Shown: positions 1 through 64,000 of the stretch, piece by piece
How the letters are laid out: every line of letters starts with the position of its first letter
Position numbering within the stretch: position 1 is the first letter of the stretch
Origin: Phreatobacter aquaticus
Lineage (GTDB): Bacteria > Pseudomonadota > Alphaproteobacteria > Rhizobiales > Phreatobacteraceae
Length of the DNA stretch: 64,000 nucleotides
NCBI RefSeq assembly: GCF_005160265.1
Contig: NZ_CP039865.1
Coordinates: forward strand, 3,062,828 to 3,126,827
Reading direction: 5' to 3'
The notes under the pieces: generated by a model
The model's input: only the letters and a program-made list of their open reading frames with translations
What the model was told of the DNA's origin: nothing
Databases searched by the model: none
Position numbers and translations under genes: made by a program

Positions 1-1200
1 GGCCTTGTCGCGGACATCAGCGCCGCAGGCGCATCCATGCCTGCCGATGGTCCGGCCATCGACCTTGCTGGACGGCAGGTCTGGTCCACCTTGCTCGACG
101 TGCATACCCATCTCGACAAGGGCCAGGTCATTCCCCGCGCGGTGCCGGACGGAACGCTTGAGGGCGGTGCACGGGCGACCATCGCCGACCGCCAGTTCTG
201 GACGGAGGAAGATATCGCGGCCCGCATGCGGTTCGGCCTGCAATGCGCCTATGTCCACGGCGTGTCGATGATCCGCACGCATCTGGATTCCCACGAACAT
301 CTCGCGCCGCGGAGTTTCCAGGTGTTTCGCGCCATGCGCGACGAATGGGCCGGTCGCATCGATCTTCAGGCTGTCGGTTTGGCGCCGCTGGCCGTCTTCC
401 GCACCGACTGGGGCAACCGCCTCGCGGATCTGGTTCTGCAATCCGGCGGGGTACTCGGTGGCGTCACCGATGCTCTGGGCGTCTATGAGGGGGCAGGGGA
501 CGCCGAGATGGATCGGCTGCTCGACGCGTTTCTGATGGCCGCCGCCGAGCGCGGGCTCGATGTCGATCTGCATGTCGACCAGACCGAGGCGCTCGATCCC
601 TTTGCCCTGCCGCGGATCGCAGCGGCGGTGCTGCGTACCAAGTTCAAGGGACGGGTCCTCTGCGGGCACTGCGTATCGCTCGCCCTTCAGCCCGACGACG
701 TCGCCCGCGAGACGATTGCCCGCTCGGTCGATGCCGGCCTCGATTTCGTGACCCTGCCGACCCCGATGATCTATCTGCAGGATCGAAAGCCCGGGCGCAC
801 GCCGCGCTGGCGTGGTGTGACGCTGGCGCAGGAGCTTCTCGATGCGGGATTGAAGGTCGCGATCGGCGGCGACAATTGCCGGGACGCCTGGTTCCCCTTC
901 GGCGATCACGACATGGTCGACACGCTTCACCAGTCGGTTCGCATCTTCCATCTCGATCAGCCGTTCTCGCGGGCGCTCGCCATGGCAGGCCCGATGGCGT
1001 CCGACATTGCAGGCGCCGGGCGCCATGGGCGCATCGCCGTTGGCGCGCCGGCCGACATGATCCTCTTGTCCGCGCGCACGCTGAACGAGGCCATGTGCCG
1101 CCCGCAGGCTGATCGCATCGTCCTGCGCCGGGGCAAGCGGGTGATGGACCCTTTGCCCGACTATGCGGAACTGGACGCGCTGGCCGGCATGCCTGCCTGA
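1..1200 (+). CDS. Cytosine deaminase-like amidohydrolase, 3' part
   Basis: The frame is open from the first base and ends at TGA 1198-1200, so the true start lies outside the window. The visible part is a metal-dependent amidohydrolase barrel of the cytosine deaminase (CodA-like) type. It shows an HTHLD metal motif at 103-117, a VHTDQTE-like segment (read as HVDQTE) near 570-590, a GHC histidine near 664-672, and a GGDNCRDAWFPFG segment near 867-903, the region that carries the catalytic Asp in this family. Such enzymes deaminate cytosine, isocytosine or related cyclic amidines in the cytoplasm. No partner gene is visible on this side. A nucleobase permease lies 9.5 kb away and is not an operon neighbour. 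The exact substrate cannot be told; creatinine- and triazine-type deaminases share the fold. The ATG at 37 is internal and should not be taken as the start. Confidence 0.82.
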   Translation, partial: GLVADISAAGASMPADGPAIDLAGRQVWSTLLDVHTHLDKGQVIPRAVPDGTLEGGARATIADRQFWTEEDIAARMRFGLQCAYVHGVSMIRTHLDSHEHLAPRSFQVFRAMRDEWAGRIDLQAVGLAPLAVFRTDWGNRLADLVLQSGGVLGGVTDALGVYEGAGDAEMDRLLDAFLMAAAERGLDVDLHVDQTEALDPFALPRIAAAVLRTKFKGRVLCGHCVSLALQPDDVARETIARSVDAGLDFVTLPTPMIYLQDRKPGRTPRWRGVTLAQELLDAGLKVAIGGDNCRDAWFPFGDHDMVDTLHQSVRIFHLDQPFSRALAMAGPMASDIAGAGRHGRIAVGAPADMILLSARTLNEAMCRPQADRIVLRRGKRVMDPLPDYAELDALAGMPA

Positions 1201-1300
1201 TCGGTTGAGCGTCAGCCTGCGGCCCTGGTCGAAGGACTCGGAATCAAAACGGCCAGGGAAAACCCTGGCCGTTTGTCTGTTGTCTCGGGATCGCCGAGCG

Positions 1301-4168
1301 TCAGCCCTTGCGGCTCCACCAGCCGGCGCGGCGCGCGGCCGGGTTCTCTGCCGGCTTGGCCACTTCGACCGGTTCCGGATCCGGAGTGCGGCGACGCTTC
1401 ACCGGCTCCTCGACCACGGCGACCGGGGCTGCGGCGACCGGAGCCGGCGCTGCCACAGGTGCAGGTGCGACGGGAGCAGGCGCGGTCACAACCTCTGCAG
1501 CCGGGACTTCGGCGGCAATCGCCTCGGCCTTCGGCGTGCGGCGCTTGCGGGCCGCAGGGGCAGGAGCTGCGGCCACTTCGGCCTCAGGCGCGACTGGTGC
1601 AGCCGGCTCGGCTCCATCGGTCGCTTCCGCGATCGGGATGCGCTTGCGGCCACGACGACCAGCATGACGGGGAGCCTCTTCGGCGACCGCTGCCGGCTCG
1701 CCGGCCTCGACCGCTTCGGCTGCGTTCTCGACAATGGCATCGCCACCGGTCGCATCCGCGGCCACAGCGTCTTGCGCCTCGGCTGCGCCTTCCCCCTCGG
1801 CCTCGTCGGCACGGTTGCGACGGCCGCCGCGACGGCCGCGGCGACGCTTGCGGCGCTCGCTCTCGCCGCCATCATCGGCTTCCTGCGTGGTGACGGCCTC
1901 GCCCTCGGCGCCGGTCTCCTCGTCGTCCTCGCCATCCTCGTCGCTGCCGGCTTCGGCAGGCGAGCCATCGGAGGCAACGCGCGGCTCGCCGCCCTCGTCG
2001 CGCCCCTCGCCATTGCGGCCACCCCGGCGCCTGCGGCGGCGGCGGCGCTTGCGGCGCTCGTTGCCTTCCGGATCGTCGGGACGGTCACGGTCCTGATCGC
2101 GCTCGCGGTTGCGCTCACGCGGCTCGGCGGCCGCTTCCGTCTCGGTGGCTTCGGTCTCCTCCACCTCGTCCTCGATCTCCTCGTCCTCGATGAGATCTTC
2201 CGGATCGATCGGCAGCGGCGCGATCACCGGCGGCTTGTAGGCGGTTTCCTGGGTATGAACCTGCTCGCCCTTCTCGATGGCGAACATGTGCTGGCCGGTG
2301 ATGGTCTCGTCGGCGGCAATGTCGATCGAGACGCGGAAGCGCGTCTCCAGTTCATGCAGATGGGCACGCTTGTTGTTGAGCACATAGAGCGCCACTGCCG
2401 TGCGGGTGCGCACGATGACGTCGAACATCGACGAGCGCAGCAGGTGCTCCTCGACCGAGCGCAGGAGATGCAACGCGACCGACGACACGGAGCGCACGTG
2501 GCCAAGGCCGCCGCAGGTCGCGCAGACCTCGGTCGAGCTCTCCAGCACGCCGGTGCGGATGCGCTGGCGCGACATTTCGAGCAGGCCGAAATGCGAGATG
2601 CGGCCGACCTGGATCCGTGCCCGGTCGTTCTTCAGCGCATCCTTCATGCGCTTCTCGACCGCCCGGTTGTTGCGGTTCTCGTCCATGTCGATGAAATCGA
2701 CGACGATCAGACCGGCAAGGTCGCGCAGGCGCAGCTGGCGCGCCACCTCGTCGGCGGCCTCCAGATTGGTCCTGAGCGCCGTGTCCTCGATATTGTGCTC
2801 GCGGGTCGAACGGCCCGAGTTCACGTCGATGGCGACCAGAGCTTCCGTCGGATTGATGACGATATAGCCGCCGGACTTCAGCTGCACCGTGCTGGAGAAC
2901 ATCGCATCGAGCTGCGCCTCAACGCCGGACTTGGCGAACAAGGGCGTCGGCTCGCGATAGGGCTTCACGTTCTTCGCATGGCTCGGCATGAGCATGCGCA
3001 TGAAGTCCTTGGCTTCCTTGTAGCCTTCGTCGCCCGAGACCAGGACCTCTTCGATATCCTTGTTGTAAAGGTCACGGATCGACCGCTTGATCAGCGATCC
3101 CTCTTCATAGGTCAGCGTCGGCGCATGCGACTTCAGTGTCGTTTCGCGCACGGTCTCCCACATGCGCAGGAGATACTCGAAGTCGCGCTTCACTTCGGTC
3201 TTGGTGCGGTTGGCACCCGCCGTGCGCAGGATCACGCCCATGCCCTCGGGCACCTCGAGATCGCCGGCAATGGTCTTCAGCCGCTTGCGGTCGGCGGCCG
3301 AGGTGATCTTGCGGGAAATGCCGCCACCGCGCGCGGTGTTCGGCATCAGCACCGAATAGCGGCCGGCAAGCGACAGATAGGTGGTGAGAGCCGCGCCCTT
3401 GTTGCCGCGCTCTTCCTTCACGACCTGCACCAGCATCACCTGCCGGCGCTTGATCACTTCCTGGATCTTGTACTGCTTGCGCGAGCGGAAGGTCCGGTCG
3501 GGCATGTCCTCGAAGGCATCGCCGGCACCGACCGATTCGACCTGGTTTTCCTCGGCGCGGGCCTCGTCGTCCTTCTCGTCCTCGTCGTCGTCGTGACCGG
3601 TATCGTCATCGCGCCCGGCGTCAGCCGTGCCCGCGGGTTCCGCGTCGCTGGAGGTCTCGGACTTCTCGTCGCCACCTTCTTGCTGGTCGCCGGCGGTGAC
3701 CTCGATCTCGTCGCCCTCGGTCTCGCCTTCTTCCGCCTCGCCTGTCACGGCATCGGAGGTCTTGGCGCTGGCGGCCTCGTTGCGCGGGCGGGCGCCATTG
3801 GGACGACGGCGGCGGCGGCGTCCGCCACCCTTGCCGTTGCGGTCGCCACGGCCACCCTCCTCGTCGTCCTCGTCGTGATTGGCGCGGGCTTCCTCGGCCA
3901 GCAGCGCTTCACGGTCGGCGACCGGGATCTGGTAATAGTCGGGATGGATTTCCGAGAAGGCGAGGAAGCCGTGACGGTTTCCGCCATACTCGATGAAGGC
4001 AGCCTGCAGCGAGGGTTCGACCCGCGTTACCTTGGCGAGATAGATATTGCCACGCAGTTGTTTGCGGGACTGGCTTTCGAAATCAAATTCTTCGACGCGA
4101 TTACCACGAACCACCACGACCCGGGTTTCTTCCGGGTGGGCGGCGTCGATGAGCATCTTGTTGGCCAT
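1301..4168 (-). CDS. rne: Ribonuclease E (endoribonuclease E/G family)
   Basis: This is the essential endoribonuclease of mRNA decay and rRNA/tRNA processing, and the scaffold of the RNA degradosome. The 955-residue product starts MANKMLIDAAHPEE, the normal alphaproteobacterial N-terminus; the frame stays open 28 codons further upstream but that part looks non-coding. An S1 domain (about 36-90 and 226-290) is split by a low-complexity insert of about 130 acidic and arginine-rich residues. The catalytic Asp pair is D448 (AIDVNSGRS) and D491 (VVDFIDMD). The zinc-link cysteines C549 and C552 lie in CATCGG. From about residue 640 the chain is Ala/Pro/Glu/Arg-rich, with RRRRRR blocks as expected for the RNA- and partner-binding tail. 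It is transcribed leftwards from a long leader. A large opposing open frame across it is a GC-driven shadow. Confidence 0.97.
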   Translation of the reverse strand: MANKMLIDAAHPEETRVVVVRGNRVEEFDFESQSRKQLRGNIYLAKVTRVEPSLQAAFIEYGGNRHGFLAFSEIHPDYYQIPVADREALLAEEARANHDEDDEEGGRGDRNGKGGGRRRRRRPNGARPRNEAASAKTSDAVTGEAEEGETEGDEIEVTAGDQQEGGDEKSETSSDAEPAGTADAGRDDDTGHDDDEDEKDDEARAEENQVESVGAGDAFEDMPDRTFRSRKQYKIQEVIKRRQVMLVQVVKEERGNKGAALTTYLSLAGRYSVLMPNTARGGGISRKITSAADRKRLKTIAGDLEVPEGMGVILRTAGANRTKTEVKRDFEYLLRMWETVRETTLKSHAPTLTYEEGSLIKRSIRDLYNKDIEEVLVSGDEGYKEAKDFMRMLMPSHAKNVKPYREPTPLFAKSGVEAQLDAMFSSTVQLKSGGYIVINPTEALVAIDVNSGRSTREHNIEDTALRTNLEAADEVARQLRLRDLAGLIVVDFIDMDENRNNRAVEKRMKDALKNDRARIQVGRISHFGLLEMSRQRIRTGVLESSTEVCATCGGLGHVRSVSSVALHLLRSVEEHLLRSSMFDVIVRTRTAVALYVLNNKRAHLHELETRFRVSIDIAADETITGQHMFAIEKGEQVHTQETAYKPPVIAPLPIDPEDLIEDEEIEDEVEETEATETEAAAEPRERNRERDQDRDRPDDPEGNERRKRRRRRRRRGGRNGEGRDEGGEPRVASDGSPAEAGSDEDGEDDEETGAEGEAVTTQEADDGGESERRKRRRGRRGGRRNRADEAEGEGAAEAQDAVAADATGGDAIVENAAEAVEAGEPAAVAEEAPRHAGRRGRKRIPIAEATDGAEPAAPVAPEAEVAAAPAPAARKRRTPKAEAIAAEVPAAEVVTAPAPVAPAPVAAPAPVAAAPVAVVEEPVKRRRTPDPEPVEVAKPAENPAARRAGWWSRKG

Positions 4169-4627
4169 CGGATGAGCTCTTGATCGTTGGGGCGGCCGCG
4201 AGCGCCGGCCCGACAGGGCCCCGCTTCGCCAAACTTGCCAAGGCGGCGCCAAGCGGGCGCCGGCGCGCGGCCGTCAATGCGGTGGAAGGGAAGGATCGAA
4301 GCCCGGAGCAAGGGAGGACGGCAAGGCTCGCCGACAGGCGACGGATCGTGAGATCCATCGTCGGCAGATAGCCCGGCTTTGCCGTCGATCCCGACATGGG
4401 CGAGACCCTTTTCGAAGTGCGACGCAGCCCCGGCGGGGCGCGGCGAAGGGAGACACCGGCGAGGCATGCCTGGCGGCGCCACGAGCGGGGTTTTGGGAAC
4501 GTTCGGATCGGGGCCTCGGAAAAACCTTCGGCTGCCTTCGATCGACACGCCGCTCCATACCCGCATGACGGTGTCACGACTATGTAGCGGCCTCAGACCC
4601 GGCTTGGCAAGCATTGACGACAAGGAG
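4169..4627 (-). promoter_or_regulatory. rne leader with candidate promoter
   Basis: This stretch between rne and the upstream L,D-transpeptidase gene has no credible gene. On the minus strand a sigma70-like pair can be read: TTGCCA (4605-4610), an 18-base spacer, and TACATA (4581-4586). That would start transcription near 4575 and give rne a 5' untranslated region of about 400 bases. A long autoregulatory leader is established for rne of Escherichia coli. That this leader works the same way is inference. Confidence 0.45.
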
Positions 4628-4650
4628 ACGGCACGAAGTTACCGTGCCGT
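4628..4650 (-). terminator. Candidate terminator after the L,D-transpeptidase gene
   Basis: A perfect 8-bp stem ACGGCACG / CGTGCCGT with a 7-base loop lies 40 bases past the L,D-transpeptidase stop codon. No clear U-run follows on the minus strand, so it may be a weak or factor-dependent terminator. Confidence 0.4.
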
Positions 4651-4689
4651 TTCGCCGATGTCCGCCAGCACGCTTGCGGCCTGCCGGCC

Positions 4690-5361
4690 TCAACCCTGCA
4701 GCACGACGACCTGGGTGCCGATGCGGGCACGGTCATGCAGGTCGATGATGTCGTGGTTGAACAGCCGGATGCAGCCCGACGACACGGCCTGGCCGATCGA
4801 GGAGGGCACGTTGGTACCATGCAGGCGGTACATCGTGTCCCGGCTGCCGCGATAGAGATACAGCGCGCGGGCGCCGAGAGGATTGCCAACGCCGCCCGGC
4901 ATGCCGCCGGCATAGCGGGCGTTGCGCGGGTCGTAGGCGATCATGCTGGCGGTGGGTGTCCAGTTCGGCCAGGAGCCCTTGCGGCCGACGACGGCCCGGC
5001 CGTGCCAGAGAGCGCCCTGGCGGCCAACGCCGACGCCGTAGCGGATGGCGGTGCTGCGGCCGGTGACGAAATAGAGGTGACGTTCCGCCGGGCGGACCAC
5101 GATGGTGCCGGGGGCCTCGCCGCCGGAATAGGCCACTTCTTGGCGGAGGAACCGCGGATTGACGCCGCTCGTGTCCATGGCGGGAAGCGTGATCGAGCCT
5201 TCCTGGCGGCTGGCGTAGGAGCCGACGCCCCCGCTGGTGGCGACGCAGCCGGTCAGGATGGCGGGCGCGCCCAGAAGAAACAGACGGCGCGACACATTCA
5301 GCGAGCCTTCCAGCGAACCTTCGGTCTGCGACGCATGCGTATCGGCGGATTTGATCGTCAT
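4690..5361 (-). CDS. L,D-transpeptidase, YkuD family lipoprotein
   Basis: The protein forms 3-3 peptidoglycan cross-links or attaches proteins to peptidoglycan in the periplasm. The YkuD catalytic signature is complete: HGTN followed by SSGCIRL with the nucleophilic cysteine. The N-terminal region has SRRLFLLG, resembling a twin-arginine motif, then the lipobox LTGC, so the mature protein is probably a lipoprotein. I chose the ATG at 5361 (MTIKSADTH). A GTG 26 codons upstream (5439) is also open but adds a stretch with no export logic, and neither start has a strong ribosome-binding site. It is divergent from amiC, another peptidoglycan enzyme, across a 337-base intergenic region. The family usually has 200-330 residues; this one has 223. 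Confidence 0.9.
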   Translation of the reverse strand: MTIKSADTHASQTEGSLEGSLNVSRRLFLLGAPAILTGCVATSGGVGSYASRQEGSITLPAMDTSGVNPRFLRQEVAYSGGEAPGTIVVRPAERHLYFVTGRSTAIRYGVGVGRQGALWHGRAVVGRKGSWPNWTPTASMIAYDPRNARYAGGMPGGVGNPLGARALYLYRGSRDTMYRLHGTNVPSSIGQAVSSGCIRLFNHDIIDLHDRARIGTQVVVLQG

Positions 5362-5698
5362 CTGCGCTGCCTGTGCTGAATCAAAAGGAAAATTCCAGAT
5401 GTTCAGTGGTGACCTGTCGCTCTCCCTAAGGCAGTTCACGAACTCGTGATCAGATGCGGCGCGGCCGAATTATGGTTCAACTGTGGCGTGAAATCCACAC
5501 TTTCGCCGCAGGGATTGCCGGCGGTTCACCCTGACGCTGCACGTCAGTTTGGCGGCAAGAGATCATGATGGCCGTTGCTCTCCTGCAACGCCCCGCACCC
5601 GAAGTGCGGCCTATCCTTAACGACAAGTTAACCGGGGCCGTTCTATGGGATATGCGGTCCAGATGTGATCACGCTGATCCGCGAACCGATCGAGGCCC
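5362..5698. other. Intergenic region between divergent peptidoglycan genes
   Basis: No gene was seen here. The region separates the leftward L,D-transpeptidase gene from the rightward amiC gene and must carry both promoters. The only strong motif is the CtrA-type box at 5617-5632. Confidence 0.5.
5617..5632 (+). promoter_or_regulatory. CtrA-type binding site upstream of amiC
   Basis: The sequence TTAA-CGACAAG-TTAAC is a perfect match to the established CtrA box (TTAA-N7-TTAA, often followed by C) of the alphaproteobacterial cell-cycle regulator. It ends 67 bases before the amiC start codon, a sensible promoter distance. Binding is inferred from the motif and position only. Confidence 0.6.
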
Positions 5699-7030
5699 AT
5701 GTTCTCGTCCGCTGCCATGAGGTCCGCCGCTGCTGCGACGATCGTCGCCATGGCTGCCCTGTGGCTGAACCCGGGACCTGCTGACGCCAATGACACGACC
5801 GGCGCGATCGCCACCGCCGCCTCGACCCGCACGGGAGCCGGGGATCCGGCGTCGCGGGCAGGGCGGTCGTCTCTCCCTGCTGTGGTCTCGGCGGTCACCG
5901 TGACAACCGAGGGGCCCCGCACCCGGCTGACGCTCGACCTGACGCGGGCCGTCGAAATCCGCGCCTTCGCCCTTGGCGACCCCTATCGCGTGATCGTCGA
6001 CATCGACGAGGTCCATTTCCAGGTTCCCCAGCACACCGGCACCGAGCGCACCGGCGTCGTCCAGGCGTTCCGCTTCGGCCTGTTCGCGCCCGGCAAGTCG
6101 CGCATCGTCATCGACCTCACCGGCCCGGCCGTGATCGAACGGGCCGCGGCGGAAGACCCCCGCGAGGGCCAGCCGCCGCGCCTCGTCATTGATCTGAAGA
6201 CCACCGATGTCGACGGGTTCCGCCGCGCCCAGGCAGACCGCGCCGGTTCCAATCTCGCCCGCCGCGGCGATCGGGAAAGCCCGGCTCCGCGCACCAGCCT
6301 GCGTGGCCAGGTGCAGGATGGTCCGCCCGTGATCATCATCGATCCCGGTCATGGCGGCATCGATCCGGGCGCCACGGCCGCGACCGGCGACGAGGAAAAG
6401 ATGATCGTCCTCGATTTCGCCCGCGTGCTGCGCGACAAGCTGGTCGCCACCGGCCGCTACCGCGTGCTGATGACCCGCGACCGCGACATCTTCATTCCGC
6501 TGGCCGACAGGGTGCGGATCGCCCGCGAGGCCCGTGCCGCCTTGTTCATCTCCGTCCATGCCGATTCGATTTCGGGTGCCGCCGACAATGCGCGCGGCAC
6601 CACCGTCTACACCCTGTCCGACCGGGCATCGGATGCCGATTCCGAGCTGCTTGCCGAGCGTGAGAACAAGGCCGACGCCATCGCGGGCCTCGATCTCTCG
6701 GAGGAGCCCTCCGAGGTGGCCGATATCCTGATCGACCTGACGCGCCGCGAAACCCGCATGTTCTCGGCGAATTTCGCCCGGACGCTGGCCGGCGAGATGC
6801 GCCACGTCACCCGGATGCACCGGCTGCCGCTGCGCTCGGCCGGATTCCAGGTGCTGCGCGCCCACGACATTCCCTCGGTGCTGGTCGAGCTTGGCTTCGT
6901 GTCGAGCAGGCGTGACGTCGAGATGCTGACATCGGCCATCTGGCGCGAGCGGACCGCGGAATCGGTCGGCAAGGCCGTGGAACAATTCTTTGCCGCGCGG
7001 ACCGCGACCCGCCCGGCAGCGCGTCGATAG
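5699..7030 (+). CDS. amiC: N-acetylmuramoyl-L-alanine amidase (AmiC type)
   Basis: This periplasmic zinc amidase cuts the lactyl-amide bond between glycan and peptide to separate septal peptidoglycan at division. Residues 1-30 form a signal peptide ending in ADA. An AMIN domain (about 60-170) should target the enzyme to the septum or envelope. The Amidase_3 catalytic domain (about 208-435) shows IDPGHGG with zinc ligand H218, an E-rich EEKMIVLDF segment, the FISVHADS histidine, and the C-terminal VLVELGF glutamate. No SPOR or LysM domain is attached. The 443-residue length is normal. It is followed after 219 bases by mrcA in the same direction, a common alphaproteobacterial pairing. The CtrA box upstream suggests cell-cycle control. 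Confidence 0.95.
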   Translation: MFSSAAMRSAAAATIVAMAALWLNPGPADANDTTGAIATAASTRTGAGDPASRAGRSSLPAVVSAVTVTTEGPRTRLTLDLTRAVEIRAFALGDPYRVIVDIDEVHFQVPQHTGTERTGVVQAFRFGLFAPGKSRIVIDLTGPAVIERAAAEDPREGQPPRLVIDLKTTDVDGFRRAQADRAGSNLARRGDRESPAPRTSLRGQVQDGPPVIIIDPGHGGIDPGATAATGDEEKMIVLDFARVLRDKLVATGRYRVLMTRDRDIFIPLADRVRIAREARAALFISVHADSISGAADNARGTTVYTLSDRASDADSELLAERENKADAIAGLDLSEEPSEVADILIDLTRRETRMFSANFARTLAGEMRHVTRMHRLPLRSAGFQVLRAHDIPSVLVELGFVSSRRDVEMLTSAIWRERTAESVGKAVEQFFAARTATRPAARR

Positions 7031-7249
7031 CAGGCCTTGGTCGGGCGCGGTCATGGCCGGGTCACATCTCGGCCACAGTCAGGCGGCAAGCGTGCCGCAT
7101 CGACAGCTTCGCATCGCTTCGGACATGGGCTGCCGACAGGCCCCATGATATGAAGCAGACGGTCGGCATGAGGCATCCCCAGCCTCGGCCGTGGGCGGCG
7201 ACAGGATTTGGGGCACGAAAGGCGCAGCCCTCGGGCGCGGGACGACCGG

Positions 7250-9712
7250 ATGAAGTTCATTCTCCGATTCTTCGGCTGGGCCTTCGGCCTCGGCACGGTA
7301 GCGTTCCTGCTGGGCGCTGCCGGCGTGGCGCTGTACATCATTGCCGTTACCAAGGAGCTTCCCGACTACACCACGCTCCGCAACTACGAGCCACCGATCA
7401 TGAGCCGCGTCCACGCGGCCGATGGGCAGCTGATGGCGGAATATGCCCGCGAGCGGCGACTCTATCTGCCGATCCAGGCGGTGCCGAAGCTGGTCGTCCA
7501 GGCGTTTCTTGCTGCCGAAGACAAGAATTTCTACACCCACAACGGCATCGACTTCACCGGCATCGCCCGCGCCGCGCTGACCAATTTCCAGAACCGCGGC
7601 TCCAACCGCCGGCCGCAGGGCGCGTCCACCATCACCCAGCAGGTCGCCAAGAACTTCCTGCTCACCGGCGAACAGACCGTCGACCGCAAGGTGCGCGAGG
7701 CGCTGATCGCCATGCGCATGGAATCGGCCTTCACCAAGGACCAGATTCTCGAGCTCTATCTGAACGAGATCTATCTCGGCTTCGTCATCCCGGGCTATGG
7801 CGCCTATGGGGTCGCCGCCGCCGCTCTCGTCTATTTCGACAAGTCGGTGCACGAACTGACGATTCCTGAGGCCGCCTATCTGGCAGCCTTGCCGAAAAGC
7901 CCGACCCAGCTTCATCCGTTCCGCAACCGCGATCGCGCCATCGAGCGGCGCAACTACGTCATCTCGCGCATGGTCGAGGACGGCCACATCACCGCGGCCC
8001 AGGGCGAAGAGGCGCGGCGCACGCCGCTGACCGTCAACCCGCGCTCGCCACGCCAGCAGACCTTCGCCGCCGACTATTTCTCCGAAGAGGTCCGTCGCGA
8101 GATGACCGACCGCTTCGGCGAGAAGAAGCTGATGGAGGGCGGCCTCTCGATCCGTACCACGCTCGACCCGCGCTTGCAGGTCGCCGCCCGCGCGACGCTC
8201 GCTCAGGGTTTGATCCGCTATGACGAGGCGCGCGGCTGGCGCGGGCCCGTGACCAAGATCGAGGACATGCGCGGCGACTGGGGCGTCAAGCTCGCCGACA
8301 TGCGTTCCTTCAACGATACCGGCTGGAAGCTCGCCGTCGTCATCGACGTTCAGGGCGAGACCGCCCGCATCGGTCTGCAGCCCGGCCGCGAACAGTCCGG
8401 CCAGGTGTCGTCGGCGAGGACCATCGGCCTGATCACCGCTGAGGGCGCGCGCTGGACCCGCCGCGCCATGGGCCGCCTGCTCAATCCCGGCGATGTCGTC
8501 TATGTCGAGCCGATCACCGGGCGTGACGGCCAGTTCCGCCTGCGCCAGATCCCCGAGGTCTCCGGCGGTCTCGTCGCCATGGACCCCTATACCGGCCGCG
8601 TGCTGGCCATGGTCGGCGGCTTCTCCTTCGACCAGAGCCAGTTCAACCGCGCCACGCAGGCGCGCCGCCAGCCGGGTTCGTCGTTCAAGCCCTTCGTCTA
8701 TGCCGCGGCCCTCGACAATGGCTACACGCCTTCCACTGTCGTGATGGACGCGCCCTTCGAACTCGCCCAGCCCGACGGCTCGGTCTGGCGCCCGGAAAAC
8801 TATTCCGGCCAATTCTATGGCCCGCAGACCCTGCGGTTCGGCATCGAGCGGTCGCGTAACGTCATGACCGTGCGTCTCGCCAACGACGTCGGCATGCCGC
8901 TGGTCGCCGAATATGCCAAGCGCTTCGGCGTCTATGACGACATGCCGGCGCTTCTGTCCTACGCGCTGGGTGCCGGTGAAACCACGCTCATGCGCATGGT
9001 CACCGCATATTCCATGTTCGCCAATGGCGGCCGCCGCATCCGCTCGACCCTGATCGACCGCATCCAGGACCGTACGGGCCAGACGATCTTCCGCCACGAC
9101 GATCGCCAGTGCCAGGGTTGCACTGCCGAGCGCTGGGCGAACCAGGACGAGCCGATCCTGATCGACCGCCGCGAGCAGGTGCTCGATCCGATGACCGCCT
9201 ACCAGATCACCTCGATGATGGAAGGCGTGGTGCTGCGCGGCACCGGCGTCGCCATCCGCGAGCTGAACAAGCCGATCGCCGGCAAGACGGGTACCTCGAA
9301 CGAGGAAAAGGACGCCTGGTTCGTCGGCTTCTCGCCCGATCTCGCGGTCGGCATCTATATCGGCTACGACACGCCGAAGCCCATGGGCGGCGGCGGAACG
9401 GGTGGTGGCCTGTCGGCGCCGGTGTTCCGCGACTTCATGCGCGTGGCGCTCGCGGACCGTCCGGCCATTCCGTTCCGCGTGCCGACCGGCATCAAGCTGA
9501 TCCGCATCGATCCGCGCTCCGGCCTTCGCGCCGGTGCAGGCGGGACCGGCGCCATTCTCGAGGCCTTTAAGCCCGGCACGGCGCCGCCCGACAGCTATCA
9601 GCTGATCAACCCGTTCGATGCCGCCAACGCCAACGGGCCGCGAGCGGGTGGGCGTGGGCCATCATCGGAATCGAACCGCGCGATCTCGACCGGAACCGGC
9701 GGGCTCTATTGA
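7250..9712 (+). CDS. mrcA: Penicillin-binding protein 1A, bifunctional
   Basis: This class A PBP polymerises glycan strands and cross-links them at the outer face of the inner membrane. The 820-residue protein starts MKFILRFFGW. An in-frame TTG 14 codons earlier is less likely because the membrane anchor (about 5-32) directly follows the chosen ATG. The GT51 transglycosylase domain (about 50-230) has catalytic E90 in EDKNFYTH and the ASTITQQVAKN motif. An OB-like insert domain follows. The transpeptidase domain has S477-S-F-K480, then RSRN, then KTGTSNEEKDAW. All catalytic motifs are intact. It lies downstream of amiC. In many relatives prfB follows directly, whereas here about 7.6 kb of other genes intervene. 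Confidence 0.96.
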   Translation: MKFILRFFGWAFGLGTVAFLLGAAGVALYIIAVTKELPDYTTLRNYEPPIMSRVHAADGQLMAEYARERRLYLPIQAVPKLVVQAFLAAEDKNFYTHNGIDFTGIARAALTNFQNRGSNRRPQGASTITQQVAKNFLLTGEQTVDRKVREALIAMRMESAFTKDQILELYLNEIYLGFVIPGYGAYGVAAAALVYFDKSVHELTIPEAAYLAALPKSPTQLHPFRNRDRAIERRNYVISRMVEDGHITAAQGEEARRTPLTVNPRSPRQQTFAADYFSEEVRREMTDRFGEKKLMEGGLSIRTTLDPRLQVAARATLAQGLIRYDEARGWRGPVTKIEDMRGDWGVKLADMRSFNDTGWKLAVVIDVQGETARIGLQPGREQSGQVSSARTIGLITAEGARWTRRAMGRLLNPGDVVYVEPITGRDGQFRLRQIPEVSGGLVAMDPYTGRVLAMVGGFSFDQSQFNRATQARRQPGSSFKPFVYAAALDNGYTPSTVVMDAPFELAQPDGSVWRPENYSGQFYGPQTLRFGIERSRNVMTVRLANDVGMPLVAEYAKRFGVYDDMPALLSYALGAGETTLMRMVTAYSMFANGGRRIRSTLIDRIQDRTGQTIFRHDDRQCQGCTAERWANQDEPILIDRREQVLDPMTAYQITSMMEGVVLRGTGVAIRELNKPIAGKTGTSNEEKDAWFVGFSPDLAVGIYIGYDTPKPMGGGGTGGGLSAPVFRDFMRVALADRPAIPFRVPTGIKLIRIDPRSGLRAGAGGTGAILEAFKPGTAPPDSYQLINPFDAANANGPRAGGRGPSSESNRAISTGTGGLY

Positions 9713-9780
9713 GCCCGGCGGACGATTGACGCGCCACGGGATGTGTGGCTGTTTTACCGCACAGAGACTGTGAAATAGCT

Positions 9781-9795
9781 TTACGCGGCGCGTAA
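9781..9795. promoter_or_regulatory. Perfect 15-base palindrome upstream of barrel gene
   Basis: TTACGCG-G-CGCGTAA is a perfect inverted repeat, 105 bases before the start codon of the outer-membrane protein gene, in an otherwise featureless 188-base gap. It could be an operator for a dimeric repressor. No known regulator motif was recognised. Confidence 0.35.
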
Positions 9796-9900
9796 GTAGC
9801 TGAGAGTCAATCAGAAAATCCTCGCGCTCTACCTGCCTTCCTGTCATGCCTCGTTCCGAAGAGGCCGCTTGCCGCGGCTGTCGACCTTCGAGGACCGACC

Positions 9901-10659
9901 ATGACCCTTCGTACGCTCCTTGCGGCATCCATTGCCCTCGGCGCCCTGACCGCAGGCGCCCGCGCCGCCGACCTCGGTCAGCCGCGCATGCCGATCGCCA
10001 GTGCGATTGCTGCGCCCGCCTTTTCCTGGGCCGGTTTCTATTTCGGCCTCAATGCCGGCTACGCCTTCGGGCGCACCGCCGCGCGGGATCTCGGCGATAT
10101 CAACGGCACACCGTGGTACATCCTCGGCGGTCGCTTCTCGACCTCGGCCAACGGCTTCACCGGTGGCGCGCAGGCCGGCTACAACTGGCAGTCCGGCAGG
10201 ATCGTGGCTGGCTTCGAAGCAGACCTCGGCTATCTCGGGACCCGCGGCACTGGGCTCTACAATGCCGGTGGCCTCGACACGTTCATCACGACCCGCGGCG
10301 GACTGGCGGGCACGCTGCGTGGGCGTCTGGGCGTCGCGGCCGATCGCGCCCTGTTCTACGTGACGGGCGGCGCCATCGCCGCGAATGTCAATTCCTTCGT
10401 GCCGTCCTTCGCCGCGTTCCGGACCAGTTCCACGGGCGCGCAGATCGGCTGGACCGTCGGCGCCGGTATCGAATATGCCGTGGCTCAGAACTGGTCGATC
10501 AAGGCCGAGTATCTCTACTACGACCTCGGCTCGAAGCGTGTCGTGATGAACAATGGCGGGATCAGTCCCTTCGACATCCGCAGCAATGGCAATATCGTCC
10601 GCGTCGGCGTGAATTACCTGTTCAACACTGGCTCCTCGGCTGTCGTCGCCCGCTACTGA
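9901..10659 (+). CDS. Outer-membrane beta-barrel protein, Omp25/31-like
   Basis: A small outer-membrane barrel of the OmpA-like/porin superfamily common in Hyphomicrobiales (Omp25/31, opacity-type). The signal peptide is about residues 1-22 (GARA|AD). The mature start ADLGQPR resembles that of the second barrel gene at 18702-19415. A WAGFYFGLNAGYAFG first strand, alternating aromatic/Gly strands and the terminal YLFNTGSSAVVARY with a C-terminal aromatic residue match barrel-assembly signals. It has 252 residues. It is monocistronic: a palindrome lies upstream and a strong terminator directly downstream. Its role is probably structural or adhesive; porin activity is not shown. Confidence 0.88.
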   Translation: MTLRTLLAASIALGALTAGARAADLGQPRMPIASAIAAPAFSWAGFYFGLNAGYAFGRTAARDLGDINGTPWYILGGRFSTSANGFTGGAQAGYNWQSGRIVAGFEADLGYLGTRGTGLYNAGGLDTFITTRGGLAGTLRGRLGVAADRALFYVTGGAIAANVNSFVPSFAAFRTSSTGAQIGWTVGAGIEYAVAQNWSIKAEYLYYDLGSKRVVMNNGGISPFDIRSNGNIVRVGVNYLFNTGSSAVVARY

Positions 10660-10680
10660 GCGGCCGGCAGCCCTCGGAAC

Positions 10681-10716
10681 AAAAAAAGGCGGCCCTGCGA
10701 GGCCGCCTTTTCCTTT
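10681..10716. terminator. Bidirectional rho-independent terminator
   Basis: A run of A, an 11-bp stem AAAAGGCGGCC / GGCCGCCTTTT with loop CTGCGA, and a T-rich tail sit between two convergent genes (the barrel gene and the permease gene). The hairpin can serve both strands. Confidence 0.85.
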
Positions 10717-10733
10717 TGTGTGCCTGTGTCGGC

Positions 10734-12044
10734 TCAATCCGCCGGCGGGTCGCGCAGCAGGTGATAGAGGATGATCGCGCCGAAGGTGGCGGTGCCGATC
10801 CCGTCCAGCGTGAAGCCGGCGAGCGTCAGCTTGAAATTGCCGGCGCCGAGCACGAGCGCGACGGCGACCGTGATCAGGTTGCGCGGATTGGAGAAATCGA
10901 CCTTGTTCTCCACCCAGATGCGGCCAGCCGTGGCTGCGATCAGGCCGAACACGACGATGGCAAGGCCGCCCAGCACCGGCACCGGAATGGTCAGGATCAG
11001 CGCGCCGAATTTCGGCGAGAAGCCGAGCAGGATGGCGATCAGGGCGGCTGCCACGAACATCAGCGTGGAGAAGATCTTGGTGACCGCCATCACGCCCATG
11101 TTCTCGGCATAGGTAGTGACGCCGGTGCCGCCGAATGAGCCCGACAGCATGGTGGCGAGACCATCTCCGACGAAGGCGCGGCCGATATAGGGGTCGAGAT
11201 TGCGGCCGGTCATGGCCGCGATCCCCTTGAGGTGGCCAAGGTTCTCGGCAACCAGGATGATCGCGACTGGCGCGATCAGCACCATGGCCCGGGCATCGAA
11301 CACCGGGGATGAGAAGTTGGGCATGCCGAAGAGGGCGGCGGCGCCCACTTTCGAGAAGTCGATCGGCGGACCGAAGCCAAGGCCGTTCGCCGCGACGAGA
11401 TAGACGACATAGCCGATCACCGCACCGATCAGGATCGGCAGGCGGCGCCAGAGGCCGGGCGCATAGACGGCCGAGGCACCAACTGCCACCACCGTGATCA
11501 GTGCGATCCAGCGCGAGAAGCCCGAGCCATCGGCATTCTGCGGCCCGGTGCCGGACGCCATGCCGATGGCGATGGGCGCGAGCACGAGGCCGATGGCCGC
11601 GACGATCGCGCCGGTGACAACCGGCGGCATGACCTTTTCCACCCAGTCATGGCCGATGACCATCACCACAACACCGATGGCGGTATAGAGCGCGCCGGCA
11701 GCGATGATGCCGCCGAGCGCCACACCGATATTGGGGGCTGCACCCGCCGCGGCACCGCCGGCAATGGCTGCCAGAACCGGGCCGATGAAGGCGAAGGACG
11801 AGCCGAGATAGCTCGGCACGCGGCCGCCCGTCACCACGAAGAAGATCAGCGTGGCCACGCCCGAGAACAGGATCGAGACATTGGGGTCGAACCCCATCAG
11901 GATCGGCGCCAGCACGGTCGCGCCGAACATCGCGACCACGTGCTGCACACCGATGACGACCGTCTGTCCAAGCGGCAGCCGCTCGTCGGGCAGGACCACG
12001 CCCGACGTCTTCTCGGTCCATTTCGGAAAATAGCCGTCAGCCAT
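10734..12044 (-). CDS. Uracil/xanthine permease, NCS2 family
   Basis: An inner-membrane proton-coupled nucleobase importer of the NAT/NCS2 family. It has about 436 residues and many hydrophobic helices. It shows the early QH motif (GVQHVVAMFGATVLAPIL) and the family signature ENLGHLKGIAAMTGR, followed by an FGGTGVTTYAENMG segment typical of the uracil/UraA branch. I chose the ATG at 12044 because GGGGAG (12052-12057) lies 7 bases upstream; the ATG two codons earlier would sit too close. The open frame continues 65 codons upstream without coding character. It is divergent from arginase. Uracil is the likeliest substrate, but xanthine or another base cannot be excluded. Confidence 0.92.
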   Translation of the reverse strand: MADGYFPKWTEKTSGVVLPDERLPLGQTVVIGVQHVVAMFGATVLAPILMGFDPNVSILFSGVATLIFFVVTGGRVPSYLGSSFAFIGPVLAAIAGGAAAGAAPNIGVALGGIIAAGALYTAIGVVVMVIGHDWVEKVMPPVVTGAIVAAIGLVLAPIAIGMASGTGPQNADGSGFSRWIALITVVAVGASAVYAPGLWRRLPILIGAVIGYVVYLVAANGLGFGPPIDFSKVGAAALFGMPNFSSPVFDARAMVLIAPVAIILVAENLGHLKGIAAMTGRNLDPYIGRAFVGDGLATMLSGSFGGTGVTTYAENMGVMAVTKIFSTLMFVAAALIAILLGFSPKFGALILTIPVPVLGGLAIVVFGLIAATAGRIWVENKVDFSNPRNLITVAVALVLGAGNFKLTLAGFTLDGIGTATFGAIILYHLLRDPPAD

Positions 12045-12221
12045 GATCATGCTCCCCGGCGCGCCTTGAAGGGAGTGTCGGTGGCCGGCGCGCGTGTCCC
12101 TGCCACAAAAACTAGGCCCATCGGACAGAGCGTGAACAGGTCGGGCAAACCGCAATCCACCGGAAAAGATGCTATTCAGCGGCGGCCGGACGCCTAAGCC
12201 GGCGCGCAGGAGCCATAGGCC

Positions 12222-13172
12222 ATGACCGTCACGCGGTCCGACCAATCCATCGTGCTAATCGGCGCCCCTGTTGAGGAGGGCGCGGGCACCGCTGGTGCGA
12301 TCATGGGGCCGGCCGCTTTGCGCACGGCACGACTGGTGGCGACACTCGCGGATCTCGGCCACCGGGTCGACGATCGGGGCGATCTCATGCTTCCGCCCTC
12401 ATTGCCCACAGCACCCGAGGGCATGGACCGCGCGCGCCACTATCAGCGCATCGCCGGCTGGTCCCGCATCATTGCCGATGCGACCGAGGCCGCGATGGGG
12501 CAGGGGGGACTGCCTGTCGTGCTCGGCGGCGACCACTCGCTGTCGATGGGCTCCGTGTCCGGCGTGGCCCGCCATTGCGCGAAGGCCGGGCGCCCGCTTT
12601 TCGTGCTCTGGCTGGATGCCCATGCCGATTTCAACACGCCGGCAACCTCGCCATCAGGCAACATGCACGGGATGTCGGCGGCGTTCCTCTGCGGCGAGCC
12701 CGGGCTGGAGGACCTGCTCGGCGACAAGCCCGCGCCCAGGCTCGCACCGGAGAACCTGACCCTGTTCGGCATCCGCTCGGTCGATCGCGACGAACGGGCG
12801 CTTCTGGCCGATCGCGGCATCGACGTCATCGACATGCGGCTGATCGACGAGTTCGGCGTCTCCGTCCTGATGGCCCGCGTGATCGAGCGGGTGGCCGCAG
12901 CCGGCGGCCATCTCCATGTCAGTCTCGACGTCGACTTTCTCGACCCCTCCCTGGCACCGGGCGTCGGCACGACGGTGCCGGGCGGTGCGACCTATCGTGA
13001 GGCTCATCTCATCATGGAGATGCTGCACGATTCCGGTCTCGTCGGGTCGCTCGACGTGGTCGAGCTCAATCCCTTCCTCGACGACAGGGGAAAGAGCGCC
13101 CTGCTGCTGGTCGATCTGGTGGCGAGCCTGTTCGGTCGTCAGGTGGTGGCACGCGGCGGCGGGCGCCGCTGA
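12222..13172 (+). CDS. rocF: Arginase (ureohydrolase family)
   Basis: A cytoplasmic manganese enzyme that hydrolyses L-arginine to ornithine and urea. The metal-site motifs are complete: GGDHS with H105, DAHADFN with D132, H134 and D136, and SLDVDFLDP with the late Asp pair. The GGATYREAH segment supports arginase over agmatinase. Its 316 residues fit the arginase family (about 300-320). The start ATG at 12222 follows the promoter region shared with the divergent permease. It ends 6 bases before the convergent DUF1311 gene. No ornithine-using gene is adjacent, so its use is probably nitrogen release from arginine. Agmatinase or guanidinobutyrase activity remains possible. Confidence 0.9.
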   Translation: MTVTRSDQSIVLIGAPVEEGAGTAGAIMGPAALRTARLVATLADLGHRVDDRGDLMLPPSLPTAPEGMDRARHYQRIAGWSRIIADATEAAMGQGGLPVVLGGDHSLSMGSVSGVARHCAKAGRPLFVLWLDAHADFNTPATSPSGNMHGMSAAFLCGEPGLEDLLGDKPAPRLAPENLTLFGIRSVDRDERALLADRGIDVIDMRLIDEFGVSVLMARVIERVAAAGGHLHVSLDVDFLDPSLAPGVGTTVPGGATYREAHLIMEMLHDSGLVGSLDVVELNPFLDDRGKSALLLVDLVASLFGRQVVARGGGRR

Positions 13173-13178
13173 CACGTC

Positions 13179-14618
13179 TCAGCGCCTGGGGCGCCAGAGG
13201 CCATCCGGGCGAAGGAACGGCACCAGCTCGTTCGCCGGTATCTCCAGTTCCTCCGGATCGGACCCCAGCCAGGGCTTGAGCAGCACGGCCTTGTCGGCCT
13301 GGAAGCTCCAATTTCCGGCATCGGCGATGCGCCGGTCCATATCCTCGCGGGCCGGCGATTGATTGCGCTCCCGCGCCTGAGTGACGATCCGTTCGCGGAT
13401 CGCGGCGCGGAAGGCCTCATCCACCCGGAAAATGTCGCCAAGGCTCGCCAGCCGGCCGCGGGCCCGGTCGATTGTCACGGCCTTCACGTCAGGAGACACG
13501 CGCGTGCCGGTCTCGATATGCCCGGTGACCACCAGGCTCACCATCCGCCCATCGGCAAGCGAGATGTCATAGGTCCGGGTCAGCGTGCCCACGAGATCCG
13601 GCATGCGCTGGCGATAGAGCGCGACGTCGAGCGGGCGGCCGGTCGGGATCGCAGCGCGATACACACGGTTGAACATGTCGGCTCCAGGGCCGGAAGCGAC
13701 AGGGACGACATCGTCCATCAGCAGCGAGCGAGCCTCGCTGCCGTCGCTGGCGCGCGTTTCCCAGCGGGTCGTCAGGTGGGGCTCGATGATCAGGTCGCCG
13801 ATGCGACGGACCGTCAGGCTCTTCAGCAGATCGGCGCGCGCGCCGGTTACCTCCCCGAGGCACTGGATCGCCTGGCGGCGCTCCTCGTCCCCGCGCGGCA
13901 TGGCGCCGCCGGTGCGGCACTGCCGATCGCGGAAGCCGAGAAAAACGCGCTGGGCTGCGACCAGCGCCTCGCGGCCCTCGGCTGACAATGCGAGGCGCAG
14001 CCGACCGAAAGCCGCCGCCATCTCGCCGTCGAGGCGGGTCGTGTCGGCATCGGCGCAGATCAGCCGCTCGGCGGTCGAGCGTGCGCGGCCACAATCGAAT
14101 CCTGCCGGCGCGGCTTGGACGAAGGCCGCGTCCGGCCGGCTGCCGTCATCCTGCTCGGGCTGCCTGAGGGTGTAGACGACGCCGTCCAGCGCGAATTTCA
14201 GCGAGATCGAATCGGTCGCCCGATGAAAGTCGAACGAGCCGTTGGGACAGGTCACTCGGTATGTGACCGTCTCGCCCGGGCCCACAACACCAAGCCTTGC
14301 GCCGAGATCGACCGCCCTGTCGGCCGGCAAGGCTCCCTGGAACAGCCCTTCGGCCGGCACCATGGCGATCTCGAAATCGGCCGGTGCACAGGCGATCGGC
14401 GCCGGTCCTTCGAGGCGCCCGTCGCGAAACACGAGACCCGAGCGCATGAGCGGGGTCGCAAGCGTCGGAGCCGTATTCCACGGCGCGCGCTCCGCGACCA
14501 CCACGCGCCAGCGACCGGCAATCGAGACGTCGGGCCTGGCGCCGGCGAAGGCCGGGACCGAGAGGCCGCATATGAGGGCGACGAGCAGGGGGCGCAGCAG
14601 CGCAGATGTCGTGAGCAT
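13179..14618 (-). CDS. Secreted protein with LprI/DUF1311-like domain
   Basis: The 479-residue protein starts MLTTSALLRPLLVALICG, a signal peptide cleaved near AFAG, so it is probably periplasmic. The frame is open 121 codons further upstream but that part lacks coding character. A central segment (FDCGRARSTAERLIC...LDGEMAAAFGRL...FRDRQC) has the paired-cysteine pattern of the LprI/DUF1311 lysozyme-inhibitor-like domain. The C-terminal third contains a DUF3298/RsiV-like stretch. RsiV-type domains bind lysozyme in Gram-positive bacteria, so a role in muramidase defence or envelope sensing is possible but unproven. It is convergent with arginase and divergent from the rpsU leader. Confidence 0.8.
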   Translation of the reverse strand: MLTTSALLRPLLVALICGLSVPAFAGARPDVSIAGRWRVVVAERAPWNTAPTLATPLMRSGLVFRDGRLEGPAPIACAPADFEIAMVPAEGLFQGALPADRAVDLGARLGVVGPGETVTYRVTCPNGSFDFHRATDSISLKFALDGVVYTLRQPEQDDGSRPDAAFVQAAPAGFDCGRARSTAERLICADADTTRLDGEMAAAFGRLRLALSAEGREALVAAQRVFLGFRDRQCRTGGAMPRGDEERRQAIQCLGEVTGARADLLKSLTVRRIGDLIIEPHLTTRWETRASDGSEARSLLMDDVVPVASGPGADMFNRVYRAAIPTGRPLDVALYRQRMPDLVGTLTRTYDISLADGRMVSLVVTGHIETGTRVSPDVKAVTIDRARGRLASLGDIFRVDEAFRAAIRERIVTQARERNQSPAREDMDRRIADAGNWSFQADKAVLLKPWLGSDPEELEIPANELVPFLRPDGLWRPRR

Positions 14619-15071
14619 GGCCGAAGTCCATGCGGTGGTGAGGTTTCCACCGCATGTCGCGAGGTATCGAGCCGCACTTCGCCAGGGCTTCCGAAGGGCG
14701 CGCGCCGGGCCGTTCACGATGGTGCAAGATATGAGGTATAGAGAGCCTGGCTGTGTGGGTGCCGTCCTTCGACCCGGCCAGCCGCACCGGTGAGGTGATA
14801 TGCCTTTGGGGCGCGACGAATTTCGTTGCCTTTTTTGGGGATGTCGTCTAGTCACGCGCTCTCCGGACTGATCATGCCAGTCCCGTGCGGCGTTTCGTCG
14901 TACGCGTGTCGACAATCGAAACCTTTGCCGGAGCAGGCCGTTCAAGGCTTCTGCATCGTCTGGTTTCGGCCACGGCGGCAACGCTGCGGTGCCGCCTACC
15001 GCATCTTTTCGGAACGTCCGGGCCTCCTGAAGGCCGGGCTCGTTCCCTGGACCATATGTAAGGAGAGGCCT
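14619..15071. other. Intergenic region upstream of rpsU with possible small RNA
   Basis: These 453 bases hold no convincing protein gene; an open frame leading into rpsU lacks coding character before the rpsU ribosome-binding site. On the plus strand a weak promoter can be read (TTCACG 14713-14718, 18-base spacer, TATAGA 14737-14742). About 70-90 bases later comes the terminator-like hairpin at 14813-14836. That would define a short transcript of about 90 bases. The rest should carry the rpsU promoter. Confidence 0.35.
14813..14836 (+). terminator. Terminator-like hairpin in the rpsU upstream region
   Basis: A 7-bp stem GCGACGA / TCGTTGC (one G-U pair) is followed by CTTTTTT. It looks like an intrinsic terminator for a short transcript starting in the gap, or an attenuator ahead of rpsU. 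Confidence 0.45.
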
Positions 15072-15371
15072 GTGCAGGTTCTCGTTCGCGACAACAACGT
15101 CGACCAGGCGCTCCGCGTCCTGAAGAAGAAAATGCAGCGGGAAGGTATTTTCCGCGAAATGAAGCAGCGCTCGGCTTATGAGAAGCCCTCCGAGCGCAAG
15201 ACCCGCGAGAAGGCTGAAGCTGTGCGCCGCGCCCGCAAGGCCGCCCGCAAGCAGGCCCAGCGCGAAGGTCTCATCGCCGCGCCGAAGCCGAAGGCCAAGC
15301 CCGTCCGCCGCGCACCGGCTGCCGGCTTTGCCCCGGGCGGCGCTCCGTCCACCTCAACGACCCAGGAATAA
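15072..15371 (+). CDS. rpsU: 30S ribosomal protein S21 (bS21)
   Basis: A small basic ribosomal protein that takes part in initiation near the anti-Shine-Dalgarno end of 16S rRNA. The product starts [20 protein letters not shown] from a GTG. The start is fixed by an AAGGAG ribosome-binding site (15059-15064) and by the family N-terminus; an upstream extension of the frame is spurious. At 99 residues it is longer than enterobacterial S21 (about 71), with an Ala/Pro/Lys-rich tail after about residue 65, as is usual in alphaproteobacteria. The DUF6481 gene begins 3 bases after its stop. Confidence 0.97.
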
Positions 15372-15373
15372 AT

Positions 15374-15751
15374 TTGTCCTTCCAGCCTGCCGATTTCGCC
15401 GACCGCCGCGCCAAGGCGGAAGAAGCCAAGAAAGCCCTGCTCGAGAAATTCCGTTCGCGGCCGGGGCCGGACCATCCGGAGACGCTGAAGCGTGAAGCCG
15501 AGCGTCGGGCCATCGCAGAGGCGCGTGCCGCTCGCGAGGCTGAGCGCGAAGCCAAGCGCCGGGCGGAACTTGAAGTGATCGCCGCCGAAGAGGCTGCCCG
15601 CGCCGAGGCCGAAAAGGTCCGTCTGGCTGCGGAAGCCGCCAAGCGCGCCGAGGAAGAGGCGGCGCTTGCTGCCGATCGTCCTCGCCAGATCATGCGGGAA
15701 GTTGCGCAATACGCGCAGTTCCGCGTGGCCAAGGGTGCCGCTCGCCGCTGA
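15374..15751 (+). CDS. DUF6481 family coiled-coil protein
   Basis: A 125-residue charged protein. The N-terminus MSFQPADFADRRAKAEEAKKALLEKF is what I know from DUF6481 proteins of alphaproteobacteria, which have no established function. Residues about 15-105 are a nearly continuous Ala/Glu/Arg/Lys helix, probably a coiled coil. The start is a TTG at 15374, two bases past the rpsU stop codon, with AGGA at 15364-15367 as the likely ribosome-binding site. Tight coupling to rpsU suggests a ribosome- or RNA-related role, but that is inference. A terminator follows. Confidence 0.75.
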   Translation: MSFQPADFADRRAKAEEAKKALLEKFRSRPGPDHPETLKREAERRAIAEARAAREAEREAKRRAELEVIAAEEAARAEAEKVRLAAEAAKRAEEEAALAADRPRQIMREVAQYAQFRVAKGAARR

Positions 15752-15810
15752 GCGATCCGGAACAACCGCCATCCTCTCGTGAGAGGTTGCGGAAAGAACA
15801 CTGCCAAAGC

Positions 15811-15841
15811 GCCTCGGACCCGGAAGGGTCCGGGGCGTTTT
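15811..15841 (+). terminator. Rho-independent terminator of the rpsU operon
   Basis: The stem CCTCGGACCC / GGGTCCGGGG closes on a GGAA tetraloop and is followed by CGTTTTG. It lies 60 bases past the DUF6481 stop codon. Confidence 0.8.
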
Positions 15842-16036
15842 GCATTTCCGGGCCCTGGTGCCCGCCTGAGCGCTGACGTCGTGTGACATCTCGACAGTAG
15901 ATTGCAAATTGAGGTGGCTAATTGTGCGCGTATTGCGATCTGATATGCAGATAAAATAAGTAAATCGAATCACTGGACAGTAATTTATAGTCTACCTGTC
16001 TCGGAATACGTGCCGTAACGACAGGGGATCGCATGA

Positions 16037-17269
16037 ATGGTCACTTCTTATTCTGGTGATCAGCTGCGTGGCGGTCGCAGCCGTGGCCTGCTTGCGGCGG
16101 GCCGGAATATCGACGGCCGTCTCATCTTCGCGATGGTCCTGTTTGGCCTGGGCGCCTGGTCGGTCGCAGCCCTCCAGGTGGCAAGCGGGCGCGGGATCAT
16201 GGCCGCCGGCGGCATCTATGCGATCGGCCGCGATTTCGCGATCATCTGGACCGCCGCGCAGATGGCGCGTCAGGGCAACGTGGCCGAAATCTTCGATACC
16301 GGGCGGTTCATGGAGGCCGCGCACCGCCTGGTCGATCCGGCGCTCAGCTTCCACATGTGGTCCTACCCGCCGACCGCGCTCATCAATGTTCTGCCACTCG
16401 GCTATCTGCCCTATTGGCCGGCCTATCTGCTCTGGAACCTCGTTGGCCTGACCGTCCTGTTCGGCGCCGGGCGGCTGTTCTTCGGCAAGGGGTTGGCCGC
16501 ACCGCTCCTGCTGGTGTCGCCAGCGGCCGCCGTCAACGTGACGCTAGGCCAGAACGGCTTCGTATCCGCATCGCTCATGCTGGCGGGCCTCGCCCTGGTC
16601 GATGCGCGCCCGCGCCTGGCGGGCGTGCTCTTTGGCCTGCTGGGGTTCAAGCCGCAGCTGGGGATCCTCCTGCCGGTCGGCCTGCTCGCGGCCCGCCGCT
16701 ATTGGCCGATCGCCACAGCCGCGCTCACCGGGCTGGGCATGGTGCTTGTGTCGGCCATCCTGTTCGGCCCGCAGGCATGGGTGGCCTTCCTTGCGTCGAC
16801 TGTGCCGGCCCAGACCCAGATGATGGTTGGCGATGGCCCCTTTCGATGGATGGCGCCGTCCGCCTTCATGTCGGGGCTGATCCTGTTCGGCCCGGGGCAT
16901 GGCCCTATGCTGGCGCAGGCGCCTTTCACCATCCTTGGCTGCGTGCTTGCCTGGCGCGCCTTTCGCCAAGGCGGCGATCCCGCCTTGCGCGCGGCAGTCC
17001 TGATCGTCGCGACCTTCGTCGCCAGCCCGCAGGCCTTCAATTACGACATGATCCCGGTTGCGGCCGCAGCGCTTGTCCTAGCGCGCGCATCTCCCACCGT
17101 GCTCGATCTCGGCCTGGTCTGTCTGCTGTGGTGCGCCCCGGTTCTCGTGGTTGTCGTCAACAGCCTGGGCCTGCCGGTGATTCCCCTGGTCATGGCCGCG
17201 GCGGCCATCAGGCTGGATCGCATCAGCCGCGCTGCCCGGCCTGCCGCATTGACTTGGCGCCCGTCCTGA
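16037..17269 (+). CDS. GT87/DUF2029-type membrane glycosyltransferase
   Basis: A polytopic inner-membrane protein of 410 residues with about ten hydrophobic helices. The segment ending in SYPPTALINVLPLGYLPY, the GQNGFVSASLMLAGL loop, and LLGFKPQLGILLPVGLLAARRYW match the DUF2029/GT87 family. Family members are polyprenyl-phosphate-sugar-dependent mannosyltransferases or undefined relatives. The acidic residue typical of GT-C enzymes could be the Asp in IGRDFAIIWTA near residue 72. The acceptor is unknown. It precedes prfB by 44 bases, which may place prfB in its transcript. Another ATG at 16033 is out of frame. Confidence 0.82.
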   Translation: MVTSYSGDQLRGGRSRGLLAAGRNIDGRLIFAMVLFGLGAWSVAALQVASGRGIMAAGGIYAIGRDFAIIWTAAQMARQGNVAEIFDTGRFMEAAHRLVDPALSFHMWSYPPTALINVLPLGYLPYWPAYLLWNLVGLTVLFGAGRLFFGKGLAAPLLLVSPAAAVNVTLGQNGFVSASLMLAGLALVDARPRLAGVLFGLLGFKPQLGILLPVGLLAARRYWPIATAALTGLGMVLVSAILFGPQAWVAFLASTVPAQTQMMVGDGPFRWMAPSAFMSGLILFGPGHGPMLAQAPFTILGCVLAWRAFRQGGDPALRAAVLIVATFVASPQAFNYDMIPVAAAALVLARASPTVLDLGLVCLLWCAPVLVVVVNSLGLPVIPLVMAAAAIRLDRISRAARPAALTWRPS

Positions 17270-17313
17270 CTAGGGTGCGCGCTCTTTTTCATGCAACCCC
17301 GCAGGACAGCGCC

Positions 17314-18445
<1,132 letters not shown>

Positions 18446-18476
18446 GGCAGGGCTCATCCCTCCACCACCTGCGATG

Positions 18477-18499
18477 CGGCCGCCTCTTGGCGGCCGTTT
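18477..18499 (+). terminator. Terminator of prfB
   Basis: An 8-bp stem CGGCCGCC / GGCGGCCG with loop TCTT is followed by TTTG, about 30 bases after the prfB stop codon. Confidence 0.7.
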
Positions 18500-18701
18500 G
18501 CGTTCAGGCGGGCGGCGTTGATCTTCCGTGCAACGTAACGTGTTGCGTCTCGGCAACACTCACTTTGGGGAACGGCGTCTGCCGCCTTTCCGACACAATC
18601 CAGAAACATCCGGCGCGCATTCGGGAGCCTGTGTTCAGCCGCTGACCGGCGTCCCCGAGACCGTCGCTTTGACGACCGTCGCATCACAGGCATCCGCAAC
18701 C

Positions 18702-19415
18702 ATGAAGAAGCTCCTCGTCGCCTGCCTCGCCTCGACCGCCCTCGTTTCGGGCGCTTCTGCCGCCGACCTCGGTGTGCGCCGCGTCGCGGTTCCGGCCGCC
18801 ATCGTCGCGCCGTCGTTCAGCTGGACCGGCTTCTATGCCGGTCTCAATGTCGGCCTCGGTTCGGTGAACACCAATCTCTCGGCCCTGACCGGCGGCAATC
18901 TGGCCGGCACTGCCACCGCCTTCGTCGGCGGCGGCCAGATCGGCTACAACCACCAGATCAACAATATCGTGCTCGGCATCGAAGGCGATCTCGGCTATTT
19001 CGGCGCCCAGCGCCGCGGCGCCCCGATCAATTTCGGCGCTTTCGCCGCGCAGTTCGCCTGGCGTACCACGTGGGACGCCTCGATCCGCGGCCGCCTCGGT
19101 GTCGCGGTTGACCGCACCCTGCTCTATGTGACCGGCGGTGTGGCCTTCGCCGATCTGCGCGTGTCGCAGACCGACATCACCAACAACATCGTTCTGGCGT
19201 CCCAGACCCAGGTGCGGGCCGGCTGGACTGTCGGCGCCGGTGTCGAACACGCGCTGACGCCGAACTGGACCGTGCGGGCCGAATATCTCTACGCCAATTA
19301 CGGCAGCCGGACGATTGCAGCCATTCCCGGCGTGTCCATGCAGACGCACAAGGTTCGTCTCGGCGTGAACTACCTGTTCTCGACCGGCCCGTCGGCCATC
19401 GTCGCCCGCTACTGA
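18702..19415 (+). CDS. Outer-membrane beta-barrel protein, Omp25/31-like
   Basis: A 237-residue paralogue of the barrel protein at 9901-10659. The signal peptide MKKLLVACLASTALVSGASA precedes ADLGVRR. The first strand is SWTGFYAGLNVGLG, and the C-terminus YLFSTGPSAIVARY ends in an aromatic residue as barrel-assembly signals do. The start ATG at 18702 gives the only sensible signal peptide; the frame upstream is open but non-coding. It stands alone between two terminators, with a 256-base upstream region that includes a GCAAC/GTTGC/GCAAC element able to form alternative hairpins. It is likely an abundant structural surface protein; its function is not determined. Confidence 0.87.
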   Translation: MKKLLVACLASTALVSGASAADLGVRRVAVPAAIVAPSFSWTGFYAGLNVGLGSVNTNLSALTGGNLAGTATAFVGGGQIGYNHQINNIVLGIEGDLGYFGAQRRGAPINFGAFAAQFAWRTTWDASIRGRLGVAVDRTLLYVTGGVAFADLRVSQTDITNNIVLASQTQVRAGWTVGAGVEHALTPNWTVRAEYLYANYGSRTIAAIPGVSMQTHKVRLGVNYLFSTGPSAIVARY

Positions 19416-19437
19416 GCGTCATCACCTTCTGCATGCG

Positions 19438-19465
19438 AAAGGCCGCCCTCTGGGCGGCCTTTTTG
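19438..19465. terminator. Rho-independent terminator of barrel gene
   Basis: The stem AAAGGCCGCCC / GGGCGGCCTTT with loop TCT and a run of five T lies 24 bases past the stop codon. The A-rich left flank may let it also act on the convergent metallo-hydrolase gene. Confidence 0.85.
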
Positions 19466-19533
19466 CGTGTGATGCTTGACCTTCCGCCAGTCGTTCCAGC
19501 CTGCCCGTGGCAACGGTCGGGCCGGACTGAAGA

Positions 19534-20568
19534 CTAGCTGGACCAGACCACCCTTGTGGCCTTGGCGCATTCGTTCATCACCGTCAGCGCGCGCACTGTC
19601 GTCGCTGAACCGAGCACGAACGGATTCGGTCCACCCTTGCCGAGCGCCTCCAGCTTCTCCACCGCCTGATCATAGATATTGTGGTTGGAGATGAAGACCT
19701 CGACATTCTGGCGTGCGGCAATCTCGCGAGCCCGCTCTGTTCCGTCGATATAGGCATTGATCCTGGTCAGGCGGTCGGGCCGGCGGCCGAAATTGAACGC
19801 GGTACCGCCCCACAGCATGACTCGATGGGTCGACCCGCCGCTCTTCGCGTTGAACAGAAGCGAAATCGTTCCCATCGTATGCCCAGGCGTCAGCAGAACA
19901 TCGATGGCGGTGTCGCCGAGCCGCAGCACGGCGCCGTCATCCACCGCCACATCCCGCTGCGGTGGGCGCCCCCAGTCCGGCCGGTCGAATTCAAGATTGG
20001 TCTCCATCATCGTCCAGTCGAGCGTGCTGGCGACGATCTGCGGATTGTACTGCCGCTTGAGGTAGCCGACGCCGCCATAATGGTCGCCATGGCCATGGGT
20101 GACGATGACCATCTTGATAGCTTTGGGATCGAGGCCGAGCTTGCGCATCCCGGCATCGATGATGTGTTCGGCCTCGTCGTCATTGTCCATGGCATCGATC
20201 AGGATGATGCCGTCCGACGTCGTGATCGCCCAGGCGCTGACCCAGCGATTGCCGACGAAATAGAGATTGTCGAAGGCGCGCCCCGGCGGGGGCGTCGGCA
20301 TGCGCATCAACTGGTCCGGCGACACCGATCGTTGACCGGGCGTTGGCACGGCGATCTGGCTGAGGCCGAAATAGGACACGAGGTCGCTGCCGGCCGCCTC
20401 GCGCGCGGCGGCGATGTGGCGCAGGACCTCGGGCGATTGGGCAAGGGCCGGGCTCGGGTCCAGAGCCCACACCGCGCAGCAGGCACAGGCGGTAGCCAGG
20501 AACCCCCGCCGCGCGGGCGAGACCGGTTCGGCGCGGAACGCACTGCTGGGCGGTTTGAACAAGCGCAT
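19534..20568 (-). CDS. Metallo-beta-lactamase-fold hydrolase, subclass B3-like
   Basis: An exported zinc hydrolase of 344 residues. The N-terminus has ARRGFLATACACC (a twin-arginine-like motif) and a signal cleaved near ALAQ. The metal ligands of the fold are present: H158-G-H160-G-D162-H163, H230 in TPGHTMG and H296 in ISNHN. HxHxDH with the later His residues fits B3-type enzymes and many non-lactamase hydrolases. It lies 87 bases downstream of a solute-binding-protein gene on the same strand and probably shares its transcript, with a divergent LysR gene beyond. That context argues for breakdown of an imported or scavenged ligand as much as for beta-lactam resistance. The substrate is unknown. 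Confidence 0.87.
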   Translation of the reverse strand: MRLFKPPSSAFRAEPVSPARRGFLATACACCAVWALDPSPALAQSPEVLRHIAAAREAAGSDLVSYFGLSQIAVPTPGQRSVSPDQLMRMPTPPPGRAFDNLYFVGNRWVSAWAITTSDGIILIDAMDNDDEAEHIIDAGMRKLGLDPKAIKMVIVTHGHGDHYGGVGYLKRQYNPQIVASTLDWTMMETNLEFDRPDWGRPPQRDVAVDDGAVLRLGDTAIDVLLTPGHTMGTISLLFNAKSGGSTHRVMLWGGTAFNFGRRPDRLTRINAYIDGTERAREIAARQNVEVFISNHNIYDQAVEKLEALGKGGPNPFVLGSATTVRALTVMNECAKATRVVWSS

Positions 20569-20655
20569 GGGGACACCTTGGCCAGAGTTCCGGGGAGGGC
20601 TGTTGCGGCCGCCGCCGCGCTCGGATTGTCCGAAGCGGGACGGCGGCCCGCGCGA

Positions 20656-21801
20656 TCAGGGCTGGACGAGATAGACGCCCTTCAGTCCGGTCGGGTTGGG
20701 GCCGGTGGCCGGGCCGATGACATGCTCGAACTGGGTCTTGAGGATCTCGATCCGTTCCCGATCCTTCATGAAGGCCTTGAACCGCGTCGGACTGGTATTG
20801 TAGTCGCCCAGCGGCTTCATGTCGCCGGCTGCCGGGACGTCCCGCCGGACCGACCATTGGCCGGTGCGGCCGACCGTCGTGTCGCGCGCGGCCATCCAGC
20901 TGATGAACAGCTTGGCGGCCTCCTTGTGCGCGGCTTCCTTCAGAATGGCTGCCGTCTGCGCCCAGGACTGGAAAACGTCATTGCGCGGCAGGATGAAGCG
21001 CGATGGCGCATTGGGAACATTGGCAAAGGTTCCCGATGCGGTGAAGGTCGCCGCCCTCTTGCCTTCGGCGACAGCAAGGCGCGCGGGAACCGTACCGCGG
21101 ATCCAGAGCACATCCTGCGCCATCAGCTTGTCCAGATAGTCCCAGCCATGGGCATGGACGATCCGGTCGAACTGGTAGAGCACCGCATCGTCGTCGTGAG
21201 GATAGGTCAGGACCAGCCGGCCCTTGAGGCTCGGATCGAGATAGTCGATGGCATCGCGGGGGGCATTCGCCTCGGTCAGCATCGCGGTATTGTAGCTGTT
21301 GCTGAAGGCGATGATGCCGATGCCGGCATAGGCCCCGTCCGGGTCCTTGTATTCCGCCTGGATGGCATTCCAGTCGGCGGGCTTGTAGGCCAGCAGCTGG
21401 CCCTGCGCCTTCCAGCGATCGAAATCGTGAAGCGTCTGCAGAACGGCGACATCGGCCTCCAGTCGGCCGCGTGCGAGCTGAAGATCGATGCGGGCATCGT
21501 GATATTTGCTGAGATCGGCGAACATGCGGATCGACATGCCGGGGAACCGCGCCATGAAGGCCCGCTCGATGCCGGCATAGGCGTTGGGGATGTCGCCACC
21601 GGCATAGACGACCAGCTTGCCGCCTTCGGCCATGGCCGCCTTGTGAATGTCGTCGAGGCTGCGCTTCTCCACATCGGGCGAGGGGACAAGGGGTGTGGGA
21701 TCTGCGGCGGCAGTGCCGGCTGCGAGCAGCAGCGGTGCGGCCAGCAGGCCAGTGAGAGCCTTGCGGCGGTCGGTCAGGGAAGGGGGTGTCTGGGCGGTCA
21801 T
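20656..21801 (-). CDS. ABC-type solute-binding protein, iron/thiamine-like fold
   Basis: A periplasmic binding protein of 381 residues. The start at 21801 gives MTAQTPPSLTDRRKALTGLL, a long signal peptide with a cleavage site after GTAAA. Domain segments such as GGKLVVYAGG, FMARFPGMSIRMFADLS, GIIAFSNSYNTA and TYPHDDDAVLY resemble the extracellular solute-binding family used for ferric iron, thiamine, putrescine or 2-aminoethylphosphonate. No permease or ATPase gene is adjacent, so it is an orphan receptor here. It is divergent from a LysR regulator and followed by a metallo-hydrolase in the same direction. The ligand cannot be predicted. Confidence 0.84.
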   Translation of the reverse strand: MTAQTPPSLTDRRKALTGLLAAPLLLAAGTAAADPTPLVPSPDVEKRSLDDIHKAAMAEGGKLVVYAGGDIPNAYAGIERAFMARFPGMSIRMFADLSKYHDARIDLQLARGRLEADVAVLQTLHDFDRWKAQGQLLAYKPADWNAIQAEYKDPDGAYAGIGIIAFSNSYNTAMLTEANAPRDAIDYLDPSLKGRLVLTYPHDDDAVLYQFDRIVHAHGWDYLDKLMAQDVLWIRGTVPARLAVAEGKRAATFTASGTFANVPNAPSRFILPRNDVFQSWAQTAAILKEAAHKEAAKLFISWMAARDTTVGRTGQWSVRRDVPAAGDMKPLGDYNTSPTRFKAFMKDRERIEILKTQFEHVIGPATGPNPTGLKGVYLVQP

Positions 21802-21849
21802 GGCGTCGTGCCTCCGGTGAGGCCGCTGATATCGCAATGCTGATCTGGT

Positions 21850-21897
21850 GTTACAATAAACTATGCCTTGAGCAGATTATACCGCTGTGGTTACAAT
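21850..21897. promoter_or_regulatory. Paired GTTACAAT direct repeats in LysR/target intergenic region
   Basis: GTTACAAT occurs at 21850-21857 and again at 21890-21897, exactly 40 bases (about four helical turns) apart, in the 101-base gap between the divergent LysR and solute-binding-protein genes. Spaced half-sites on one face of the helix are plausible for a LysR tetramer. The second copy lies 6 bases before the lysR ATG, so binding could also repress lysR itself. Confidence 0.4.
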
Positions 21898-21902
21898 CAA
21901 TC

Positions 21903-22799
21903 ATGGATCGTTTCGCCGAACTGGAAGCCTTTGCCGCCACGATCGAGCTCGGCAGCCAGGCCGCGGCTGCGACCGCGCTGGGCCTCAGCCGGATGGCAGT
22001 GAGCCGGCTGATCCGGGGTCTTGAAGAGCGCATCGGCGAGCCGCTGCTCATCCGCACCACCCGCAGCCAGACCCTGACGGAGGCGGGCGCAAGGGTCAGG
22101 GATACGGCCCGCGCCGTGCTCGATCATTATCGGGATGCGGTCACCCGGCCTGGCAGCGGCGCTGGCGAGGTCGCCGGCACATTGCGGGTGAGTGTTCCCG
22201 TCTCCTTCGGTTGGCGCCAGATTGCACCGCGGCTACCGGATCTGCTGGCCGCCCATCCGCGATTGCGGATCGATGTCGTTCTGCTCGACCGGCAGGTGCA
22301 TCTGATCGACGAAGCGTTCGATCTCGCGGTCAGGCTGGGCGACCAGCCGACGGCAGAGCTGGCCTCAACGCGACTGGGGCTCGTCGAGACCGTGCTCTGC
22401 GCGACGCCCGCCTATATCGACCGCAATGGCGCGCCCAAGCGGCCGAATGACCTGCTGACCCATGATTGCCTGCTCTATGCCTATGCCAAACCGGGTCGCG
22501 GCTGGGTGTTCCGGGGACCGGGCGGCACCGAGCAGCGGATTCGCGTCACCGGTCGGCTCACCAGCAACAATGGCGACGCACTCCTCGCTGCCGCCCTGGC
22601 AGGCTTGGGAATCATTCAGCAGCCCCGGTTCATCGTCGAGGACGATCTGAAGGCCGGGCGCCTGGTGCCCTTGCTGCGCGGCTACAAGACCCGCGAACTC
22701 CCGGCCTGGGCGATCGAGGCGCCGGGCCGGGACCGCAGCCCCGAAGCGCAGGTCTTCATAGACTTTCTGGCCAGAACCATTTTCCAGTCGACGCCATAG
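21903..22799 (+). CDS. LysR-family transcriptional regulator
   Basis: A 298-residue regulator. The N-terminal winged helix-turn-helix (about 1-62) reads FAATIELGSQAAAATALGLSRMAVSRLIRGLEERIG. The rest is the periplasmic-binding-protein-like effector domain, with the usual AALAGLGIIQQPRFIVEDDLKAGRLVPLL segment near the end. I chose the ATG at 21903 because the family N-terminus begins there; upstream in-frame codons overlap the divergent gene. It most likely controls the neighbouring solute-binding-protein/metallo-hydrolase pair. The effector is unknown. Confidence 0.92.
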   Translation: MDRFAELEAFAATIELGSQAAAATALGLSRMAVSRLIRGLEERIGEPLLIRTTRSQTLTEAGARVRDTARAVLDHYRDAVTRPGSGAGEVAGTLRVSVPVSFGWRQIAPRLPDLLAAHPRLRIDVVLLDRQVHLIDEAFDLAVRLGDQPTAELASTRLGLVETVLCATPAYIDRNGAPKRPNDLLTHDCLLYAYAKPGRGWVFRGPGGTEQRIRVTGRLTSNNGDALLAAALAGLGIIQQPRFIVEDDLKAGRLVPLLRGYKTRELPAWAIEAPGRDRSPEAQVFIDFLARTIFQSTP

Positions 22800-22827
22800 G
22801 GGCGGCAACTGGACGCCTCGCGCGTCG

Positions 22828-24855
22828 CTAGCAGCGCGTCGGATAGGCGCGCGGGCCGGTCAGCTGGAATGATTTCCACATCTCGTCGACCGAGCGGATC
22901 ATCTCGTCCGCCATCTGGCGCGGGAAACGGGCCTGGATCAGATAGACAACGCCCGGCTCGCCGCGGCCCTGGACCACGAGATCGTAATAGTCGAGGTCGC
23001 TGCGGAAGCGCTCGCCCTGCAGCACGCCGCGCCCGCGGATCGCAAAGCCCTGCAGGCCGCCGGCATTGCGCGGCAGGCCGCCATCGGCGATCACCGGGCC
23101 ACGGCGCTGCCGCGATCCCTCGACGATATTCTCGAAGTACCAGGCCTGCGGCGTGCAGGCGCCGCTGGCGCGGGCATTGTTGGCGGACACCACCACGACG
23201 GCATCGCGGTTGCGCTCGTGGACCATCACCGAATTGACCGGACCCGGCAGGTCGTTGTCGCTCTCGATGGCAAAGCCCGGCGCGACATGGAACGACCAGC
23301 GGTCCCGCCTGTGGCGATAGGGGCCATCGGTCGGCTGCGGCTGCTGTTGCGGGATCGAGCCGGTGACGTCGCCCTGCGACGGCCTCGGAGCGGGCAGGGG
23401 CACGGTGGCAATGACGGGCGCTTGGGGCGCCGCTTGTGGCGGCACGGGGACCACCGACAACTGGCCGGGCGCGGGATTGGTCGGTTCGGCCTGCGGGCGC
23501 GCCTCGGGCGGTGCTGAACGCGGCGCGATCGAGCCGGTCACATCGCGATCGGGCGCGCCTTGGACCCTCGCCTCGCGCAGCGTGCGCATTTCCTGCTCGC
23601 TTGCGGCGAGACGGCTCGCTGCCTCCCTGGCCTGCTGTTCGGCGAGCGCGCGGGCGGCCTGCTGCGCCTGAAGCTCTGATTGCAGACGGGCGACATTGCC
23701 ATTGGTCTCGCTCGCCTGCGACTGGCGGCGGGTCACTTCCGTCTGGGCGTGGGCGAGATTGGTGCGGGCGACCTGCAGATTGGCTTCAGCCGTTTCTGCG
23801 CGCCGGGCGGTCGTGCGCGCCTGTTCGCGCAGCTTGGCGATCTCGGCGGTTGCAGCCTCCGCCACACTCGAGCGCTGCTGCGCCAGGGCGGCGATGCGCG
23901 GATGGGAATTGCCGCGCAATGGTCCATAGGCTTCGACCAGGCTGCCGCCGACGGCGGTCCCCGCCAGAAGCGCGACAGCCGCTGCCGTTGCCCAGAACCG
24001 GGTGAGCCTTGGCTTGCTGGCCTGGACCTCGGCGCTTCGGGCTTCGGCGCGCTCAAGCGCCGAGCGCAACCGCTCGTTGTCATTGGCGAGGCGCGCCGCT
24101 GTCTCGCGCAGGGCTGCCACGCCGTCGGAGATTGCGTCCTTCGGATCGGGCGGTACCGCCTGTTCGCCGGCGCGCACAGCCTTCATGTAGCCGCTGAAGC
24201 CTTCGACGGTCTGTTTCAGACGGTCCTGGGCCGCGTTGGCGCGGTCAACAAGCACGCTGTGGGCCTTGCGGAACTCCACCGCGAAGCGCTCACGCTCCGT
24301 CCGCTCGATCTCGCTCCAGATCCGGGCGGTCGACGGGTCCTGCGGGTGGTGACGGGCGAAGGCGCGCTGCGCCGGCAGGTCGGCCTTGCCCCGGTCGGCC
24401 TCGATGGCGGTCGCGAGATCGGCGAGCGCCGGCCGGTCGATGATCGCGCCGACGGCGCCGACGAGCTCCAGCCAGGCCGGGTCATCGCCGCGCCTTGCGC
24501 TGTCGGCGAGCCAGGCCCCGAGATCGGGTGCGGCCACGCCATCGAAGGGCGGTTCGAGCTTGGCCGGATCGAAGCCGGACAGACGCGCCGCGACGAGCTT
24601 CTTCGCATTCAGGCCAAGCCGCGCCACTCCGTAAAGCGCGCCCTGGTTTTCGGTCGGATCCAGTACGGCCTCCGGCCACAGCGCCAGCACGACGCGCGCG
24701 GTCGCGGCGCTCTCGCGAGCAGCCTTGGTCGCTGCCGTCCTGGCCTTGATCTCGACGTCCGGAAACACGGCCACGTCGAGGGCCGCGAGCGCCTGGCGGA
24801 TGATTTCCGCGCGTTCCTTGTCAGCCCTGTTGGATGCGATGAACAGATCCGTCAC
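22828..24855 (-). CDS. Membrane-spanning protein with TIR-like N-terminus and periplasmic coiled coil
   Basis: A 675-residue protein without a close family I can name. Residues 1-100 look like a TIR fold: LFIASNRADKERAEIIRQAL, a second strand AVFPDVE, VVLALWPEAV, and ENQGALYGVA with E69 near the position of the catalytic Glu of NADase TIR domains, then KKLVAARL. A helical linker follows. One membrane helix is at about 287-307. Residues 315-430 form a long Ala/Glu/Gln coiled coil, followed by a Pro-rich spacer with two DVTGSI repeats and a globular C-terminal domain (515-675) with CTPQAWYFEN. Predicted topology is TIR-like part inside, coiled coil and C-domain outside. The GTG start has AAGGAG 7 bases upstream. 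It lies 57 bases after the M23 gene and is probably co-transcribed. The TIR assignment is tentative. Confidence 0.6.
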   Translation of the reverse strand: MTDLFIASNRADKERAEIIRQALAALDVAVFPDVEIKARTAATKAARESAATARVVLALWPEAVLDPTENQGALYGVARLGLNAKKLVAARLSGFDPAKLEPPFDGVAAPDLGAWLADSARRGDDPAWLELVGAVGAIIDRPALADLATAIEADRGKADLPAQRAFARHHPQDPSTARIWSEIERTERERFAVEFRKAHSVLVDRANAAQDRLKQTVEGFSGYMKAVRAGEQAVPPDPKDAISDGVAALRETAARLANDNERLRSALERAEARSAEVQASKPRLTRFWATAAAVALLAGTAVGGSLVEAYGPLRGNSHPRIAALAQQRSSVAEAATAEIAKLREQARTTARRAETAEANLQVARTNLAHAQTEVTRRQSQASETNGNVARLQSELQAQQAARALAEQQAREAASRLAASEQEMRTLREARVQGAPDRDVTGSIAPRSAPPEARPQAEPTNPAPGQLSVVPVPPQAAPQAPVIATVPLPAPRPSQGDVTGSIPQQQPQPTDGPYRHRRDRWSFHVAPGFAIESDNDLPGPVNSVMVHERNRDAVVVVSANNARASGACTPQAWYFENIVEGSRQRRGPVIADGGLPRNAGGLQGFAIRGRGVLQGERFRSDLDYYDLVVQGRGEPGVVYLIQARFPRQMADEMIRSVDEMWKSFQLTGPRAYPTRC

Positions 24856-24912
24856 GGATCGTCTCCTTGGTTGGTCTCGTCGTCCGGCAGGGCGCGGATC
24901 GATGCACGTCTG

Positions 24913-26298
24913 TCAGTCGGCGCTGGCAAGCCTCAGCCCGGCGCGCACGAAACGCATGGGGTCGACGGCCTCGCCGTTGATGCGGGTTTCGTAATGGAGG
25001 TGCGGGCCGGTCGAGCGACCGGTGGAGCCGATCCGGCCGATCCGCTGGCCAAGGCGCACCATGTCGCCAACCGACACGTCGATGCGCGAGAGATGCGCGT
25101 AGCGGGTCGACATGCCGTTGCCGTGGTCAACCTCCACCATCAGGCCATAGCCGCCCATGGAACTCGCATGGGTCACGCGGCCGGAGGCGGTGACGCGCGC
25201 CGGCTCGCCGGTAGCGCCGCGGAAATCGATGCCGGAATGCATCGCCCAGGTGCGCAGGAACGGATCGAGGCGCGGGCCGAAGCCGGACGACAGCTCCGTC
25301 TCGCCGTCATGGGGCCGTCCGAGCGGAATGGTGGCGACCAGCCGGTTCAGCCGGTCATGATCGCGAATGACGGTTTGCAGCCGGAAGACCTGGCGCTCGA
25401 AGGGCGTTGTGTCGCCGGTCGGCTCCGGAATCGGGATCAGCGGACCACCCGTGCCGCCGCGATTGGTCGCGGCAGCTGGCGCCTGGCGTGCGTGGTCGAG
25501 GCCGAGATCGGCGAGCACCGCGCGGATGCGCCGGGCGCGGCGTTCGGCCCGTGTTTCCAGCGATTGCAGAGCATTGGCCTGCCGCCGCTCGACCTGATCG
25601 AGCGCACCTTCGATACGGGCGATCGTATCGGTCTTGCTGGTCTCGGTCCGGGTCGGGGCGACATTCGGGACACTGGCGAGCGCATATTGCGCTGGCTGGG
25701 CGGCCGGTGCCGCAGCGACGTCGCTGGGCGGTGTGCGTGATTCGAGCCGTGACTGGCGGTCGACCGGCGGCGAGAGCCGCAGCGTGTCGCCGACCGGCGC
25801 CGGCCTGGAGCTGAGCGGTGAGGGGACCGGCAGCGGCATGGCGTCGGCGCCTGCCGCGCCGCGCACGCCCGCGGCCTCGTTCAGCGAGGTGACGATCGAC
25901 TGGCGCGTCTCCAGCACCGCCTGCCGGCGTGCAACCTGCTCGACACGCCGTTCGATTTCGGTCTGGTCGACCATCTGACGGCTGACGAGCCGGTCGACCT
26001 GCGAGCGCAGGTCGCGGATCCGGTCTTCATAGGCATGCTGGATCGCCGCCTGCCGGTTCATCAGGCCGCCGATGATGTCGTCCTTGAACACCAGGTAGCT
26101 GGTGACCGCGGCCCCCCAGACGCTGAGCGCGATCGCGACGGCTGCGACCGATCCGACCAGCAGGTAGGAATGTGAAATGGACCGGGTTCCATGGCGCGAG
26201 CGCCAGGAAAAGGTGAGCGATCCCTCAGGCAGCTGAGCCCGCTGATTGGCTTCTGCGGCGAGCTGGGCACGGTTATAACGCTGTGCGTGGTGCGACAT
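24913..26298 (-). CDS. Membrane-anchored M23 family peptidoglycan endopeptidase
   Basis: A zinc endopeptidase that should cut peptide cross-links in peptidoglycan, 461 residues. Residues 1-42 are cytoplasmic and a membrane helix lies at about 43-70. Coiled-coil segments are at about 85-140 and 225-265, separated by a Pro-rich linker. The M23/LytM domain (about 335-450) has all ligands: H354 and D358 in HSGIDF, H402 in YAHLS, and H433 and H435 in PHLHYE, so it should be active. I chose the ATG at 26298. The architecture resembles alphaproteobacterial cell-division or polarity LytM proteins. The TIR-like gene follows after 57 bases, and GTTAACCTTAA half-sites lie upstream, suggestive of CtrA control but not a full box. 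Confidence 0.9.
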   Translation of the reverse strand: MSHHAQRYNRAQLAAEANQRAQLPEGSLTFSWRSRHGTRSISHSYLLVGSVAAVAIALSVWGAAVTSYLVFKDDIIGGLMNRQAAIQHAYEDRIRDLRSQVDRLVSRQMVDQTEIERRVEQVARRQAVLETRQSIVTSLNEAAGVRGAAGADAMPLPVPSPLSSRPAPVGDTLRLSPPVDRQSRLESRTPPSDVAAAPAAQPAQYALASVPNVAPTRTETSKTDTIARIEGALDQVERRQANALQSLETRAERRARRIRAVLADLGLDHARQAPAAATNRGGTGGPLIPIPEPTGDTTPFERQVFRLQTVIRDHDRLNRLVATIPLGRPHDGETELSSGFGPRLDPFLRTWAMHSGIDFRGATGEPARVTASGRVTHASSMGGYGLMVEVDHGNGMSTRYAHLSRIDVSVGDMVRLGQRIGRIGSTGRSTGPHLHYETRINGEAVDPMRFVRAGLRLASAD

Positions 26299-26785
26299 CG
26301 GCTGACGGGTCCGTACGCGAACGAGACACCGCATTACCGCGCATTAAGGTTAACGAACCGTGCCCCATCACCCCTGAGGTTGTCGCAGGGGCAGGGACCA
26401 GCCGGATCGGCAAGGGGCGGGCGTCGCGCCTTCGCGGCAGCGGACGTACCGGTTCCGGGGCGGATCCTGCCGGGAGCCAATCTTGATCCAGATCAGTGTG
26501 ATCCTGAGCGCAAAGGCAGAGCCTCAGGACGTGTCGAGACACGTGTTGAGCATCAACCTCAACCACCAAAGGTTGTCACTGCAAAAGCGGTCCTCCCGCT
26601 CTTGCGACGAGCGCGGCGTCAGGAACGACGCTGGCGCGGCATGGCACCAGAAGGCCTGCTGCCCGGGGGCAGCGGGCAAGCTGCAGCATCAGGTTTAGAG
26701 CATGGCGGTCGTCTTGCAAAAGCGGCCAGCCCAACACCGAACACGTCGACGGATGCGCCATGTCGCATGCCGCGAGGGGAGAGAG
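26299..26785. other. Intergenic region with regulatory motifs between M23 and haem-domain genes
   Basis: These 487 bases separate divergent genes and hold no convincing protein gene. Visible items are GGTTAACGAACC and TTAAGGTTAAC near 26344-26360 (possible CtrA half-sites for the M23 gene), a CCCCTG/CAGGGG inverted repeat near 26376-26396, and the FNR-like box at 26483-26496. The last 290 bases before the haem-domain gene have no recognised motif and could be a long leader. Confidence 0.5.
26483..26496. promoter_or_regulatory. FNR/FixK-type binding box
   Basis: TTGAT-CCAG-ATCAG matches the established Fnr/FixK/Anr consensus TTGAT-N4-ATCAA at 9 of 10 fixed positions. It lies about 290 bases before the haem-domain gene and about 190 bases before the M23 gene. 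The redox-linked downstream gene makes it the likelier target, through a long 5' leader. Confidence 0.5.
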
Positions 26786-28204
26786 ATGAACCGTTCAGCG
26801 ACCTATGCTGCCGTGGCGCTGTTTGTGGGCGTCCTCGGTGTCTCGTGGCTTACCCACGGCCGGGGCGTCGTCCACAACGACGCCGCTCGCCATATTTCCA
26901 TTCCCCAGGCGCTGACCGTGCCGCTGCAGGTGCAGGCGGCCTATAACGATACGACCATCTCCTTCCGATACCGCTGGCCATCGCCCCGGCCCGGCATCTT
27001 CCACGATGTGCTCCGCTATGATGGCAAGGCCTGGGTTGTTCGTGGGGGCGCGGTTGCCGGCTCTCAACCCGACGGTCTGCACGAAGACCGCGTCGCGATG
27101 ATGGTCGACGACGGTCGCGTACCGGAGTTCGGCCGCTACGGTGGCTATATTGCCATTGGTCACCGTCTCGCCGGAACAGCCAATGAAGTCTCGGGTCGGG
27201 AGGTTCAGGCCCATCCTTATCTCGGCCAGCGGCTCGGCCTCGACGAGGGAACCAAATATTTGCCCGGTACCCGGTCGAACCTCAACGACTGGGCCTCGAC
27301 CTTGCCGGAGGCCGAGCAGCAGGCGCTGATCTCGGCAGGCTATTTCCTCGATCTCTGGCACTGGCGGGCCAACCGCTCCAATCCGATGGGCGTTGCCGAT
27401 GACCAGATGGTGGCGGCCGGCCGGCTCAGCGATGCCGGACGCGGCGCCTACGTGACCAACTGGGACGCGGCCAAGCGCCAGCCGCGTGTGATGTTCAATC
27501 CCGCTCGGGTCCAGCGCTCGGCGCTCAGTTTCGACGATATTGTCCAGGGCCGGATCGGGCAGGACGATGTCTATGCCCTGCGAGAGGACGAGGCCGTCCC
27601 CTTCGATGCTGCTCTTGCATGGCGTGACGGTGACACCATACCGAGGCGAATCCTGCGAACCAGCCAGGGCTCGCGAGCCGATATCGCGGTCAGTGGTCGG
27701 GCGCGGTGGAGCAATGGCTTCTGGGACGTGACGCTGACCCGCCGCATGGACACCGGAAATCCACGGGACGACAAGATCTTTGTCGACCGGGGTGTGTACC
27801 AGCTCGCCTTCGCCATCCACCGCGAGGCGACCGGAGGACGTTGGCACTATGTGTCCTTGCCGGTGACATTGGGCCTCGGTCGCGAGGCGACGCTGCAGGC
27901 GGCGCGCTTTGAAGGCGAGACGCCCGGCTGGCAGCAGCCGCCGCTCAACGTCACGCTGTTCTATCCGGGGCAGGTGAACTGGGCGCTGCTCAACAGCTCG
28001 CGCCATGCCGGCGCCGGCAACATCCGCGCCGGTGTGCCCGTGCGCTACCGGCACAGCGAGGATCAACTCGCCCATTACGGGATCGAGATGGAGTTCAATG
28101 CCGCGATCCAGCGCCAATGGACGCTGACCTTGCTCGCCGGCCTGCTTCTGATCGCCGGTTTCGGCTTCGCGCTCAACATGCTTCTCAGCCGGAAAGGCGC
28201 CTGA
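26786..28204 (+). CDS. Ethylbenzene dehydrogenase-related haem-binding protein
   Basis: A 472-residue envelope protein with a membrane anchor at each end: residues 5-24 and a C-terminal helix WTLTLLAGLLLIAGFGFAL. Between them is a periplasmic domain resembling the ethylbenzene dehydrogenase gamma-subunit / cytochrome c-552-like haem b domain. Clues are FRYRWPSPRP, HEDRVAMMVDD and late beta-strand segments with AFAIHREATGGRWHYVSLP. The family carries a b-type haem and passes electrons in anaerobic or alternative respiration; the Met and Lys ligands cannot be fixed by eye. A GAGGGGAGAGAG site precedes the ATG at 26786. The DUF2231 gene starts 2 bases after its stop. An FNR-like box lies upstream. 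The electron partner is unknown. Confidence 0.75.
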   Translation: MNRSATYAAVALFVGVLGVSWLTHGRGVVHNDAARHISIPQALTVPLQVQAAYNDTTISFRYRWPSPRPGIFHDVLRYDGKAWVVRGGAVAGSQPDGLHEDRVAMMVDDGRVPEFGRYGGYIAIGHRLAGTANEVSGREVQAHPYLGQRLGLDEGTKYLPGTRSNLNDWASTLPEAEQQALISAGYFLDLWHWRANRSNPMGVADDQMVAAGRLSDAGRGAYVTNWDAAKRQPRVMFNPARVQRSALSFDDIVQGRIGQDDVYALREDEAVPFDAALAWRDGDTIPRRILRTSQGSRADIAVSGRARWSNGFWDVTLTRRMDTGNPRDDKIFVDRGVYQLAFAIHREATGGRWHYVSLPVTLGLGREATLQAARFEGETPGWQQPPLNVTLFYPGQVNWALLNSSRHAGAGNIRAGVPVRYRHSEDQLAHYGIEMEFNAAIQRQWTLTLLAGLLLIAGFGFALNMLLSRKGA

Positions 28205-28206
28205 TC

Positions 28207-28761
28207 ATGGGTCCATATCACGCCGTCGTCGTCCATTTTCCGATCGCGCTCCTGATGACAGCCACGCTGGTGATTGCCCTGCGCGCTTTCTCTGACGGGC
28301 CCCTCGCTCGGGCCACCGACCGGGCGCTGGTGCCATTGCTGTCGTTGGGCGTCGTGTCGTCCATCGCCGCCTTTGCCGTTGGCCTCATGGTCTGGCCGCT
28401 GGAAGCGACGTTCTCAAGCCCGCTGGGCCGCAACCATGTGCTGGCCGCGGCCTGGACCGTTGCCTATTGGACGCTGCTGCTCGTCACCCGCTGGCTGCAG
28501 GGGGCGGCAATATGGGTGGGGATGACCCGCTGGGTGATGCTCGGGCTGGCCGGTGTGGGCGGTCTGCTGCTGGCCATTACCGGATCGATTGGCGGGCACC
28601 TCATGGGTACGCCGACCGCCGCTTCGCAAGCGCTGCGCCTCATGGGTTGGGAAATCTACACCACCTACTACGTGCCGGATGCAACGCTTGCGCTGATCGT
28701 GGCATCGGCGATCGGGCTGGTTGCACTCGGCGTTTGGGGGCGCAGACCTCGTATCGCATGA
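28207..28761 (+). CDS. DUF2231-type integral membrane protein
   Basis: A 184-residue protein with four or five membrane helices. The start MGPYHAVVVHFPIALLMTATLV carries the HFPIAL motif typical of DUF2231, whose histidine sits at a membrane boundary and is often discussed as a haem or quinone ligand. A second conserved-looking feature is GSIGGHLMGTPT. Its ATG is 2 bases past the stop of the haem-domain protein, so the two are surely co-transcribed and may form one membrane redox unit. That pairing is inferred. It is convergent with bcp. Confidence 0.78.
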   Translation: MGPYHAVVVHFPIALLMTATLVIALRAFSDGPLARATDRALVPLLSLGVVSSIAAFAVGLMVWPLEATFSSPLGRNHVLAAAWTVAYWTLLLVTRWLQGAAIWVGMTRWVMLGLAGVGGLLLAITGSIGGHLMGTPTAASQALRLMGWEIYTTYYVPDATLALIVASAIGLVALGVWGRRPRIA

Positions 28762-28768
28762 GAGGCCA

Positions 28769-28792
28769 ACGGGCGCTTTTCAGAGCGCCCGT
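28769..28792. terminator. Hairpin overlapping the bcp stop codon, possible bidirectional terminator
   Basis: A perfect 9-bp stem ACGGGCGCT / AGCGCCCGT with loop TTTCAG lies between convergent genes and covers the last bcp codons. No U-run follows, so termination strength is uncertain. Confidence 0.4.
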
Positions 28793-29244
28793 GCCGCTTC
28801 CAGGACCTCTTCGGCATGGCCCTTGACCCGGACCTTGGACCAGATGCGGGCGATGCGGCCATCGGGGCCGATCAGGAAGGTCGATCGCTCAAGGCCCATA
28901 TAGGACTTGCCATACATCGATTTCTCGACCCACACGTCATAGGCTTCCACCATCGCGCCGGCCTCGTCGGTCGCAAGCTGCACGCCGAGGTTATACTTGG
29001 CCTGAAACTTGTCGATGGCCTTCACGGGATCGCGCGACACGCCGATGACCGTGACCCCCGCGGCGTCGAAATCAGCCTTCAGGCGGGTGAAATCCTGCGC
29101 CTCCACCGTGCACGACGAGGTATCGGCCTTCGGATAGAAATACAGCACGACCTTGCGCCCGGCGAAGCTCTCCAGGTTGACCGTCGATCCGCGATCGCCG
29201 GGAAGGGTGAAGCCGGGGGCCTTGTCGCCGGGGGAGAGAGGCAT
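28780..29244 (-). CDS. bcp: Peroxiredoxin, bacterioferritin comigratory protein type
   Basis: A thiol peroxidase (PrxQ/Bcp subfamily) that reduces hydrogen peroxide and organic peroxides in the cytoplasm. The 154 residues are normal. The peroxidatic cysteine is C45 in KADTSSCTVEAQDF. The usual resolving cysteine five residues later (CTxEAC) is Gln50, so it should work as a 1-Cys or atypically resolved enzyme. The GVSRDPVKAIDKF and STFLIGPDGRI segments are typical of the family. It is convergent with the DUF2231 gene, and its promoter lies in the 250-base gap to the YhdP-like gene. Confidence 0.93.
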   Translation of the reverse strand: MPLSPGDKAPGFTLPGDRGSTVNLESFAGRKVVLYFYPKADTSSCTVEAQDFTRLKADFDAAGVTVIGVSRDPVKAIDKFQAKYNLGVQLATDEAGAMVEAYDVWVEKSMYGKSYMGLERSTFLIGPDGRIARIWSKVRVKGHAEEVLEAARAL

Positions 29245-29395
29245 GCTGCCATCCTTTCGTCAGTTTCGTGACAGATGATATCTGCAATACGGGCGCCAGG
29301 GCAGGATGGATCGCGGCGCACACAAGGCCTATCCTTCGCTTTCGGTTGGCGATATCGAGGGGCTTGGAACAGGAGCCTCCAGCGGCCGTTCATGC

Positions 29396-29410
29396 CTAAC
29401 GTTCGGTTAA
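29396..29410. promoter_or_regulatory. Near-consensus CtrA box upstream of YhdP-like gene
   Basis: CTAA-CGTTCGG-TTAA matches the CtrA consensus TTAA-N7-TTAA at 7 of 8 fixed bases with correct spacing. It lies 85 bases before the YhdP-like start codon and 150 bases before bcp on the other strand. Confidence 0.35.
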
Positions 29411-29494
29411 GCCGAAGGGGCGACAATCGGCCAAGGCCACCATAGCCAGTCAGGCGGGCAGGGCCACCTGACATACCGGGGGGAACACATACGG

Positions 29495-32400
29495 ATGACG
29501 GAAACCGCCAACCATGGTGGGCATGAGGCGTCCGCGACAGCGGAACGCCCTGTCTCATCGCGGGCCGGTGACCGTGCGCCGTCATTCCTGGCCCGGTTCT
29601 GGCCGTCTCGCAGGTCGCCCGATTCGCTCGATGGCGCGTGGCTTGAAGGCCGTTCGCCGAAGGTGGGATCGTGCGATGGCGCAAGCGCTCAGGCCTGTGT
29701 GACCGAGGTCGCGCGGCGCGGCTGGTCGTGGCGCCGGCGCATCCTGGTGGGCAGCCTCGCCGTTGTCGCGGCCTGCCTGATCGGCCCGAGCGCCTTTCTC
29801 ACCTGGCAGATTCATTCCGGCAGCGGTCTCGGCCTCAACATGCTGACGCCCTGGATCGCCCGGTCGCTGTCCGAGCAGATGGGCGACGGGCGGTCGGTGA
29901 CGATCGGTTCGGCCGTGGCGGTGCGCGACGGTTCCGGCAAGGTCGAGGTCGAAGCCCGCGACGTGGTGATTCTCGACGAGGACGGCCGCCGTGTCGCCTC
30001 CATGCCGCGGGTCGCGCTCGATCTCGACGGCCTGCCGCTGTTCGGCCGCCCGGCCATTCGCCGCATCGATATGGTCGGAGCCTCGGTTGCGCTGAAGGTT
30101 GGCGCCGATGGCCAGATCGCGCTCGCCGCCGGCCGGTTCCGCCAGTTCCTCCCCGAAGACGGCGCGTCATCGCCGCAGGAGCCCGCCCAGCGCCCGCCGG
30201 ACCTGACCTCGCAACTGCCCGATCCCGAACTCTCGCCGTTCCGCCGCCTTGGCGCCTGGCTGGACCTGATCGAGAAATCCGGCCTCGACGGCCACCGCCT
30301 CGCGGGCTTCGGCCTGCGCAATGGCTCGGTCATTGTCGACGACGTGCGCTCCGGCAAGCGCTTCATCTTCGCCGGCATCGACTTCTCGGTCAGCGTGCCC
30401 GACCAGGGCGGCGTCCAGGTTGCGGTGACCGCCTCCGGCTCCGGCGCCCGCTGGACCGCGACCGCCGCCGTATCCGCGCGCGATGGCGATGGTCGCCGCG
30501 CCATCGACCTCGATATGGCGGGACTGTCGCCGCGCGACCTCAGCCTGGCAATCCAGAGCCCGCAGATCTTCTTCGCCGACACGCCGATTTCCGGCCGCCT
30601 GCAGGCGCGCCTCGACAATTCCGGCGACCCGTCCGAACTCGCGGGCCAGGTGATCATCGGGGCCGGGCAGGTCGGCGACCTCAACGATGGCGCCATGCGC
30701 CTGCAGATCGATCATGCTTTGGCGCGGGTGAACTGGCAGGCCGGCACACCCGGCCTCAAGGTGGAGCGCATCGAGGTCATTTCCGGCGGCAACCGCGCCG
30801 AGCTCTCGGGTCTCGTCAAGCCGCCGGCTGCGCCTGGCGAGCCATTGGTCGTCGATATCGCAGGCGCGCAGGCGACCACGTCGGTGCTCAATCCGCACGA
30901 GCCGCCGATCCCGCTCAATCTCGGGCCCGTCCGCTTCGTCTATCAGCCGGGAACCCACGTGCTGACCGTCGACAATCTGACGGTCAATCAGGGCGGCCCG
31001 CCGCTCGCCACCATGAACGGTCGGGTGACGTTCCAGGGCGCTTCGCCCGCCGTCTCCCTCGCCATTACCGCGGCCCGGATGCCGCTGGCCACCACGCTGG
31101 CGCTCTGGCCGCGTGTCACCAATCCGGAAGTGCGCGACTGGGCGGCCGACAACATGCGCGGCGGCATGACCGAAGACCTCGTCATTCGCGTCGAGGTGCC
31201 CGAGGGCCTGCTCGCCAACAAGCCTTGGCGCCTCGAGAAGGAGGCGCTCACCGTTCAGGGCCGGTTGCGCGGCACATCGCTCGGCCTGCTGCCGGGGCTC
31301 TCGCCGCTGCGCAATGCCGATATCGACATCAAGGTGGATGGCCAGACCGCGCAATTGGCGATCCTGCGCGGCATCATCGAGCCCAGCCCCGGCAAACGCC
31401 TGACCATCACCCAGGGCGTGTTCGACATTGCCGAGCACCGCGTCGCCGACCCGCGGTCGGTGACACGCTTCAAGCTGGAGGGATCGGCTGAAGCCACCTT
31501 CGCGCTGCTCGGCCAGGATGCGTTCAAGGGGGCTGCCTCCGGGCCGACCCTGCCGACCGGCAATATCCGGGGCAATGTGGTGGCCAATGTCACCGTCGCC
31601 GTGCCGATCACCGAGAAATTCCGGCCAGAGCTCGCCGATTATCGCGTGGAAGCGGACTTCTCCGGCTTCGCCGCCGATAACGGCTTCGGCGAGATGCGGA
31701 TCGATGGCGCGGGCTTCCGCGTTACCACGACGCCGCGCGAATTCATGCTGCGGGGCGAGGGCAGGCTCGGCGGCGCCCAGGCCAATTTCGAATATCGCAA
31801 GCCGCGCCCCGACGCTCGCCCGGAGATCAGGCTCACCGCCACTCTCGACGATGGTGGCCGCGCCCGGCTTGGTCTCAATCTCGGCACCCGCATTTCGGGG
31901 CCGATGCCGATCAAGCTGATGACCATTGGTGAGGATTCCGGCCGCTACACCGTGGAGGTCGACCTCGGCCCTTCCGCGCTCAATGACCTTCTGCCCGGCT
32001 GGAGCAAGCCGCGCGGCACGGCCGCCAAGGCGCGCTTCACCGCGGTTGAGACCGATGACGGCTGGAAGCTCGAGGACCTCGTTGTCGAGAGCCGTGGCGT
32101 TCTGGTGCGCGGCTCGGCAGTGCTCGATGACAAGGGCGGCCTCGTATCCGGCATGTTCCCCGCCTACAACCTGTCCGACGGCGACCGGATGAATGTCCGC
32201 GTCGAGCGCGCGGGCACCGGTCACAAGGTGACGGTGCGCGGCGAGACCATGGACGCCCGCGCCATGCTGCGCTCCGTCACCGAACCCCCGCGTGCCGGTG
32301 GCAGCGCCTCGGTCGGCCAGGCCGGCGACATGGACATCGACCTCAAGGTGGCGGCGGTTGCCGGTGCCAATGGCGAGGTGCTGCGCCAGTTCGATCTGCG

Positions 32401-33154
32401 GATGCTGCGCCGTGGCACCGAAATCCGCAGCCTCACCGCGTCCGGCAGGGTCGGCCGCAACGCGACGCTTGCCGTCGAGCAGCGTGGGCAGGGGGCAGCC
32501 CAGCGGATGGTGGTGAGCGCAGGCGATGCCGGCGCTGTCCTCCGCTTTCTCGATATCTACCGCACGCTCCAGGGCGGCGAACTGGCCCTCGTCATGACGC
32601 CGCCGCAGCCGGACGGCTCCATCCGCGAGGGTGGCGTCGAGATCAACAATTTCGCCATTCGCGGCGACCGCGCCATTTCCGGCATGGTGGCCGCTGCCGG
32701 CGACCCGCCCGAGCGCGCCGTGCGCCAGCCGAGCCAGCCAGCCTCGGCGCCCAACGATGCCTTTGCCTTCTCCAGGCTGCGCGCCAATTTCGCCCGCGCC
32801 TCCGGCAAGGTGACGGTCTCGGACGGCCTGCTCTGGGGCGTCGCCATTGGCGCCACCGTAGAGGGCGAATTCGATCCCGGCCGCGACCGCCTCCTGCTCC
32901 GCGGCACCTATGTGCCGGCCTATGCGCTGAACAACATCTTCGCCCGCATTCCGGTCCTTGGCCTTTTCCTCGGGGGATCGCCGGACGAGGGCGTGATCGG
33001 CATCACCTACCAGATCTCCGGTCAGGTCTCGGCCCCCCGCCTGACCGTCAATCCGCTGTCGGCGGTGACGCCGGGCTTCCTGCGCAAGATGTTCGAGTTC
33101 CGCGGCCGCAGCAGCGTGCCGCCCGGCGAGGTTACCGGATCCGCCAGCCGCTGA
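29495..33154 (+). CDS. YhdP/AsmA-like giant envelope protein (DUF3971)
   Basis: A 1219-residue protein anchored by one membrane helix (about 84-108, WRRRILVGSLAVVAACLIGP) with a very large periplasmic part. Repeated amphipathic beta-strand units (for example VEVEARDVVILDEDGRRVASMPRVALDLD) and the C-terminal ATVEGEFDPGRDRLLLRGTYVPAYALNNIF with LGLFLGG are typical of YhdP/TamB/AsmA-type proteins. These form bridge-like grooves that carry phospholipid between the membranes. The first 80 residues are a polar cytoplasmic extension. I class it as YhdP-like by size and C-terminal pattern. It is followed 37 bases later by the NDH-SelD fusion in the same direction. Cell-envelope lipid homeostasis is inferred. 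Confidence 0.82.
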   Translation: MTETANHGGHEASATAERPVSSRAGDRAPSFLARFWPSRRSPDSLDGAWLEGRSPKVGSCDGASAQACVTEVARRGWSWRRRILVGSLAVVAACLIGPSAFLTWQIHSGSGLGLNMLTPWIARSLSEQMGDGRSVTIGSAVAVRDGSGKVEVEARDVVILDEDGRRVASMPRVALDLDGLPLFGRPAIRRIDMVGASVALKVGADGQIALAAGRFRQFLPEDGASSPQEPAQRPPDLTSQLPDPELSPFRRLGAWLDLIEKSGLDGHRLAGFGLRNGSVIVDDVRSGKRFIFAGIDFSVSVPDQGGVQVAVTASGSGARWTATAAVSARDGDGRRAIDLDMAGLSPRDLSLAIQSPQIFFADTPISGRLQARLDNSGDPSELAGQVIIGAGQVGDLNDGAMRLQIDHALARVNWQAGTPGLKVERIEVISGGNRAELSGLVKPPAAPGEPLVVDIAGAQATTSVLNPHEPPIPLNLGPVRFVYQPGTHVLTVDNLTVNQGGPPLATMNGRVTFQGASPAVSLAITAARMPLATTLALWPRVTNPEVRDWAADNMRGGMTEDLVIRVEVPEGLLANKPWRLEKEALTVQGRLRGTSLGLLPGLSPLRNADIDIKVDGQTAQLAILRGIIEPSPGKRLTITQGVFDIAEHRVADPRSVTRFKLEGSAEATFALLGQDAFKGAASGPTLPTGNIRGNVVANVTVAVPITEKFRPELADYRVEADFSGFAADNGFGEMRIDGAGFRVTTTPREFMLRGEGRLGGAQANFEYRKPRPDARPEIRLTATLDDGGRARLGLNLGTRISGPMPIKLMTIGEDSGRYTVEVDLGPSALNDLLPGWSKPRGTAAKARFTAVETDDGWKLEDLVVESRGVLVRGSAVLDDKGGLVSGMFPAYNLSDGDRMNVRVERAGTGHKVTVRGETMDARAMLRSVTEPPRAGGSASVGQAGDMDIDLKVAAVAGANGEVLRQFDLRMLRRGTEIRSLTASGRVGRNATLAVEQRGQGAAQRMVVSAGDAGAVLRFLDIYRTLQGGELALVMTPPQPDGSIREGGVEINNFAIRGDRAISGMVAAAGDPPERAVRQPSQPASAPNDAFAFSRLRANFARASGKVTVSDGLLWGVAIGATVEGEFDPGRDRLLLRGTYVPAYALNNIFARIPVLGLFLGGSPDEGVIGITYQISGQVSAPRLTVNPLSAVTPGFLRKMFEFRGRSSVPPGEVTGSASR

Positions 33155-33191
33155 CCCGTCGCCATCGACAAGACGCCGCTCCCTCTGTCAT

Positions 33192-35318
33192 GTGACGCCC
33201 GTGGCACAGAATCCCGTTTCAATCGTCCTGGTCGGCGGCGGTCACGCCCACGCGGTCGCCCTTGCCTCGGGGCTGCGGGCCGAGGCTGAGGCCGGCATCG
33301 GCCTCATTCTGGTCGCCCGCGATCTCGCAGCCCCCTATTCCGGCATGGTGCCGGGCGTCATTTCCGAGCATTACCGGCCGGAAGACGCCCATGTCGACAT
33401 GCTCCGGCTCGCCCGCGCCGCCGGCGCCACAATGATCCACGGCTCGGCCACCGGCATCGACCGCGAGCGCCGCCTGCTTCTCCTCGCCGACCGGCCGCCG
33501 CTTCCCTATGACATCCTCTCGCTCGACGTCGGCATCCAGCCGGACACCAGCGCCATCGTCGGGGCCGACAGGGCAACCACCGTCAAGCCGATCGCGGGCC
33601 TGATCGAGAAGGTGCGCCGCCTGGTCGGGGCCTCCTGGGAAAAGGGCCGCATTGCCGTGGTTGGCGGCGGCGCCGCTGGCGTCGAACTCGCCTTCGCGCT
33701 CCACAAGCGCTTCGAGAACGCCCGTGTGGTCATCGTCCTGGTCACTCGCGACGATATCCTGCCGGGACAACCGAACGGCATGCGCGAAGCCGTGCGCGCG
33801 CGTCTGGCTGAACGGGGGATCGAACTGGTCACCGGTTTCCCCGTCGCGCGGATCGATGCCGGCGGGCTCGAATCGGCGGACGGACGGCGGATCGCGGCCG
33901 ACGACGTGCTGCTCAATACCGAGGCCGCCGCGCCGGCCTGGTTCCAGGGATCGGGCCTCGACCTCGACGCACGCGGATTTTTGGCGGTTGGGCCAACGCT
34001 GCAATCGACCAACGATGCCCGCGTTTTCGCCAGCGGCGATTGTGCGGCCATGGTCGAGACGCCGCGCCCCAAGGCCGGCGTCTTTGCCGTGCGACAGGGG
34101 CCGGTTCTCGCCCATAATCTGATCGCCGCAGCCTATCGACTCCAGGGCCGCGGGCCGCGGCTCAAGGCTTATCGCCCGCAGCGCCAGGCGCTTGCCATTC
34201 TCTCCACCGCCGATGGCCGGGCCATTGCCGCCAGGGGGCCGTTCTGGGCCGAGGGAGAATGGGTCTGGCGCTGGAAGGACAGGCTCGATACCGGCTTCAT
34301 GCAAAGGCTTGAAAGCGTCGGGGCAAGGGCTTTCCCTGCGCCCGTTTTCGCCGACCCTTCCCCTCGCTCCTTGCCTGCCCTTGCCTTCGACCGGCCACAA
34401 GCCTGGCCGGGCGATATCGCGATCAGCGAGGCCGGCGGCGAGGTCGAGGCCACGACTGTCACCGCTTTCGGCCAGTTCATCGATGATCACCACCTCTGGG
34501 CCGCCCTCGCGGCCCTCTCGGCGCTGGGTCCGTTGCTGGCTGCCGGCATCACGCCTGCGAACCTGTCGGTTGCCCTCTGCCTCGGTCGCCTGGACGAACG
34601 GCAGGCCGAAGCGGCGCGCGCCGCCGCGGAGGCCGGCATGGACTGGGCCCTCAAGCCGCATGGCGTGACGCTGGGCCCCTTCGTGATCGCGGCCGGCTCC
34701 GAGCCGTCGATCACCGTGACGGCGACGGGCCGCGCCCGGCCGGAGGTCCTGATGTCGCTTGCCGGCGCCAAGCCGAACGATGTCATCCTCGTCACCCGTC
34801 CGATCGGCTCCGGCCTTGCCTTCGCCGCCGACAGGCTCGGCCAGCTTGCCGCCCGCGACTGGATCGAGTTGCAGCGGCAGGGCCGCTGGTCGAACGGCGA
34901 TGCCGCCCGCATCCTGCGCCAGGCGGGGGCAAGCGCCTGCGCCCATGTCGGCGCGACCGGGCTCGGCGGCGCCCTGTCGGCGCTTGCCGCCCATTCGCAG
35001 GTGGCGGCATCCATCCGTCTCGGCCATCTCGAAACCATCAAGGGCCTGCCGCGGCTTGCCGACAGCCTCTGCGACCGGCTTGTCGGCGGCAATGGTAGCC
35101 TTGGCCAGCGCGTCGTCGGCAGCCATCGGCTGAGCGCCTGGGAGAGCGCGCTTCTCTTCGCGCCCGAGATCGTCGGCGGCCTCGTGGCGGCCGTGCCGCC
35201 GGAGGAATGGCAGCAGGCCTATTCAGACCTGGTGGATGCGGGCCAATGGGCCTTCATCGCCGGGCGCTTCGTCGAGCGTATGCCGGGCCTCGAAGGCGCG
35301 CTGCTGGTCTCAGACTAG
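33192..35318 (+). CDS. NADH dehydrogenase-like / SelD-like fusion with degenerate SelD half
   Basis: A 708-residue two-domain protein. Residues 8-365 are an FAD/NAD(P) oxidoreductase of the kind found fused to SelD (TIGR03169-type): VLVGGGHAHAVAL at 13-25, a second dinucleotide fold GGGAAGVE (158-165), and FASGDCA (279-285). Residues about 418-708 align with selenophosphate synthetase, but the Cys/Lys active-site segment (GCGxK) is absent, there is no cysteine between C284 and C463, the NALSD-type Asp is lost (SALGP), and the GGHT-type loop reads AAGSEPS. The SelD half therefore looks catalytically dead, while the oxidoreductase half looks intact. The start is GTG 33192 or GTG 33201. It is convergent, with a 4-base overlap, with a rhodanese gene. 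Confidence 0.8.
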   Translation: MTPVAQNPVSIVLVGGGHAHAVALASGLRAEAEAGIGLILVARDLAAPYSGMVPGVISEHYRPEDAHVDMLRLARAAGATMIHGSATGIDRERRLLLLADRPPLPYDILSLDVGIQPDTSAIVGADRATTVKPIAGLIEKVRRLVGASWEKGRIAVVGGGAAGVELAFALHKRFENARVVIVLVTRDDILPGQPNGMREAVRARLAERGIELVTGFPVARIDAGGLESADGRRIAADDVLLNTEAAAPAWFQGSGLDLDARGFLAVGPTLQSTNDARVFASGDCAAMVETPRPKAGVFAVRQGPVLAHNLIAAAYRLQGRGPRLKAYRPQRQALAILSTADGRAIAARGPFWAEGEWVWRWKDRLDTGFMQRLESVGARAFPAPVFADPSPRSLPALAFDRPQAWPGDIAISEAGGEVEATTVTAFGQFIDDHHLWAALAALSALGPLLAAGITPANLSVALCLGRLDERQAEAARAAAEAGMDWALKPHGVTLGPFVIAAGSEPSITVTATGRARPEVLMSLAGAKPNDVILVTRPIGSGLAFAADRLGQLAARDWIELQRQGRWSNGDAARILRQAGASACAHVGATGLGGALSALAAHSQVAASIRLGHLETIKGLPRLADSLCDRLVGGNGSLGQRVVGSHRLSAWESALLFAPEIVGGLVAAVPPEEWQQAYSDLVDAGQWAFIAGRFVERMPGLEGALLVSD

Positions 35319-35635
35319 CCGCGATCGAAATCGTAGCCGGCCATGGCCCAGGCCCGGATGCCGCCCTCCAGATGGGCGTCATAGGGCAGGCCGGCGCCTT
35401 GCGCGATCTCGCTCGCCTTGATCGAGCGCACCCCGGCCGCGCAGAGGAATACCACGCGCTTGCCCGCAGGATCGGGGATCGCCGCAGGGTCGAAGCTCGA
35501 CAGCGGCACGTTCACGGCATCCGGAATGCGCGCCATGGCGAGTTCATGCGGCTCGCGCACGTCGACCAGCAGGATCGTGTCGTCTGCGAGGCCCTGGGCG
35601 ACGTCTTCGGGTGAGAGGTCCTGGATCGGTTTCAT
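35315..35635 (-). CDS. Single-domain rhodanese (sulfurtransferase)
   Basis: A 106-residue GlpE-type rhodanese that moves sulfane sulfur through a persulfide. The catalytic loop is FLCAAGVRS with the nucleophilic cysteine at its start. LLVDVREPHELAMARIPDAVNVP is the typical N-terminal pattern and GGIRAWAMAGYDF the typical end. I chose the ATG at 35635 because the frame upstream runs into a palindromic repeat. Rhodanese domains also occur in selenouridine synthases, so its place next to a SelD-like gene may be a remnant of selenium metabolism, although no selU is visible. Confidence 0.9.
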   Translation of the reverse strand: MKPIQDLSPEDVAQGLADDTILLVDVREPHELAMARIPDAVNVPLSSFDPAAIPDPAGKRVVFLCAAGVRSIKASEIAQGAGLPYDAHLEGGIRAWAMAGYDFDRG

Positions 35636-35721
35636 GAGCGAGCTCTTGGCGGCACAACGGATTGGAGGGGGGGGTAGCGCGTTGTGCAGAAATGGCCAGT
35701 CCTGGCCTGTGGTCAAGCGGC

Positions 35722-35760
35722 CCCTCACCCTTACCCTCTCCCCGCAGGCGGGGAGAGGGA
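35722..35760 (-). repeat. REP-like palindromic element, copy 1
   Basis: CCCCTCACCC-TTA is followed by a perfect 12+2+12 palindrome (CCCTCTCCCCGC / GCGGGGAGAGGG, 35735-35760). The tail precedes the palindrome, so this copy is inverted relative to copies 2 and 3. Confidence 0.85.
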
Positions 35761-35830
35761 ATGCTAACGGCGTCCGCCGGCTGCAATGACGATATCGCGG
35801 CCGGGTCCGGAATTGAGAAGGTGCGCGGTT

Positions 35831-35869
35831 CCCTCTCCCCGCCTGCGGGGAGAGGGGTAGGGTGAGGGG
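35831..35869 (+). repeat. REP-like palindromic element, copy 2
   Basis: A perfect 12+2+12 palindrome (35831-35856) is followed by the tail GTAGGGTGAGGGG. It is identical over about 46 bases to copy 3, 97 bases to the right. Confidence 0.85.
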
Positions 35870-35927
35870 CAATTCGGCCGGGATGATCTCGGTTCAGCCA
35901 GGCGGTGGGATGGCAGGCGATGCGGTT

Positions 35928-35966
35928 CCCTCTCCCCGCCTGCGGGGAGAGGGGTAGGGTGAGGGG
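35928..35966 (+). repeat. REP-like palindromic element, copy 3
   Basis: The same palindrome (35928-35953) and the same tail as copy 2, including the preceding GCGGTT. It ends 12 bases before the anmK stop codon, so it could affect the 3' end of that transcript. Confidence 0.85.
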
Positions 35967-35978
35967 CCATTCACCCGC

Positions 35979-37073
35979 TTACCCCTCCGCCAGCACGCCA
36001 CCGGTGACCGGCTCGCGCACCCCGGTGGTTGACGGAAATGTCAGTGGCAGTCCCTCCAGCGAGCGCACCGCCAGAAACGCGAAAGCCTGAGCCTCCAGGA
36101 AATCCGACGAGAGCCCCACCTCCTCGCCGGTCTTCACCTCGGCGCGGGTGTGATAGGCGAGCAGCCGCAGCAATTCGGCATTCTTGGCGCCGCCGCCGCA
36201 GACGACCCACAGGACCGGCCGCGCCTTCACGAAATCGGCGGCCCGCGCGATCGACCGCGCGGTAAATGTGGTGAGCGTCGCCGCTCCGTCCTCGGTCGAG
36301 ACATTGCCGACGATGCGATGGGCGAAGGCATTGCGGTCGAGCGATTTCGGCGGCGATTTGGCAAAGAACGGATGGACCATCAGCCAGGCGAGCAGCGCCT
36401 CGTCGGCCCGGCCGCGCGCCGCCATGAACCCGCCATCGTCCATTGCCTTGCCCGTGCGCTCGCGCATCCAGTCGTCGACCAGCGCATTGCCGGGGCCGGT
36501 ATCGAAGGCGACGAGTTCGTCGCCGGTGCCGATGAAGGTGACATTGGCAACACCGCCGACATTGACGATGCCGAGCGGGCGGGGGAGCGCCTTCTGCGAG
36601 GCGAGCGCCCGATGGAACACCGGCACCAGCGGAGCGCCCTGGCCGCCGGCGGCAATATCGGCCTGGCGCAGGTCATAGACCACGGGAATGCCGAGCCGCT
36701 GGCGCAGCGCCACGCCATCGCCGATCTGCACGGTCATCTTCAGGTCGGGACGGTGGACGATGGTCTGGCCGTGAAAGCCGATGACGCCGATATCGCTCCG
36801 GCCAAGCCCATTGGCCGCCATGAATGCTTCCACCGCCTCGGCATGGGCGCGGGTGATCAACTCCTCGGCGCGGGCGACCGAGGGCGGGCGCTGGTCTCTG
36901 CTGGTCATGCCGGCGCCGTCCTTCAGCGCCTGGCGCAACACCGCGCGCTCGTCCTCGGAATAGGTCCGGTAGCCGGTCGGTCCGAAGGCGGAGATGGTCT
37001 CGCCGTCGGTATCGATCAGGGCGACGTCCACGCCGTCCATCGACGTGCCCGACATCAGGCCTATGGCGCGCAT
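35979..37073 (-). CDS. anmK: Anhydro-N-acetylmuramic acid kinase
   Basis: A cytoplasmic recycling enzyme that opens and phosphorylates 1,6-anhydro-MurNAc, released from peptidoglycan, to MurNAc-6-phosphate. The 364 residues match the family. Motifs are [15 protein letters not shown] (ATP site), [23 protein letters not shown] and FDTGPGN with the catalytic Asp. It is divergent from tyrS across 106 bases, a conserved alphaproteobacterial arrangement. It is the window's only cytoplasmic peptidoglycan-recycling gene, alongside the wall enzymes amiC, mrcA, M23 and L,D-transpeptidase. Confidence 0.96.
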
Positions 37074-37179
37074 GCGACGTCCTCGAAGTCCAAGGGGTGA
37101 AATCGATCCTGTCCTCTGCTACACCGGCCGCCCGTCGGGCGCGAGTGCCCGCACGACCGAGCCCCTGTCTGGAAAGATC

Positions 37180-38433
37180 ATGACCGCCCCGTCCTCAGAC
37201 TTCCTGCGCATTCTCACCGAGCGCGGGTTCATCCACCAATGTTCCGATATGCAGGGCCTCGACGCCCTCGCGGCCAAGGGGGATGTCGTCTGCTATGTGG
37301 GCTACGATTGCACCGCGCCCTCGCTCCATGTCGGCCATCTCCTGTCGATCATGATGCTGCACTGGCTGCAGGCGACCGGCGCCGGCAAGCCGATCACGCT
37401 GATGGGCGGCGGCACGACGCGCGTCGGCGACCCTTCGGGCCGCGACGAGACCCGCAAGATCCTGACGATCGAGACCATCAACGAGAACAAGGACGCGCTG
37501 AAGGGCGTGTTCGCCAAGCTGCTCGCCTATGGCGATGGCCGGCACGATGCCGTCATGGCCGACAATGCGGAATGGCTGACCAGGCTCAACTACATCGAGA
37601 TGCTGCGCGATATCGGCCGGCATTTCTCGGTCAACCGCATGCTGTCGATGGATTCGGTGAAGATGCGGCTCGATCGCGACCAGGAGCTGTCGTTCATCGA
37701 GTTCAACTACATGATACTGCAGGCCTACGATTTCGTCGAGCTGGCACGGCGCTACGGCACCAACCTGCAGATGGGCGGCTCCGACCAGTGGGGCAATATC
37801 GTCACCGGCATCGATCTTGGCCGCCGCATGGGCACGCACCAGCTCTACGCGCTGACCTGCCCGCTGCTCACGACGTCGTCGGGCGCCAAGATGGGCAAGA
37901 CCGCCGCCGGCGCCGTCTGGCTCAATGCCGACATGCTGTCGACCTACGATTACTGGCAGTTCTGGCGCAACACCGAGGACGGCGACGTCGCGCGGTTCCT
38001 GAAACTGTTCACGCTGCTGCCGATGGCCGAGATCGACCGGCTTTCGGCGCTTCAGGGCGCCGAGATCAACGAGGCCAAGAAGGTGCTGGCGACCGAAGCG
38101 ACTGCGCTGATCCGGGGGCGCGAGGCAGCGCTCGCCGCAGCCGAGACGGCCGCCAAGACCTTCGAGCAGGGCGCGCTCGGCGACGACCTGCCGGTGATCA
38201 CGGTCCCCGAGGCAGAGCTTGCCGCGGGCATCGGCGTGCTCTCCCTGTTCGTCCGGGCGGGCCTGGTTGCCTCCAACGGCGAGGCGCGCCGGCAGGTTCA
38301 GGGTGGCGGGCTCAAGGTCAACGACGAGACCGTGACCGATCCGCAGATGACCGTGTCAGCCGCGACGCTCAAGGACGGCGTCGCCAAGCTGTCCTTCGGC
38401 CGCAAGAAGCATGTTCTCGTGAAGGTGGGATAA
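37180..38433 (+). CDS. tyrS: Tyrosyl-tRNA synthetase
   Basis: A class I aminoacyl-tRNA synthetase that charges tRNA-Tyr. The 417-residue product starts [12 protein letters not shown] at the ATG 37180. It has the Rossmann HIGH-type motif HVGH in [10 protein letters not shown], the tyrosine-site GGSDQWGN, and the KMSKS-type loop GAKMGKT. The C-terminal S4 RNA-binding domain contains [26 protein letters not shown]. It is divergent from anmK. The glutathione transferase gene starts 4 bases after its stop and probably shares the transcript. Confidence 0.97.
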
Positions 38434-38437
38434 GACG

Positions 38438-39052
38438 ATGGCCAAGATGAAGCTGTTCCATGTCGCTGGCTCCTGCTCGCTGGCGACCCGCATCGCGCTC
38501 GAGGAGGCCGGTGCCGACTACGAGACCGTGAAGGTCGATTTCGCGTCCGGCGAACAGACCAAGCCGGAATATCTCGCGATCAACCCCAAGGGCCGCGTGC
38601 CGGCGCTCGCCACCGACAAGGGCGTGCTGACCGAGAATGTCGCGCTGCTTGCCTATATCGCGCAGACCCACCCGGCGAAGAATCTGGCGCCGCTCGACGA
38701 TGCCTTCGCGTTTGCGAAGATGCAGTCGTTCAACGCCTATCTCTCCTCCACCGTCCATGTGAACCATTCCCACAAGGGCCGCGGCTATCGCTGGGCGAGC
38801 GAGGAATCGTCCTTCGCCGACATGAAGCGCAAGGTGCCGGAGACCATGGCGGCGAGCTTCGACCTGATCGACCGCGAGATGCTGGTCGGTCCCTGGGTGA
38901 TGGGCGAGCAGTTCACGGTCGCCGATTGCTATCTCTACACGCTCACCCGCTGGCTCGAGGGTGACGGCGTCGATGTCGCCCGCTTCCCGAAGGTCGCCGA
39001 TCACATGCGCCGCATGGCCGAGCGTCCCTCGGTCAAGGCCGCGCTCGCCTGA
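38438..39052 (+). CDS. Glutathione S-transferase, beta-class-like
   Basis: A 204-residue cytoplasmic transferase. The thioredoxin-like N-domain has GSCSLATRIALEEAGADYE with C13 at the catalytic cysteine position of bacterial beta-class enzymes, and the cis-Pro motif GRVPALA followed by LTENVALLAYIA. The helical C-domain ends in RMAERPSVKAALA. It lies between tyrS and a small secreted protein, with gaps of 4 bases on both sides. Substrates are probably electrophiles or peroxides; no specific one can be named. Confidence 0.92.
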   Translation: MAKMKLFHVAGSCSLATRIALEEAGADYETVKVDFASGEQTKPEYLAINPKGRVPALATDKGVLTENVALLAYIAQTHPAKNLAPLDDAFAFAKMQSFNAYLSSTVHVNHSHKGRGYRWASEESSFADMKRKVPETMAASFDLIDREMLVGPWVMGEQFTVADCYLYTLTRWLEGDGVDVARFPKVADHMRRMAERPSVKAALA

Positions 39053-39056
39053 TCCG

Positions 39057-39659
39057 ATGGCGCGGCTCGCCCTCATCCTTGGCGGGCTTGTCGCGCTGGC
39101 GGCCTCGCCCGCCCTGGCCGAGACGATCCGCACGCCCATCGGCCCGCGTCTCGATGGCTGCCGCATGCAGCCGGGACCGGCCGAGGGCATGGTCTGCGAG
39201 GGGGCAGGGGGCTGGCGCATCGTGGTCGGCTTTCCCGCCTTCGGCGCAACTCTGGTGCTGGCGCGCGGCGACCAGCCCGGCTCCAGCGGTCCGTCCTTCC
39301 CGCTCGACAGCGTTGGCGACCGGTCGCTTCCCGCCGTCTGGGAGGCGAGGATTGACGGCAGAAGCCGCATCGCCGAGGCCGTGATCATTCCCGTCGCCGT
39401 CATGCATCCGGACGACCGTGAGCGCATGATCGGCATCGGCCGCCCGATCGCCAATGCCCGGCGCGCCGATCTCCTTCTCGCCTACCGGCTCGATGGCCCC
39501 GTGCCTTGCCTGACAGCCCTCATCGATCGCTCGGTCAATCCGGCGGCCATTGCGCTGGCTCGCACGGCAGCGCTTGAGGCGGTCGCCTGTCCCGCCACGC
39601 CGCGCATCGTCGGGCGGCAATCGGCAACGCTCGAAGCCGTCCTCGCCGTGCGCCGCTGA
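39057..39659 (+). CDS. Small secreted hypothetical protein
   Basis: A 200-residue protein with signal peptide MARLALILGGLVALAASPALA and no family that I recognise. The mature part has four cysteines spaced as two likely disulfide pairs (DGCRMQPGPAEGMVCEG and VPCLTALI...VACPATP). It follows the glutathione transferase gene by 4 bases and ends 10 bases before the convergent leuD, leaving little room for a terminator. It is probably periplasmic. Confidence 0.72.
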   Translation: MARLALILGGLVALAASPALAETIRTPIGPRLDGCRMQPGPAEGMVCEGAGGWRIVVGFPAFGATLVLARGDQPGSSGPSFPLDSVGDRSLPAVWEARIDGRSRIAEAVIIPVAVMHPDDRERMIGIGRPIANARRADLLLAYRLDGPVPCLTALIDRSVNPAAIALARTAALEAVACPATPRIVGRQSATLEAVLAVRR

Positions 39660-39669
39660 CGCGCTCGAT

Positions 39670-40248
39670 CTAGCGCCTCGGCGCCGCCCAGCCCCGCTCG
39701 GTTGCGTCCCGCGCCACGAAGGCTGCGATCCTGTCGGCCTCCGCCAGCGTCAGGTCGATATCGTCCCAGCCATTGAGCAATTGCGTCTTCCAGACCGGAT
39801 CGATGCGGAACTCCACAACGACATTGCCTGCCGTGATCCGCTGGGCCGCGAGATCCACCGTCACCGGCAGATCGCCCGCCGCCAGCAGTGCCTCGGCATC
39901 GGCCTCGTCCACGGTCGCCGGCACGACGCCGTTCTTGACGCAGTTCGAGGAGAAGATGTCGCCGAAGCTCGGCGCGATGATGCAGCGGAAGCCGAAGTCG
40001 CCGAGCGCATAGACGGCCGCCTCGCGCGACGAGCCGCAGCCGAAATTGCGCCGCGCCACCAGGATCTTCTGGCCCGGCTGGGGCTCGGGAATGTCGCCCT
40101 CCTGCATCAGGTCATGCAGCAGGAAACGGCCATAGCCGTCCGGCTTGCGCGGCTCCTTCATGAAACGGGCGGGGATCAACTGGTCGGTGTCGACATTGGC
40201 GACCGGCAGCTTCAGCGCCGGCGCCGTCTCGGTGGTGAAGGGCGTCAT
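39670..40248 (-). CDS. leuD: LeuD-type hydro-lyase, small subunit
   Basis: The small (swivel) subunit of an aconitase-superfamily hydro-lyase annotated as 3-isopropylmalate dehydratase. It has [12 protein letters not shown] and FGCGSSRE, then [16 protein letters not shown]. The 192 residues are shorter than biosynthetic LeuD of enterobacteria (about 200), and the residues after GSSRE are AAVYAL, where biosynthetic LeuD reads HAPWAL, as in a second paralogue class. Its start overlaps the leuC stop by 4 bases. The genomic setting (catabolic operon, GntR regulator) suggests that leucine synthesis may not be its job. Confidence 0.87.
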
Positions 40249-41651
40249 GCGAACCGCCTCATGTCGGTAAGGTGTCCAGTGACGGCGGCAGCCGCCACCA
40301 TGGCGGGCGACATCAGATGCGTGCGCGCGCCCTGGCCCTGCCGGCCCTTGAAATTGCGGTTGGTAGTGGAGGCGCAGCGCTCGCCGGCAGCTACGAGGTC
40401 GCCATTCATGCCGACGCACATGGAACAGCCGGAATCCCGCCATTCGAGGCCAGCCTCGACAAAGACCCGGTCGAGCCCCTCCTGCTCGGCCTGCTGCTTC
40501 ACCAGCGACGAACCCGGCGAAACGATGCCCGGCACCACGGCCCGCCGGCCACGCAGCACGCCGGCCGCGGCCCTCAGGTCCTCGATGCGCGAATTGGTGC
40601 AGGAGCCGATGAAGACCCGGTCGACACGGATGGCCTCGAGCGCCTGGCCTGCGGCAAGCCCCATATAATCAAGCGCGTCGCGGGCCGCCGCCGCCTTGAT
40701 CGGATCGGTGATGCCATCGGGGTCTGGCACGCTGGCGCCAATCGGCAGCGCCTGTTCAGGGCTGGTGCCCCAGGTCACAGTCGGCGCGATATCGGCCGCC
40801 GACAGAACGATCTCCCGGTCGAACTCGGCGTCCGGGTCGCTCTTCAGCAGCGCCCAGGCGGCCTCCGCGCGCTCCCATGCCTCCCCCTCGGGGGCGAAGG
40901 GGCGGCCCTTCAGATAGGCCGAGGTCGTGGCGTCGGGAGCAACCATCCCGCAGCGCCCACCGGCCTCGATCGACATGTTGCATAGGGTCATGCGGCCCTC
41001 CATCGACAGGGCTCGGATCGCCGATCCCGCATATTCGATGGCATGACCGGCAGCGCCGTCGGCGCCGATGCGGGCAATCACCGTCAGCATGATGTCCTTG
41101 GCACTGATTCCTGGCCCGGTTTGCCCGTCGACACTGATACGCATGCGCTTCGGCTTTTTCTGCCACAGCGTCTGGGTTGCCAGCACATGGGCAACCTCGG
41201 AGGCGCCAATGCCGAAAGCATAGGCCCCGAAGGCGCCATGGGTGGAGGTGTGGCTGTCGCCGCACACCACTGTCAGCCCCGGCAGCGTCAGGCCCTGTTC
41301 GGTGCCGACGACATGGACGATTCCCTGCCGCGGGTCGTCGAGGCCGAACAACGTGATGCCGTGCGCTCGCGTGTTGGTGTCAAGAAGCGTGACCATGCGC
41401 GCAATGGTTGGGTCCGGGATCGGTCCGCCACGACCACGGGTTGGAACGTAGTGGTCGGCTACACCGAACGTCAGGTCTGGTCGCGCGATGGTTGCCCCGC
41501 GCTGGGCCACCTGACCAAAGGCGTGATGCGAGCCTTCATGGACGAAATGCCGGTCAATCCACAGCAAGGAAAGTCCATCGTAACGGGATGTCACGGTATG
41601 AGCGTTCCACAGCCGGTCGATTAGCGTTACGGAAGGTTTGGTGTTTACCAT
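40245..41651 (-). CDS. leuC: LeuC-type hydro-lyase, large iron-sulfur subunit
   Basis: The large subunit of the isopropylmalate isomerase family, 468 residues. It has the iron-sulfur cluster cysteines in GSCTNSR and [11 protein letters not shown]. The conserved [15 protein letters not shown] and RTHLMSPAM are present. The substrate-region motif, usually DHN-V-PT/ST, is [10 protein letters not shown], which I associate with LeuC paralogues outside leucine synthesis. It is cotranscribed with leuD and divergent from the gntR gene, with a candidate operator over its promoter. Possible substrates are citramalate, dimethylmaleate or a methylcitrate-like acid; isopropylmalate is not excluded. Confidence 0.88.
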
Positions 41652-41675
41652 GCGAGCGCGCTGCGTCCGTTTCAG

Positions 41676-41699
41676 GTTTGTCTTACATTATATACAAAC
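41676..41699. promoter_or_regulatory. Candidate GntR operator over the leuC promoter
   Basis: GTTTGT-N12-ACAAAC is an inverted repeat. Inside it, TATATACAA matches nine consecutive bases of the TTGTATATACAA half-site pattern known for HutC-like GntR regulators, and on the minus strand a TATAAT -10 box (41687-41692) overlaps it. It lies 25 bases before the leuC start, so a bound regulator would block leuCD transcription. The gntR gene is 128 bases away on the other side. Confidence 0.5.
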
Positions 41700-41754
41700 G
41701 GCTTGAAATGGATATGGCTAAATTGTCTGGGAAAAGCTACAACTAGGCGGTCCC

Positions 41755-41791
41755 CTCCCTGCCAACCTCAGGTGGTGGGCGGGGCAGGGAG
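41755..41791. other. Inverted repeat in the gntR upstream region
   Basis: CTCCCTGCC and GGCAGGGAG form a perfect 9-bp stem around a 19-base loop, 36 bases before the gntR start codon. It may be a leader hairpin or a second operator. Confidence 0.3.
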
Positions 41792-41826
41792 CGCAAGTCT
41801 CAAACTGCCGAACCAACGGTGAGACC

Positions 41827-42633
41827 ATGGCTGAAGCCATTGAAACGTCCAAGACACGCCGGGTCTATCTTACGTTGCGTGACAGGATCGGCTCGGGCGA
41901 GCTCAATCCTGGCGCTCGCCTGCCTTCCGAACCCGACCTCGCCGATCTCCACGACGTGTCACGGGTCACAATTCGCCGGGCGCTGGCCGAACTGGAGCGC
42001 GAGGGGCTGATCTCGCGCCGTCCGGGCGCCGGCACCTTCGTCACAGCCCGCACCATCAAGCGGCCGATTGTCGCAGATCTCTCCAATGCGCTGGCGCATC
42101 TGGTCGAGATGGGCCGCTCCACGGACGTGAAGCTTCTGCAATTCGGCTATGCCGAGCCCTCGGCCGAGATCGTCGATGCCCTGCGCCTCGAGGTCGGCGA
42201 GAAGGCCCAGCGCGCCGTGCGCGTCCGCATCATCGACAACGAGCCTTTCAGCTACCTCGTCACCCATGTGCCCCAGCGCATTGGCGCGACCTATTCCGAG
42301 GCCGAGCTCGGCTCCAAGCCGCTGCTGACCCTCATCGAGCGGACCGGCGTCAAGGTGGATCGCGCCACCCAGACCATTTCGGCGAGCCTTGCGGGTCCCG
42401 AGGTTGCCGAGGCCCTCGGCATCGAGATCGGCGCCCCGCTCATCGCGCTCACCCGCGTCGTCTATGACGTCAAGCGCCGGGGCATCGAGCATCTGGTCGC
42501 GCTCTACCGGCCGGATCGCTACTCGTTCCAGATGGATCTCGTGCGCATCGATGCCGGAGGCGACCGTCTCTGGTCGCCGGTCGAGCGGCTGAAGATCGGC
42601 GTCGGTATCAATGGAGCGGCCCACGGCGACTGA
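41827..42633 (+). CDS. GntR-family regulator with UTRA domain (HutC type)
   Basis: A 268-residue one-component regulator. The winged helix (about 12-75) has SGELNPGARLPSEPDLADLHDVSRVTIRRALAELE-type sequence, and the UTRA effector domain occupies about 95-240. HutC-type proteins usually act as repressors released by a pathway metabolite. It lies between leuCD (divergent) and the ABC importer (downstream, same strand, 105-base gap), so it most likely controls both arms of the locus. The candidate operator is at 41676-41699. Confidence 0.93.
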   Translation: MAEAIETSKTRRVYLTLRDRIGSGELNPGARLPSEPDLADLHDVSRVTIRRALAELEREGLISRRPGAGTFVTARTIKRPIVADLSNALAHLVEMGRSTDVKLLQFGYAEPSAEIVDALRLEVGEKAQRAVRVRIIDNEPFSYLVTHVPQRIGATYSEAELGSKPLLTLIERTGVKVDRATQTISASLAGPEVAEALGIEIGAPLIALTRVVYDVKRRGIEHLVALYRPDRYSFQMDLVRIDAGGDRLWSPVERLKIGVGINGAAHGD

Positions 42634-42738
42634 GGGGGGCTGGTCAACGGCGCGATCTCATGTTCTATTTCTAGGACAAAGAACGTAGCCGGCAGCAAAG
42701 CCGGGTTTCCAGAGCGGTTTGTAACGGAGGCCTTGACC

Positions 42739-43947
42739 ATGGTGATCGACAAGACCCTTTCCCGCCGGCGCATTCTCGCGGGCGGCGCAGCCGTGCTTGC
42801 AGCCCCCGGCCTCGCCCGGGCGCAGGCCGCACCCGTGAAGCTTGGCATTCTGCAGCCGGTGACCGGCAATCTCGCCCAGGACGGCGAGTATGGCCGCATC
42901 GGTGCCGAAGCCGCGATCAACGACATCAACCAGGCCGGCGGCATCAAGTCGCTTGGCGGCGCGAAGATCGAGATGGTCTTCGGTGACGCCCGCTCCAACC
43001 CGGAAGCCGGCACCCAGGAAGTCGAGCGCATGAACGGCGAGGGCGTCTCCGCCATCGTCGGCGGTTTTGCCTCGCCGATCTGCCTCGCCGCCTCGCAGGC
43101 CGCCTCCCGCTACGACCTGCCCTATGTGGTGGATGTCGGCGTGTCGGATGCCATCGTCTCGCGTGGCCTGAAGAACACGTTCCGCTTCGGTCCGGGCTTC
43201 GGCACCTGCACGCGGGTGGCGATCGAGAACCTCGTCAAGCTGAACGACGCCGCCGGCAAGCCGGCCAAGACCGTCGTCCTCGTCCATGAGGACGGCCTGT
43301 TCGGCACCGGTCTCGCCAAGCTGATGAACGAGCGGCTCTCCGCCCTCGGTTTCCAGATCCTCGAGACCATCCCGCACCCGACGCCGGCCCGCGACATGTC
43401 CAACGTCGCGCTGCGCATCCGCGCGCTGAACCCCGACCTTGTGATCCCGTCGAGCTATTACGGCGAGTTCGTGCTGCTTGCCCGCACCATGCAGCAGCAG
43501 CGCATCCGCCCGAAGGGTATCTACGCGGTGCTCAATGGCGCAGCCTCCAACTTCCGCTTCGTCAAGGAATTCCCGGACGCGGCGAGCAACGTGATGGACT
43601 GCAATCACTGGGCCGATCCGCGCAAGCCGAAGACCGCCGAGCTGCGCAAGCAGGTCGAGGCCACCGGCCGCTTCTGGCTCTACAACACGCCGCTCAACTA
43701 TTCCTGCGTGAAGCTGGTCGCCGATGCGATCGAGCGGGCAGCCTCCCGTGACCGCACCAAGATCATCGAGGCGCTGGCCGCTTCCACCTTCACCGACCAC
43801 ATCATGCCCTATGGCCCGACCCGGTTCGAGAACGGCCAGAACATGGGCGCGGCGCCGGTCAACACCCAGATCCAGGGTGGCGACATCAAGGTGATCTTCC
43901 CGGCCGAGTTCGCGGACGCCAAGGCGGTCTTCCCGGTCACCGGCTGA
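42739..43947 (+). CDS. Branched-chain-type ABC substrate-binding protein
   Basis: The periplasmic receptor (LivK-like, type I fold) of the importer encoded next to it; 402 residues. The signal SRRRILAGGAAVLAAPGLARA carries a twin-arginine-like motif. VKLGILQPVTGNLAQDGEYGRIGAE and SAIVGGFASPICLAASQAASRYDLPYV are typical. The ATG at 42739 has ACGGAGG 8 bases upstream; a TTG at 42733 is too close to it. The ligand is unknown: this family also binds urea, amides, aromatic acids and dicarboxylates, so leucine should not be assumed. Confidence 0.92.
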   Translation: MVIDKTLSRRRILAGGAAVLAAPGLARAQAAPVKLGILQPVTGNLAQDGEYGRIGAEAAINDINQAGGIKSLGGAKIEMVFGDARSNPEAGTQEVERMNGEGVSAIVGGFASPICLAASQAASRYDLPYVVDVGVSDAIVSRGLKNTFRFGPGFGTCTRVAIENLVKLNDAAGKPAKTVVLVHEDGLFGTGLAKLMNERLSALGFQILETIPHPTPARDMSNVALRIRALNPDLVIPSSYYGEFVLLARTMQQQRIRPKGIYAVLNGAASNFRFVKEFPDAASNVMDCNHWADPRKPKTAELRKQVEATGRFWLYNTPLNYSCVKLVADAIERAASRDRTKIIEALAASTFTDHIMPYGPTRFENGQNMGAAPVNTQIQGGDIKVIFPAEFADAKAVFPVTG

Positions 43948-44011
43948 GGGGCGGGCCAACGGCCCGTTCCACCCTCGTCCCCCGACCGCAAGCCGGAGAG
44001 AGACCTCTCTC

Positions 44012-44893
44012 GTGTTCCGATCCTATCCGCCTCAGATCGTGCTGGAGGCCGTGCTCAACGGCCTCCTCACCGGCGCAGTCTATGCGCTGGTCGCGCTGGG
44101 CTTGACGCTGGTTTACGGCGTTTTGCACATCATCAACTTCGCCCATGGCGCCATGCTCACTCTCGCCATGTTTGCGGTGTTGATGGTCCATCTGGGCTTC
44201 GGACTGGATCCGTACCTCGCGATTCCGGTCCTCGCGCCACTTTTTTTTCTGGTGGGCTATCTCCTCCAGCGCCTCGTCATCGGTCCGGCCAGCCGCAATG
44301 ACGACAGTTCGATCCTGCTGGTGACCCTGGGGTTGTCGATCGTGCTGGAGAACGGCCTTCTGGCCATCTTCCGCTCCGACACCCGCTCGCTGACGCTGGA
44401 CTACTCCTTCTCGGTTCTGGACATCGGTGTCGCGCTCTTGTCGCTGCCGCGCGTCGTCGGGTTCGGCGTGGCGGTGCTGGTGGCGGGCGGCCTCTGGGCG
44501 ATCCTGGCGCTGACCGATACGGGCAAGGCGATCCGCGCGGTCGCCAAGGAGAAGCTCGGCGCGGCCCTGGTCGGCATCGACGTCAACCACGTCTATGCCG
44601 TCACCTTCGGGCTGGGTGCTGCCACGCTCGCCATCGCCGCCTGCCTGCTCATGCCCTCGTTCTACGTCAATCCGCGGGTCGGCAATGCCTTCGTCCTGGT
44701 CGCCTTCACCGTGGTCGTGCTGGGCGGCATGGGCTCGATCCCCGGCGCGTTGTTGGGCGGGCTGATCATCGGCGTGGTGGAAAGCCTCTGCGGCCTCTAT
44801 CTCGGCGAAAGCCTTGGGCAGATTGGCATATTCCTGATCTTCATCCTGGTTCTGCTGGTCCGGCCGACCGGCCTGTTCGGAGCCAGGGCATGA
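44012..44893 (+). CDS. Branched-chain-type ABC permease, LivH-like
   Basis: The first inner-membrane permease of the importer, 293 residues, eight or so helices, GTG start. It has GLTLVYGVLHIINFAHGAMLTL near the start and the EAA-like coupling segment VVLGGMGSIPGALLGGLIIGVVES, typical of LivH. Its last 4 bases overlap the LivM-like gene, indicating translational coupling. It begins 64 bases after the binding-protein gene. Confidence 0.94.
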   Translation: MFRSYPPQIVLEAVLNGLLTGAVYALVALGLTLVYGVLHIINFAHGAMLTLAMFAVLMVHLGFGLDPYLAIPVLAPLFFLVGYLLQRLVIGPASRNDDSSILLVTLGLSIVLENGLLAIFRSDTRSLTLDYSFSVLDIGVALLSLPRVVGFGVAVLVAGGLWAILALTDTGKAIRAVAKEKLGAALVGIDVNHVYAVTFGLGAATLAIAACLLMPSFYVNPRVGNAFVLVAFTVVVLGGMGSIPGALLGGLIIGVVESLCGLYLGESLGQIGIFLIFILVLLVRPTGLFGARA

Positions 44894-45885
44894 CCGCCGG
44901 ACGCTCTGGTCTTTCCGACTTCCTGCCGATTGCGGTGGTTGCGCTGGCGCTGGCCCTGCTGCCGACCGGGCTCACGCTTGCGGGCAGCACAGGCACGCTG
45001 CTGAACCTTGCCATCACCATCCTGATCCTGTCGCTCGCGGCTCAAGGGTGGAACATCGCGGGCGGCTATGGTGGCCAGTTCTCCTTCGGCCACGCCGCCT
45101 TCTTCGGCATGGGCGCCTATGGCCAGGCGGTGCTGCAGGCCCGTCTCGGCGTCAATCCCTGGGTGGCGCTGCCGCTGGCCGTGACGCTCGGCAGTCTCGT
45201 CGGCCTTGGCATCGGCTATCTCGCCTTCCGGGCCCGGCTCCGCGGCTCCTACTTCGCCCTGGTGACGCTGGCCTTCGCCGAAGTGTTCCGCATCCTCGCC
45301 AATGCCGCGCCGTTCACCGGCGGCGCTGCGGGAACGCTGCTGCCGCTGGATGTGCGGCCCGCCAACTTCCAGTTCGCCGCCCGCGAGACCTTCTTCTATC
45401 TGGCCCTGGTCATGGTGGTCGCGGTGCTTGTGCTCAACCGCCTGATCGAGCGCTCGCGCTTCGGCGCCTATCTGGTGGCGGTACGCGAGAACGAGGATGC
45501 CGCCCGCTCGCTCGGCGTCGATACCCTCGCCGTCAAGCTCAAGGCGATCGCCCTGTCGGCGGCCATCACCGCGGCGTCGGGCGCGCTCTACACCCAGAAA
45601 TTCCTCTATATCGACGCCAACATCGCCTTCGGATCATGGATTTCGGTCGAGGCACTGCTCGCCCCGATCATCGGCGGCATTGGCACTGTCTTCGGCCCGC
45701 TGGTCGGAACCGCCACGCTGCTCGGCCTCGGCGAACTGGCCAAGACCGGCATCCACGCGGCCTTCGGCTCGGCCATTCCCGGCATCGACCTCATCCTCTA
45801 TGGCGTGCTGCTGGTCGCGGCCATCGCCTTTGCACCGCAGGGTGTGATGGGCCTTGTCGCGCGCCTGACGCGGGGAGGGCGCTGA
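44890..45885 (+). CDS. Branched-chain-type ABC permease, LivM-like
   Basis: The second permease, 331 residues, with helices throughout. The family segments YGGQFSFGHAAFFGMGAY and FRARLRGSYFALVTLAFAEVFRI are present, and the coupling segment is APIIGGIGTVFGPLVGTATL. The gene starts inside the LivH-like stop (ATGA) and its stop TGA shares one base with the LivG-like ATG. Confidence 0.94.
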   Translation: MTAGRSGLSDFLPIAVVALALALLPTGLTLAGSTGTLLNLAITILILSLAAQGWNIAGGYGGQFSFGHAAFFGMGAYGQAVLQARLGVNPWVALPLAVTLGSLVGLGIGYLAFRARLRGSYFALVTLAFAEVFRILANAAPFTGGAAGTLLPLDVRPANFQFAARETFFYLALVMVVAVLVLNRLIERSRFGAYLVAVRENEDAARSLGVDTLAVKLKAIALSAAITAASGALYTQKFLYIDANIAFGSWISVEALLAPIIGGIGTVFGPLVGTATLLGLGELAKTGIHAAFGSAIPGIDLILYGVLLVAAIAFAPQGVMGLVARLTRGGR

Positions 45886-46625
45886 TGCTGTCGGTTGAAG
45901 CGGTCAGCAAGCGGTTCGGCGGTCTTCTGGCTGTCAGCGACGTGACGATGCGGGTAGCGCCCGGCTCGATCAGCGGTCTGATCGGCCCGAACGGCGCTGG
46001 CAAGACCACGCTGTTCACGATGATCTCCGGCTTCGAACGGCCGACCTCGGGCCGGATCCTGTTCGACGGGCGCGACATCACGGGCACTGCGCCAGAGGTT
46101 CTGGCGGCGGCCGGCATCGCCCGAACGTTCCAGATCGTCCAGCCCTTTGCCGGGCTCTCGGTGATCGAGAATGTCGCGGTCGGCGCCTATCTGCGCCATC
46201 CCGGCCGCCGCGAGGCGCTCGCCCGCGCCGAAGCCGTTGCCGATCTCGTCGGTCTCGGCAGTCTCGGCCAGCCGGCGTCGTCCCTGACGGTTGCCGGCCG
46301 CAAGCGGCTGGAACTCGCCCGTGCGCTGGCCACCGAGCCGCGTCTCCTGCTGCTCGACGAGGTGCTCGCCGGCCTCAATCCCTCCGAGATCCGCGACATC
46401 ATCCCGGTCGTTCAGGCGATCCGCGCGTCGGGCGTCACCATCCTGATGATCGAACATGTCATGCAGGCGGTGATGAGCCTCTGCGAACATGTCCATGTCA
46501 TCGCCAATGGGCAGACCATCGCGTCGGGCGCGCCTTCGGCCATCGTCGGCGATCCGAAGGTGGTCGAGGCCTATCTCGGCCATGGTGCGGCCGAACGTCT
46601 GGCGGGAAGGGCGGCCCATGGCTGA
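45885..46625 (+). CDS. Branched-chain-type ABC ATPase, LivG-like
   Basis: A cytoplasmic ATPase of 246 residues. Walker A is GPNGAGKTT and Walker B is LLLLDEVLAGLNP. The segment where LivG proteins normally have a GQ- or GE-containing signature motif reads SSLTVAGRKRLELARAL, so the signature loop is atypical. ARTFQIVQPFAGLSVIENV is the normal Q-loop. It overlaps the LivF-like gene by 8 bases. The second ATPase has a canonical signature, so the pair may hydrolyse ATP asymmetrically. Confidence 0.93.
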   Translation: MLSVEAVSKRFGGLLAVSDVTMRVAPGSISGLIGPNGAGKTTLFTMISGFERPTSGRILFDGRDITGTAPEVLAAAGIARTFQIVQPFAGLSVIENVAVGAYLRHPGRREALARAEAVADLVGLGSLGQPASSLTVAGRKRLELARALATEPRLLLLDEVLAGLNPSEIRDIIPVVQAIRASGVTILMIEHVMQAVMSLCEHVHVIANGQTIASGAPSAIVGDPKVVEAYLGHGAAERLAGRAAHG

Positions 46626-47337
46626 CACCAGTCCGCTGCTGTCGGTCGAGGGGCTGGTGGCCGGCTATGGCGGCACCGAGATCCTGCGCGGACTGACCAT
46701 GACGGTCGAGCCCGGCGAGATCGTCGCTGTCCTCGGCTCCAACGGCGTCGGCAAGACGACCTTGAACAAGGTCCTGTCGGGCATCGTGCCAGCGGGAGCC
46801 GGGCAGGTCCGGTTCGCGGGTGAGGTCATCACCGGGGCATCGCCACAGGCCATCGTCGATCTCGGGCTGATCCATGTGCCCGAGGGGCGCAAGATCTTCC
46901 CGAACATGACCGTGCGCGAGAACCTCGTGCTCGGCTCCTATCGCCGGGCGCGCGGCAATCGCGCGGCCAATCTCGAGCGGGTCTTCGAGACCTTCCCGCG
47001 GCTGAGGGAGCGCGACCGCCAGTCGGCCGGCACGCTGTCGGGCGGCGAACAGCAGATGCTCGCCATCGGCCGCGGCCTGATGGGCGAACCCCGGCTTCTG
47101 ATCCTCGACGAGCCCTCGCTCGGCCTGTCGCCGCTTCTGGTCGAGGAGATGTTCCAGCTGATCCGTCGCCTGAATGCCGACGGGCTCGCGATCATGCTGG
47201 TCGAGCAGAACGTCATGCAGTCGCTCGATGTCGCCTCCCGGGCCTTTATCCTGGAGAATGGCATCTTCGCCCTGCACGGACAGGCGAGCGAGCTTGCCGC
47301 CGCGCCGGATCTTCGCCGCGCTTATCTGGGGATGTGA
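46618..47337 (+). CDS. Branched-chain-type ABC ATPase, LivF-like
   Basis: The second ATPase, 239 residues. Walker A is GSNGVGKTTL, the Q-loop region has GLIHVPEGRKIFPNMTVRENL, the signature is canonical LSGGEQQMLAIGRGL, and Walker B is LLILDEPSLGLSP. The start ATG at 46618 lies inside the LivG-like gene. It completes a five-part importer and is followed after 4 bases by the MmgE/PrpD gene. Confidence 0.94.
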   Translation: MADTSPLLSVEGLVAGYGGTEILRGLTMTVEPGEIVAVLGSNGVGKTTLNKVLSGIVPAGAGQVRFAGEVITGASPQAIVDLGLIHVPEGRKIFPNMTVRENLVLGSYRRARGNRAANLERVFETFPRLRERDRQSAGTLSGGEQQMLAIGRGLMGEPRLLILDEPSLGLSPLLVEEMFQLIRRLNADGLAIMLVEQNVMQSLDVASRAFILENGIFALHGQASELAAAPDLRRAYLGM

Positions 47338-47341
47338 GGCC

Positions 47342-48763
47342 ATGGCCATCGTCACTGCCGGTGTGAAGACAGCTTCCGAGCTTGCAGCCGAGCCGCGCTC
47401 CGCCTGGCTTGCCCAATGGGCGGAGTTTGCCGCCAATCTGAGCTTCCACGAACTCCCGGCCGAGGTCGTTGCCCGCACCAAGCAGGTCATCTTCGACTGC
47501 ATCGGGGCGATGGCTGCCGGTATGCAGGAGCCGGAAATGCGCTCGCTGCTGGTGCGGCTGGAAGCGCTCGACGGCGCCGGCCCGTCGCAGGTCATCGGCG
47601 CGAACCGGCGCCTGTCGCCCTCGAATGCCGCCTTCATGGGCGGTATTGCCGGCACCATGCTGGAGATCGACGAGGGCAACCAATATGCCCGCGGCCATCC
47701 CGGCATCCATGTCGTGCCGGCCGCCCTGATCGCGGCGGCAAGGCTCGGCGCATCGGGCGAGGAACTGATCACGGCGGTGGTGCTCGGTTACGAGATCGGC
47801 GCCCGGATCGGCATTGCCTCGAAGCTGGTGGTCACCATGCATCCCCATGGCACCTGGGGGACCGTGGGAGCGGCCGTGGCGATCGCCCGCTTGGGCGAGG
47901 CCGACGCAAGCGCCATGGCGGAGGTCATCAACGTCGCCTCCTCCCTCGGTCTCACCACCAGCCGGAAGACCATGCTGGAAGGCGCAACCGTCCGCAACAG
48001 CTTCGCCGGCCTCTCCAACAAGCTGGGGTTCCTCGCCTGGGAAATGGTCGCCGCCGGTCTCACCGGCGAGCGCGACGGCATCGCGACCGTCTATGGCACG
48101 GTCGCCGCGACCGATTTCCAGCCCGATGCGATGGTCGAGGACCTGGGCATCCGCTACGAGATCGCCCGCAACTACTTCAAGCGCCATGCCGCCTGCCGCT
48201 ACACCCATGCGGCACTCGATGCGCTCGCCGAGATCACGGCCGCGGCCGGTGGCCGCATCGATCCGCTCAATGTCCTCGGCATCGATGTCGAGACCTATGT
48301 CTGGGCGGCCCAGCTCGACGATCCCGAGCCGAAATCCATGCTGGCAGCTAAGTTCTCGCTGCCCTTCGCGCTGGCCACCACCGTGGTGAACGGCAGTGCG
48401 TCGATCGCGGCCTTCCGCGATGCGGCACGCGCCAACCGGGTGATCCGGGCGCTGGCAAGCCGCGTCGAGGTGACCGAGGACCCGGCCTTTACCGCCCTTC
48501 TGCCGGCCAAGCGCCCGGCGCGCGTGACCCTGCGGCTTGCCGATGGCCGCGTGCTGACCGCCGTGGCCATGACCAACAAGGGCGACACGGAAGATCCCTA
48601 TTCGGACGCCGACATCGTCGCGAAATTCGTCGACATCACCGGCCCCGTCTGGGGCGAGACCAAGGCCCGCCGCCTGATCGCGGCGGTCGAGGGCCTCGAC
48701 CGCGATACCGATCCGCACCGCCTGCTTGCACTGACGTCTACATCTGGGGATTCCCATGCATAA
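47342..48763 (+). CDS. MmgE/PrpD family protein (2-methylcitrate dehydratase-like)
   Basis: A 473-residue protein of the MmgE/PrpD family, whose known members dehydrate 2-methylcitrate or act on related tricarboxylic acids; cis-aconitate decarboxylase and iminodisuccinate epimerase belong to the same fold. Features are VIFDCIGAMAAG, FMGGIAGTMLEIDEGN with a HPGIHVVPAAL segment, VVTMHPHGTWGTVGAA, and NYFKRHAACRYTHAALDA. It lies between the importer and the lyase gene, overlapping the latter by 8 bases. In this setting it should act on a polycarboxylic acid made from the imported compound. The reaction cannot be specified. Confidence 0.85.
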   Translation: MAIVTAGVKTASELAAEPRSAWLAQWAEFAANLSFHELPAEVVARTKQVIFDCIGAMAAGMQEPEMRSLLVRLEALDGAGPSQVIGANRRLSPSNAAFMGGIAGTMLEIDEGNQYARGHPGIHVVPAALIAAARLGASGEELITAVVLGYEIGARIGIASKLVVTMHPHGTWGTVGAAVAIARLGEADASAMAEVINVASSLGLTTSRKTMLEGATVRNSFAGLSNKLGFLAWEMVAAGLTGERDGIATVYGTVAATDFQPDAMVEDLGIRYEIARNYFKRHAACRYTHAALDALAEITAAAGGRIDPLNVLGIDVETYVWAAQLDDPEPKSMLAAKFSLPFALATTVVNGSASIAAFRDAARANRVIRALASRVEVTEDPAFTALLPAKRPARVTLRLADGRVLTAVAMTNKGDTEDPYSDADIVAKFVDITGPVWGETKARRLIAAVEGLDRDTDPHRLLALTSTSGDSHA

Positions 48764-49640
48764 CCCTGCCGCCGTTCTGCGCGCCCGGCTCGCGAGAAGC
48801 CCTGTTCTGGTCGCGCCCGGCGTCATCGATCCGCTGACGGCGACGATTGCGGTCAATGCCGGGTTCGAGGCGCTCTATCTCACGGGAGCCGGCATCGCCT
48901 ATTCGAGGCTCGGCATGGCCGATGTCGGCCTGACGACGATGACGGAGGTGAGTGAGGTCATCGCGCGCATCGCCGACAAGGTGGACGTGCCGCTGATCGT
49001 CGACGGCGATACCGGCTTCGGCAATGCCATCACGGTCCAGCGGACCATGCGCTTCTTCGAGCGCGCGGGCGCCGCCGCGATCCAGATCGAGGACCAGACC
49101 TTCCCGAAGCGCTGCGGCCATCTGCGCGGCAAGGATGTCGTGGCGACCGAGGAGATGGTCGGCAAGATCAAGGCGGCGGTCGATGCCCGCATGAACGGCA
49201 TGATGGTGATCGGGCGCACCGATGCCGGCGCTGTCGAAGGATTTGAGCGCGCTTTCGAGCGGGCGCATCGCTATATCGAGGCGGGCGCCGACATCATCTT
49301 TGTCGAGGCACCGCGCACGCGCGAAGAACTGGAAGCGGTGCCCAAGGCGCTCGGCAACCGCGTGCCGCTGATGGCCAACATGGTGGAAGGCGGTCGCACG
49401 CCGATGACGCCGGTCAAGGACCTGGAGGCCATGGGCTTCAATCTCGTGGTGTTCTCGGCCGGCGTTGTGCGCGCCATGGCGAAAAGCGCGCGCACCTTCT
49501 ACGACACGCTGATGCAGGACGGCACGTCCGATCGCATGCGCGAGGACATGTATTCCTTCGACGAGTTGGCCGACATCGTCGGCACCAATGCCCTCCTGGA
49601 AGCCGGCCAACGCTATGATCCCGCAGGGGGCGGGGCGTGA
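48756..49640 (+). CDS. Isocitrate lyase/PEP mutase-family carbon-carbon lyase
   Basis: A 294-residue magnesium enzyme of the isocitrate lyase/PEP mutase superfamily. The metal-binding D83 and D85 lie in VDGDTGFG and E112 in IEDQTFPKRCGHL, where K118-R-C120-G-H122 is the catalytic-cysteine loop of true lyases (2-methylisocitrate, dimethylmalate and similar acids). Presence of that cysteine argues for a 2-hydroxy-acid lyase over a PEP mutase or phosphonate hydrolase. Products would be pyruvate or another oxoacid plus an acid. The paired MmgE/PrpD and LeuCD enzymes could supply its substrate. Confidence 0.86.
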   Translation: MHNPAAVLRARLARSPVLVAPGVIDPLTATIAVNAGFEALYLTGAGIAYSRLGMADVGLTTMTEVSEVIARIADKVDVPLIVDGDTGFGNAITVQRTMRFFERAGAAAIQIEDQTFPKRCGHLRGKDVVATEEMVGKIKAAVDARMNGMMVIGRTDAGAVEGFERAFERAHRYIEAGADIIFVEAPRTREELEAVPKALGNRVPLMANMVEGGRTPMTPVKDLEAMGFNLVVFSAGVVRAMAKSARTFYDTLMQDGTSDRMREDMYSFDELADIVGTNALLEAGQRYDPAGGGA

Positions 49641-51328
49641 GCATGCTCGATCCTGTCACCCTGGCCGTCCTGAAGGGGCGGCTGGAGCAGATCGCCGACG
49701 AGATGGACGCGACGCTCTATCGCTCGGCCTTCAATCCGATCATCGCGGAAGCGCGCGACGCCTGCCACGGCCTCTATCACCGCGAGACCGGTGACACGCT
49801 GGTGCAGGGCACCAAGGGCCTGCCGATCTTCGTCGGTGCCATGTCCTTTGCGGTCAAGGCGGTGATCGAGAAGGTGAAGGCGTCAGGCGGCGCCAAGCCC
49901 GGCGACACCTTCATCTTCAACGACCAATATGCCGGCGGCACCCATCTGAACGATTTCCGGCTGGTTCGGCCGATCTTCCGGGATGGAAAGCTGTTCTGCT
50001 GGCTGGCGTCTGCCGGTCACTGGCTCGACATCGGCGGCAATGTGCCCGGCGGCTACAATCCGGTGGCGACCGAGAGCTTCCAGGAGGGCGTGCTGATCCC
50101 GGTGGTCAAGCTCGTCGCGGCCGGCGAGTTGCGCCAGGATATTCTCGATATCCTGGCCGCCAATTCGCGCCTGCCCAATTCCAACTGGGGCGACCTCAAC
50201 GGCCAGCTGAATGCGCTGGATCTCGGCGAGAAGCGCCTCGGCGCGCTGCTGCAGGACTATGGCGACGCTATCGTTGACCAGGCCTTCGCTGCCTTCTCCG
50301 ATCGCGCCGAAGCCCTGATGCGCGACGCGATCGCGGCGCTGCCGGACGGCCGCTATTCCTTCGAGGACTATCTCGACAATGACGGCATAGTCGACCAGCC
50401 GCTGACAGTTGCCCTCGACCTGACGATCGCCGGCGACCGGATGGAGCTCGACTTCTCGCGCTCCTCGCCGCCCTGCCAGGGGCCGATCAACATCTCGCTG
50501 CCGACCACGATCGCCGCCTGCTATGTCGCGCTGAAGCACGTCTTCACCGAGGTTCCGGCCAATGCCGGCTGCCTCCGTCCCATCAGCTTCATCATTCCCG
50601 ACACGACGCTGCTGGGTGCCAAGGCGCCGAAGCCGATGGCCGGCTATACCGAGACCATCCTCAGGCTGATCGGCGTGGTGTTCGGAGCTCTTGCCGAGGC
50701 TGTGCCTGAGCGCGCGACCGGCGGCCCCTTCGGCACGATCAACGCGCTCTCCATCGCCGGCCACCGCGCCAATGGCACGCGCTGGGTCATGTTCTCGTTC
50801 TTCGGCGGCGGTCTCGGCGGCAATCCGGAATCGGATGGCCTGAACCACGCCAACAACCCCATCTCGACTGCGACCATACCGCCCGTGGAAATTCTCGAAG
50901 CCGCCTATCCCGTCATGTTCACCCAATGGGCCCTGCGTCCGGATTCCGCCGGCGCCGGCAAGCATCGCGGCGGGCTTGGTGCCATCTACGAGGTCGAGGT
51001 TCTCGACGAGCGGGGCGCCGAGGTGTTCCTGCTCGGCGAGCGCGGACGCTTCGCCCCATTCGGTGTGAATGGCGGTGGTAGCGCTGCCCTCAACCGCTTC
51101 ACCTGGACAGATGCCACCGGCACACACGAGCCCCCCATGGCTTCCAAGATCACCGGGGTGAAACTTGGCCAGGGCTATCGCGTCCGCTTGGAAACGCCCG
51201 GTGGCGGCGGCTTTGGTGACCCTGCCGAGCGGGATCCAGCCGCCATCGCTCGCGATGTTGTGTTGGGCTATGTGACGGCGCCGAGCCTTGAGAGCGACTA
51301 TGGCGTGAGCACGGGAGAGCCGTCATGA
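49637..51328 (+). CDS. Hydantoinase B/oxoprolinase family protein
   Basis: A 563-residue B-type subunit (HyuB). With the A-type subunit it forms an ATP-dependent cyclic-amide hydrolase acting on hydantoins, 5-oxoproline or similar lactams. The family pattern is seen in PVTLAVLKGRLEQIADEMDATLYRSAFNPIIAEARDACHG-like sequence, DTFIFNDQYAGGTHLNDFRLV, and GGGGFGDPAERDP at the end. It starts with GTG overlapping the lyase stop (GTGA) and overlaps hyuA by 4 bases. The substrate is not predictable from sequence. Confidence 0.92.
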   Translation: MSMLDPVTLAVLKGRLEQIADEMDATLYRSAFNPIIAEARDACHGLYHRETGDTLVQGTKGLPIFVGAMSFAVKAVIEKVKASGGAKPGDTFIFNDQYAGGTHLNDFRLVRPIFRDGKLFCWLASAGHWLDIGGNVPGGYNPVATESFQEGVLIPVVKLVAAGELRQDILDILAANSRLPNSNWGDLNGQLNALDLGEKRLGALLQDYGDAIVDQAFAAFSDRAEALMRDAIAALPDGRYSFEDYLDNDGIVDQPLTVALDLTIAGDRMELDFSRSSPPCQGPINISLPTTIAACYVALKHVFTEVPANAGCLRPISFIIPDTTLLGAKAPKPMAGYTETILRLIGVVFGALAEAVPERATGGPFGTINALSIAGHRANGTRWVMFSFFGGGLGGNPESDGLNHANNPISTATIPPVEILEAAYPVMFTQWALRPDSAGAGKHRGGLGAIYEVEVLDERGAEVFLLGERGRFAPFGVNGGGSAALNRFTWTDATGTHEPPMASKITGVKLGQGYRVRLETPGGGGFGDPAERDPAAIARDVVLGYVTAPSLESDYGVSTGEPS

Positions 51329-53382
51329 GCGAGGCGCGCTCCCGCCTGGTTGGCGTCGATGTCGGCGGCACCTTCACCGATCTCTTCTTCATGGACGAGG
51401 CTGCCGGTACCTTCCGCACAGCCAAGGTCCCCTCCAACCGTGGCGACGAGGCCGTCGGCTTTCTCGAAGGGCTGAAGACCTTCGGCGCGCTGTCCGATCT
51501 CGGCTCCATCGTCCACGGCACGACGGTTGGCACCAATGCGCTTTTGGAGCGCAAGGGCGCGCGGATCGGCGTCATCACCACCACCGGCTTCCGCGACGTT
51601 CTGGAAATGCGCCGCCGTGACCGCCGCAACACCTGGGGCCTGTGGGGCGACTTCACCCCCGTCGCCGACCGCGACCTGCGTCTGGAAGTGGACGAGCGGA
51701 CGCTGGCCGATGGTACCATCCGCCAGGCCGTCGATCCGGCCGACGTCGAGGCTGCCGTCCGCGTGCTGATCGACAAGGGCGCGGTGGCGCTCGCCATCAT
51801 CTTCGTCAATGCCTACGCCAATCCCGCCAATGAGCGGGCCGCAGCCGAGGCCGCCCGCCGCGTCTGGCCGAACGAACATGTCTCGGTCTCCTCGGAGATC
51901 CTGCCGGAGATCCGCGAGTTCGAGCGCGCCTCCACCACCGCGCTCAATGCCTATCTCCAGCCGGTGGTCGGCTCCTATCTCGCCAAGCTTGGCGACGCGC
52001 TGCAGGGCGAGGCCTTCACCGGCCCGTTCCACATCGTCCAGTCGAATGGCGGCGTCATGTCCACGGCCACGGCGCGGCGGTTGCCGGTGCGCACCGCGCT
52101 GTCGGGACCCGCGGCGGGCGTCATCGCGGCTGCGGCGATCGCAGGGGCCGCGGGCTATCCCGACGTGATCACCGGGGATCTCGGCGGCACCTCCTTCGAC
52201 GTTTCGCTGATCGCTGGCGGCGAGGCGGCGCTGGCGGCCCAGACCACGATCGATTTCGGCATGGTCATCCGCAACCCAATGATCGAGATCACCACGATCG
52301 GTGCCGGCGGCGGGTCGATCGCCCATGTCGACAAGGGCGGCCTCCTTGAGGTCGGGCCGGAAAGCGCCGGCTCTCGGCCGGGTCCCGTCGCCTATGGCGG
52401 CGGCAATGACCGCCCGACGCTGACGGATGCCAATATCGTGCTCGGCCGGATCAATGCCGAGCGTCCGATCGGCGGCAAGCTGAAGCGTCTCGATGTGGAG
52501 GCGGCAGCGGACGCCATCCGCCGTCATGTCGGCGAGCCGCTGGGGCTTGAGACCCATGCCGCGGCCGAGGCGATCGTCCGCATCGCCGATGCACGCATGG
52601 CTGGCGCAATCCGCCTCGTCTCCATCGAGCGCGGACACGATCCCTCGAAATTCGCGCTGGTGCCGTTCGGCGGCGGCGGCGCCCTCCATGCCGGCGCGCT
52701 GATCGCGGATATCGGGCTGAAAGCGGCCTTGGTCCCGCGTTTTCCGGGCGTGACCTCCGCCATGGGTTGCGTCATCGCCGATATCCGGCATGACCAGGTG
52801 CAGACCCTGAACGTCATGCTCGATGGTCTGGATGCCGTCGCCCTCGATCGCCGGATGGCGGCCGAAGGCGAGGCAGCGCGTTCCGTCGTCGCTGCAGCCG
52901 GCCTCGCCATCTCCCGGATCGATGTCGTGTTCGAACTCGACATGCACTATCTCGGCCAGACCCACACGGTCGGCGTTCCACTGCCGGTCACGCTTGAGAG
53001 CGGCACCACCGGGGTCACGGAGGCGATCGTCCGCCAAGCTTTTGAGGCGGCCTATTCGCGCGCCTTCTCCCGGCTTCTGCCCGGTCTCGGCGTGCGCATC
53101 GTCAATCTGCGCACCGCCGCCATCGGGCGCCGCCCGAAGATCGACCTGACCGCGCTGGCCCCTGACGCGTCGGCCTCGCTCGAGCTTGCCCGCACCGGCT
53201 CCCGCCGCGTCTGGTTCGGCGGCTGGCGCGACACCTCGATCTGGTCGCGTCTCGACCTGCCGGTCGGCGCCGTGGTGGAAGGCCCAGCCATCCTCGAACA
53301 GCCCGATGCGACGACCGTCGTGCCACCTGGCCAGCGCGCCCGTGTCGATGCGCTCGGCAATCTGATCCTGGAGCGCGCCTGA
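51325..53382 (+). CDS. Hydantoinase A/oxoprolinase family protein
   Basis: The ATP-binding A-type subunit (HyuA), 685 residues. VGVDVGGTFTDLFF near the N-terminus is the phosphate-binding loop of the ASKHA fold. GSIVHGTTVGTNALLERKGARIGVITTTGFRDVL and GDLGGTSFDVSLI are conserved features, with GAGGGSIAHVD and FGGGGALHAGALI later. It is translationally coupled to the B subunit upstream and shares one base with the downstream gene. It is too short to be the A+B fused 5-oxoprolinase (about 1200), as expected for a two-gene enzyme. Confidence 0.93.
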   Translation: MSEARSRLVGVDVGGTFTDLFFMDEAAGTFRTAKVPSNRGDEAVGFLEGLKTFGALSDLGSIVHGTTVGTNALLERKGARIGVITTTGFRDVLEMRRRDRRNTWGLWGDFTPVADRDLRLEVDERTLADGTIRQAVDPADVEAAVRVLIDKGAVALAIIFVNAYANPANERAAAEAARRVWPNEHVSVSSEILPEIREFERASTTALNAYLQPVVGSYLAKLGDALQGEAFTGPFHIVQSNGGVMSTATARRLPVRTALSGPAAGVIAAAAIAGAAGYPDVITGDLGGTSFDVSLIAGGEAALAAQTTIDFGMVIRNPMIEITTIGAGGGSIAHVDKGGLLEVGPESAGSRPGPVAYGGGNDRPTLTDANIVLGRINAERPIGGKLKRLDVEAAADAIRRHVGEPLGLETHAAAEAIVRIADARMAGAIRLVSIERGHDPSKFALVPFGGGGALHAGALIADIGLKAALVPRFPGVTSAMGCVIADIRHDQVQTLNVMLDGLDAVALDRRMAAEGEAARSVVAAAGLAISRIDVVFELDMHYLGQTHTVGVPLPVTLESGTTGVTEAIVRQAFEAAYSRAFSRLLPGLGVRIVNLRTAAIGRRPKIDLTALAPDASASLELARTGSRRVWFGGWRDTSIWSRLDLPVGAVVEGPAILEQPDATTVVPPGQRARVDALGNLILERA

Positions 53383-53978
53383 TGGACATCGCCCGCACAG
53401 CCTTGCTGATCTGCGACCTGCAGAACGACTTCCTGCACAAGGACGGCGCCTATGGTCGGGCGAACCAGGCCTCGCCCGAGATCGCGGCAGTCCCCGAGCG
53501 CGTGAAGCCGCTGGCCGATCTGATCCGGACCAAGGGCGGCTGGATCGTATCGACCCATTTCACGCTGGTGCCCGGCAAGGGCGGCGAACCCTTCATCTCG
53601 CCGCACCTGAAGAAGCTCCGGCCCTTCCTCAAGAAGGGTGATTTCGTGCCGGGCGGCTGGGGTCACGACCTCGTGGACATCCTGCAGCCCGCCGATATCA
53701 AGGTGGAGAAGGTCGCGTTCTCGGCTTTCTATATGTCGAGGCTCGAATGGGTGCTGAAGAAGGCCGGCATCGAGGAGCTTCTGGTCACGGGCATCGTCAC
53801 CAATGGCGGCGTTGCCTCCACCGTGCGCGACGCCCATGTCCGGGATTTCCACGTGACCGTCATCGAGGACGGCTGCGCGGCCTTCACCCCGCAGGTCCAT
53901 GCCGAGGCCATCGCAGGGCTGAAACCCGTGGCCCGGATCGCAACGGTCGCCGAGCTGATCCGCGAGATCGGCGGCTGA
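53382..53978 (+). CDS. Isochorismatase-fold hydrolase lacking the cysteine nucleophile
   Basis: A 198-residue protein of the isochorismatase-like superfamily. D12 (LICDLQNDF) and K110 (VEKVAFSAF) match the catalytic Asp and Lys. The nucleophile position, normally Cys in TN-x-C-V of the amidases, is Gly143 in VTNGGVAST. True isochorismatases (PhzD, EntB) also have Gly there and hydrolyse a vinyl ether without covalent catalysis. It is therefore unlikely to be an N-carbamoyl- or nicotin-amidase. It follows hyuA directly in the operon and precedes the flavoprotein gene by 10 bases. Confidence 0.85.
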   Translation: MDIARTALLICDLQNDFLHKDGAYGRANQASPEIAAVPERVKPLADLIRTKGGWIVSTHFTLVPGKGGEPFISPHLKKLRPFLKKGDFVPGGWGHDLVDILQPADIKVEKVAFSAFYMSRLEWVLKKAGIEELLVTGIVTNGGVASTVRDAHVRDFHVTVIEDGCAAFTPQVHAEAIAGLKPVARIATVAELIREIGG

Positions 53979-53988
53979 GGAGGGCACC

Positions 53989-55398
53989 ATGGCCCGCATC
54001 ATCGTCGACGACGGCGCCTTCGAGACGACCATTACCGTGGCGATCATCGGCGGCGGCGCGGCGGGTCTTTGCGCTGCATTGGCCGCGACCGAGGCGGGCG
54101 CCGAGGTCGTCGTCTTCGAACGCGATGCCCTGCCGCAAGGCTCCACCTCGCTCTCCGCCGGCCTGATCCCGGCGCCCGGCACGAAGGCGCAGGCAGAAGC
54201 CGGCATTGCCGACAGCCCCGAGCTGTTTGCCCGCGACATCCAGGCCAAGGCCCATGGCGATGCCGATCAGACCGTGCTTGATCTGGTCGCTGCAGGCGCC
54301 GGTCCGGCCATCGACTGGCTGGCCGAGGCCCACGGCCTGGCCTTCACCGTGATCGCCGACTTCTCCTATCCCGGCCATTCTGCCAGGCGCATGCACGGGC
54401 TTGCCTCGCGCTCAGGCGCGGAACTGATCGACCGGCTGCGAGCCGCCGTCGAGCGGGCTGATATCCCGATCATGACGGAAGCCCATGTCACCGGTTTGGT
54501 CGTCTCCGGCTCGGGCGATCTGCGCGGCCTTGAGATCACCCGTCCCGATGGCTCCGCCGAGCGTATCGGCGCCACTGCCATCGTGCTCGCCTGCAACGGC
54601 TATGGCGGCAACAAGGCTCTCGTCGCCGAGCACATTCCCGACCTCAAGGACGCCCTCTATTTCGGCCATCCCGGCAACCAGGGCGATGCCGTCCTGTGGG
54701 GAAGGGGACTTGGCGTCGAGCTCCGCCACATGAGCGGTCATCAGGGCCATGGCTCGGTCGCCCATCCCCACGGCATCCTCGTCTCCTGGGCCGTCATCAT
54801 GGAAGGCGGCTTCCAGGTGAATGCCGAGGGTCGCCGTTTCTGGAACGAATCGCAGGGCTATTCGGAGGCGGCCCTTGCCGTCCTCGGCCAGCCGGGCGGC
54901 GTGGCCTTCGACATTTTCGATGCCCGCATCGCCGGCATCGCGCGCCAGTTCGAGGACTTCCGCCGCGCCGAGGCAACCGGCGCGGTCATCACGGCAGAGA
55001 GCCCGGAGGCGCTCGCGCAGGCCCTGAAGATCGAGCCCCAAGTGATTCTGGAGACACTCGAATCCGTCGCCAACCTCAAGTCGCATGGCGGAATCGATAC
55101 TTTAGGTCGCGACTGGTCCGGCCTTCCTCAACTTGAATCTCCGTATCAAGCCGTGCGCGTCACCGGCGCCCTGTTCCACACCCAGGGCGGCCTTGCCGTG
55201 GATCGGAGCGCGCGTGTCGTGAAGCCCGACGGTTCCGCTATCCCCAATCTGTTCGCGGCTGGGGGAGCGGCGGTGGGGGTTTCAGGTCCCGATGCCTCGG
55301 GTTACCTTTCCGGCAATGGCCTCGTTACCGCTGTCGTCCTTGGACGCATCGCGGGAACCGAGGCGGCAGGAATGGTCCGCAATGCCGCTCGATCTTGA
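53989..55398 (+). CDS. FAD-dependent oxidoreductase, fumarate reductase/ketosteroid dehydrogenase type
   Basis: A 469-residue cytoplasmic flavoprotein. VAIIGGGAAGLCAALAATEAGAEVVVFER is the FAD Rossmann motif (glycines at about 21-26), and SLSAGLIP with a late GLAVDRSARVVKPDGSAIPNLFAAGGAAVGVSG segment are typical of the FrdA/KstD/FccA superfamily. These enzymes introduce or reduce an alpha,beta double bond. In this operon it could desaturate or reduce a succinate-like intermediate, which is inference. Its last 17 bases overlap the aminopeptidase gene. Confidence 0.88.
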   Translation: MARIIVDDGAFETTITVAIIGGGAAGLCAALAATEAGAEVVVFERDALPQGSTSLSAGLIPAPGTKAQAEAGIADSPELFARDIQAKAHGDADQTVLDLVAAGAGPAIDWLAEAHGLAFTVIADFSYPGHSARRMHGLASRSGAELIDRLRAAVERADIPIMTEAHVTGLVVSGSGDLRGLEITRPDGSAERIGATAIVLACNGYGGNKALVAEHIPDLKDALYFGHPGNQGDAVLWGRGLGVELRHMSGHQGHGSVAHPHGILVSWAVIMEGGFQVNAEGRRFWNESQGYSEAALAVLGQPGGVAFDIFDARIAGIARQFEDFRRAEATGAVITAESPEALAQALKIEPQVILETLESVANLKSHGGIDTLGRDWSGLPQLESPYQAVRVTGALFHTQGGLAVDRSARVVKPDGSAIPNLFAAGGAAVGVSGPDASGYLSGNGLVTAVVLGRIAGTEAAGMVRNAARS

Positions 55399-57304
55399 AG
55401 CTCTTCGTCCGCTCGCCGCCCGCGTCAAGGCAACCCCCTCGTCGAAGAACCCGGACGATTGGCTGAGCGCGGCAGCGCCGTCTGCCACGCCGGCCGAACG
55501 GGCGAAGCTTGCCGCCCTGGTCGCGGCGGCGCCAGAGCCATCATTCGCCCGCGATGCCAGCCGCATCCCGGCGCTGCAGCGGATTCTGAAGACGAAGAAG
55601 CTCGCCGCCCTGCTGGTGCCGCGCACCGACGAGCACCAGGGCGAGTATATCGTCACCCGTGCCGAACGGCTGAAATGGCTGACCGGCTTCTCCGGCTCGG
55701 CAGGCTTCGCCATCGTGCTGCAGAAGGAAGCGGCTCTCTTCGTCGATGGCCGCTACACCTTGCAGGCGCCGGCCGAGACCGATGCCTCCGTCATTGAATG
55801 CCGCCACTTCAAGAAGCCCCCGGCGATCGAATGGCTCGCGGGCAAAGTCAGGAAAGGCGACCGGGTCGGCTTCGATCCGAAGATCACCTCGCTTGTCGAG
55901 GCGGAGCGCTGGCGGGAGGCGCTGACGAAAGCCGGCGCCGAGCTCGTCGCGCTCGACGCCAATCCGATCGACGAGATCTGGACCGACCAGCCGGGCGATC
56001 CTTTTGCGGCGGTGCGGACGCAGCCGCTGAAATATGCCGGTGAGGCGAGCGCCGACAAGCGCGTCCGGATCGGCGAAATGGTCGCGGCGCGCGGAGCTGC
56101 GGCAACGGTGCTGAACCAGCTCGATTCCATTGCCTGGACACTCAACGTCCGTGGCGGTGACACGCCCTCGACGCCGCTGGTCCAGAGCTTCCTGGTCGTG
56201 GCGGCCGATGGTCACGCCACCTGGTTCGTCGATCCGAAGAAACTCACTGCCGATATCGCGGCGCATCTCGGCAACGGCGTGACGATCCGCCCGATCGAGG
56301 CCTTCGCCGCTGGCCTGAAGGATCTCGCGGGCAAGACCGTCACCATTGAGCCCGAGACCGCCACGGCCTGGGTCGAGCAACGCCTGGTGGAAGCGGGCTC
56401 AACCGTCATTCGCGGACCCGATCCTTCGGTCTTGCCCAAGGCGCGCAAGAACCCGGTGGAACTTGCGTCCACCCGCAAGGCCCATATCCGCGATGGCGCG
56501 GCGATGGTGCGCTTCCTGTCCTGGTTCGATGATGAGGCGCTGGGCCAGAGCGAACTCGCGGTCATGGACAAGCTCGAGGAGATCCGCGGTGCTGATCCGC
56601 TGCACCGGGGCGCAAGCTTCACCTCCATTGCTGGCTCAGGCCCGAACGGCGCGATCGTTCATTATCGCTCGAGCGAAGCGACAGCGCGTCCTGTCGAGAA
56701 CGGCACGTTCTTCCTGCTGGATTCCGGCGCGCAATATGTCGACGGCACCACCGACATCACGCGCACCATTCCCGTCGGCAAGGTCTCGCGCGCGCTGAAG
56801 CGCCACTTCACTCTCGTCTTGAAGGGCCATATCACGGTTGCGACGGCGCGCTTTCCGAAGGGCACCGGCGGTATCGCCATCGATGGCTTCGCTCGTCGCG
56901 CGCTGTGGGAGCACGGCCTCGACTTCGACCATGGCACGGGCCATGGCGTCGGGGTCTATCTCGGCGTCCACGAGGGGCCCGGCCGAATCTCACCCCTGTC
57001 GCAGGTGCCACTCGAAGCCGGCATGATCCTGTCGAACGAGCCTGGGCTCTATGTCACGGGATCGCACGGTATCCGGATCGAGAACCTTCTCGTGGTGCGC
57101 GAGGCGAAAGCGGTTGGGTTTCTCGAGTTCGAAACCATCACCTTCTGCCCGATCGACAGAAGGGCCATCGATGCCACAATGCTTTCCCCGGCAGAGCGGG
57201 CCTGGATCGACAGCTACCACATGCGGGTCCGCAAACTGCTCGAACCGCTGTTGACCGGCAAGGCCAAGACTTGGCTGATCAGAATGACAAAGGCATTGCG
57301 CTAG
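55382..57304 (+). CDS. Aminopeptidase P (M24B, large form)
   Basis: A dimetal peptidase that removes an N-terminal residue before proline, 640 residues, the large three-domain form. The C-terminal pita-bread domain carries the ligands: DSGAQYVDGTTDITRT with both Asp, HGTGHGVG with His, then LSNEPGLY and ENLLVV with the two Glu. I chose the ATG at 55382 (MPLDLEALRPLAARV); it lies inside the flavoprotein gene, and the frame stays open 30 codons earlier. Being last in the operon, it may be a passenger or may cut an amide in the pathway. No creatinase-like shortening is seen. Confidence 0.92.
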   Translation: MPLDLEALRPLAARVKATPSSKNPDDWLSAAAPSATPAERAKLAALVAAAPEPSFARDASRIPALQRILKTKKLAALLVPRTDEHQGEYIVTRAERLKWLTGFSGSAGFAIVLQKEAALFVDGRYTLQAPAETDASVIECRHFKKPPAIEWLAGKVRKGDRVGFDPKITSLVEAERWREALTKAGAELVALDANPIDEIWTDQPGDPFAAVRTQPLKYAGEASADKRVRIGEMVAARGAAATVLNQLDSIAWTLNVRGGDTPSTPLVQSFLVVAADGHATWFVDPKKLTADIAAHLGNGVTIRPIEAFAAGLKDLAGKTVTIEPETATAWVEQRLVEAGSTVIRGPDPSVLPKARKNPVELASTRKAHIRDGAAMVRFLSWFDDEALGQSELAVMDKLEEIRGADPLHRGASFTSIAGSGPNGAIVHYRSSEATARPVENGTFFLLDSGAQYVDGTTDITRTIPVGKVSRALKRHFTLVLKGHITVATARFPKGTGGIAIDGFARRALWEHGLDFDHGTGHGVGVYLGVHEGPGRISPLSQVPLEAGMILSNEPGLYVTGSHGIRIENLLVVREAKAVGFLEFETITFCPIDRRAIDATMLSPAERAWIDSYHMRVRKLLEPLLTGKAKTWLIRMTKALR

Positions 57305-57446
57305 GTGTCCAGCGATTTGATCTGTAGCGCATGACGCTACGGAAGGCAGGTAACTGGATACAACTTGCGCGAATTGGTTTCCGTTAGGCTACCATTTGTT
57401 AATTGCATTTCCCCATTGTTTTTCCGTGAATGGAACCAACGGGGCG

Positions 57447-59150
57447 ATGATGCGTTTCTTTTCCAGACTGCCATTGGCAGCCAAGGTCGCGTGCACCGCG
57501 GCCCTCATGATCACCGGCGTGGCGGCGATTGCCTCCTGGTTCTCCGCGAGTGAGATCAACGCCAATATGGACGTGATCATCGCCCGGCAGATCACCGATC
57601 GCACGATCGGTGTGGTTCGCTCCATCGAGGTTCTCGTTGACGGTGCCAAGGTCGAGACGGACCGTGACGGCACCGTTCTGCGCGTGCGCATGCCGGCTCT
57701 GCCCGCTGCGAACGACAACCGCATCGTCGATTCCTCCATCGGTGGCGCTACGATCGCCCGGCTCGACCCGGCAACGGGCGACCTGATCCGCCATGTCAGT
57801 TCGGTGAAGAACCAGGATGGCACGCGCGTCGTCGGCACGCGCATCCCGGCAGCCTCGCGCATTGCCCAGTCCATCGGCCGGGGCGAGGTGCTCACCGATC
57901 GCGTCTTTGTGGGCGGCGTCCACAATATCGCTCGCTATGTGCCGCTGGTCGGCCCCGACAACAAGATCCTGGGCTCGATTGGGACCGGGCTTGGCCTGAA
58001 CGATGCCGAGGGGCTCGCGGCCAATATGCGGCAGGGCGTCCTGATCTCACTCGCGGCGCTGACGGTGCTCGCTTCGCTGGGCGTGTTCCTGGTCCTGACC
58101 TACCTTCTGAAGCCGGTGCGCGACGTCGCTGCCGCGATCAACACGCTGGCTGAGGACAAGCCGGTGGCGCCGCTGGTCTATGCCAAGCGCCAGGACGAGA
58201 TTGGCCTGATGGCCCGCGCCGTCGACAGTCTCGCCGCAAGCCTTGCCGAACGCGCCGAGATGCGCGCCAAGGCCGACGAGCGCGTCTCTGCCGATCTCGC
58301 CCGCCGCGCCGGCATCGAGACGGCCATCGGCCAGTTCGACACCGCCATCGGCGCGGTCATGGACATGGTCGCCTCGCGCGCCCGGGCCGTGAACGGCGCA
58401 ACCTCCACTGTTGGCGCCTCGGGCGAGGCGGCGGAAGCCGGCGCCCGCGATACCGTGTCGGCAACCGAAGAGACGCTGGCTCGCGTCACCGGCATTGCTT
58501 CGGCGACGGAAGAACTGAACGCCGCCATTGTCGAAATCCGCCGCCAGACCGAAGAGGCCATGAACGTCTCGGGCGAGGCGACCCATGCGGTCGATTCCGC
58601 CTCCGCCGACGTCTCGGGTCTCGCGGCAACGGCAGAGAAGATCGGCGAAGTGGTGACGCTGATCCGCACGATCGCCGAGCAGACCAACCTGCTGGCGCTC
58701 AACGCCACCATCGAGGCGGCCCGCGCCGGCGAGGCCGGCAAGGGCTTCGCGGTCGTGGCATCGGAAGTGAAGCAGCTGGCGTCCCAGACCGCGCGCGCAA
58801 CCGAGGATATCGCCGCGCAGGTGGCGGCCATCCAGCAGGCGACCGGCCGCACCGTCTCGTCGATGGGCGGCATCTCGGATACCGTTCTCAAGATGCGCCG
58901 CGCCAGCGAAGCGATCTCGACCGCCATCGACCAGCAGGCAGCCGCCACCCGCGAGATCGGCGTCAGCGTCGAGATGACGGCGGCGGTGGCCCAGACGGCC
59001 GGCCGCTCGATTGGCGATGTCTCGGAGAAACTCGGTGCGGTCGGCCAGGCGGTCGGTTCGCTGAACGATGTTGCCCGCGGCCTCGACGCCGATGTGACGA
59101 CACTCCGCCAGGCGGTGGGAACCTTCCTCGGCGAGGTCAAGGCCGCCTGA
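57447..59150 (+). CDS. Methyl-accepting chemotaxis protein, first of tandem pair
   Basis: An inner-membrane chemoreceptor, 567 residues. TM1 is at about 10-31, the periplasmic sensor (probably a single Cache-like domain, about 32-195) ends in [19 protein letters not shown], and TM2 is at about 196-218. A HAMP domain starts at [18 protein letters not shown]. The signalling tip [39 protein letters not shown]-type sequence is present. From the HAMP on it is nearly identical to the next gene. There is no C-terminal CheR-tethering pentapeptide. The start is one of two adjacent ATGs (57447, 57450). The ligand is unknown. Confidence 0.93.
58107..59149 (+). repeat. Chemoreceptor signalling-half repeat, copy 1
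   Basis: From the HAMP domain to the stop codon this segment matches 59967-61009 without gaps. I counted about 39 mismatches in 1043 bases, nearly all synonymous. Similarity stops right after the stop codon. Confidence 0.9.
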
Positions 59151-59178
59151 TCTGGTCCATTCTTGTGACGAAAACTGG

Positions 59179-59205
59179 AGCCCGTCTCGTTCTGCGAGGC
59201 GGGCT
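59179..59205 (+). terminator. Hairpin between the two chemoreceptor genes
   Basis: The 11-bp stem AGCCCGTCTCG / CGAGGCGGGCT (one G-U pair) with loop TTCTG lies 29 bases after the first receptor gene. The trailing U-run is weak (TCATGCTTT). Confidence 0.55.
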
Positions 59206-59312
59206 TCATGCTTTGGGGCGATCCGGTCTGGAATAACAAGCGAGAAAGACAGTCGTATAACCGTTTGTTTACCGACTTTCGCGACAGTCTCTGTAGAAAT
59301 ATGGAGAGTTGA

Positions 59313-61010
59313 ATGTCGATCTTCGCCCGAATGTCTTTGGCTGCCAAGGTCGCCGTCATGGCCGCCTTGCTGATCACCGTCGTTGCCACCGGAACCGGCT
59401 GGTACGCGGTGAACCGGATCGACGGCAAGATGGATGGGATCGCCGAGCGCCAGGTCGTGGAGCGGTCTTCCGCCATGGCGATCGCCTTCCGTATGGGCGT
59501 TCCCGGCAGTGTCATTGACAGGGCGCCGAATGGCAGCCCGCTTCGCATACGGGCCACAGGCTTCCCGGCGCAGGGTGATCACTCCATCGTCGACCACGCG
59601 GTCGATTCCTCCTCGCTGTTTCAGCTGGAGCCCACAGGCGATCTGCTTCGTTATTCCAGCTCCGTGCGCAATCCCGACGGTTCGCGCGTGATGGGTAGCC
59701 GCATCCCGAGTTCGGCACGCATTGCGCAGCTTGTGGCCAAGGGCGAGGTCGTGACCGACTTCATCACGGTCGGCGGTATTGCCCGCATCGCGCGCTACCT
59801 GCCGATCGTCGACCAGAACGGCAAGGTCCTCGGAGCCCTGGGAGCAGGCATCAGCCGTCAGGACGTCGAGGCCTCCGCAGCTGACATGCGCGAGGGTGTT
59901 CTCATCGCGATCATCGCGCTGCTGCTCGCCGCCTCCACCGGCGTCTTCCTGCTGTTGCGCTACGCGCTGAAGCCGGTGCGCGACGTTGCTGCCGCGATCA
60001 ACACGCTGGCTGAGGACAAGCCGGTTGCGCCGCTTGTCTATGCCAAGCGCCAGGATGAGATCGGCCTGATGGCCCGCGCCGTCGACAGTCTCGCCGCTAG
60101 CCTTGCCGAACGCGCCGAGATGCGCGCCAAGGCTGACGAGCGCGTCTCTGCCGATCTCGCCCGCCGCGCCGGCATCGAGACGGCCATCGGCCAGTTCGAC
60201 ACCGCCATCGGCGCGGTCATGGACATGGTCGCCTCGCGCGCCCGGGCCGTGAACGGCGCAACCTCGACGGTCGGCGCCTCGGGCGAGGCGGCGGAAGCCG
60301 GCGCCCGCGATACCGTGTCGGCAACCGAAGAGACGCTGGCTCGCGTCACCGGCATTGCTTCGGCGACAGAAGAGCTGAACGCGGCCATTGTCGAAATCCG
60401 CCGCCAGACCGAGGAGGCGATGAACGTCTCGGGCGAGGCGACCCATGCGGTCGATTCCGCATCCGCCGACGTCTCGGGCCTGGCCTCCACCGCCGAGAAG
60501 ATCGGCGAAGTGGTGACGCTGATCCGCACCATTGCCGAACAAACCAACCTGCTGGCGCTCAACGCCACCATCGAGGCGGCCCGCGCCGGCGAGGCCGGCA
60601 AGGGCTTCGCGGTCGTGGCTTCCGAGGTGAAGCAGCTGGCGTCCCAGACGGCGCGGGCCACCGAGGATATCGCCGCCCAGGTCGCGGCCATCCAGCAGGC
60701 GACCGGCCGCACCGTCTCGTCGATGGGCGGCATCTCGGATACGGTTCTCAAGATGCGCCGCGCCAGCGAGGCGATCTCGACCGCCATCGACCAGCAGGCA
60801 GCCGCTACCCGCGAGATCGGCGTCAGCGTCGAGATGACGGCGGCGGTGGCCCAGACGGCCGGCCGCTCGATTGGCGATGTCTCGGAGAAACTCGGTGCGG
60901 TCGGCCAGGCGGTCGGTTCGCTGAACGATGTTGCCCGCGGCCTCGACGCCGATGTGACGACACTCCGCCAGGCGGTGGGAACCTTCCTCGGTGAGGTCAA
61001 GGCCGCCTGA
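59313..61010 (+). CDS. Methyl-accepting chemotaxis protein, second of tandem pair
   Basis: A 565-residue chemoreceptor with the same layout as its upstream twin: TM1 about 8-31, periplasmic sensor about 32-190, TM2 about 192-215, HAMP and signalling domain. The sensor half differs clearly (for example [21 protein letters not shown], with no counterpart in the twin), while the cytoplasmic half differs at only one residue (GLASTAEK against GLAATAEK). The start ATG at 59313 is followed by [20 protein letters not shown]. It has its own upstream gap of 162 bases, so it may be separately transcribed. Confidence 0.94.
59967..61009 (+). repeat. Chemoreceptor signalling-half repeat, copy 2
   Basis: This is the partner of 58107-59149 at a constant offset of 1860 bases. 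The last two rows before the end (about 120 bases, matching 58981-59100) are identical, which suggests recent gene conversion there. Confidence 0.9.
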
Positions 61011-61036
61011 GGCGGCTCACCTCATCAGTCCAAGCG

Positions 61037-61062
61037 AAAGGCCCGCGTGACGCGGGCCTTTT
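61037..61062. terminator. Bidirectional rho-independent terminator
   Basis: The stem AAAGGCCCGCG / CGCGGGCCTTT with loop TGA and T-run on the plus strand sits between the convergent second chemoreceptor gene and the amidase gene. Confidence 0.85.
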
Positions 61063-61068
61063 GCGTTG

Positions 61069-62370
61069 TCAGCTCTTGAAAGCGGCCTCGACAGCCGCGG
61101 CCATGCGCAGGAGTCGGCGGTCCTGACCGGCAAGTGCCGTCATCATGAAGCCGACGGGCAGGCCCTTGGTCTGCGGGCAGGGGATCGAGATGCCGCAGAA
61201 GTCGAAGATATTGCCGACCGTCGTGTTGCGCAGCACGAGCCCGTTGGCGGCCCAGAACTGGTCGTCCGACGAGATCAGGTCGAAGATCTTCGGCGCACGG
61301 ATCGGCGTTGTCGGCAGGATCAGCGCGTCGACATCGGCCAGCCGGTCGCGCATGCGCAGGATGAGTTCCTTGCGCTTGTTGACCAGACGGATGTAGTCGG
61401 CGGCACCCGCCTTGGCGCCGACGCGGATGCGGGCGAGCACCCGCGGGTCGAAATCACGGGCCCGATCCTCAAGCCAGTCGGCGTGGATGGCAGCCGCCTC
61501 GATCGCGACGAACGGCGCCTTTGCCATGGCATCGGCGAGTTCCTGCAAGAGGTCCTCGATCGAGATGTCGCTGACCAGCGCACCCGCCTTGGTGAGGCGC
61601 GCCACGCTCCCGTCGAAGCCCCTCTCGACCTCGGGCTCCATCTGGCTGAACAGGCGGCCGCGCGGAATGGCCAGCCGCAAGCCATTGAGCGGGGCGGGCG
61701 TCAGCGTCCACGGCTCCTCATTGGCGAGCACGGCGTCGGTGGCGGCACAATCGGCAACGCTGCGAGCAAGCGGCCCGATCGAATCGAGCGCATAGGACAG
61801 CGGGAAGGCGCCATCCTTGGGGATACGGTTCTCGGTTGGCTTGAAGCCGACGCAGCCATTGAGCGCGGCCGGAATGCGGATCGAGCCACCGGTATCGGAC
61901 CCAAGGCCCATCCGGGATGTGCCCTCGGCGACCGATACGCCGGCTCCTGCCGACGATCCGCCGGGAACGCGGCTCTTGTCGGCGGCATTGCCGGGCGTGC
62001 CGAAATGCGGGTTGATGCCAATGCCCGAAAAGGCGAACTCGCTCATGTTGGTCTTGCCGACGATGACCGTACCAGCGCGACGGAGCCGCGCGACTGTCGG
62101 TGCATCGGCGAGCGCCGGGGCATGGCCGCGCAGGATTGACGAGCCTGCGGTGGTGGTCTCGCCGGCGACGTCGAACAGGTCCTTGATCGAGATCACCCAG
62201 CCGTCGAGCGGCGACAGGCGGACACCGGCCTTGGCGCGCTGATCGGCGGCATCGGCTTCGGCGCGGGCGCGCTCCGTATAGACCTTGGTGAAGGTGACAC
62301 GGCCATCGGACGCAGAATCATTGATACCGGCGAGCGCCTTTTCCAGCGCGTCGCGGACGGGGGTTGGCAT
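61069..62370 (-). CDS. Amidase signature family hydrolase
   Basis: A 433-residue cytoplasmic amidase. The Ser-cisSer-Lys triad is complete: K63 in VISIKDLFD, S139 in PGGSSAGAG and S163 in DTGGSIR. The family includes GatA, aryl-acylamidases and allophanate hydrolases; the sequence lacks GatA context and gatBC neighbours, so a small-molecule amidase is more likely. It is transcribed leftwards, 205 bases downstream of the M20 genes, ending at the shared terminator. The intervening gap holds no gene, so it may have its own promoter. Confidence 0.9.
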   Translation of the reverse strand: MPTPVRDALEKALAGINDSASDGRVTFTKVYTERARAEADAADQRAKAGVRLSPLDGWVISIKDLFDVAGETTTAGSSILRGHAPALADAPTVARLRRAGTVIVGKTNMSEFAFSGIGINPHFGTPGNAADKSRVPGGSSAGAGVSVAEGTSRMGLGSDTGGSIRIPAALNGCVGFKPTENRIPKDGAFPLSYALDSIGPLARSVADCAATDAVLANEEPWTLTPAPLNGLRLAIPRGRLFSQMEPEVERGFDGSVARLTKAGALVSDISIEDLLQELADAMAKAPFVAIEAAAIHADWLEDRARDFDPRVLARIRVGAKAGAADYIRLVNKRKELILRMRDRLADVDALILPTTPIRAPKIFDLISSDDQFWAANGLVLRNTTVGNIFDFCGISIPCPQTKGLPVGFMMTALAGQDRRLLRMAAAVEAAFKS

Positions 62371-62575
62371 GGGAAGGTTCTCCGCCTCGAATTTTGCCGC
62401 GGCGCACTTTCTTTCCCTGATTGAGCATGGTCAAGCGGTTGAATGGGCCTCAGTTTAGCATGGCAAGGCGGCTGCCATACCAAGGTACCGTCAGGTCATC
62501 GTCATTGGCTTGCTTTGGCCAAATAGCCGGCAGCCCGCGCCGGCGCGCGACTGCCATGCCTGCGCCGCATCCGTT

Positions 62576-63859
62576 TCAGATAGCCTCCAGACCGCACCAC
62601 TCGGCGACGAACAGCGCCATGGCCCCGGTCGATTTCTTCAGGCTGGCGATTGAGAAGCGCTCGTCGAACCCATGCGACAATTCGCAATAGGGGCCGTAAT
62701 TCAGCGTCGGGATCTTGTCGAACAGCGCATAGACGCGACCATCCAGATAGGCGGGAATCAGCTGCGGCAGCAATGTCTCGCCTGTGGCACGCTCATGGGC
62801 CCGCGCAAGCACCGCCTCGGCTTCCGAGCCCGGTTCCAGCACATAGCCTTCGGTGGTGAAGCCGTTCCAGGTGACGCGCGGCGGATTGTTGGCGAGGAAC
62901 CGGTCCTCGCGGGTGGCGCGCGCCACCGCGTCCTCAATCGCCCGCATCATGGTCTCGGGCTTCTCGCCGGGATAGATCGCGATGCGGCAATCGACCGTGC
63001 ACCAAGCCGGAACGGACGAGGCCCAGTCGCCGCCCTTGATCTTGCCGACATTCAGGTTGATCGGATGGGCCTGATCCTTGAACCAGGCATCGTCCTTGGC
63101 CTTCTCGTTCCACTGCGCTTCCAGTTCGCGCAGCTTGCGGATGACGCCGAAGGCCGCCTCGATGGCGTTCTGTCCATTGCCGGCCTCGCGGACATGGACC
63201 GGGAAGCCGGCGACATCGATCTGGAACCAGACGACGCCGACATTGGCGCGGGTGACCTTGCCGCCTGACGGCTCGGGAATGATGGCGGCATCCGCCTTGT
63301 AGCCGCGCAGGTGGCACTGCAGCGCGCCATTGCCGGTCGATTCCTCTTCCACCACCGACTGGACATAGATTGTTGAGGCCGGCTGCATGCCGATCGCCTT
63401 GAACGCGTCGAGGACGGCGAGCATCGAGCCGTGGCCGGCCTTCATGTCGCCGGCGCCGCGCCCATAGAACCAGTCGCCATCGATCCGGGGCTCATAGGGT
63501 GGCGAGGTCCACATCGCCTCGGGGCCTTCCGGCACCACGTCGATATGGCCCTGCATGATCAGGCTGCGGCCCGTCTCCGCCTTCGGGCGATGAATGCCCA
63601 CCACGATCGGCGCCTTGGAATGGGTGTCGGAGAAGGGCGAGCCCCCGGGATGGCGCTTGATCGCCTCCTCGTCCATGGCGAAGCGCTCCATGGTGAGGCC
63701 GCGCCGGCGCATTTCCTGGAAGATGAAGTCCTGGACGGCATGTTCCTCGCCGCGCCTGGAGGGATAGCGCACCAGCGTCTTTGTGTACTCGATCTGGGCC
63801 TCAAAACCGTCATCGACGGCCTTGAGGATCTTGGCGGCGAGGGCTTCATCGAGCGGCAT
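62576..63859 (-). CDS. M20 family metallopeptidase/deacylase (ArgE/DapE/ACY1 type)
   Basis: A dizinc amidohydrolase of 427 residues. Metal ligands are H105 in GHIDVVP, D138 in GRGAGDMKAG, and the E171-E172 pair in VVEEESTGNG. A late H lies in ELSHGFDERF. I chose the ATG at 63859 (MPLDEALAAKIL); an upstream in-frame GTG overlaps the preceding gene. Family members remove acyl groups from amino acids or cleave dipeptides or carbamoyl groups; the substrate is unknown. It follows a second M20 gene by 38 bases. Confidence 0.92.
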   Translation of the reverse strand: MPLDEALAAKILKAVDDGFEAQIEYTKTLVRYPSRRGEEHAVQDFIFQEMRRRGLTMERFAMDEEAIKRHPGGSPFSDTHSKAPIVVGIHRPKAETGRSLIMQGHIDVVPEGPEAMWTSPPYEPRIDGDWFYGRGAGDMKAGHGSMLAVLDAFKAIGMQPASTIYVQSVVEEESTGNGALQCHLRGYKADAAIIPEPSGGKVTRANVGVVWFQIDVAGFPVHVREAGNGQNAIEAAFGVIRKLRELEAQWNEKAKDDAWFKDQAHPINLNVGKIKGGDWASSVPAWCTVDCRIAIYPGEKPETMMRAIEDAVARATREDRFLANNPPRVTWNGFTTEGYVLEPGSEAEAVLARAHERATGETLLPQLIPAYLDGRVYALFDKIPTLNYGPYCELSHGFDERFSIASLKKSTGAMALFVAEWCGLEAI

Positions 63860-63897
63860 GGATGGCTCCGGAACAGGCAGCAGAATCAAGGATGGGG

Positions 63898-64000
63898 TCA
63901 GGCCGGCTCGGTGCCGCACCATTCGGCGACGAACAGCGCCATGGCGCGGGTGACGCGCTTCATGCTGGCGACCGAGAAGCGCTCGTCGAAGCCGTGGATG
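63898..64000 (-). CDS. Second M20 family metallopeptidase, C-terminal end only
   Basis: The window edge cuts this gene; only the last 33 codons and the stop (63898-63900) are visible. They read as HGFDERFSVASMKRVTRAMALFVAEWCG, closely matching the end of the neighbouring M20 protein (HGFDERFSIASLKKSTGAMALFVAEWCG). It is thus a tandem paralogue upstream in the same transcript, and truncated by the window. Confidence 0.85.
   Translation of the reverse strand, partial: IHGFDERFSVASMKRVTRAMALFVAEWCGTEPA

Follow-up and report, generated by a model that had tools for sequence, protein, structure and literature searches.

Results

Layout and conservation of the gene cluster

Which compound is broken down by an operon that groups a leucine-pathway-type hydratase with an ATP-dependent ring opener, a PrpB-like lyase and a flavoprotein? 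The question is raised by positions 39670–57304 of a 64,000-nucleotide stretch of Phreatobacter aquaticus DNA (contig NZ_CP039865.1; hereafter the window). All genes that the initial annotation had named were located there, and the overlapping starts and stops it had described were borne out: from livH through aminopeptidase P, intergenic distances run from −17 to +10 bp, such that neighbours overlap or lie at most 10 bp apart. On the forward strand, a GntR/UTRA regulator (41827–42633; Pfam GntR and UTRA) is followed by a LIV-type importer, comprising a periplasmic substrate-binding protein (42739–43947; Peripla_BP_6), livH- and livM-type permeases (44012–44893 and 44890–45885; both BPD_transp_2), and livG- and livF-type ATPases (45885–46625, ABC_tran and BCA_ABC_TP_C; 46618–47337, ABC_tran). 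The leuCD genes lie on the reverse strand, divergent from the main operon, and the leuC-gntR divergent promoter region contains a putative operator-like imperfect dyad (41676–41699). A putative dyad motif of the TTGTATCATAG(G/A)(A/C)TAGACA type is present in six Phreatobacter relatives, the window carrying only a looser variant.

The cluster genes co-occur far beyond chance. Among 199 genomes of the order, hyuB orthologues were detected in 29 and flavoprotein homologues in 29, with both in 26 (Fisher p ~5e-26, phylogeny ignored), and the lyase lies within 6 kb of hyuB in 28 of 29 cases. Synteny, which the initial annotation had proposed to check, is kept across several alphaproteobacterial orders, so these are not strain-specific neighbours; the gene set also occurs in marine Roseobacteraceae, and versions of the cluster were found in betaproteobacteria and one haloarchaeon. 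Aminopeptidase P (approximately 55382–57304, forward strand) adjoins the cluster in only 7 of 164 loci, all from Phreatobacter (two being the same locus), and because its linkage is confined to this genus we exclude it from the pathway of which it had been thought a member. Of 155 flavoprotein loci, 46 have no recognised ring opener and 26 lack any recognised partner gene. Where genes are swapped at equivalent loci, the logic of the pathway (ring opening, hydration) becomes visible.

A second LeuC and LeuD in the genome

Judged by sequence, the leuC- and leuD-type genes of the cluster (40245–41651, PF00330, best NCBIfam model PRK12466; 39670–40248, Aconitase_C, NF002458 and TIGR00171 passed) are a paralogue of the hydratase: a search suggested earlier for another copy recovered a second LeuC (537994–539382, 56% identical to the cluster LeuC) and a second LeuD (638022–638627, 40% identical). 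The cluster LeuC scores 658.7 bits against the leuC model TIGR00170 (cut-off 560.25) and the second LeuC 799.5, while the cluster LeuD reaches 145.9 bits against TIGR00171 (cut-off 116.25). In the LeuC tree, the window copy groups with 49 further LeuC proteins from such clusters, separate from a 14-member biosynthetic clade; support for this catabolic group is moderate (80/93), and 4 of 54 long-type cluster LeuC proteins, including that of Jiella, fall outside it. C351, C409 and C412, which we take to serve the Fe-S cluster, are conserved in 47/47 LeuC matches. Two LeuCD types are found in 45 and 24 of the 155 loci and never together (expected, 7), and in many lineages leuCD is located inside or adjoining the cluster.

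Predicted ring opener, lyase and PrpD-family protein

Both HyuB (49637–51328, forward strand; PF02538) and HyuA (51325–53382, forward strand; PF01968 among others) carry the domains of the ATP-dependent cyclic amidohydrolases, and share fold and family with caprolactamase, N-methylhydantoinase and 5-oxoprolinase. The best NCBIfam model for HyuB is caprolactamase beta (303 bits), and HyuA matches caprolactamase alpha (496 bits) and acetophenone carboxylase gamma (330 bits); because 303 and 496 bits are far under the equivalog cut-offs of 1000, the HyuAB substrate probably differs from that of caprolactamase. PDB matches of HyuA are 5-oxoprolinase (397 bits) and N-methylhydantoinase 7hk5 (387 bits). 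The N-terminal loop GVDVGG is intact in the 92 of 94 HyuA matches that cover it, and S260 in 94/94. Hydrolase models outscore carboxylases for HyuAB, and non-homologous hydrolases replace it elsewhere: a PuuE-like polysaccharide-deacetylase pair in 6 of 155 loci, none with window-type HyuAB (L060 carries a distant one), and a D-hydantoinase-family enzyme on a haloarchaeal plasmid.

The lyase (48756–49640, forward strand) belongs to the ICL/PEP-mutase superfamily and contains, at residue 118, the KRCGH loop already noted in the initial annotation. Its best NCBIfam model is prpB (297 bits, under the equivalog cut-off of 354) and its best PDB matches are 2-methylisocitrate lyases. Catalytic positions, whose roles we take from PrpB-type enzymes, are kept in 112/112 matches, with R119 in 109. 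Of the 109 loci that have a ring opener, 101 also encode an ICL-type lyase; a 29-kb Acidiphilium stretch has no ICL-type gene, encoding CoA-transferases and HMG-CoA lyases instead. The MmgE/PrpD-family protein (47342–48763, forward strand; PF03972 and PF19305), a putative dehydratase or epimerase, is closest among solved structures to IDS-epimerase 2hp0 (E 2e-27), followed by Bacillus IRG1 (E 5e-26). Earlier cast as a core step, it is an optional module, found in 40 of 155 flavoprotein loci, and its role in the pathway is a guess.

An isochorismatase-fold protein lacking the cysteine and a flavoprotein with a tyrosine pair

An Asp-Lys-Cys triad is catalytic in N-carbamoylsarcosine amidase, RutB and nicotinamidase, and our alignment of isochorismatase-fold proteins agrees with its placement. 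Unlike these cysteine amidases, the protein accompanying HyuAB (53382–53978, forward strand; PF00857) has no triad Cys: among 99 matches with at least 50% identity, D12 and K110 are conserved in all, and the nucleophilic position is Gly in 99 and Cys in none, whereas the form that accompanies deacetylases retains Cys in 6/6. Precedent would offer no assignment of a second amide cleavage to the Cys-less protein.

The flavoprotein (53989–55398, forward strand; PF00890, FAD_binding_2) shares its fold with flavocytochrome c3 fumarate reductase and 3-ketosteroid dehydrogenase (KSTD). In fumarate reductase, a pair of arginines is catalytic and binds carboxylate. Alignment places Tyr291 and approximately Tyr439 of the flavoprotein in the columns of these arginines; among 165 matches with at least 40% identity, Y439 is present in all and Y291 in 158, being replaced in seven. 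The fumarate-reductase His positions are mostly retained (H254 in 159/165, H397 in 162/165), but the flavoprotein has no heme domain. It carries instead a KSTD-like tyrosine pair: Tyr291 aligns with one KSTD Tyr, and Tyr439 lies near the second in a different column, as candidate equivalents of Tyr318 and Tyr487, for which functional roles in KSTD are described in excerpted text of PMC5348764. A dehydrogenase acting on imides (succinimide to maleimide) is our proposal for this protein.

Linkage to glutaryl-CoA dehydrogenase

Of the 155 loci, 4 include a gene for glutaryl-CoA dehydrogenase (GCDH) in the cluster, where ~0.6 would be expected. In Afifella and in genome G021 the GCDH gene comes directly after the flavoprotein gene and in the same orientation; G021 has no other copy at E ≤ 1e-150. 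In Jiella, a LysR-GCDH-CoA-transferase group sits between the flavoprotein and leuDC, and a Burkholderia plantarii plasmid cluster holds GCDH with a succinate-glutarate-type CoA-transferase. The B. plantarii protein is called GCDH from its PDB matches, and the others from their 67.8–69.6% identity to it; none of these proteins reached the cut-off of the NCBIfam GCDH and CoA-transferase models. GCDH is common across the order (95 of 121 genomes), occurring in 16/16 flavoprotein-bearing genomes versus 79/105 others; in the window genome it is unlinked to the cluster, and a second sample of 53 stretches yielded no further linked case. This linkage points to a carboxyethyl-substituted skeleton for the substrate.

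Discussion

A proposed route for carboxylated cyclic imides

Hematinic acid is 3-(4-methyl-2,5-dioxopyrrol-3-yl)propanoate and, with its dihydro form, derives from heme and chlorophyll. From protein families and conservation, together with the gene content, residue patterns and linkage observed, we infer that the operon would break down a branched cyclic imide bearing a carboxyl group, with hematinic acid and/or dihydrohematinic acid as the likeliest substrate, by the following reactions. The LIV-type importer would take up the imide; TRAP, MFS or citrate-type carriers adjoin the gene set in relatives. The flavoprotein would dehydrogenate the saturated imide, a form expected from chlorophyll because its ring D is already reduced, to the maleimide, which HyuAB may open at the expense of ATP. 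Simple imides are opened without ATP; an ATP-dependent opener therefore calls for an argument, for which we invoke the re-closing of disubstituted maleimides. The Cys-less isochorismatase-fold protein may then free ammonia from the 2,3-dialkylmaleamate with the neighbouring carboxylate of the substrate as nucleophile or, alternatively, hydrolyse the resulting anhydride. LeuCD would hydrate the diacid, 2-methyl-homoaconitate, to 2-methyl-homoisocitrate, from which the PrpB-like lyase would yield pyruvate and glutarate, the latter being used via a CoA-transferase and GCDH. Wrong isomers may be handled by PrpD and, in relatives, by tautomerase and Asp/Glu racemases.

Import, HyuAB opening, hydration by the LeuCD paralogue and ICL-type cleavage had been outlined in the initial annotation and stand as predicted steps; aminopeptidase P as a member, PrpD as a core step and the nicotinate pathway itself are not supported. 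That annotation listed compounds for testing and gave no substrate. In the present analysis, hematinic acid became a candidate before any GCDH gene came to light.

The route resembles three known systems in part. The second half of the methylcitrate cycle converts 2-methyl-cis-aconitate via 2-methylisocitrate to pyruvate and succinate, and here too there are an aconitase-superfamily hydratase, a PrpB-like lyase, a PrpD-family protein and pyruvate as a predicted product. However, all 15 genes of 39670–57304 belong to families other than methylcitrate synthase, the input would be an imide via HyuAB, and the proposed product, glutarate, is one carbon longer than succinate. Anaerobic nicotinate degradation employs 2,3-dimethylmaleate hydratase and 2,3-dimethylmalate lyase, and here likewise a disubstituted maleate would pass from a LeuCD-type hydratase to an ICL-superfamily lyase; by contrast, HyuAB and the flavoprotein would act upstream, the side chain is predicted to bear a carboxyl group, and enamidase, 2-methyleneglutarate mutase and methylitaconate isomerase are absent from the window gene list. 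Cyclic imide degradation of the succinimide/maleimide type, through imidase and half-amidase, shares the sequence imide, half-amide, diacid, above all with relatives that have a deacetylase- or hydantoinase-type opener and a Cys isochorismatase, but differs in the ATP-dependent opener, the Cys-less partner, the flavoprotein and the ensuing LeuCD and lyase.

Alternative substrates

We are confident, short of certainty, of the logic from cyclic imide through branched maleate and hydroxy acid to lyase. The full account as a hematinic/dihydrohematinic acid operon appears to us evenly poised, and hematinic acid as the exact substrate slightly less assured than that. The main competitor, considered possible though clearly less probable, keeps the same logic for another maleimide or succinimide with substituents, or for more than one (methylethyl- or methylvinylmaleimide, citraconimide, or some other natural imide), and makes the GCDH linkage incidental. 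The module substitutions leave the side chain unfixed, linkage is limited to the 4/155 loci, and large clusters (L224, L230) hold extra flavoproteins, racemases and a tautomerase, all of which suit this reading; against it, GCDH immediately follows the flavoprotein in the same orientation in two lineages and lies inside the cluster in two others, which exceeds chance, and carriers of carboxylate type (TRAP DctP, citrate symporter) would match a substrate bearing a carboxyl group. Hematinic acid was moreover detected in leaves as a small chlorophyll breakdown product, and maleimides were not, according to excerpted text of PMC7318184.

Far less probable is a hydantoin or N-methylhydantoin (creatinine-type) pathway, in which HyuAB would open a hydantoin and the isochorismatase-fold protein strip the carbamoyl group. 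The N-methylhydantoinase match of HyuA and the Asp/Glu/hydantoin racemase-family genes of some relatives speak for it, but the Cys of carbamoyl amidases is the invariant Gly described above, the window cluster has no amino-acid-handling enzyme except the genus-limited aminopeptidase P, and LeuCD and the lyase would be left without a job. Marginally less credible still is a six-ring imide (citrazinate-like, from isonicotinate) leading via aconitate and isocitrate to succinate and glyoxylate: these intermediates might suit LeuCD- and ICL-type enzymes, yet the linked product is glutarate, not succinate, and a molybdenum-type pyridine hydroxylase is absent from the gene names of nine annotated plasmid stretches. 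That leuCD is housekeeping, serving leucine synthesis beside unrelated catabolic genes, accords with its divergent orientation and with its passing both leucine-pathway models, but is very improbable given the second LeuC and LeuD, the separate LeuC groups and the association of leuCD with the cluster in many lineages.

Implications

Returning to hematinic acid, chlorophyll turnover is on the scale of ~10^12 kg yearly (excerpted text of PMC7318184). Among the matches listed in our literature searches on hematinic acid and this route, there was no description of the route and no bacterial gene consuming the compound; gene names in the annotated stretches of relatives' clusters included no heme- or chlorophyll-degrading genes, a point against this substrate. 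Tentatively, and below the confidence given to the substrate, this may be the first gene-level route mineralising tetrapyrrole-derived maleimides, taking hematinic and dihydrohematinic acid to pyruvate, glutarate and ammonia by means of a flavin-dependent desaturase for imides and an isochorismatase-fold enzyme that has no nucleophile of its own and relies on the carboxylate of the substrate for amide cleavage, and with another opener in its haloarchaeal version. Even with another imide as substrate, it would be a route with swappable modules, of which no description was found among the matches listed, and the Cys-less isochorismatase-fold family would pose a clear enzymological question. If the proposal is true, this gene set, with HyuB as marker in 29/199 genomes of the order, would close a gap in what is known of bacterial hematinic-acid consumption and give functions to many genes annotated as 'isopropylmalate dehydratase', 'hydantoinase' and 'fumarate reductase flavoprotein'.

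Conservation of the gene set

The window genome is a single contig of 4.97 Mb from the genus Phreatobacter (Hyphomicrobiales), and all genes that the initial annotation had named in the cluster (window 39670–57304) were found there in the order claimed. Ten genes, from the importer permease through the flavoprotein, overlap or almost touch, with leuDC divergent from them. Among 199 genomes of the order, 29 encode a HyuB orthologue, 29 the flavoprotein and 26 both (p ~5e-26, kinship ignored), and the PrpB-like lyase of the ICL/PEP-mutase superfamily lies at most 6 kb from hyuB in 28 of 29 cases. The flavoprotein gene stands 265 kb from hyuB in genome G100 and 28 kb from it in G029, so their coupling goes beyond linkage; in G024, G183 and G181 the two genes are on different contigs. 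Synteny extends beyond the window strain to Azospirillum oryzae (regulator, importer, lyase, hyuBA, isochorismatase, flavoprotein, leuCD), Roseomonas (same arrangement as the window), Sulfitobacter (TRAP carrier, leuDC, regulator, tautomerase-fold protein, hyuBA, isochorismatase, lyase, flavoprotein) and Neorhizobium, a further annotated relative with the cluster. The gene set is one conserved unit. Aminopeptidase P, initially counted as a member, adjoins the cluster in Phreatobacter only and, being limited to one genus, is ruled out of the pathway. A dyad-like motif between leuC and gntR, kept in six Phreatobacter relatives and present as a looser variant in the window, is a plausible candidate GntR operator; scans for consensus promoters and terminators gave no signal over chance.

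For a wider census, loci were picked by their flavoprotein and are phylogenetically non-independent. They comprised L036–L146 and L184–L236 (164 loci), of which 155 were kept after exclusion of L226, L231 and L232 (no flavoprotein match of at least 40%) and six near-duplicates; L272 and L273 are later additions outside the counts. Relatives in the locus sample were the best 80 of 579, and author-chosen identity thresholds were 55% for HyuB, 50% for HyuA, 45% for the deacetylase and leuC types, and 40% for the lyase. Residue tallies (catalytic positions, Gly/Cys, Tyr) include duplicate loci, and absences are lower bounds, since many loci are incomplete. A recognised ring opener, HyuAB or its stand-in, was present in 109 of the 155 distinct loci, accompanied by the lyase in 101, the isochorismatase-fold protein in 99 and leuC in 63 (again with many loci incomplete). 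The other 46 had no recognised opener, 26 of them no recognised partner at all, and a scan of 10 genes around flavoprotein-only and other loci for upstream chemistry found little. At L212 and L218, flavoprotein homologues have a DctP-type binding protein and a pair of genes of the Asp/Glu racemase family as neighbours, with HyuAB absent within the stretches examined.

PrpD (40 loci) and tautomerase-fold proteins (29) are both optional members and occurred together in 4 of the 155. As the best solved-structure match of PrpD is IDS-epimerase, both may be read as handlers of isomers. A tautomerase–SnoaL-like fusion, its domains seen in L144 (4136–4711) and its protein cluster found in 18 other loci, heads operons mostly of Rhodobacterales clusters. 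Enlarged clusters (L224 and L044 in G166, Afifella; L230 in G359; L059 in Tistrella) carry two flavoproteins and two PrpDs together with a tautomerase and a pair of Asp/Glu-racemase-family proteins; the extra genes perhaps serve other stereoisomers.

Proposed dehydrogenation and ring opening

The best alignments of the flavoprotein are with flavocytochrome c fumarate reductases, in which two arginines are catalytic. Tyrosine replaces this pair in nearly all matches (Tyr291 in 158/165, Tyr439 in 165/165). The two residues resemble the Tyr318/Tyr487 pair given for ketosteroid dehydrogenase in an excerpt of PMC5348764, although the second tyrosine lies near, and outside, the same alignment column. 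This change from arginine to ketosteroid-dehydrogenase-like tyrosine leads us to propose dehydrogenation beside a neutral carbonyl, by which the flavoprotein would convert a saturated imide to a maleimide.

The ring-opener slot is filled in three ways. The N-terminal loop of HyuA is kept in 92 of 94 matches, these being all that cover it. Six census loci carry instead a pair of PuuE-like polysaccharide deacetylases, and none of them also has window-type HyuAB; this statement covers that type only, since Acidiphilium L060 combines the deacetylase pair with a distant HyuAB (31–38%) below the identity thresholds. The natural substrate of PuuE is described in a portion of PMC3084791 as "a small cyclic imide". 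On a plasmid of the haloarchaeon Natrinema versiforme (L272, 11803–21897), a D-hydantoinase-family amidohydrolase lies among the cluster genes, in one stretch with the flavoprotein, isochorismatase, CoA-transferase, HMG-CoA lyase, LeuC, LeuD, ICL-type lyase and PrpD; a citrate:proton symporter is nearby. Three unlike families filling one slot argue that this step would open a cyclic amide or imide. A more distant version on a Rhodococcus gordoniae plasmid (L273) comprises HyuAB, an amidase, PrpD, a CoA ester lyase, the flavoprotein (38%), a dihydroorotase-type amidohydrolase and a CoA-transferase.

In HyuAB clusters the isochorismatase-fold protein retains Asp and Lys, with Gly in place of the nucleophilic Cys in 99/99 matches; in the deacetylase-paired version, Cys is present in 6/6. 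A creatinine or N-methylhydantoin pathway was rejected on this missing cysteine. 2-Propionic-3-methylmaleic anhydride, which by our own structural identification is the anhydride of hematinic acid, serves as an acid-labile linker (excerpts of PMC7466692 and PMC9176665). Should the half-amide be a 2,3-dialkylmaleamate, an enzyme nucleophile is perhaps unnecessary, and the isochorismatase-fold protein may aid self-cleavage of the half-amide or hydrolyse the anhydride.

Predicted hydration and cleavage

The leucine-pathway models TIGR00170 and TIGR00171 accept the cluster LeuC and LeuD, respectively, which counts against their reading as paralogues. However, the genome encodes a second LeuC (537994–539382, 56% identical) and a second LeuD (638022–638627, 40% identical, the match containing one stop), in agreement with the paralogy proposed at the outset, and the second LeuC outscores that of the window on TIGR00170 (799.5 vs 658.7 bits). 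Three ORFs chosen as leuD/leuB next to the second LeuC gave no match, the second LeuD being 0.1 Mb away. Searches of 16 genomes, among them that of the window, gave at least two LeuC-type matches in 15; the exception is a draft assembly. In the LeuC tree, 50 cluster rows grouped (support 80/93) apart from 14 biosynthetic rows (clade support 100/100), with the short type forming a separate group and the long-type cluster rows L060, L066, L101 and L226 outside the main catabolic group; row L271 is labelled biosynthetic, yet is located in a cluster. Cysteines C351, C409 and C412, presumably the catalytic signature, are kept in 47/47 matches. Of the two LeuCD types, one occupies 45 loci and the other 24, with no locus carrying both (7 expected), and this mutual exclusion indicates that hydration is the constant function.

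The nearest relatives of the lyase are 2-methylisocitrate lyases, and the positions to which we assign acid/base and metal roles are intact in 112/112 matches. An oxaloacetate hydrolase reading drew on a serine of the window lyase at what we assume is the corresponding serine site, but was discarded with proline there in 7/7 aligned relatives. The 29-kb Acidiphilium stretch yielded no ICL-type lyase. This locus (L060, on an Acidiphilium multivorum plasmid) encodes LeuCD, the flavoprotein, the deacetylases, the distant HyuAB and two each of CoA-transferase and HMG-CoA lyase. CoA-transferases and HMG-CoA lyases standing without an ICL-type lyase at this one locus would fit cleavage of a 2-hydroxy-2-alkyl (malate-like) acid. 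The plasmid is conjugative, with transposases to one side of the cluster.

Linkage to glutaryl-CoA dehydrogenase and a proposed substrate

Tetrapyrrole maleimides, hematinic acid first, were among several candidates named before any product gene turned up. A Burkholderia plantarii plasmid cluster contains ETF genes, a glutaryl-CoA dehydrogenase (GCDH; 735 bits to the solved GCDH 3gnc, with every NCBIfam GCDH model below its cut-off) and a CoA-transferase. The latter is best matched by the succinate–glutarate CoA-transferase model, at a score under the cut-off (542 vs 750 bits). GCDH directly follows the flavoprotein, in the same orientation, both in Afifella (L044 = L099) and in G021 (L054 = L225), where it is the sole GCDH of the genome at E<=1e-150; in Jiella endophytica a LysR–GCDH–CoA-transferase group lies between the flavoprotein and leuDC. 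Of 8 loci with the acyl-CoA dehydrogenase protein cluster C17, the count took in those sharing at least 67.8% identity with the B. plantarii enzyme (L044 = L099, L054, L065 and L101; linked GCDHs 67.8–69.6%), and L053, L077 and L079 were dropped at 30–34%. These 4 of 155 loci compare with ~0.6 expected when genomes are assumed to average 4.2 Mb (Poisson p ~0.003). Within a 121-genome sample, GCDH occurred in 16/16 flavoprotein-bearing genomes vs 79/105 others (p 0.015). A second sample of 53 stretches added zero linked cases, and a link in the window genome was rejected, since ~0.23 Mb separates its GCDH from the window and 0.27 Mb separates it from the cluster.

Were glutarate released by an ICL-type lyase, C3 of the substrate malate would have to bear a 2-carboxyethyl group. 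To our knowledge, the natural cyclic imide with such a side chain is hematinic acid, and its diacid, 2-methyl-3-(2-carboxyethyl)maleate, is 2-methyl-cis-aconitate plus one carbon. Part of PMC7318184 reports hematinic acid in leaves, with maleimides undetected in the same study, cites its presence in senescent leaves and gives ring D as reduced in all chlorophylls except c; a reference title in PMC6018153 speaks of hematinic acid being released from heme by a bacterial protein. Hematinic or dihydrohematinic acid as the substrate is our specific proposal, held tentatively at slightly under an even chance. Among the literature matches listed on the substrate, gene set and imide hydrolases, the cluster is undescribed; the term "dihydrohematinic" is absent from the papers listed for a separate point.

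Implications for Phreatobacter and related bacteria

Two methyl-accepting chemotaxis proteins, each carrying a single-Cache_3 domain, are encoded 3' of the cluster (57396–61010, forward strand), and homologues 65–79% identical occupy this position in the six other Phreatobacter genomes examined (seven loci, two of which are one and the same), which suggests chemotaxis toward the substrate or a related carboxylate. The locus described by the initial annotation is confirmed in its genes and conserved arrangement, and the outlined pathway largely holds, with ring opening, the LeuCD paralogue and the lyase retained and aminopeptidase P removed. The gene set represents a conserved, modular cyclic-imide pathway that matches no described route among the literature matches listed, and we consider its general logic well supported and probably correct.
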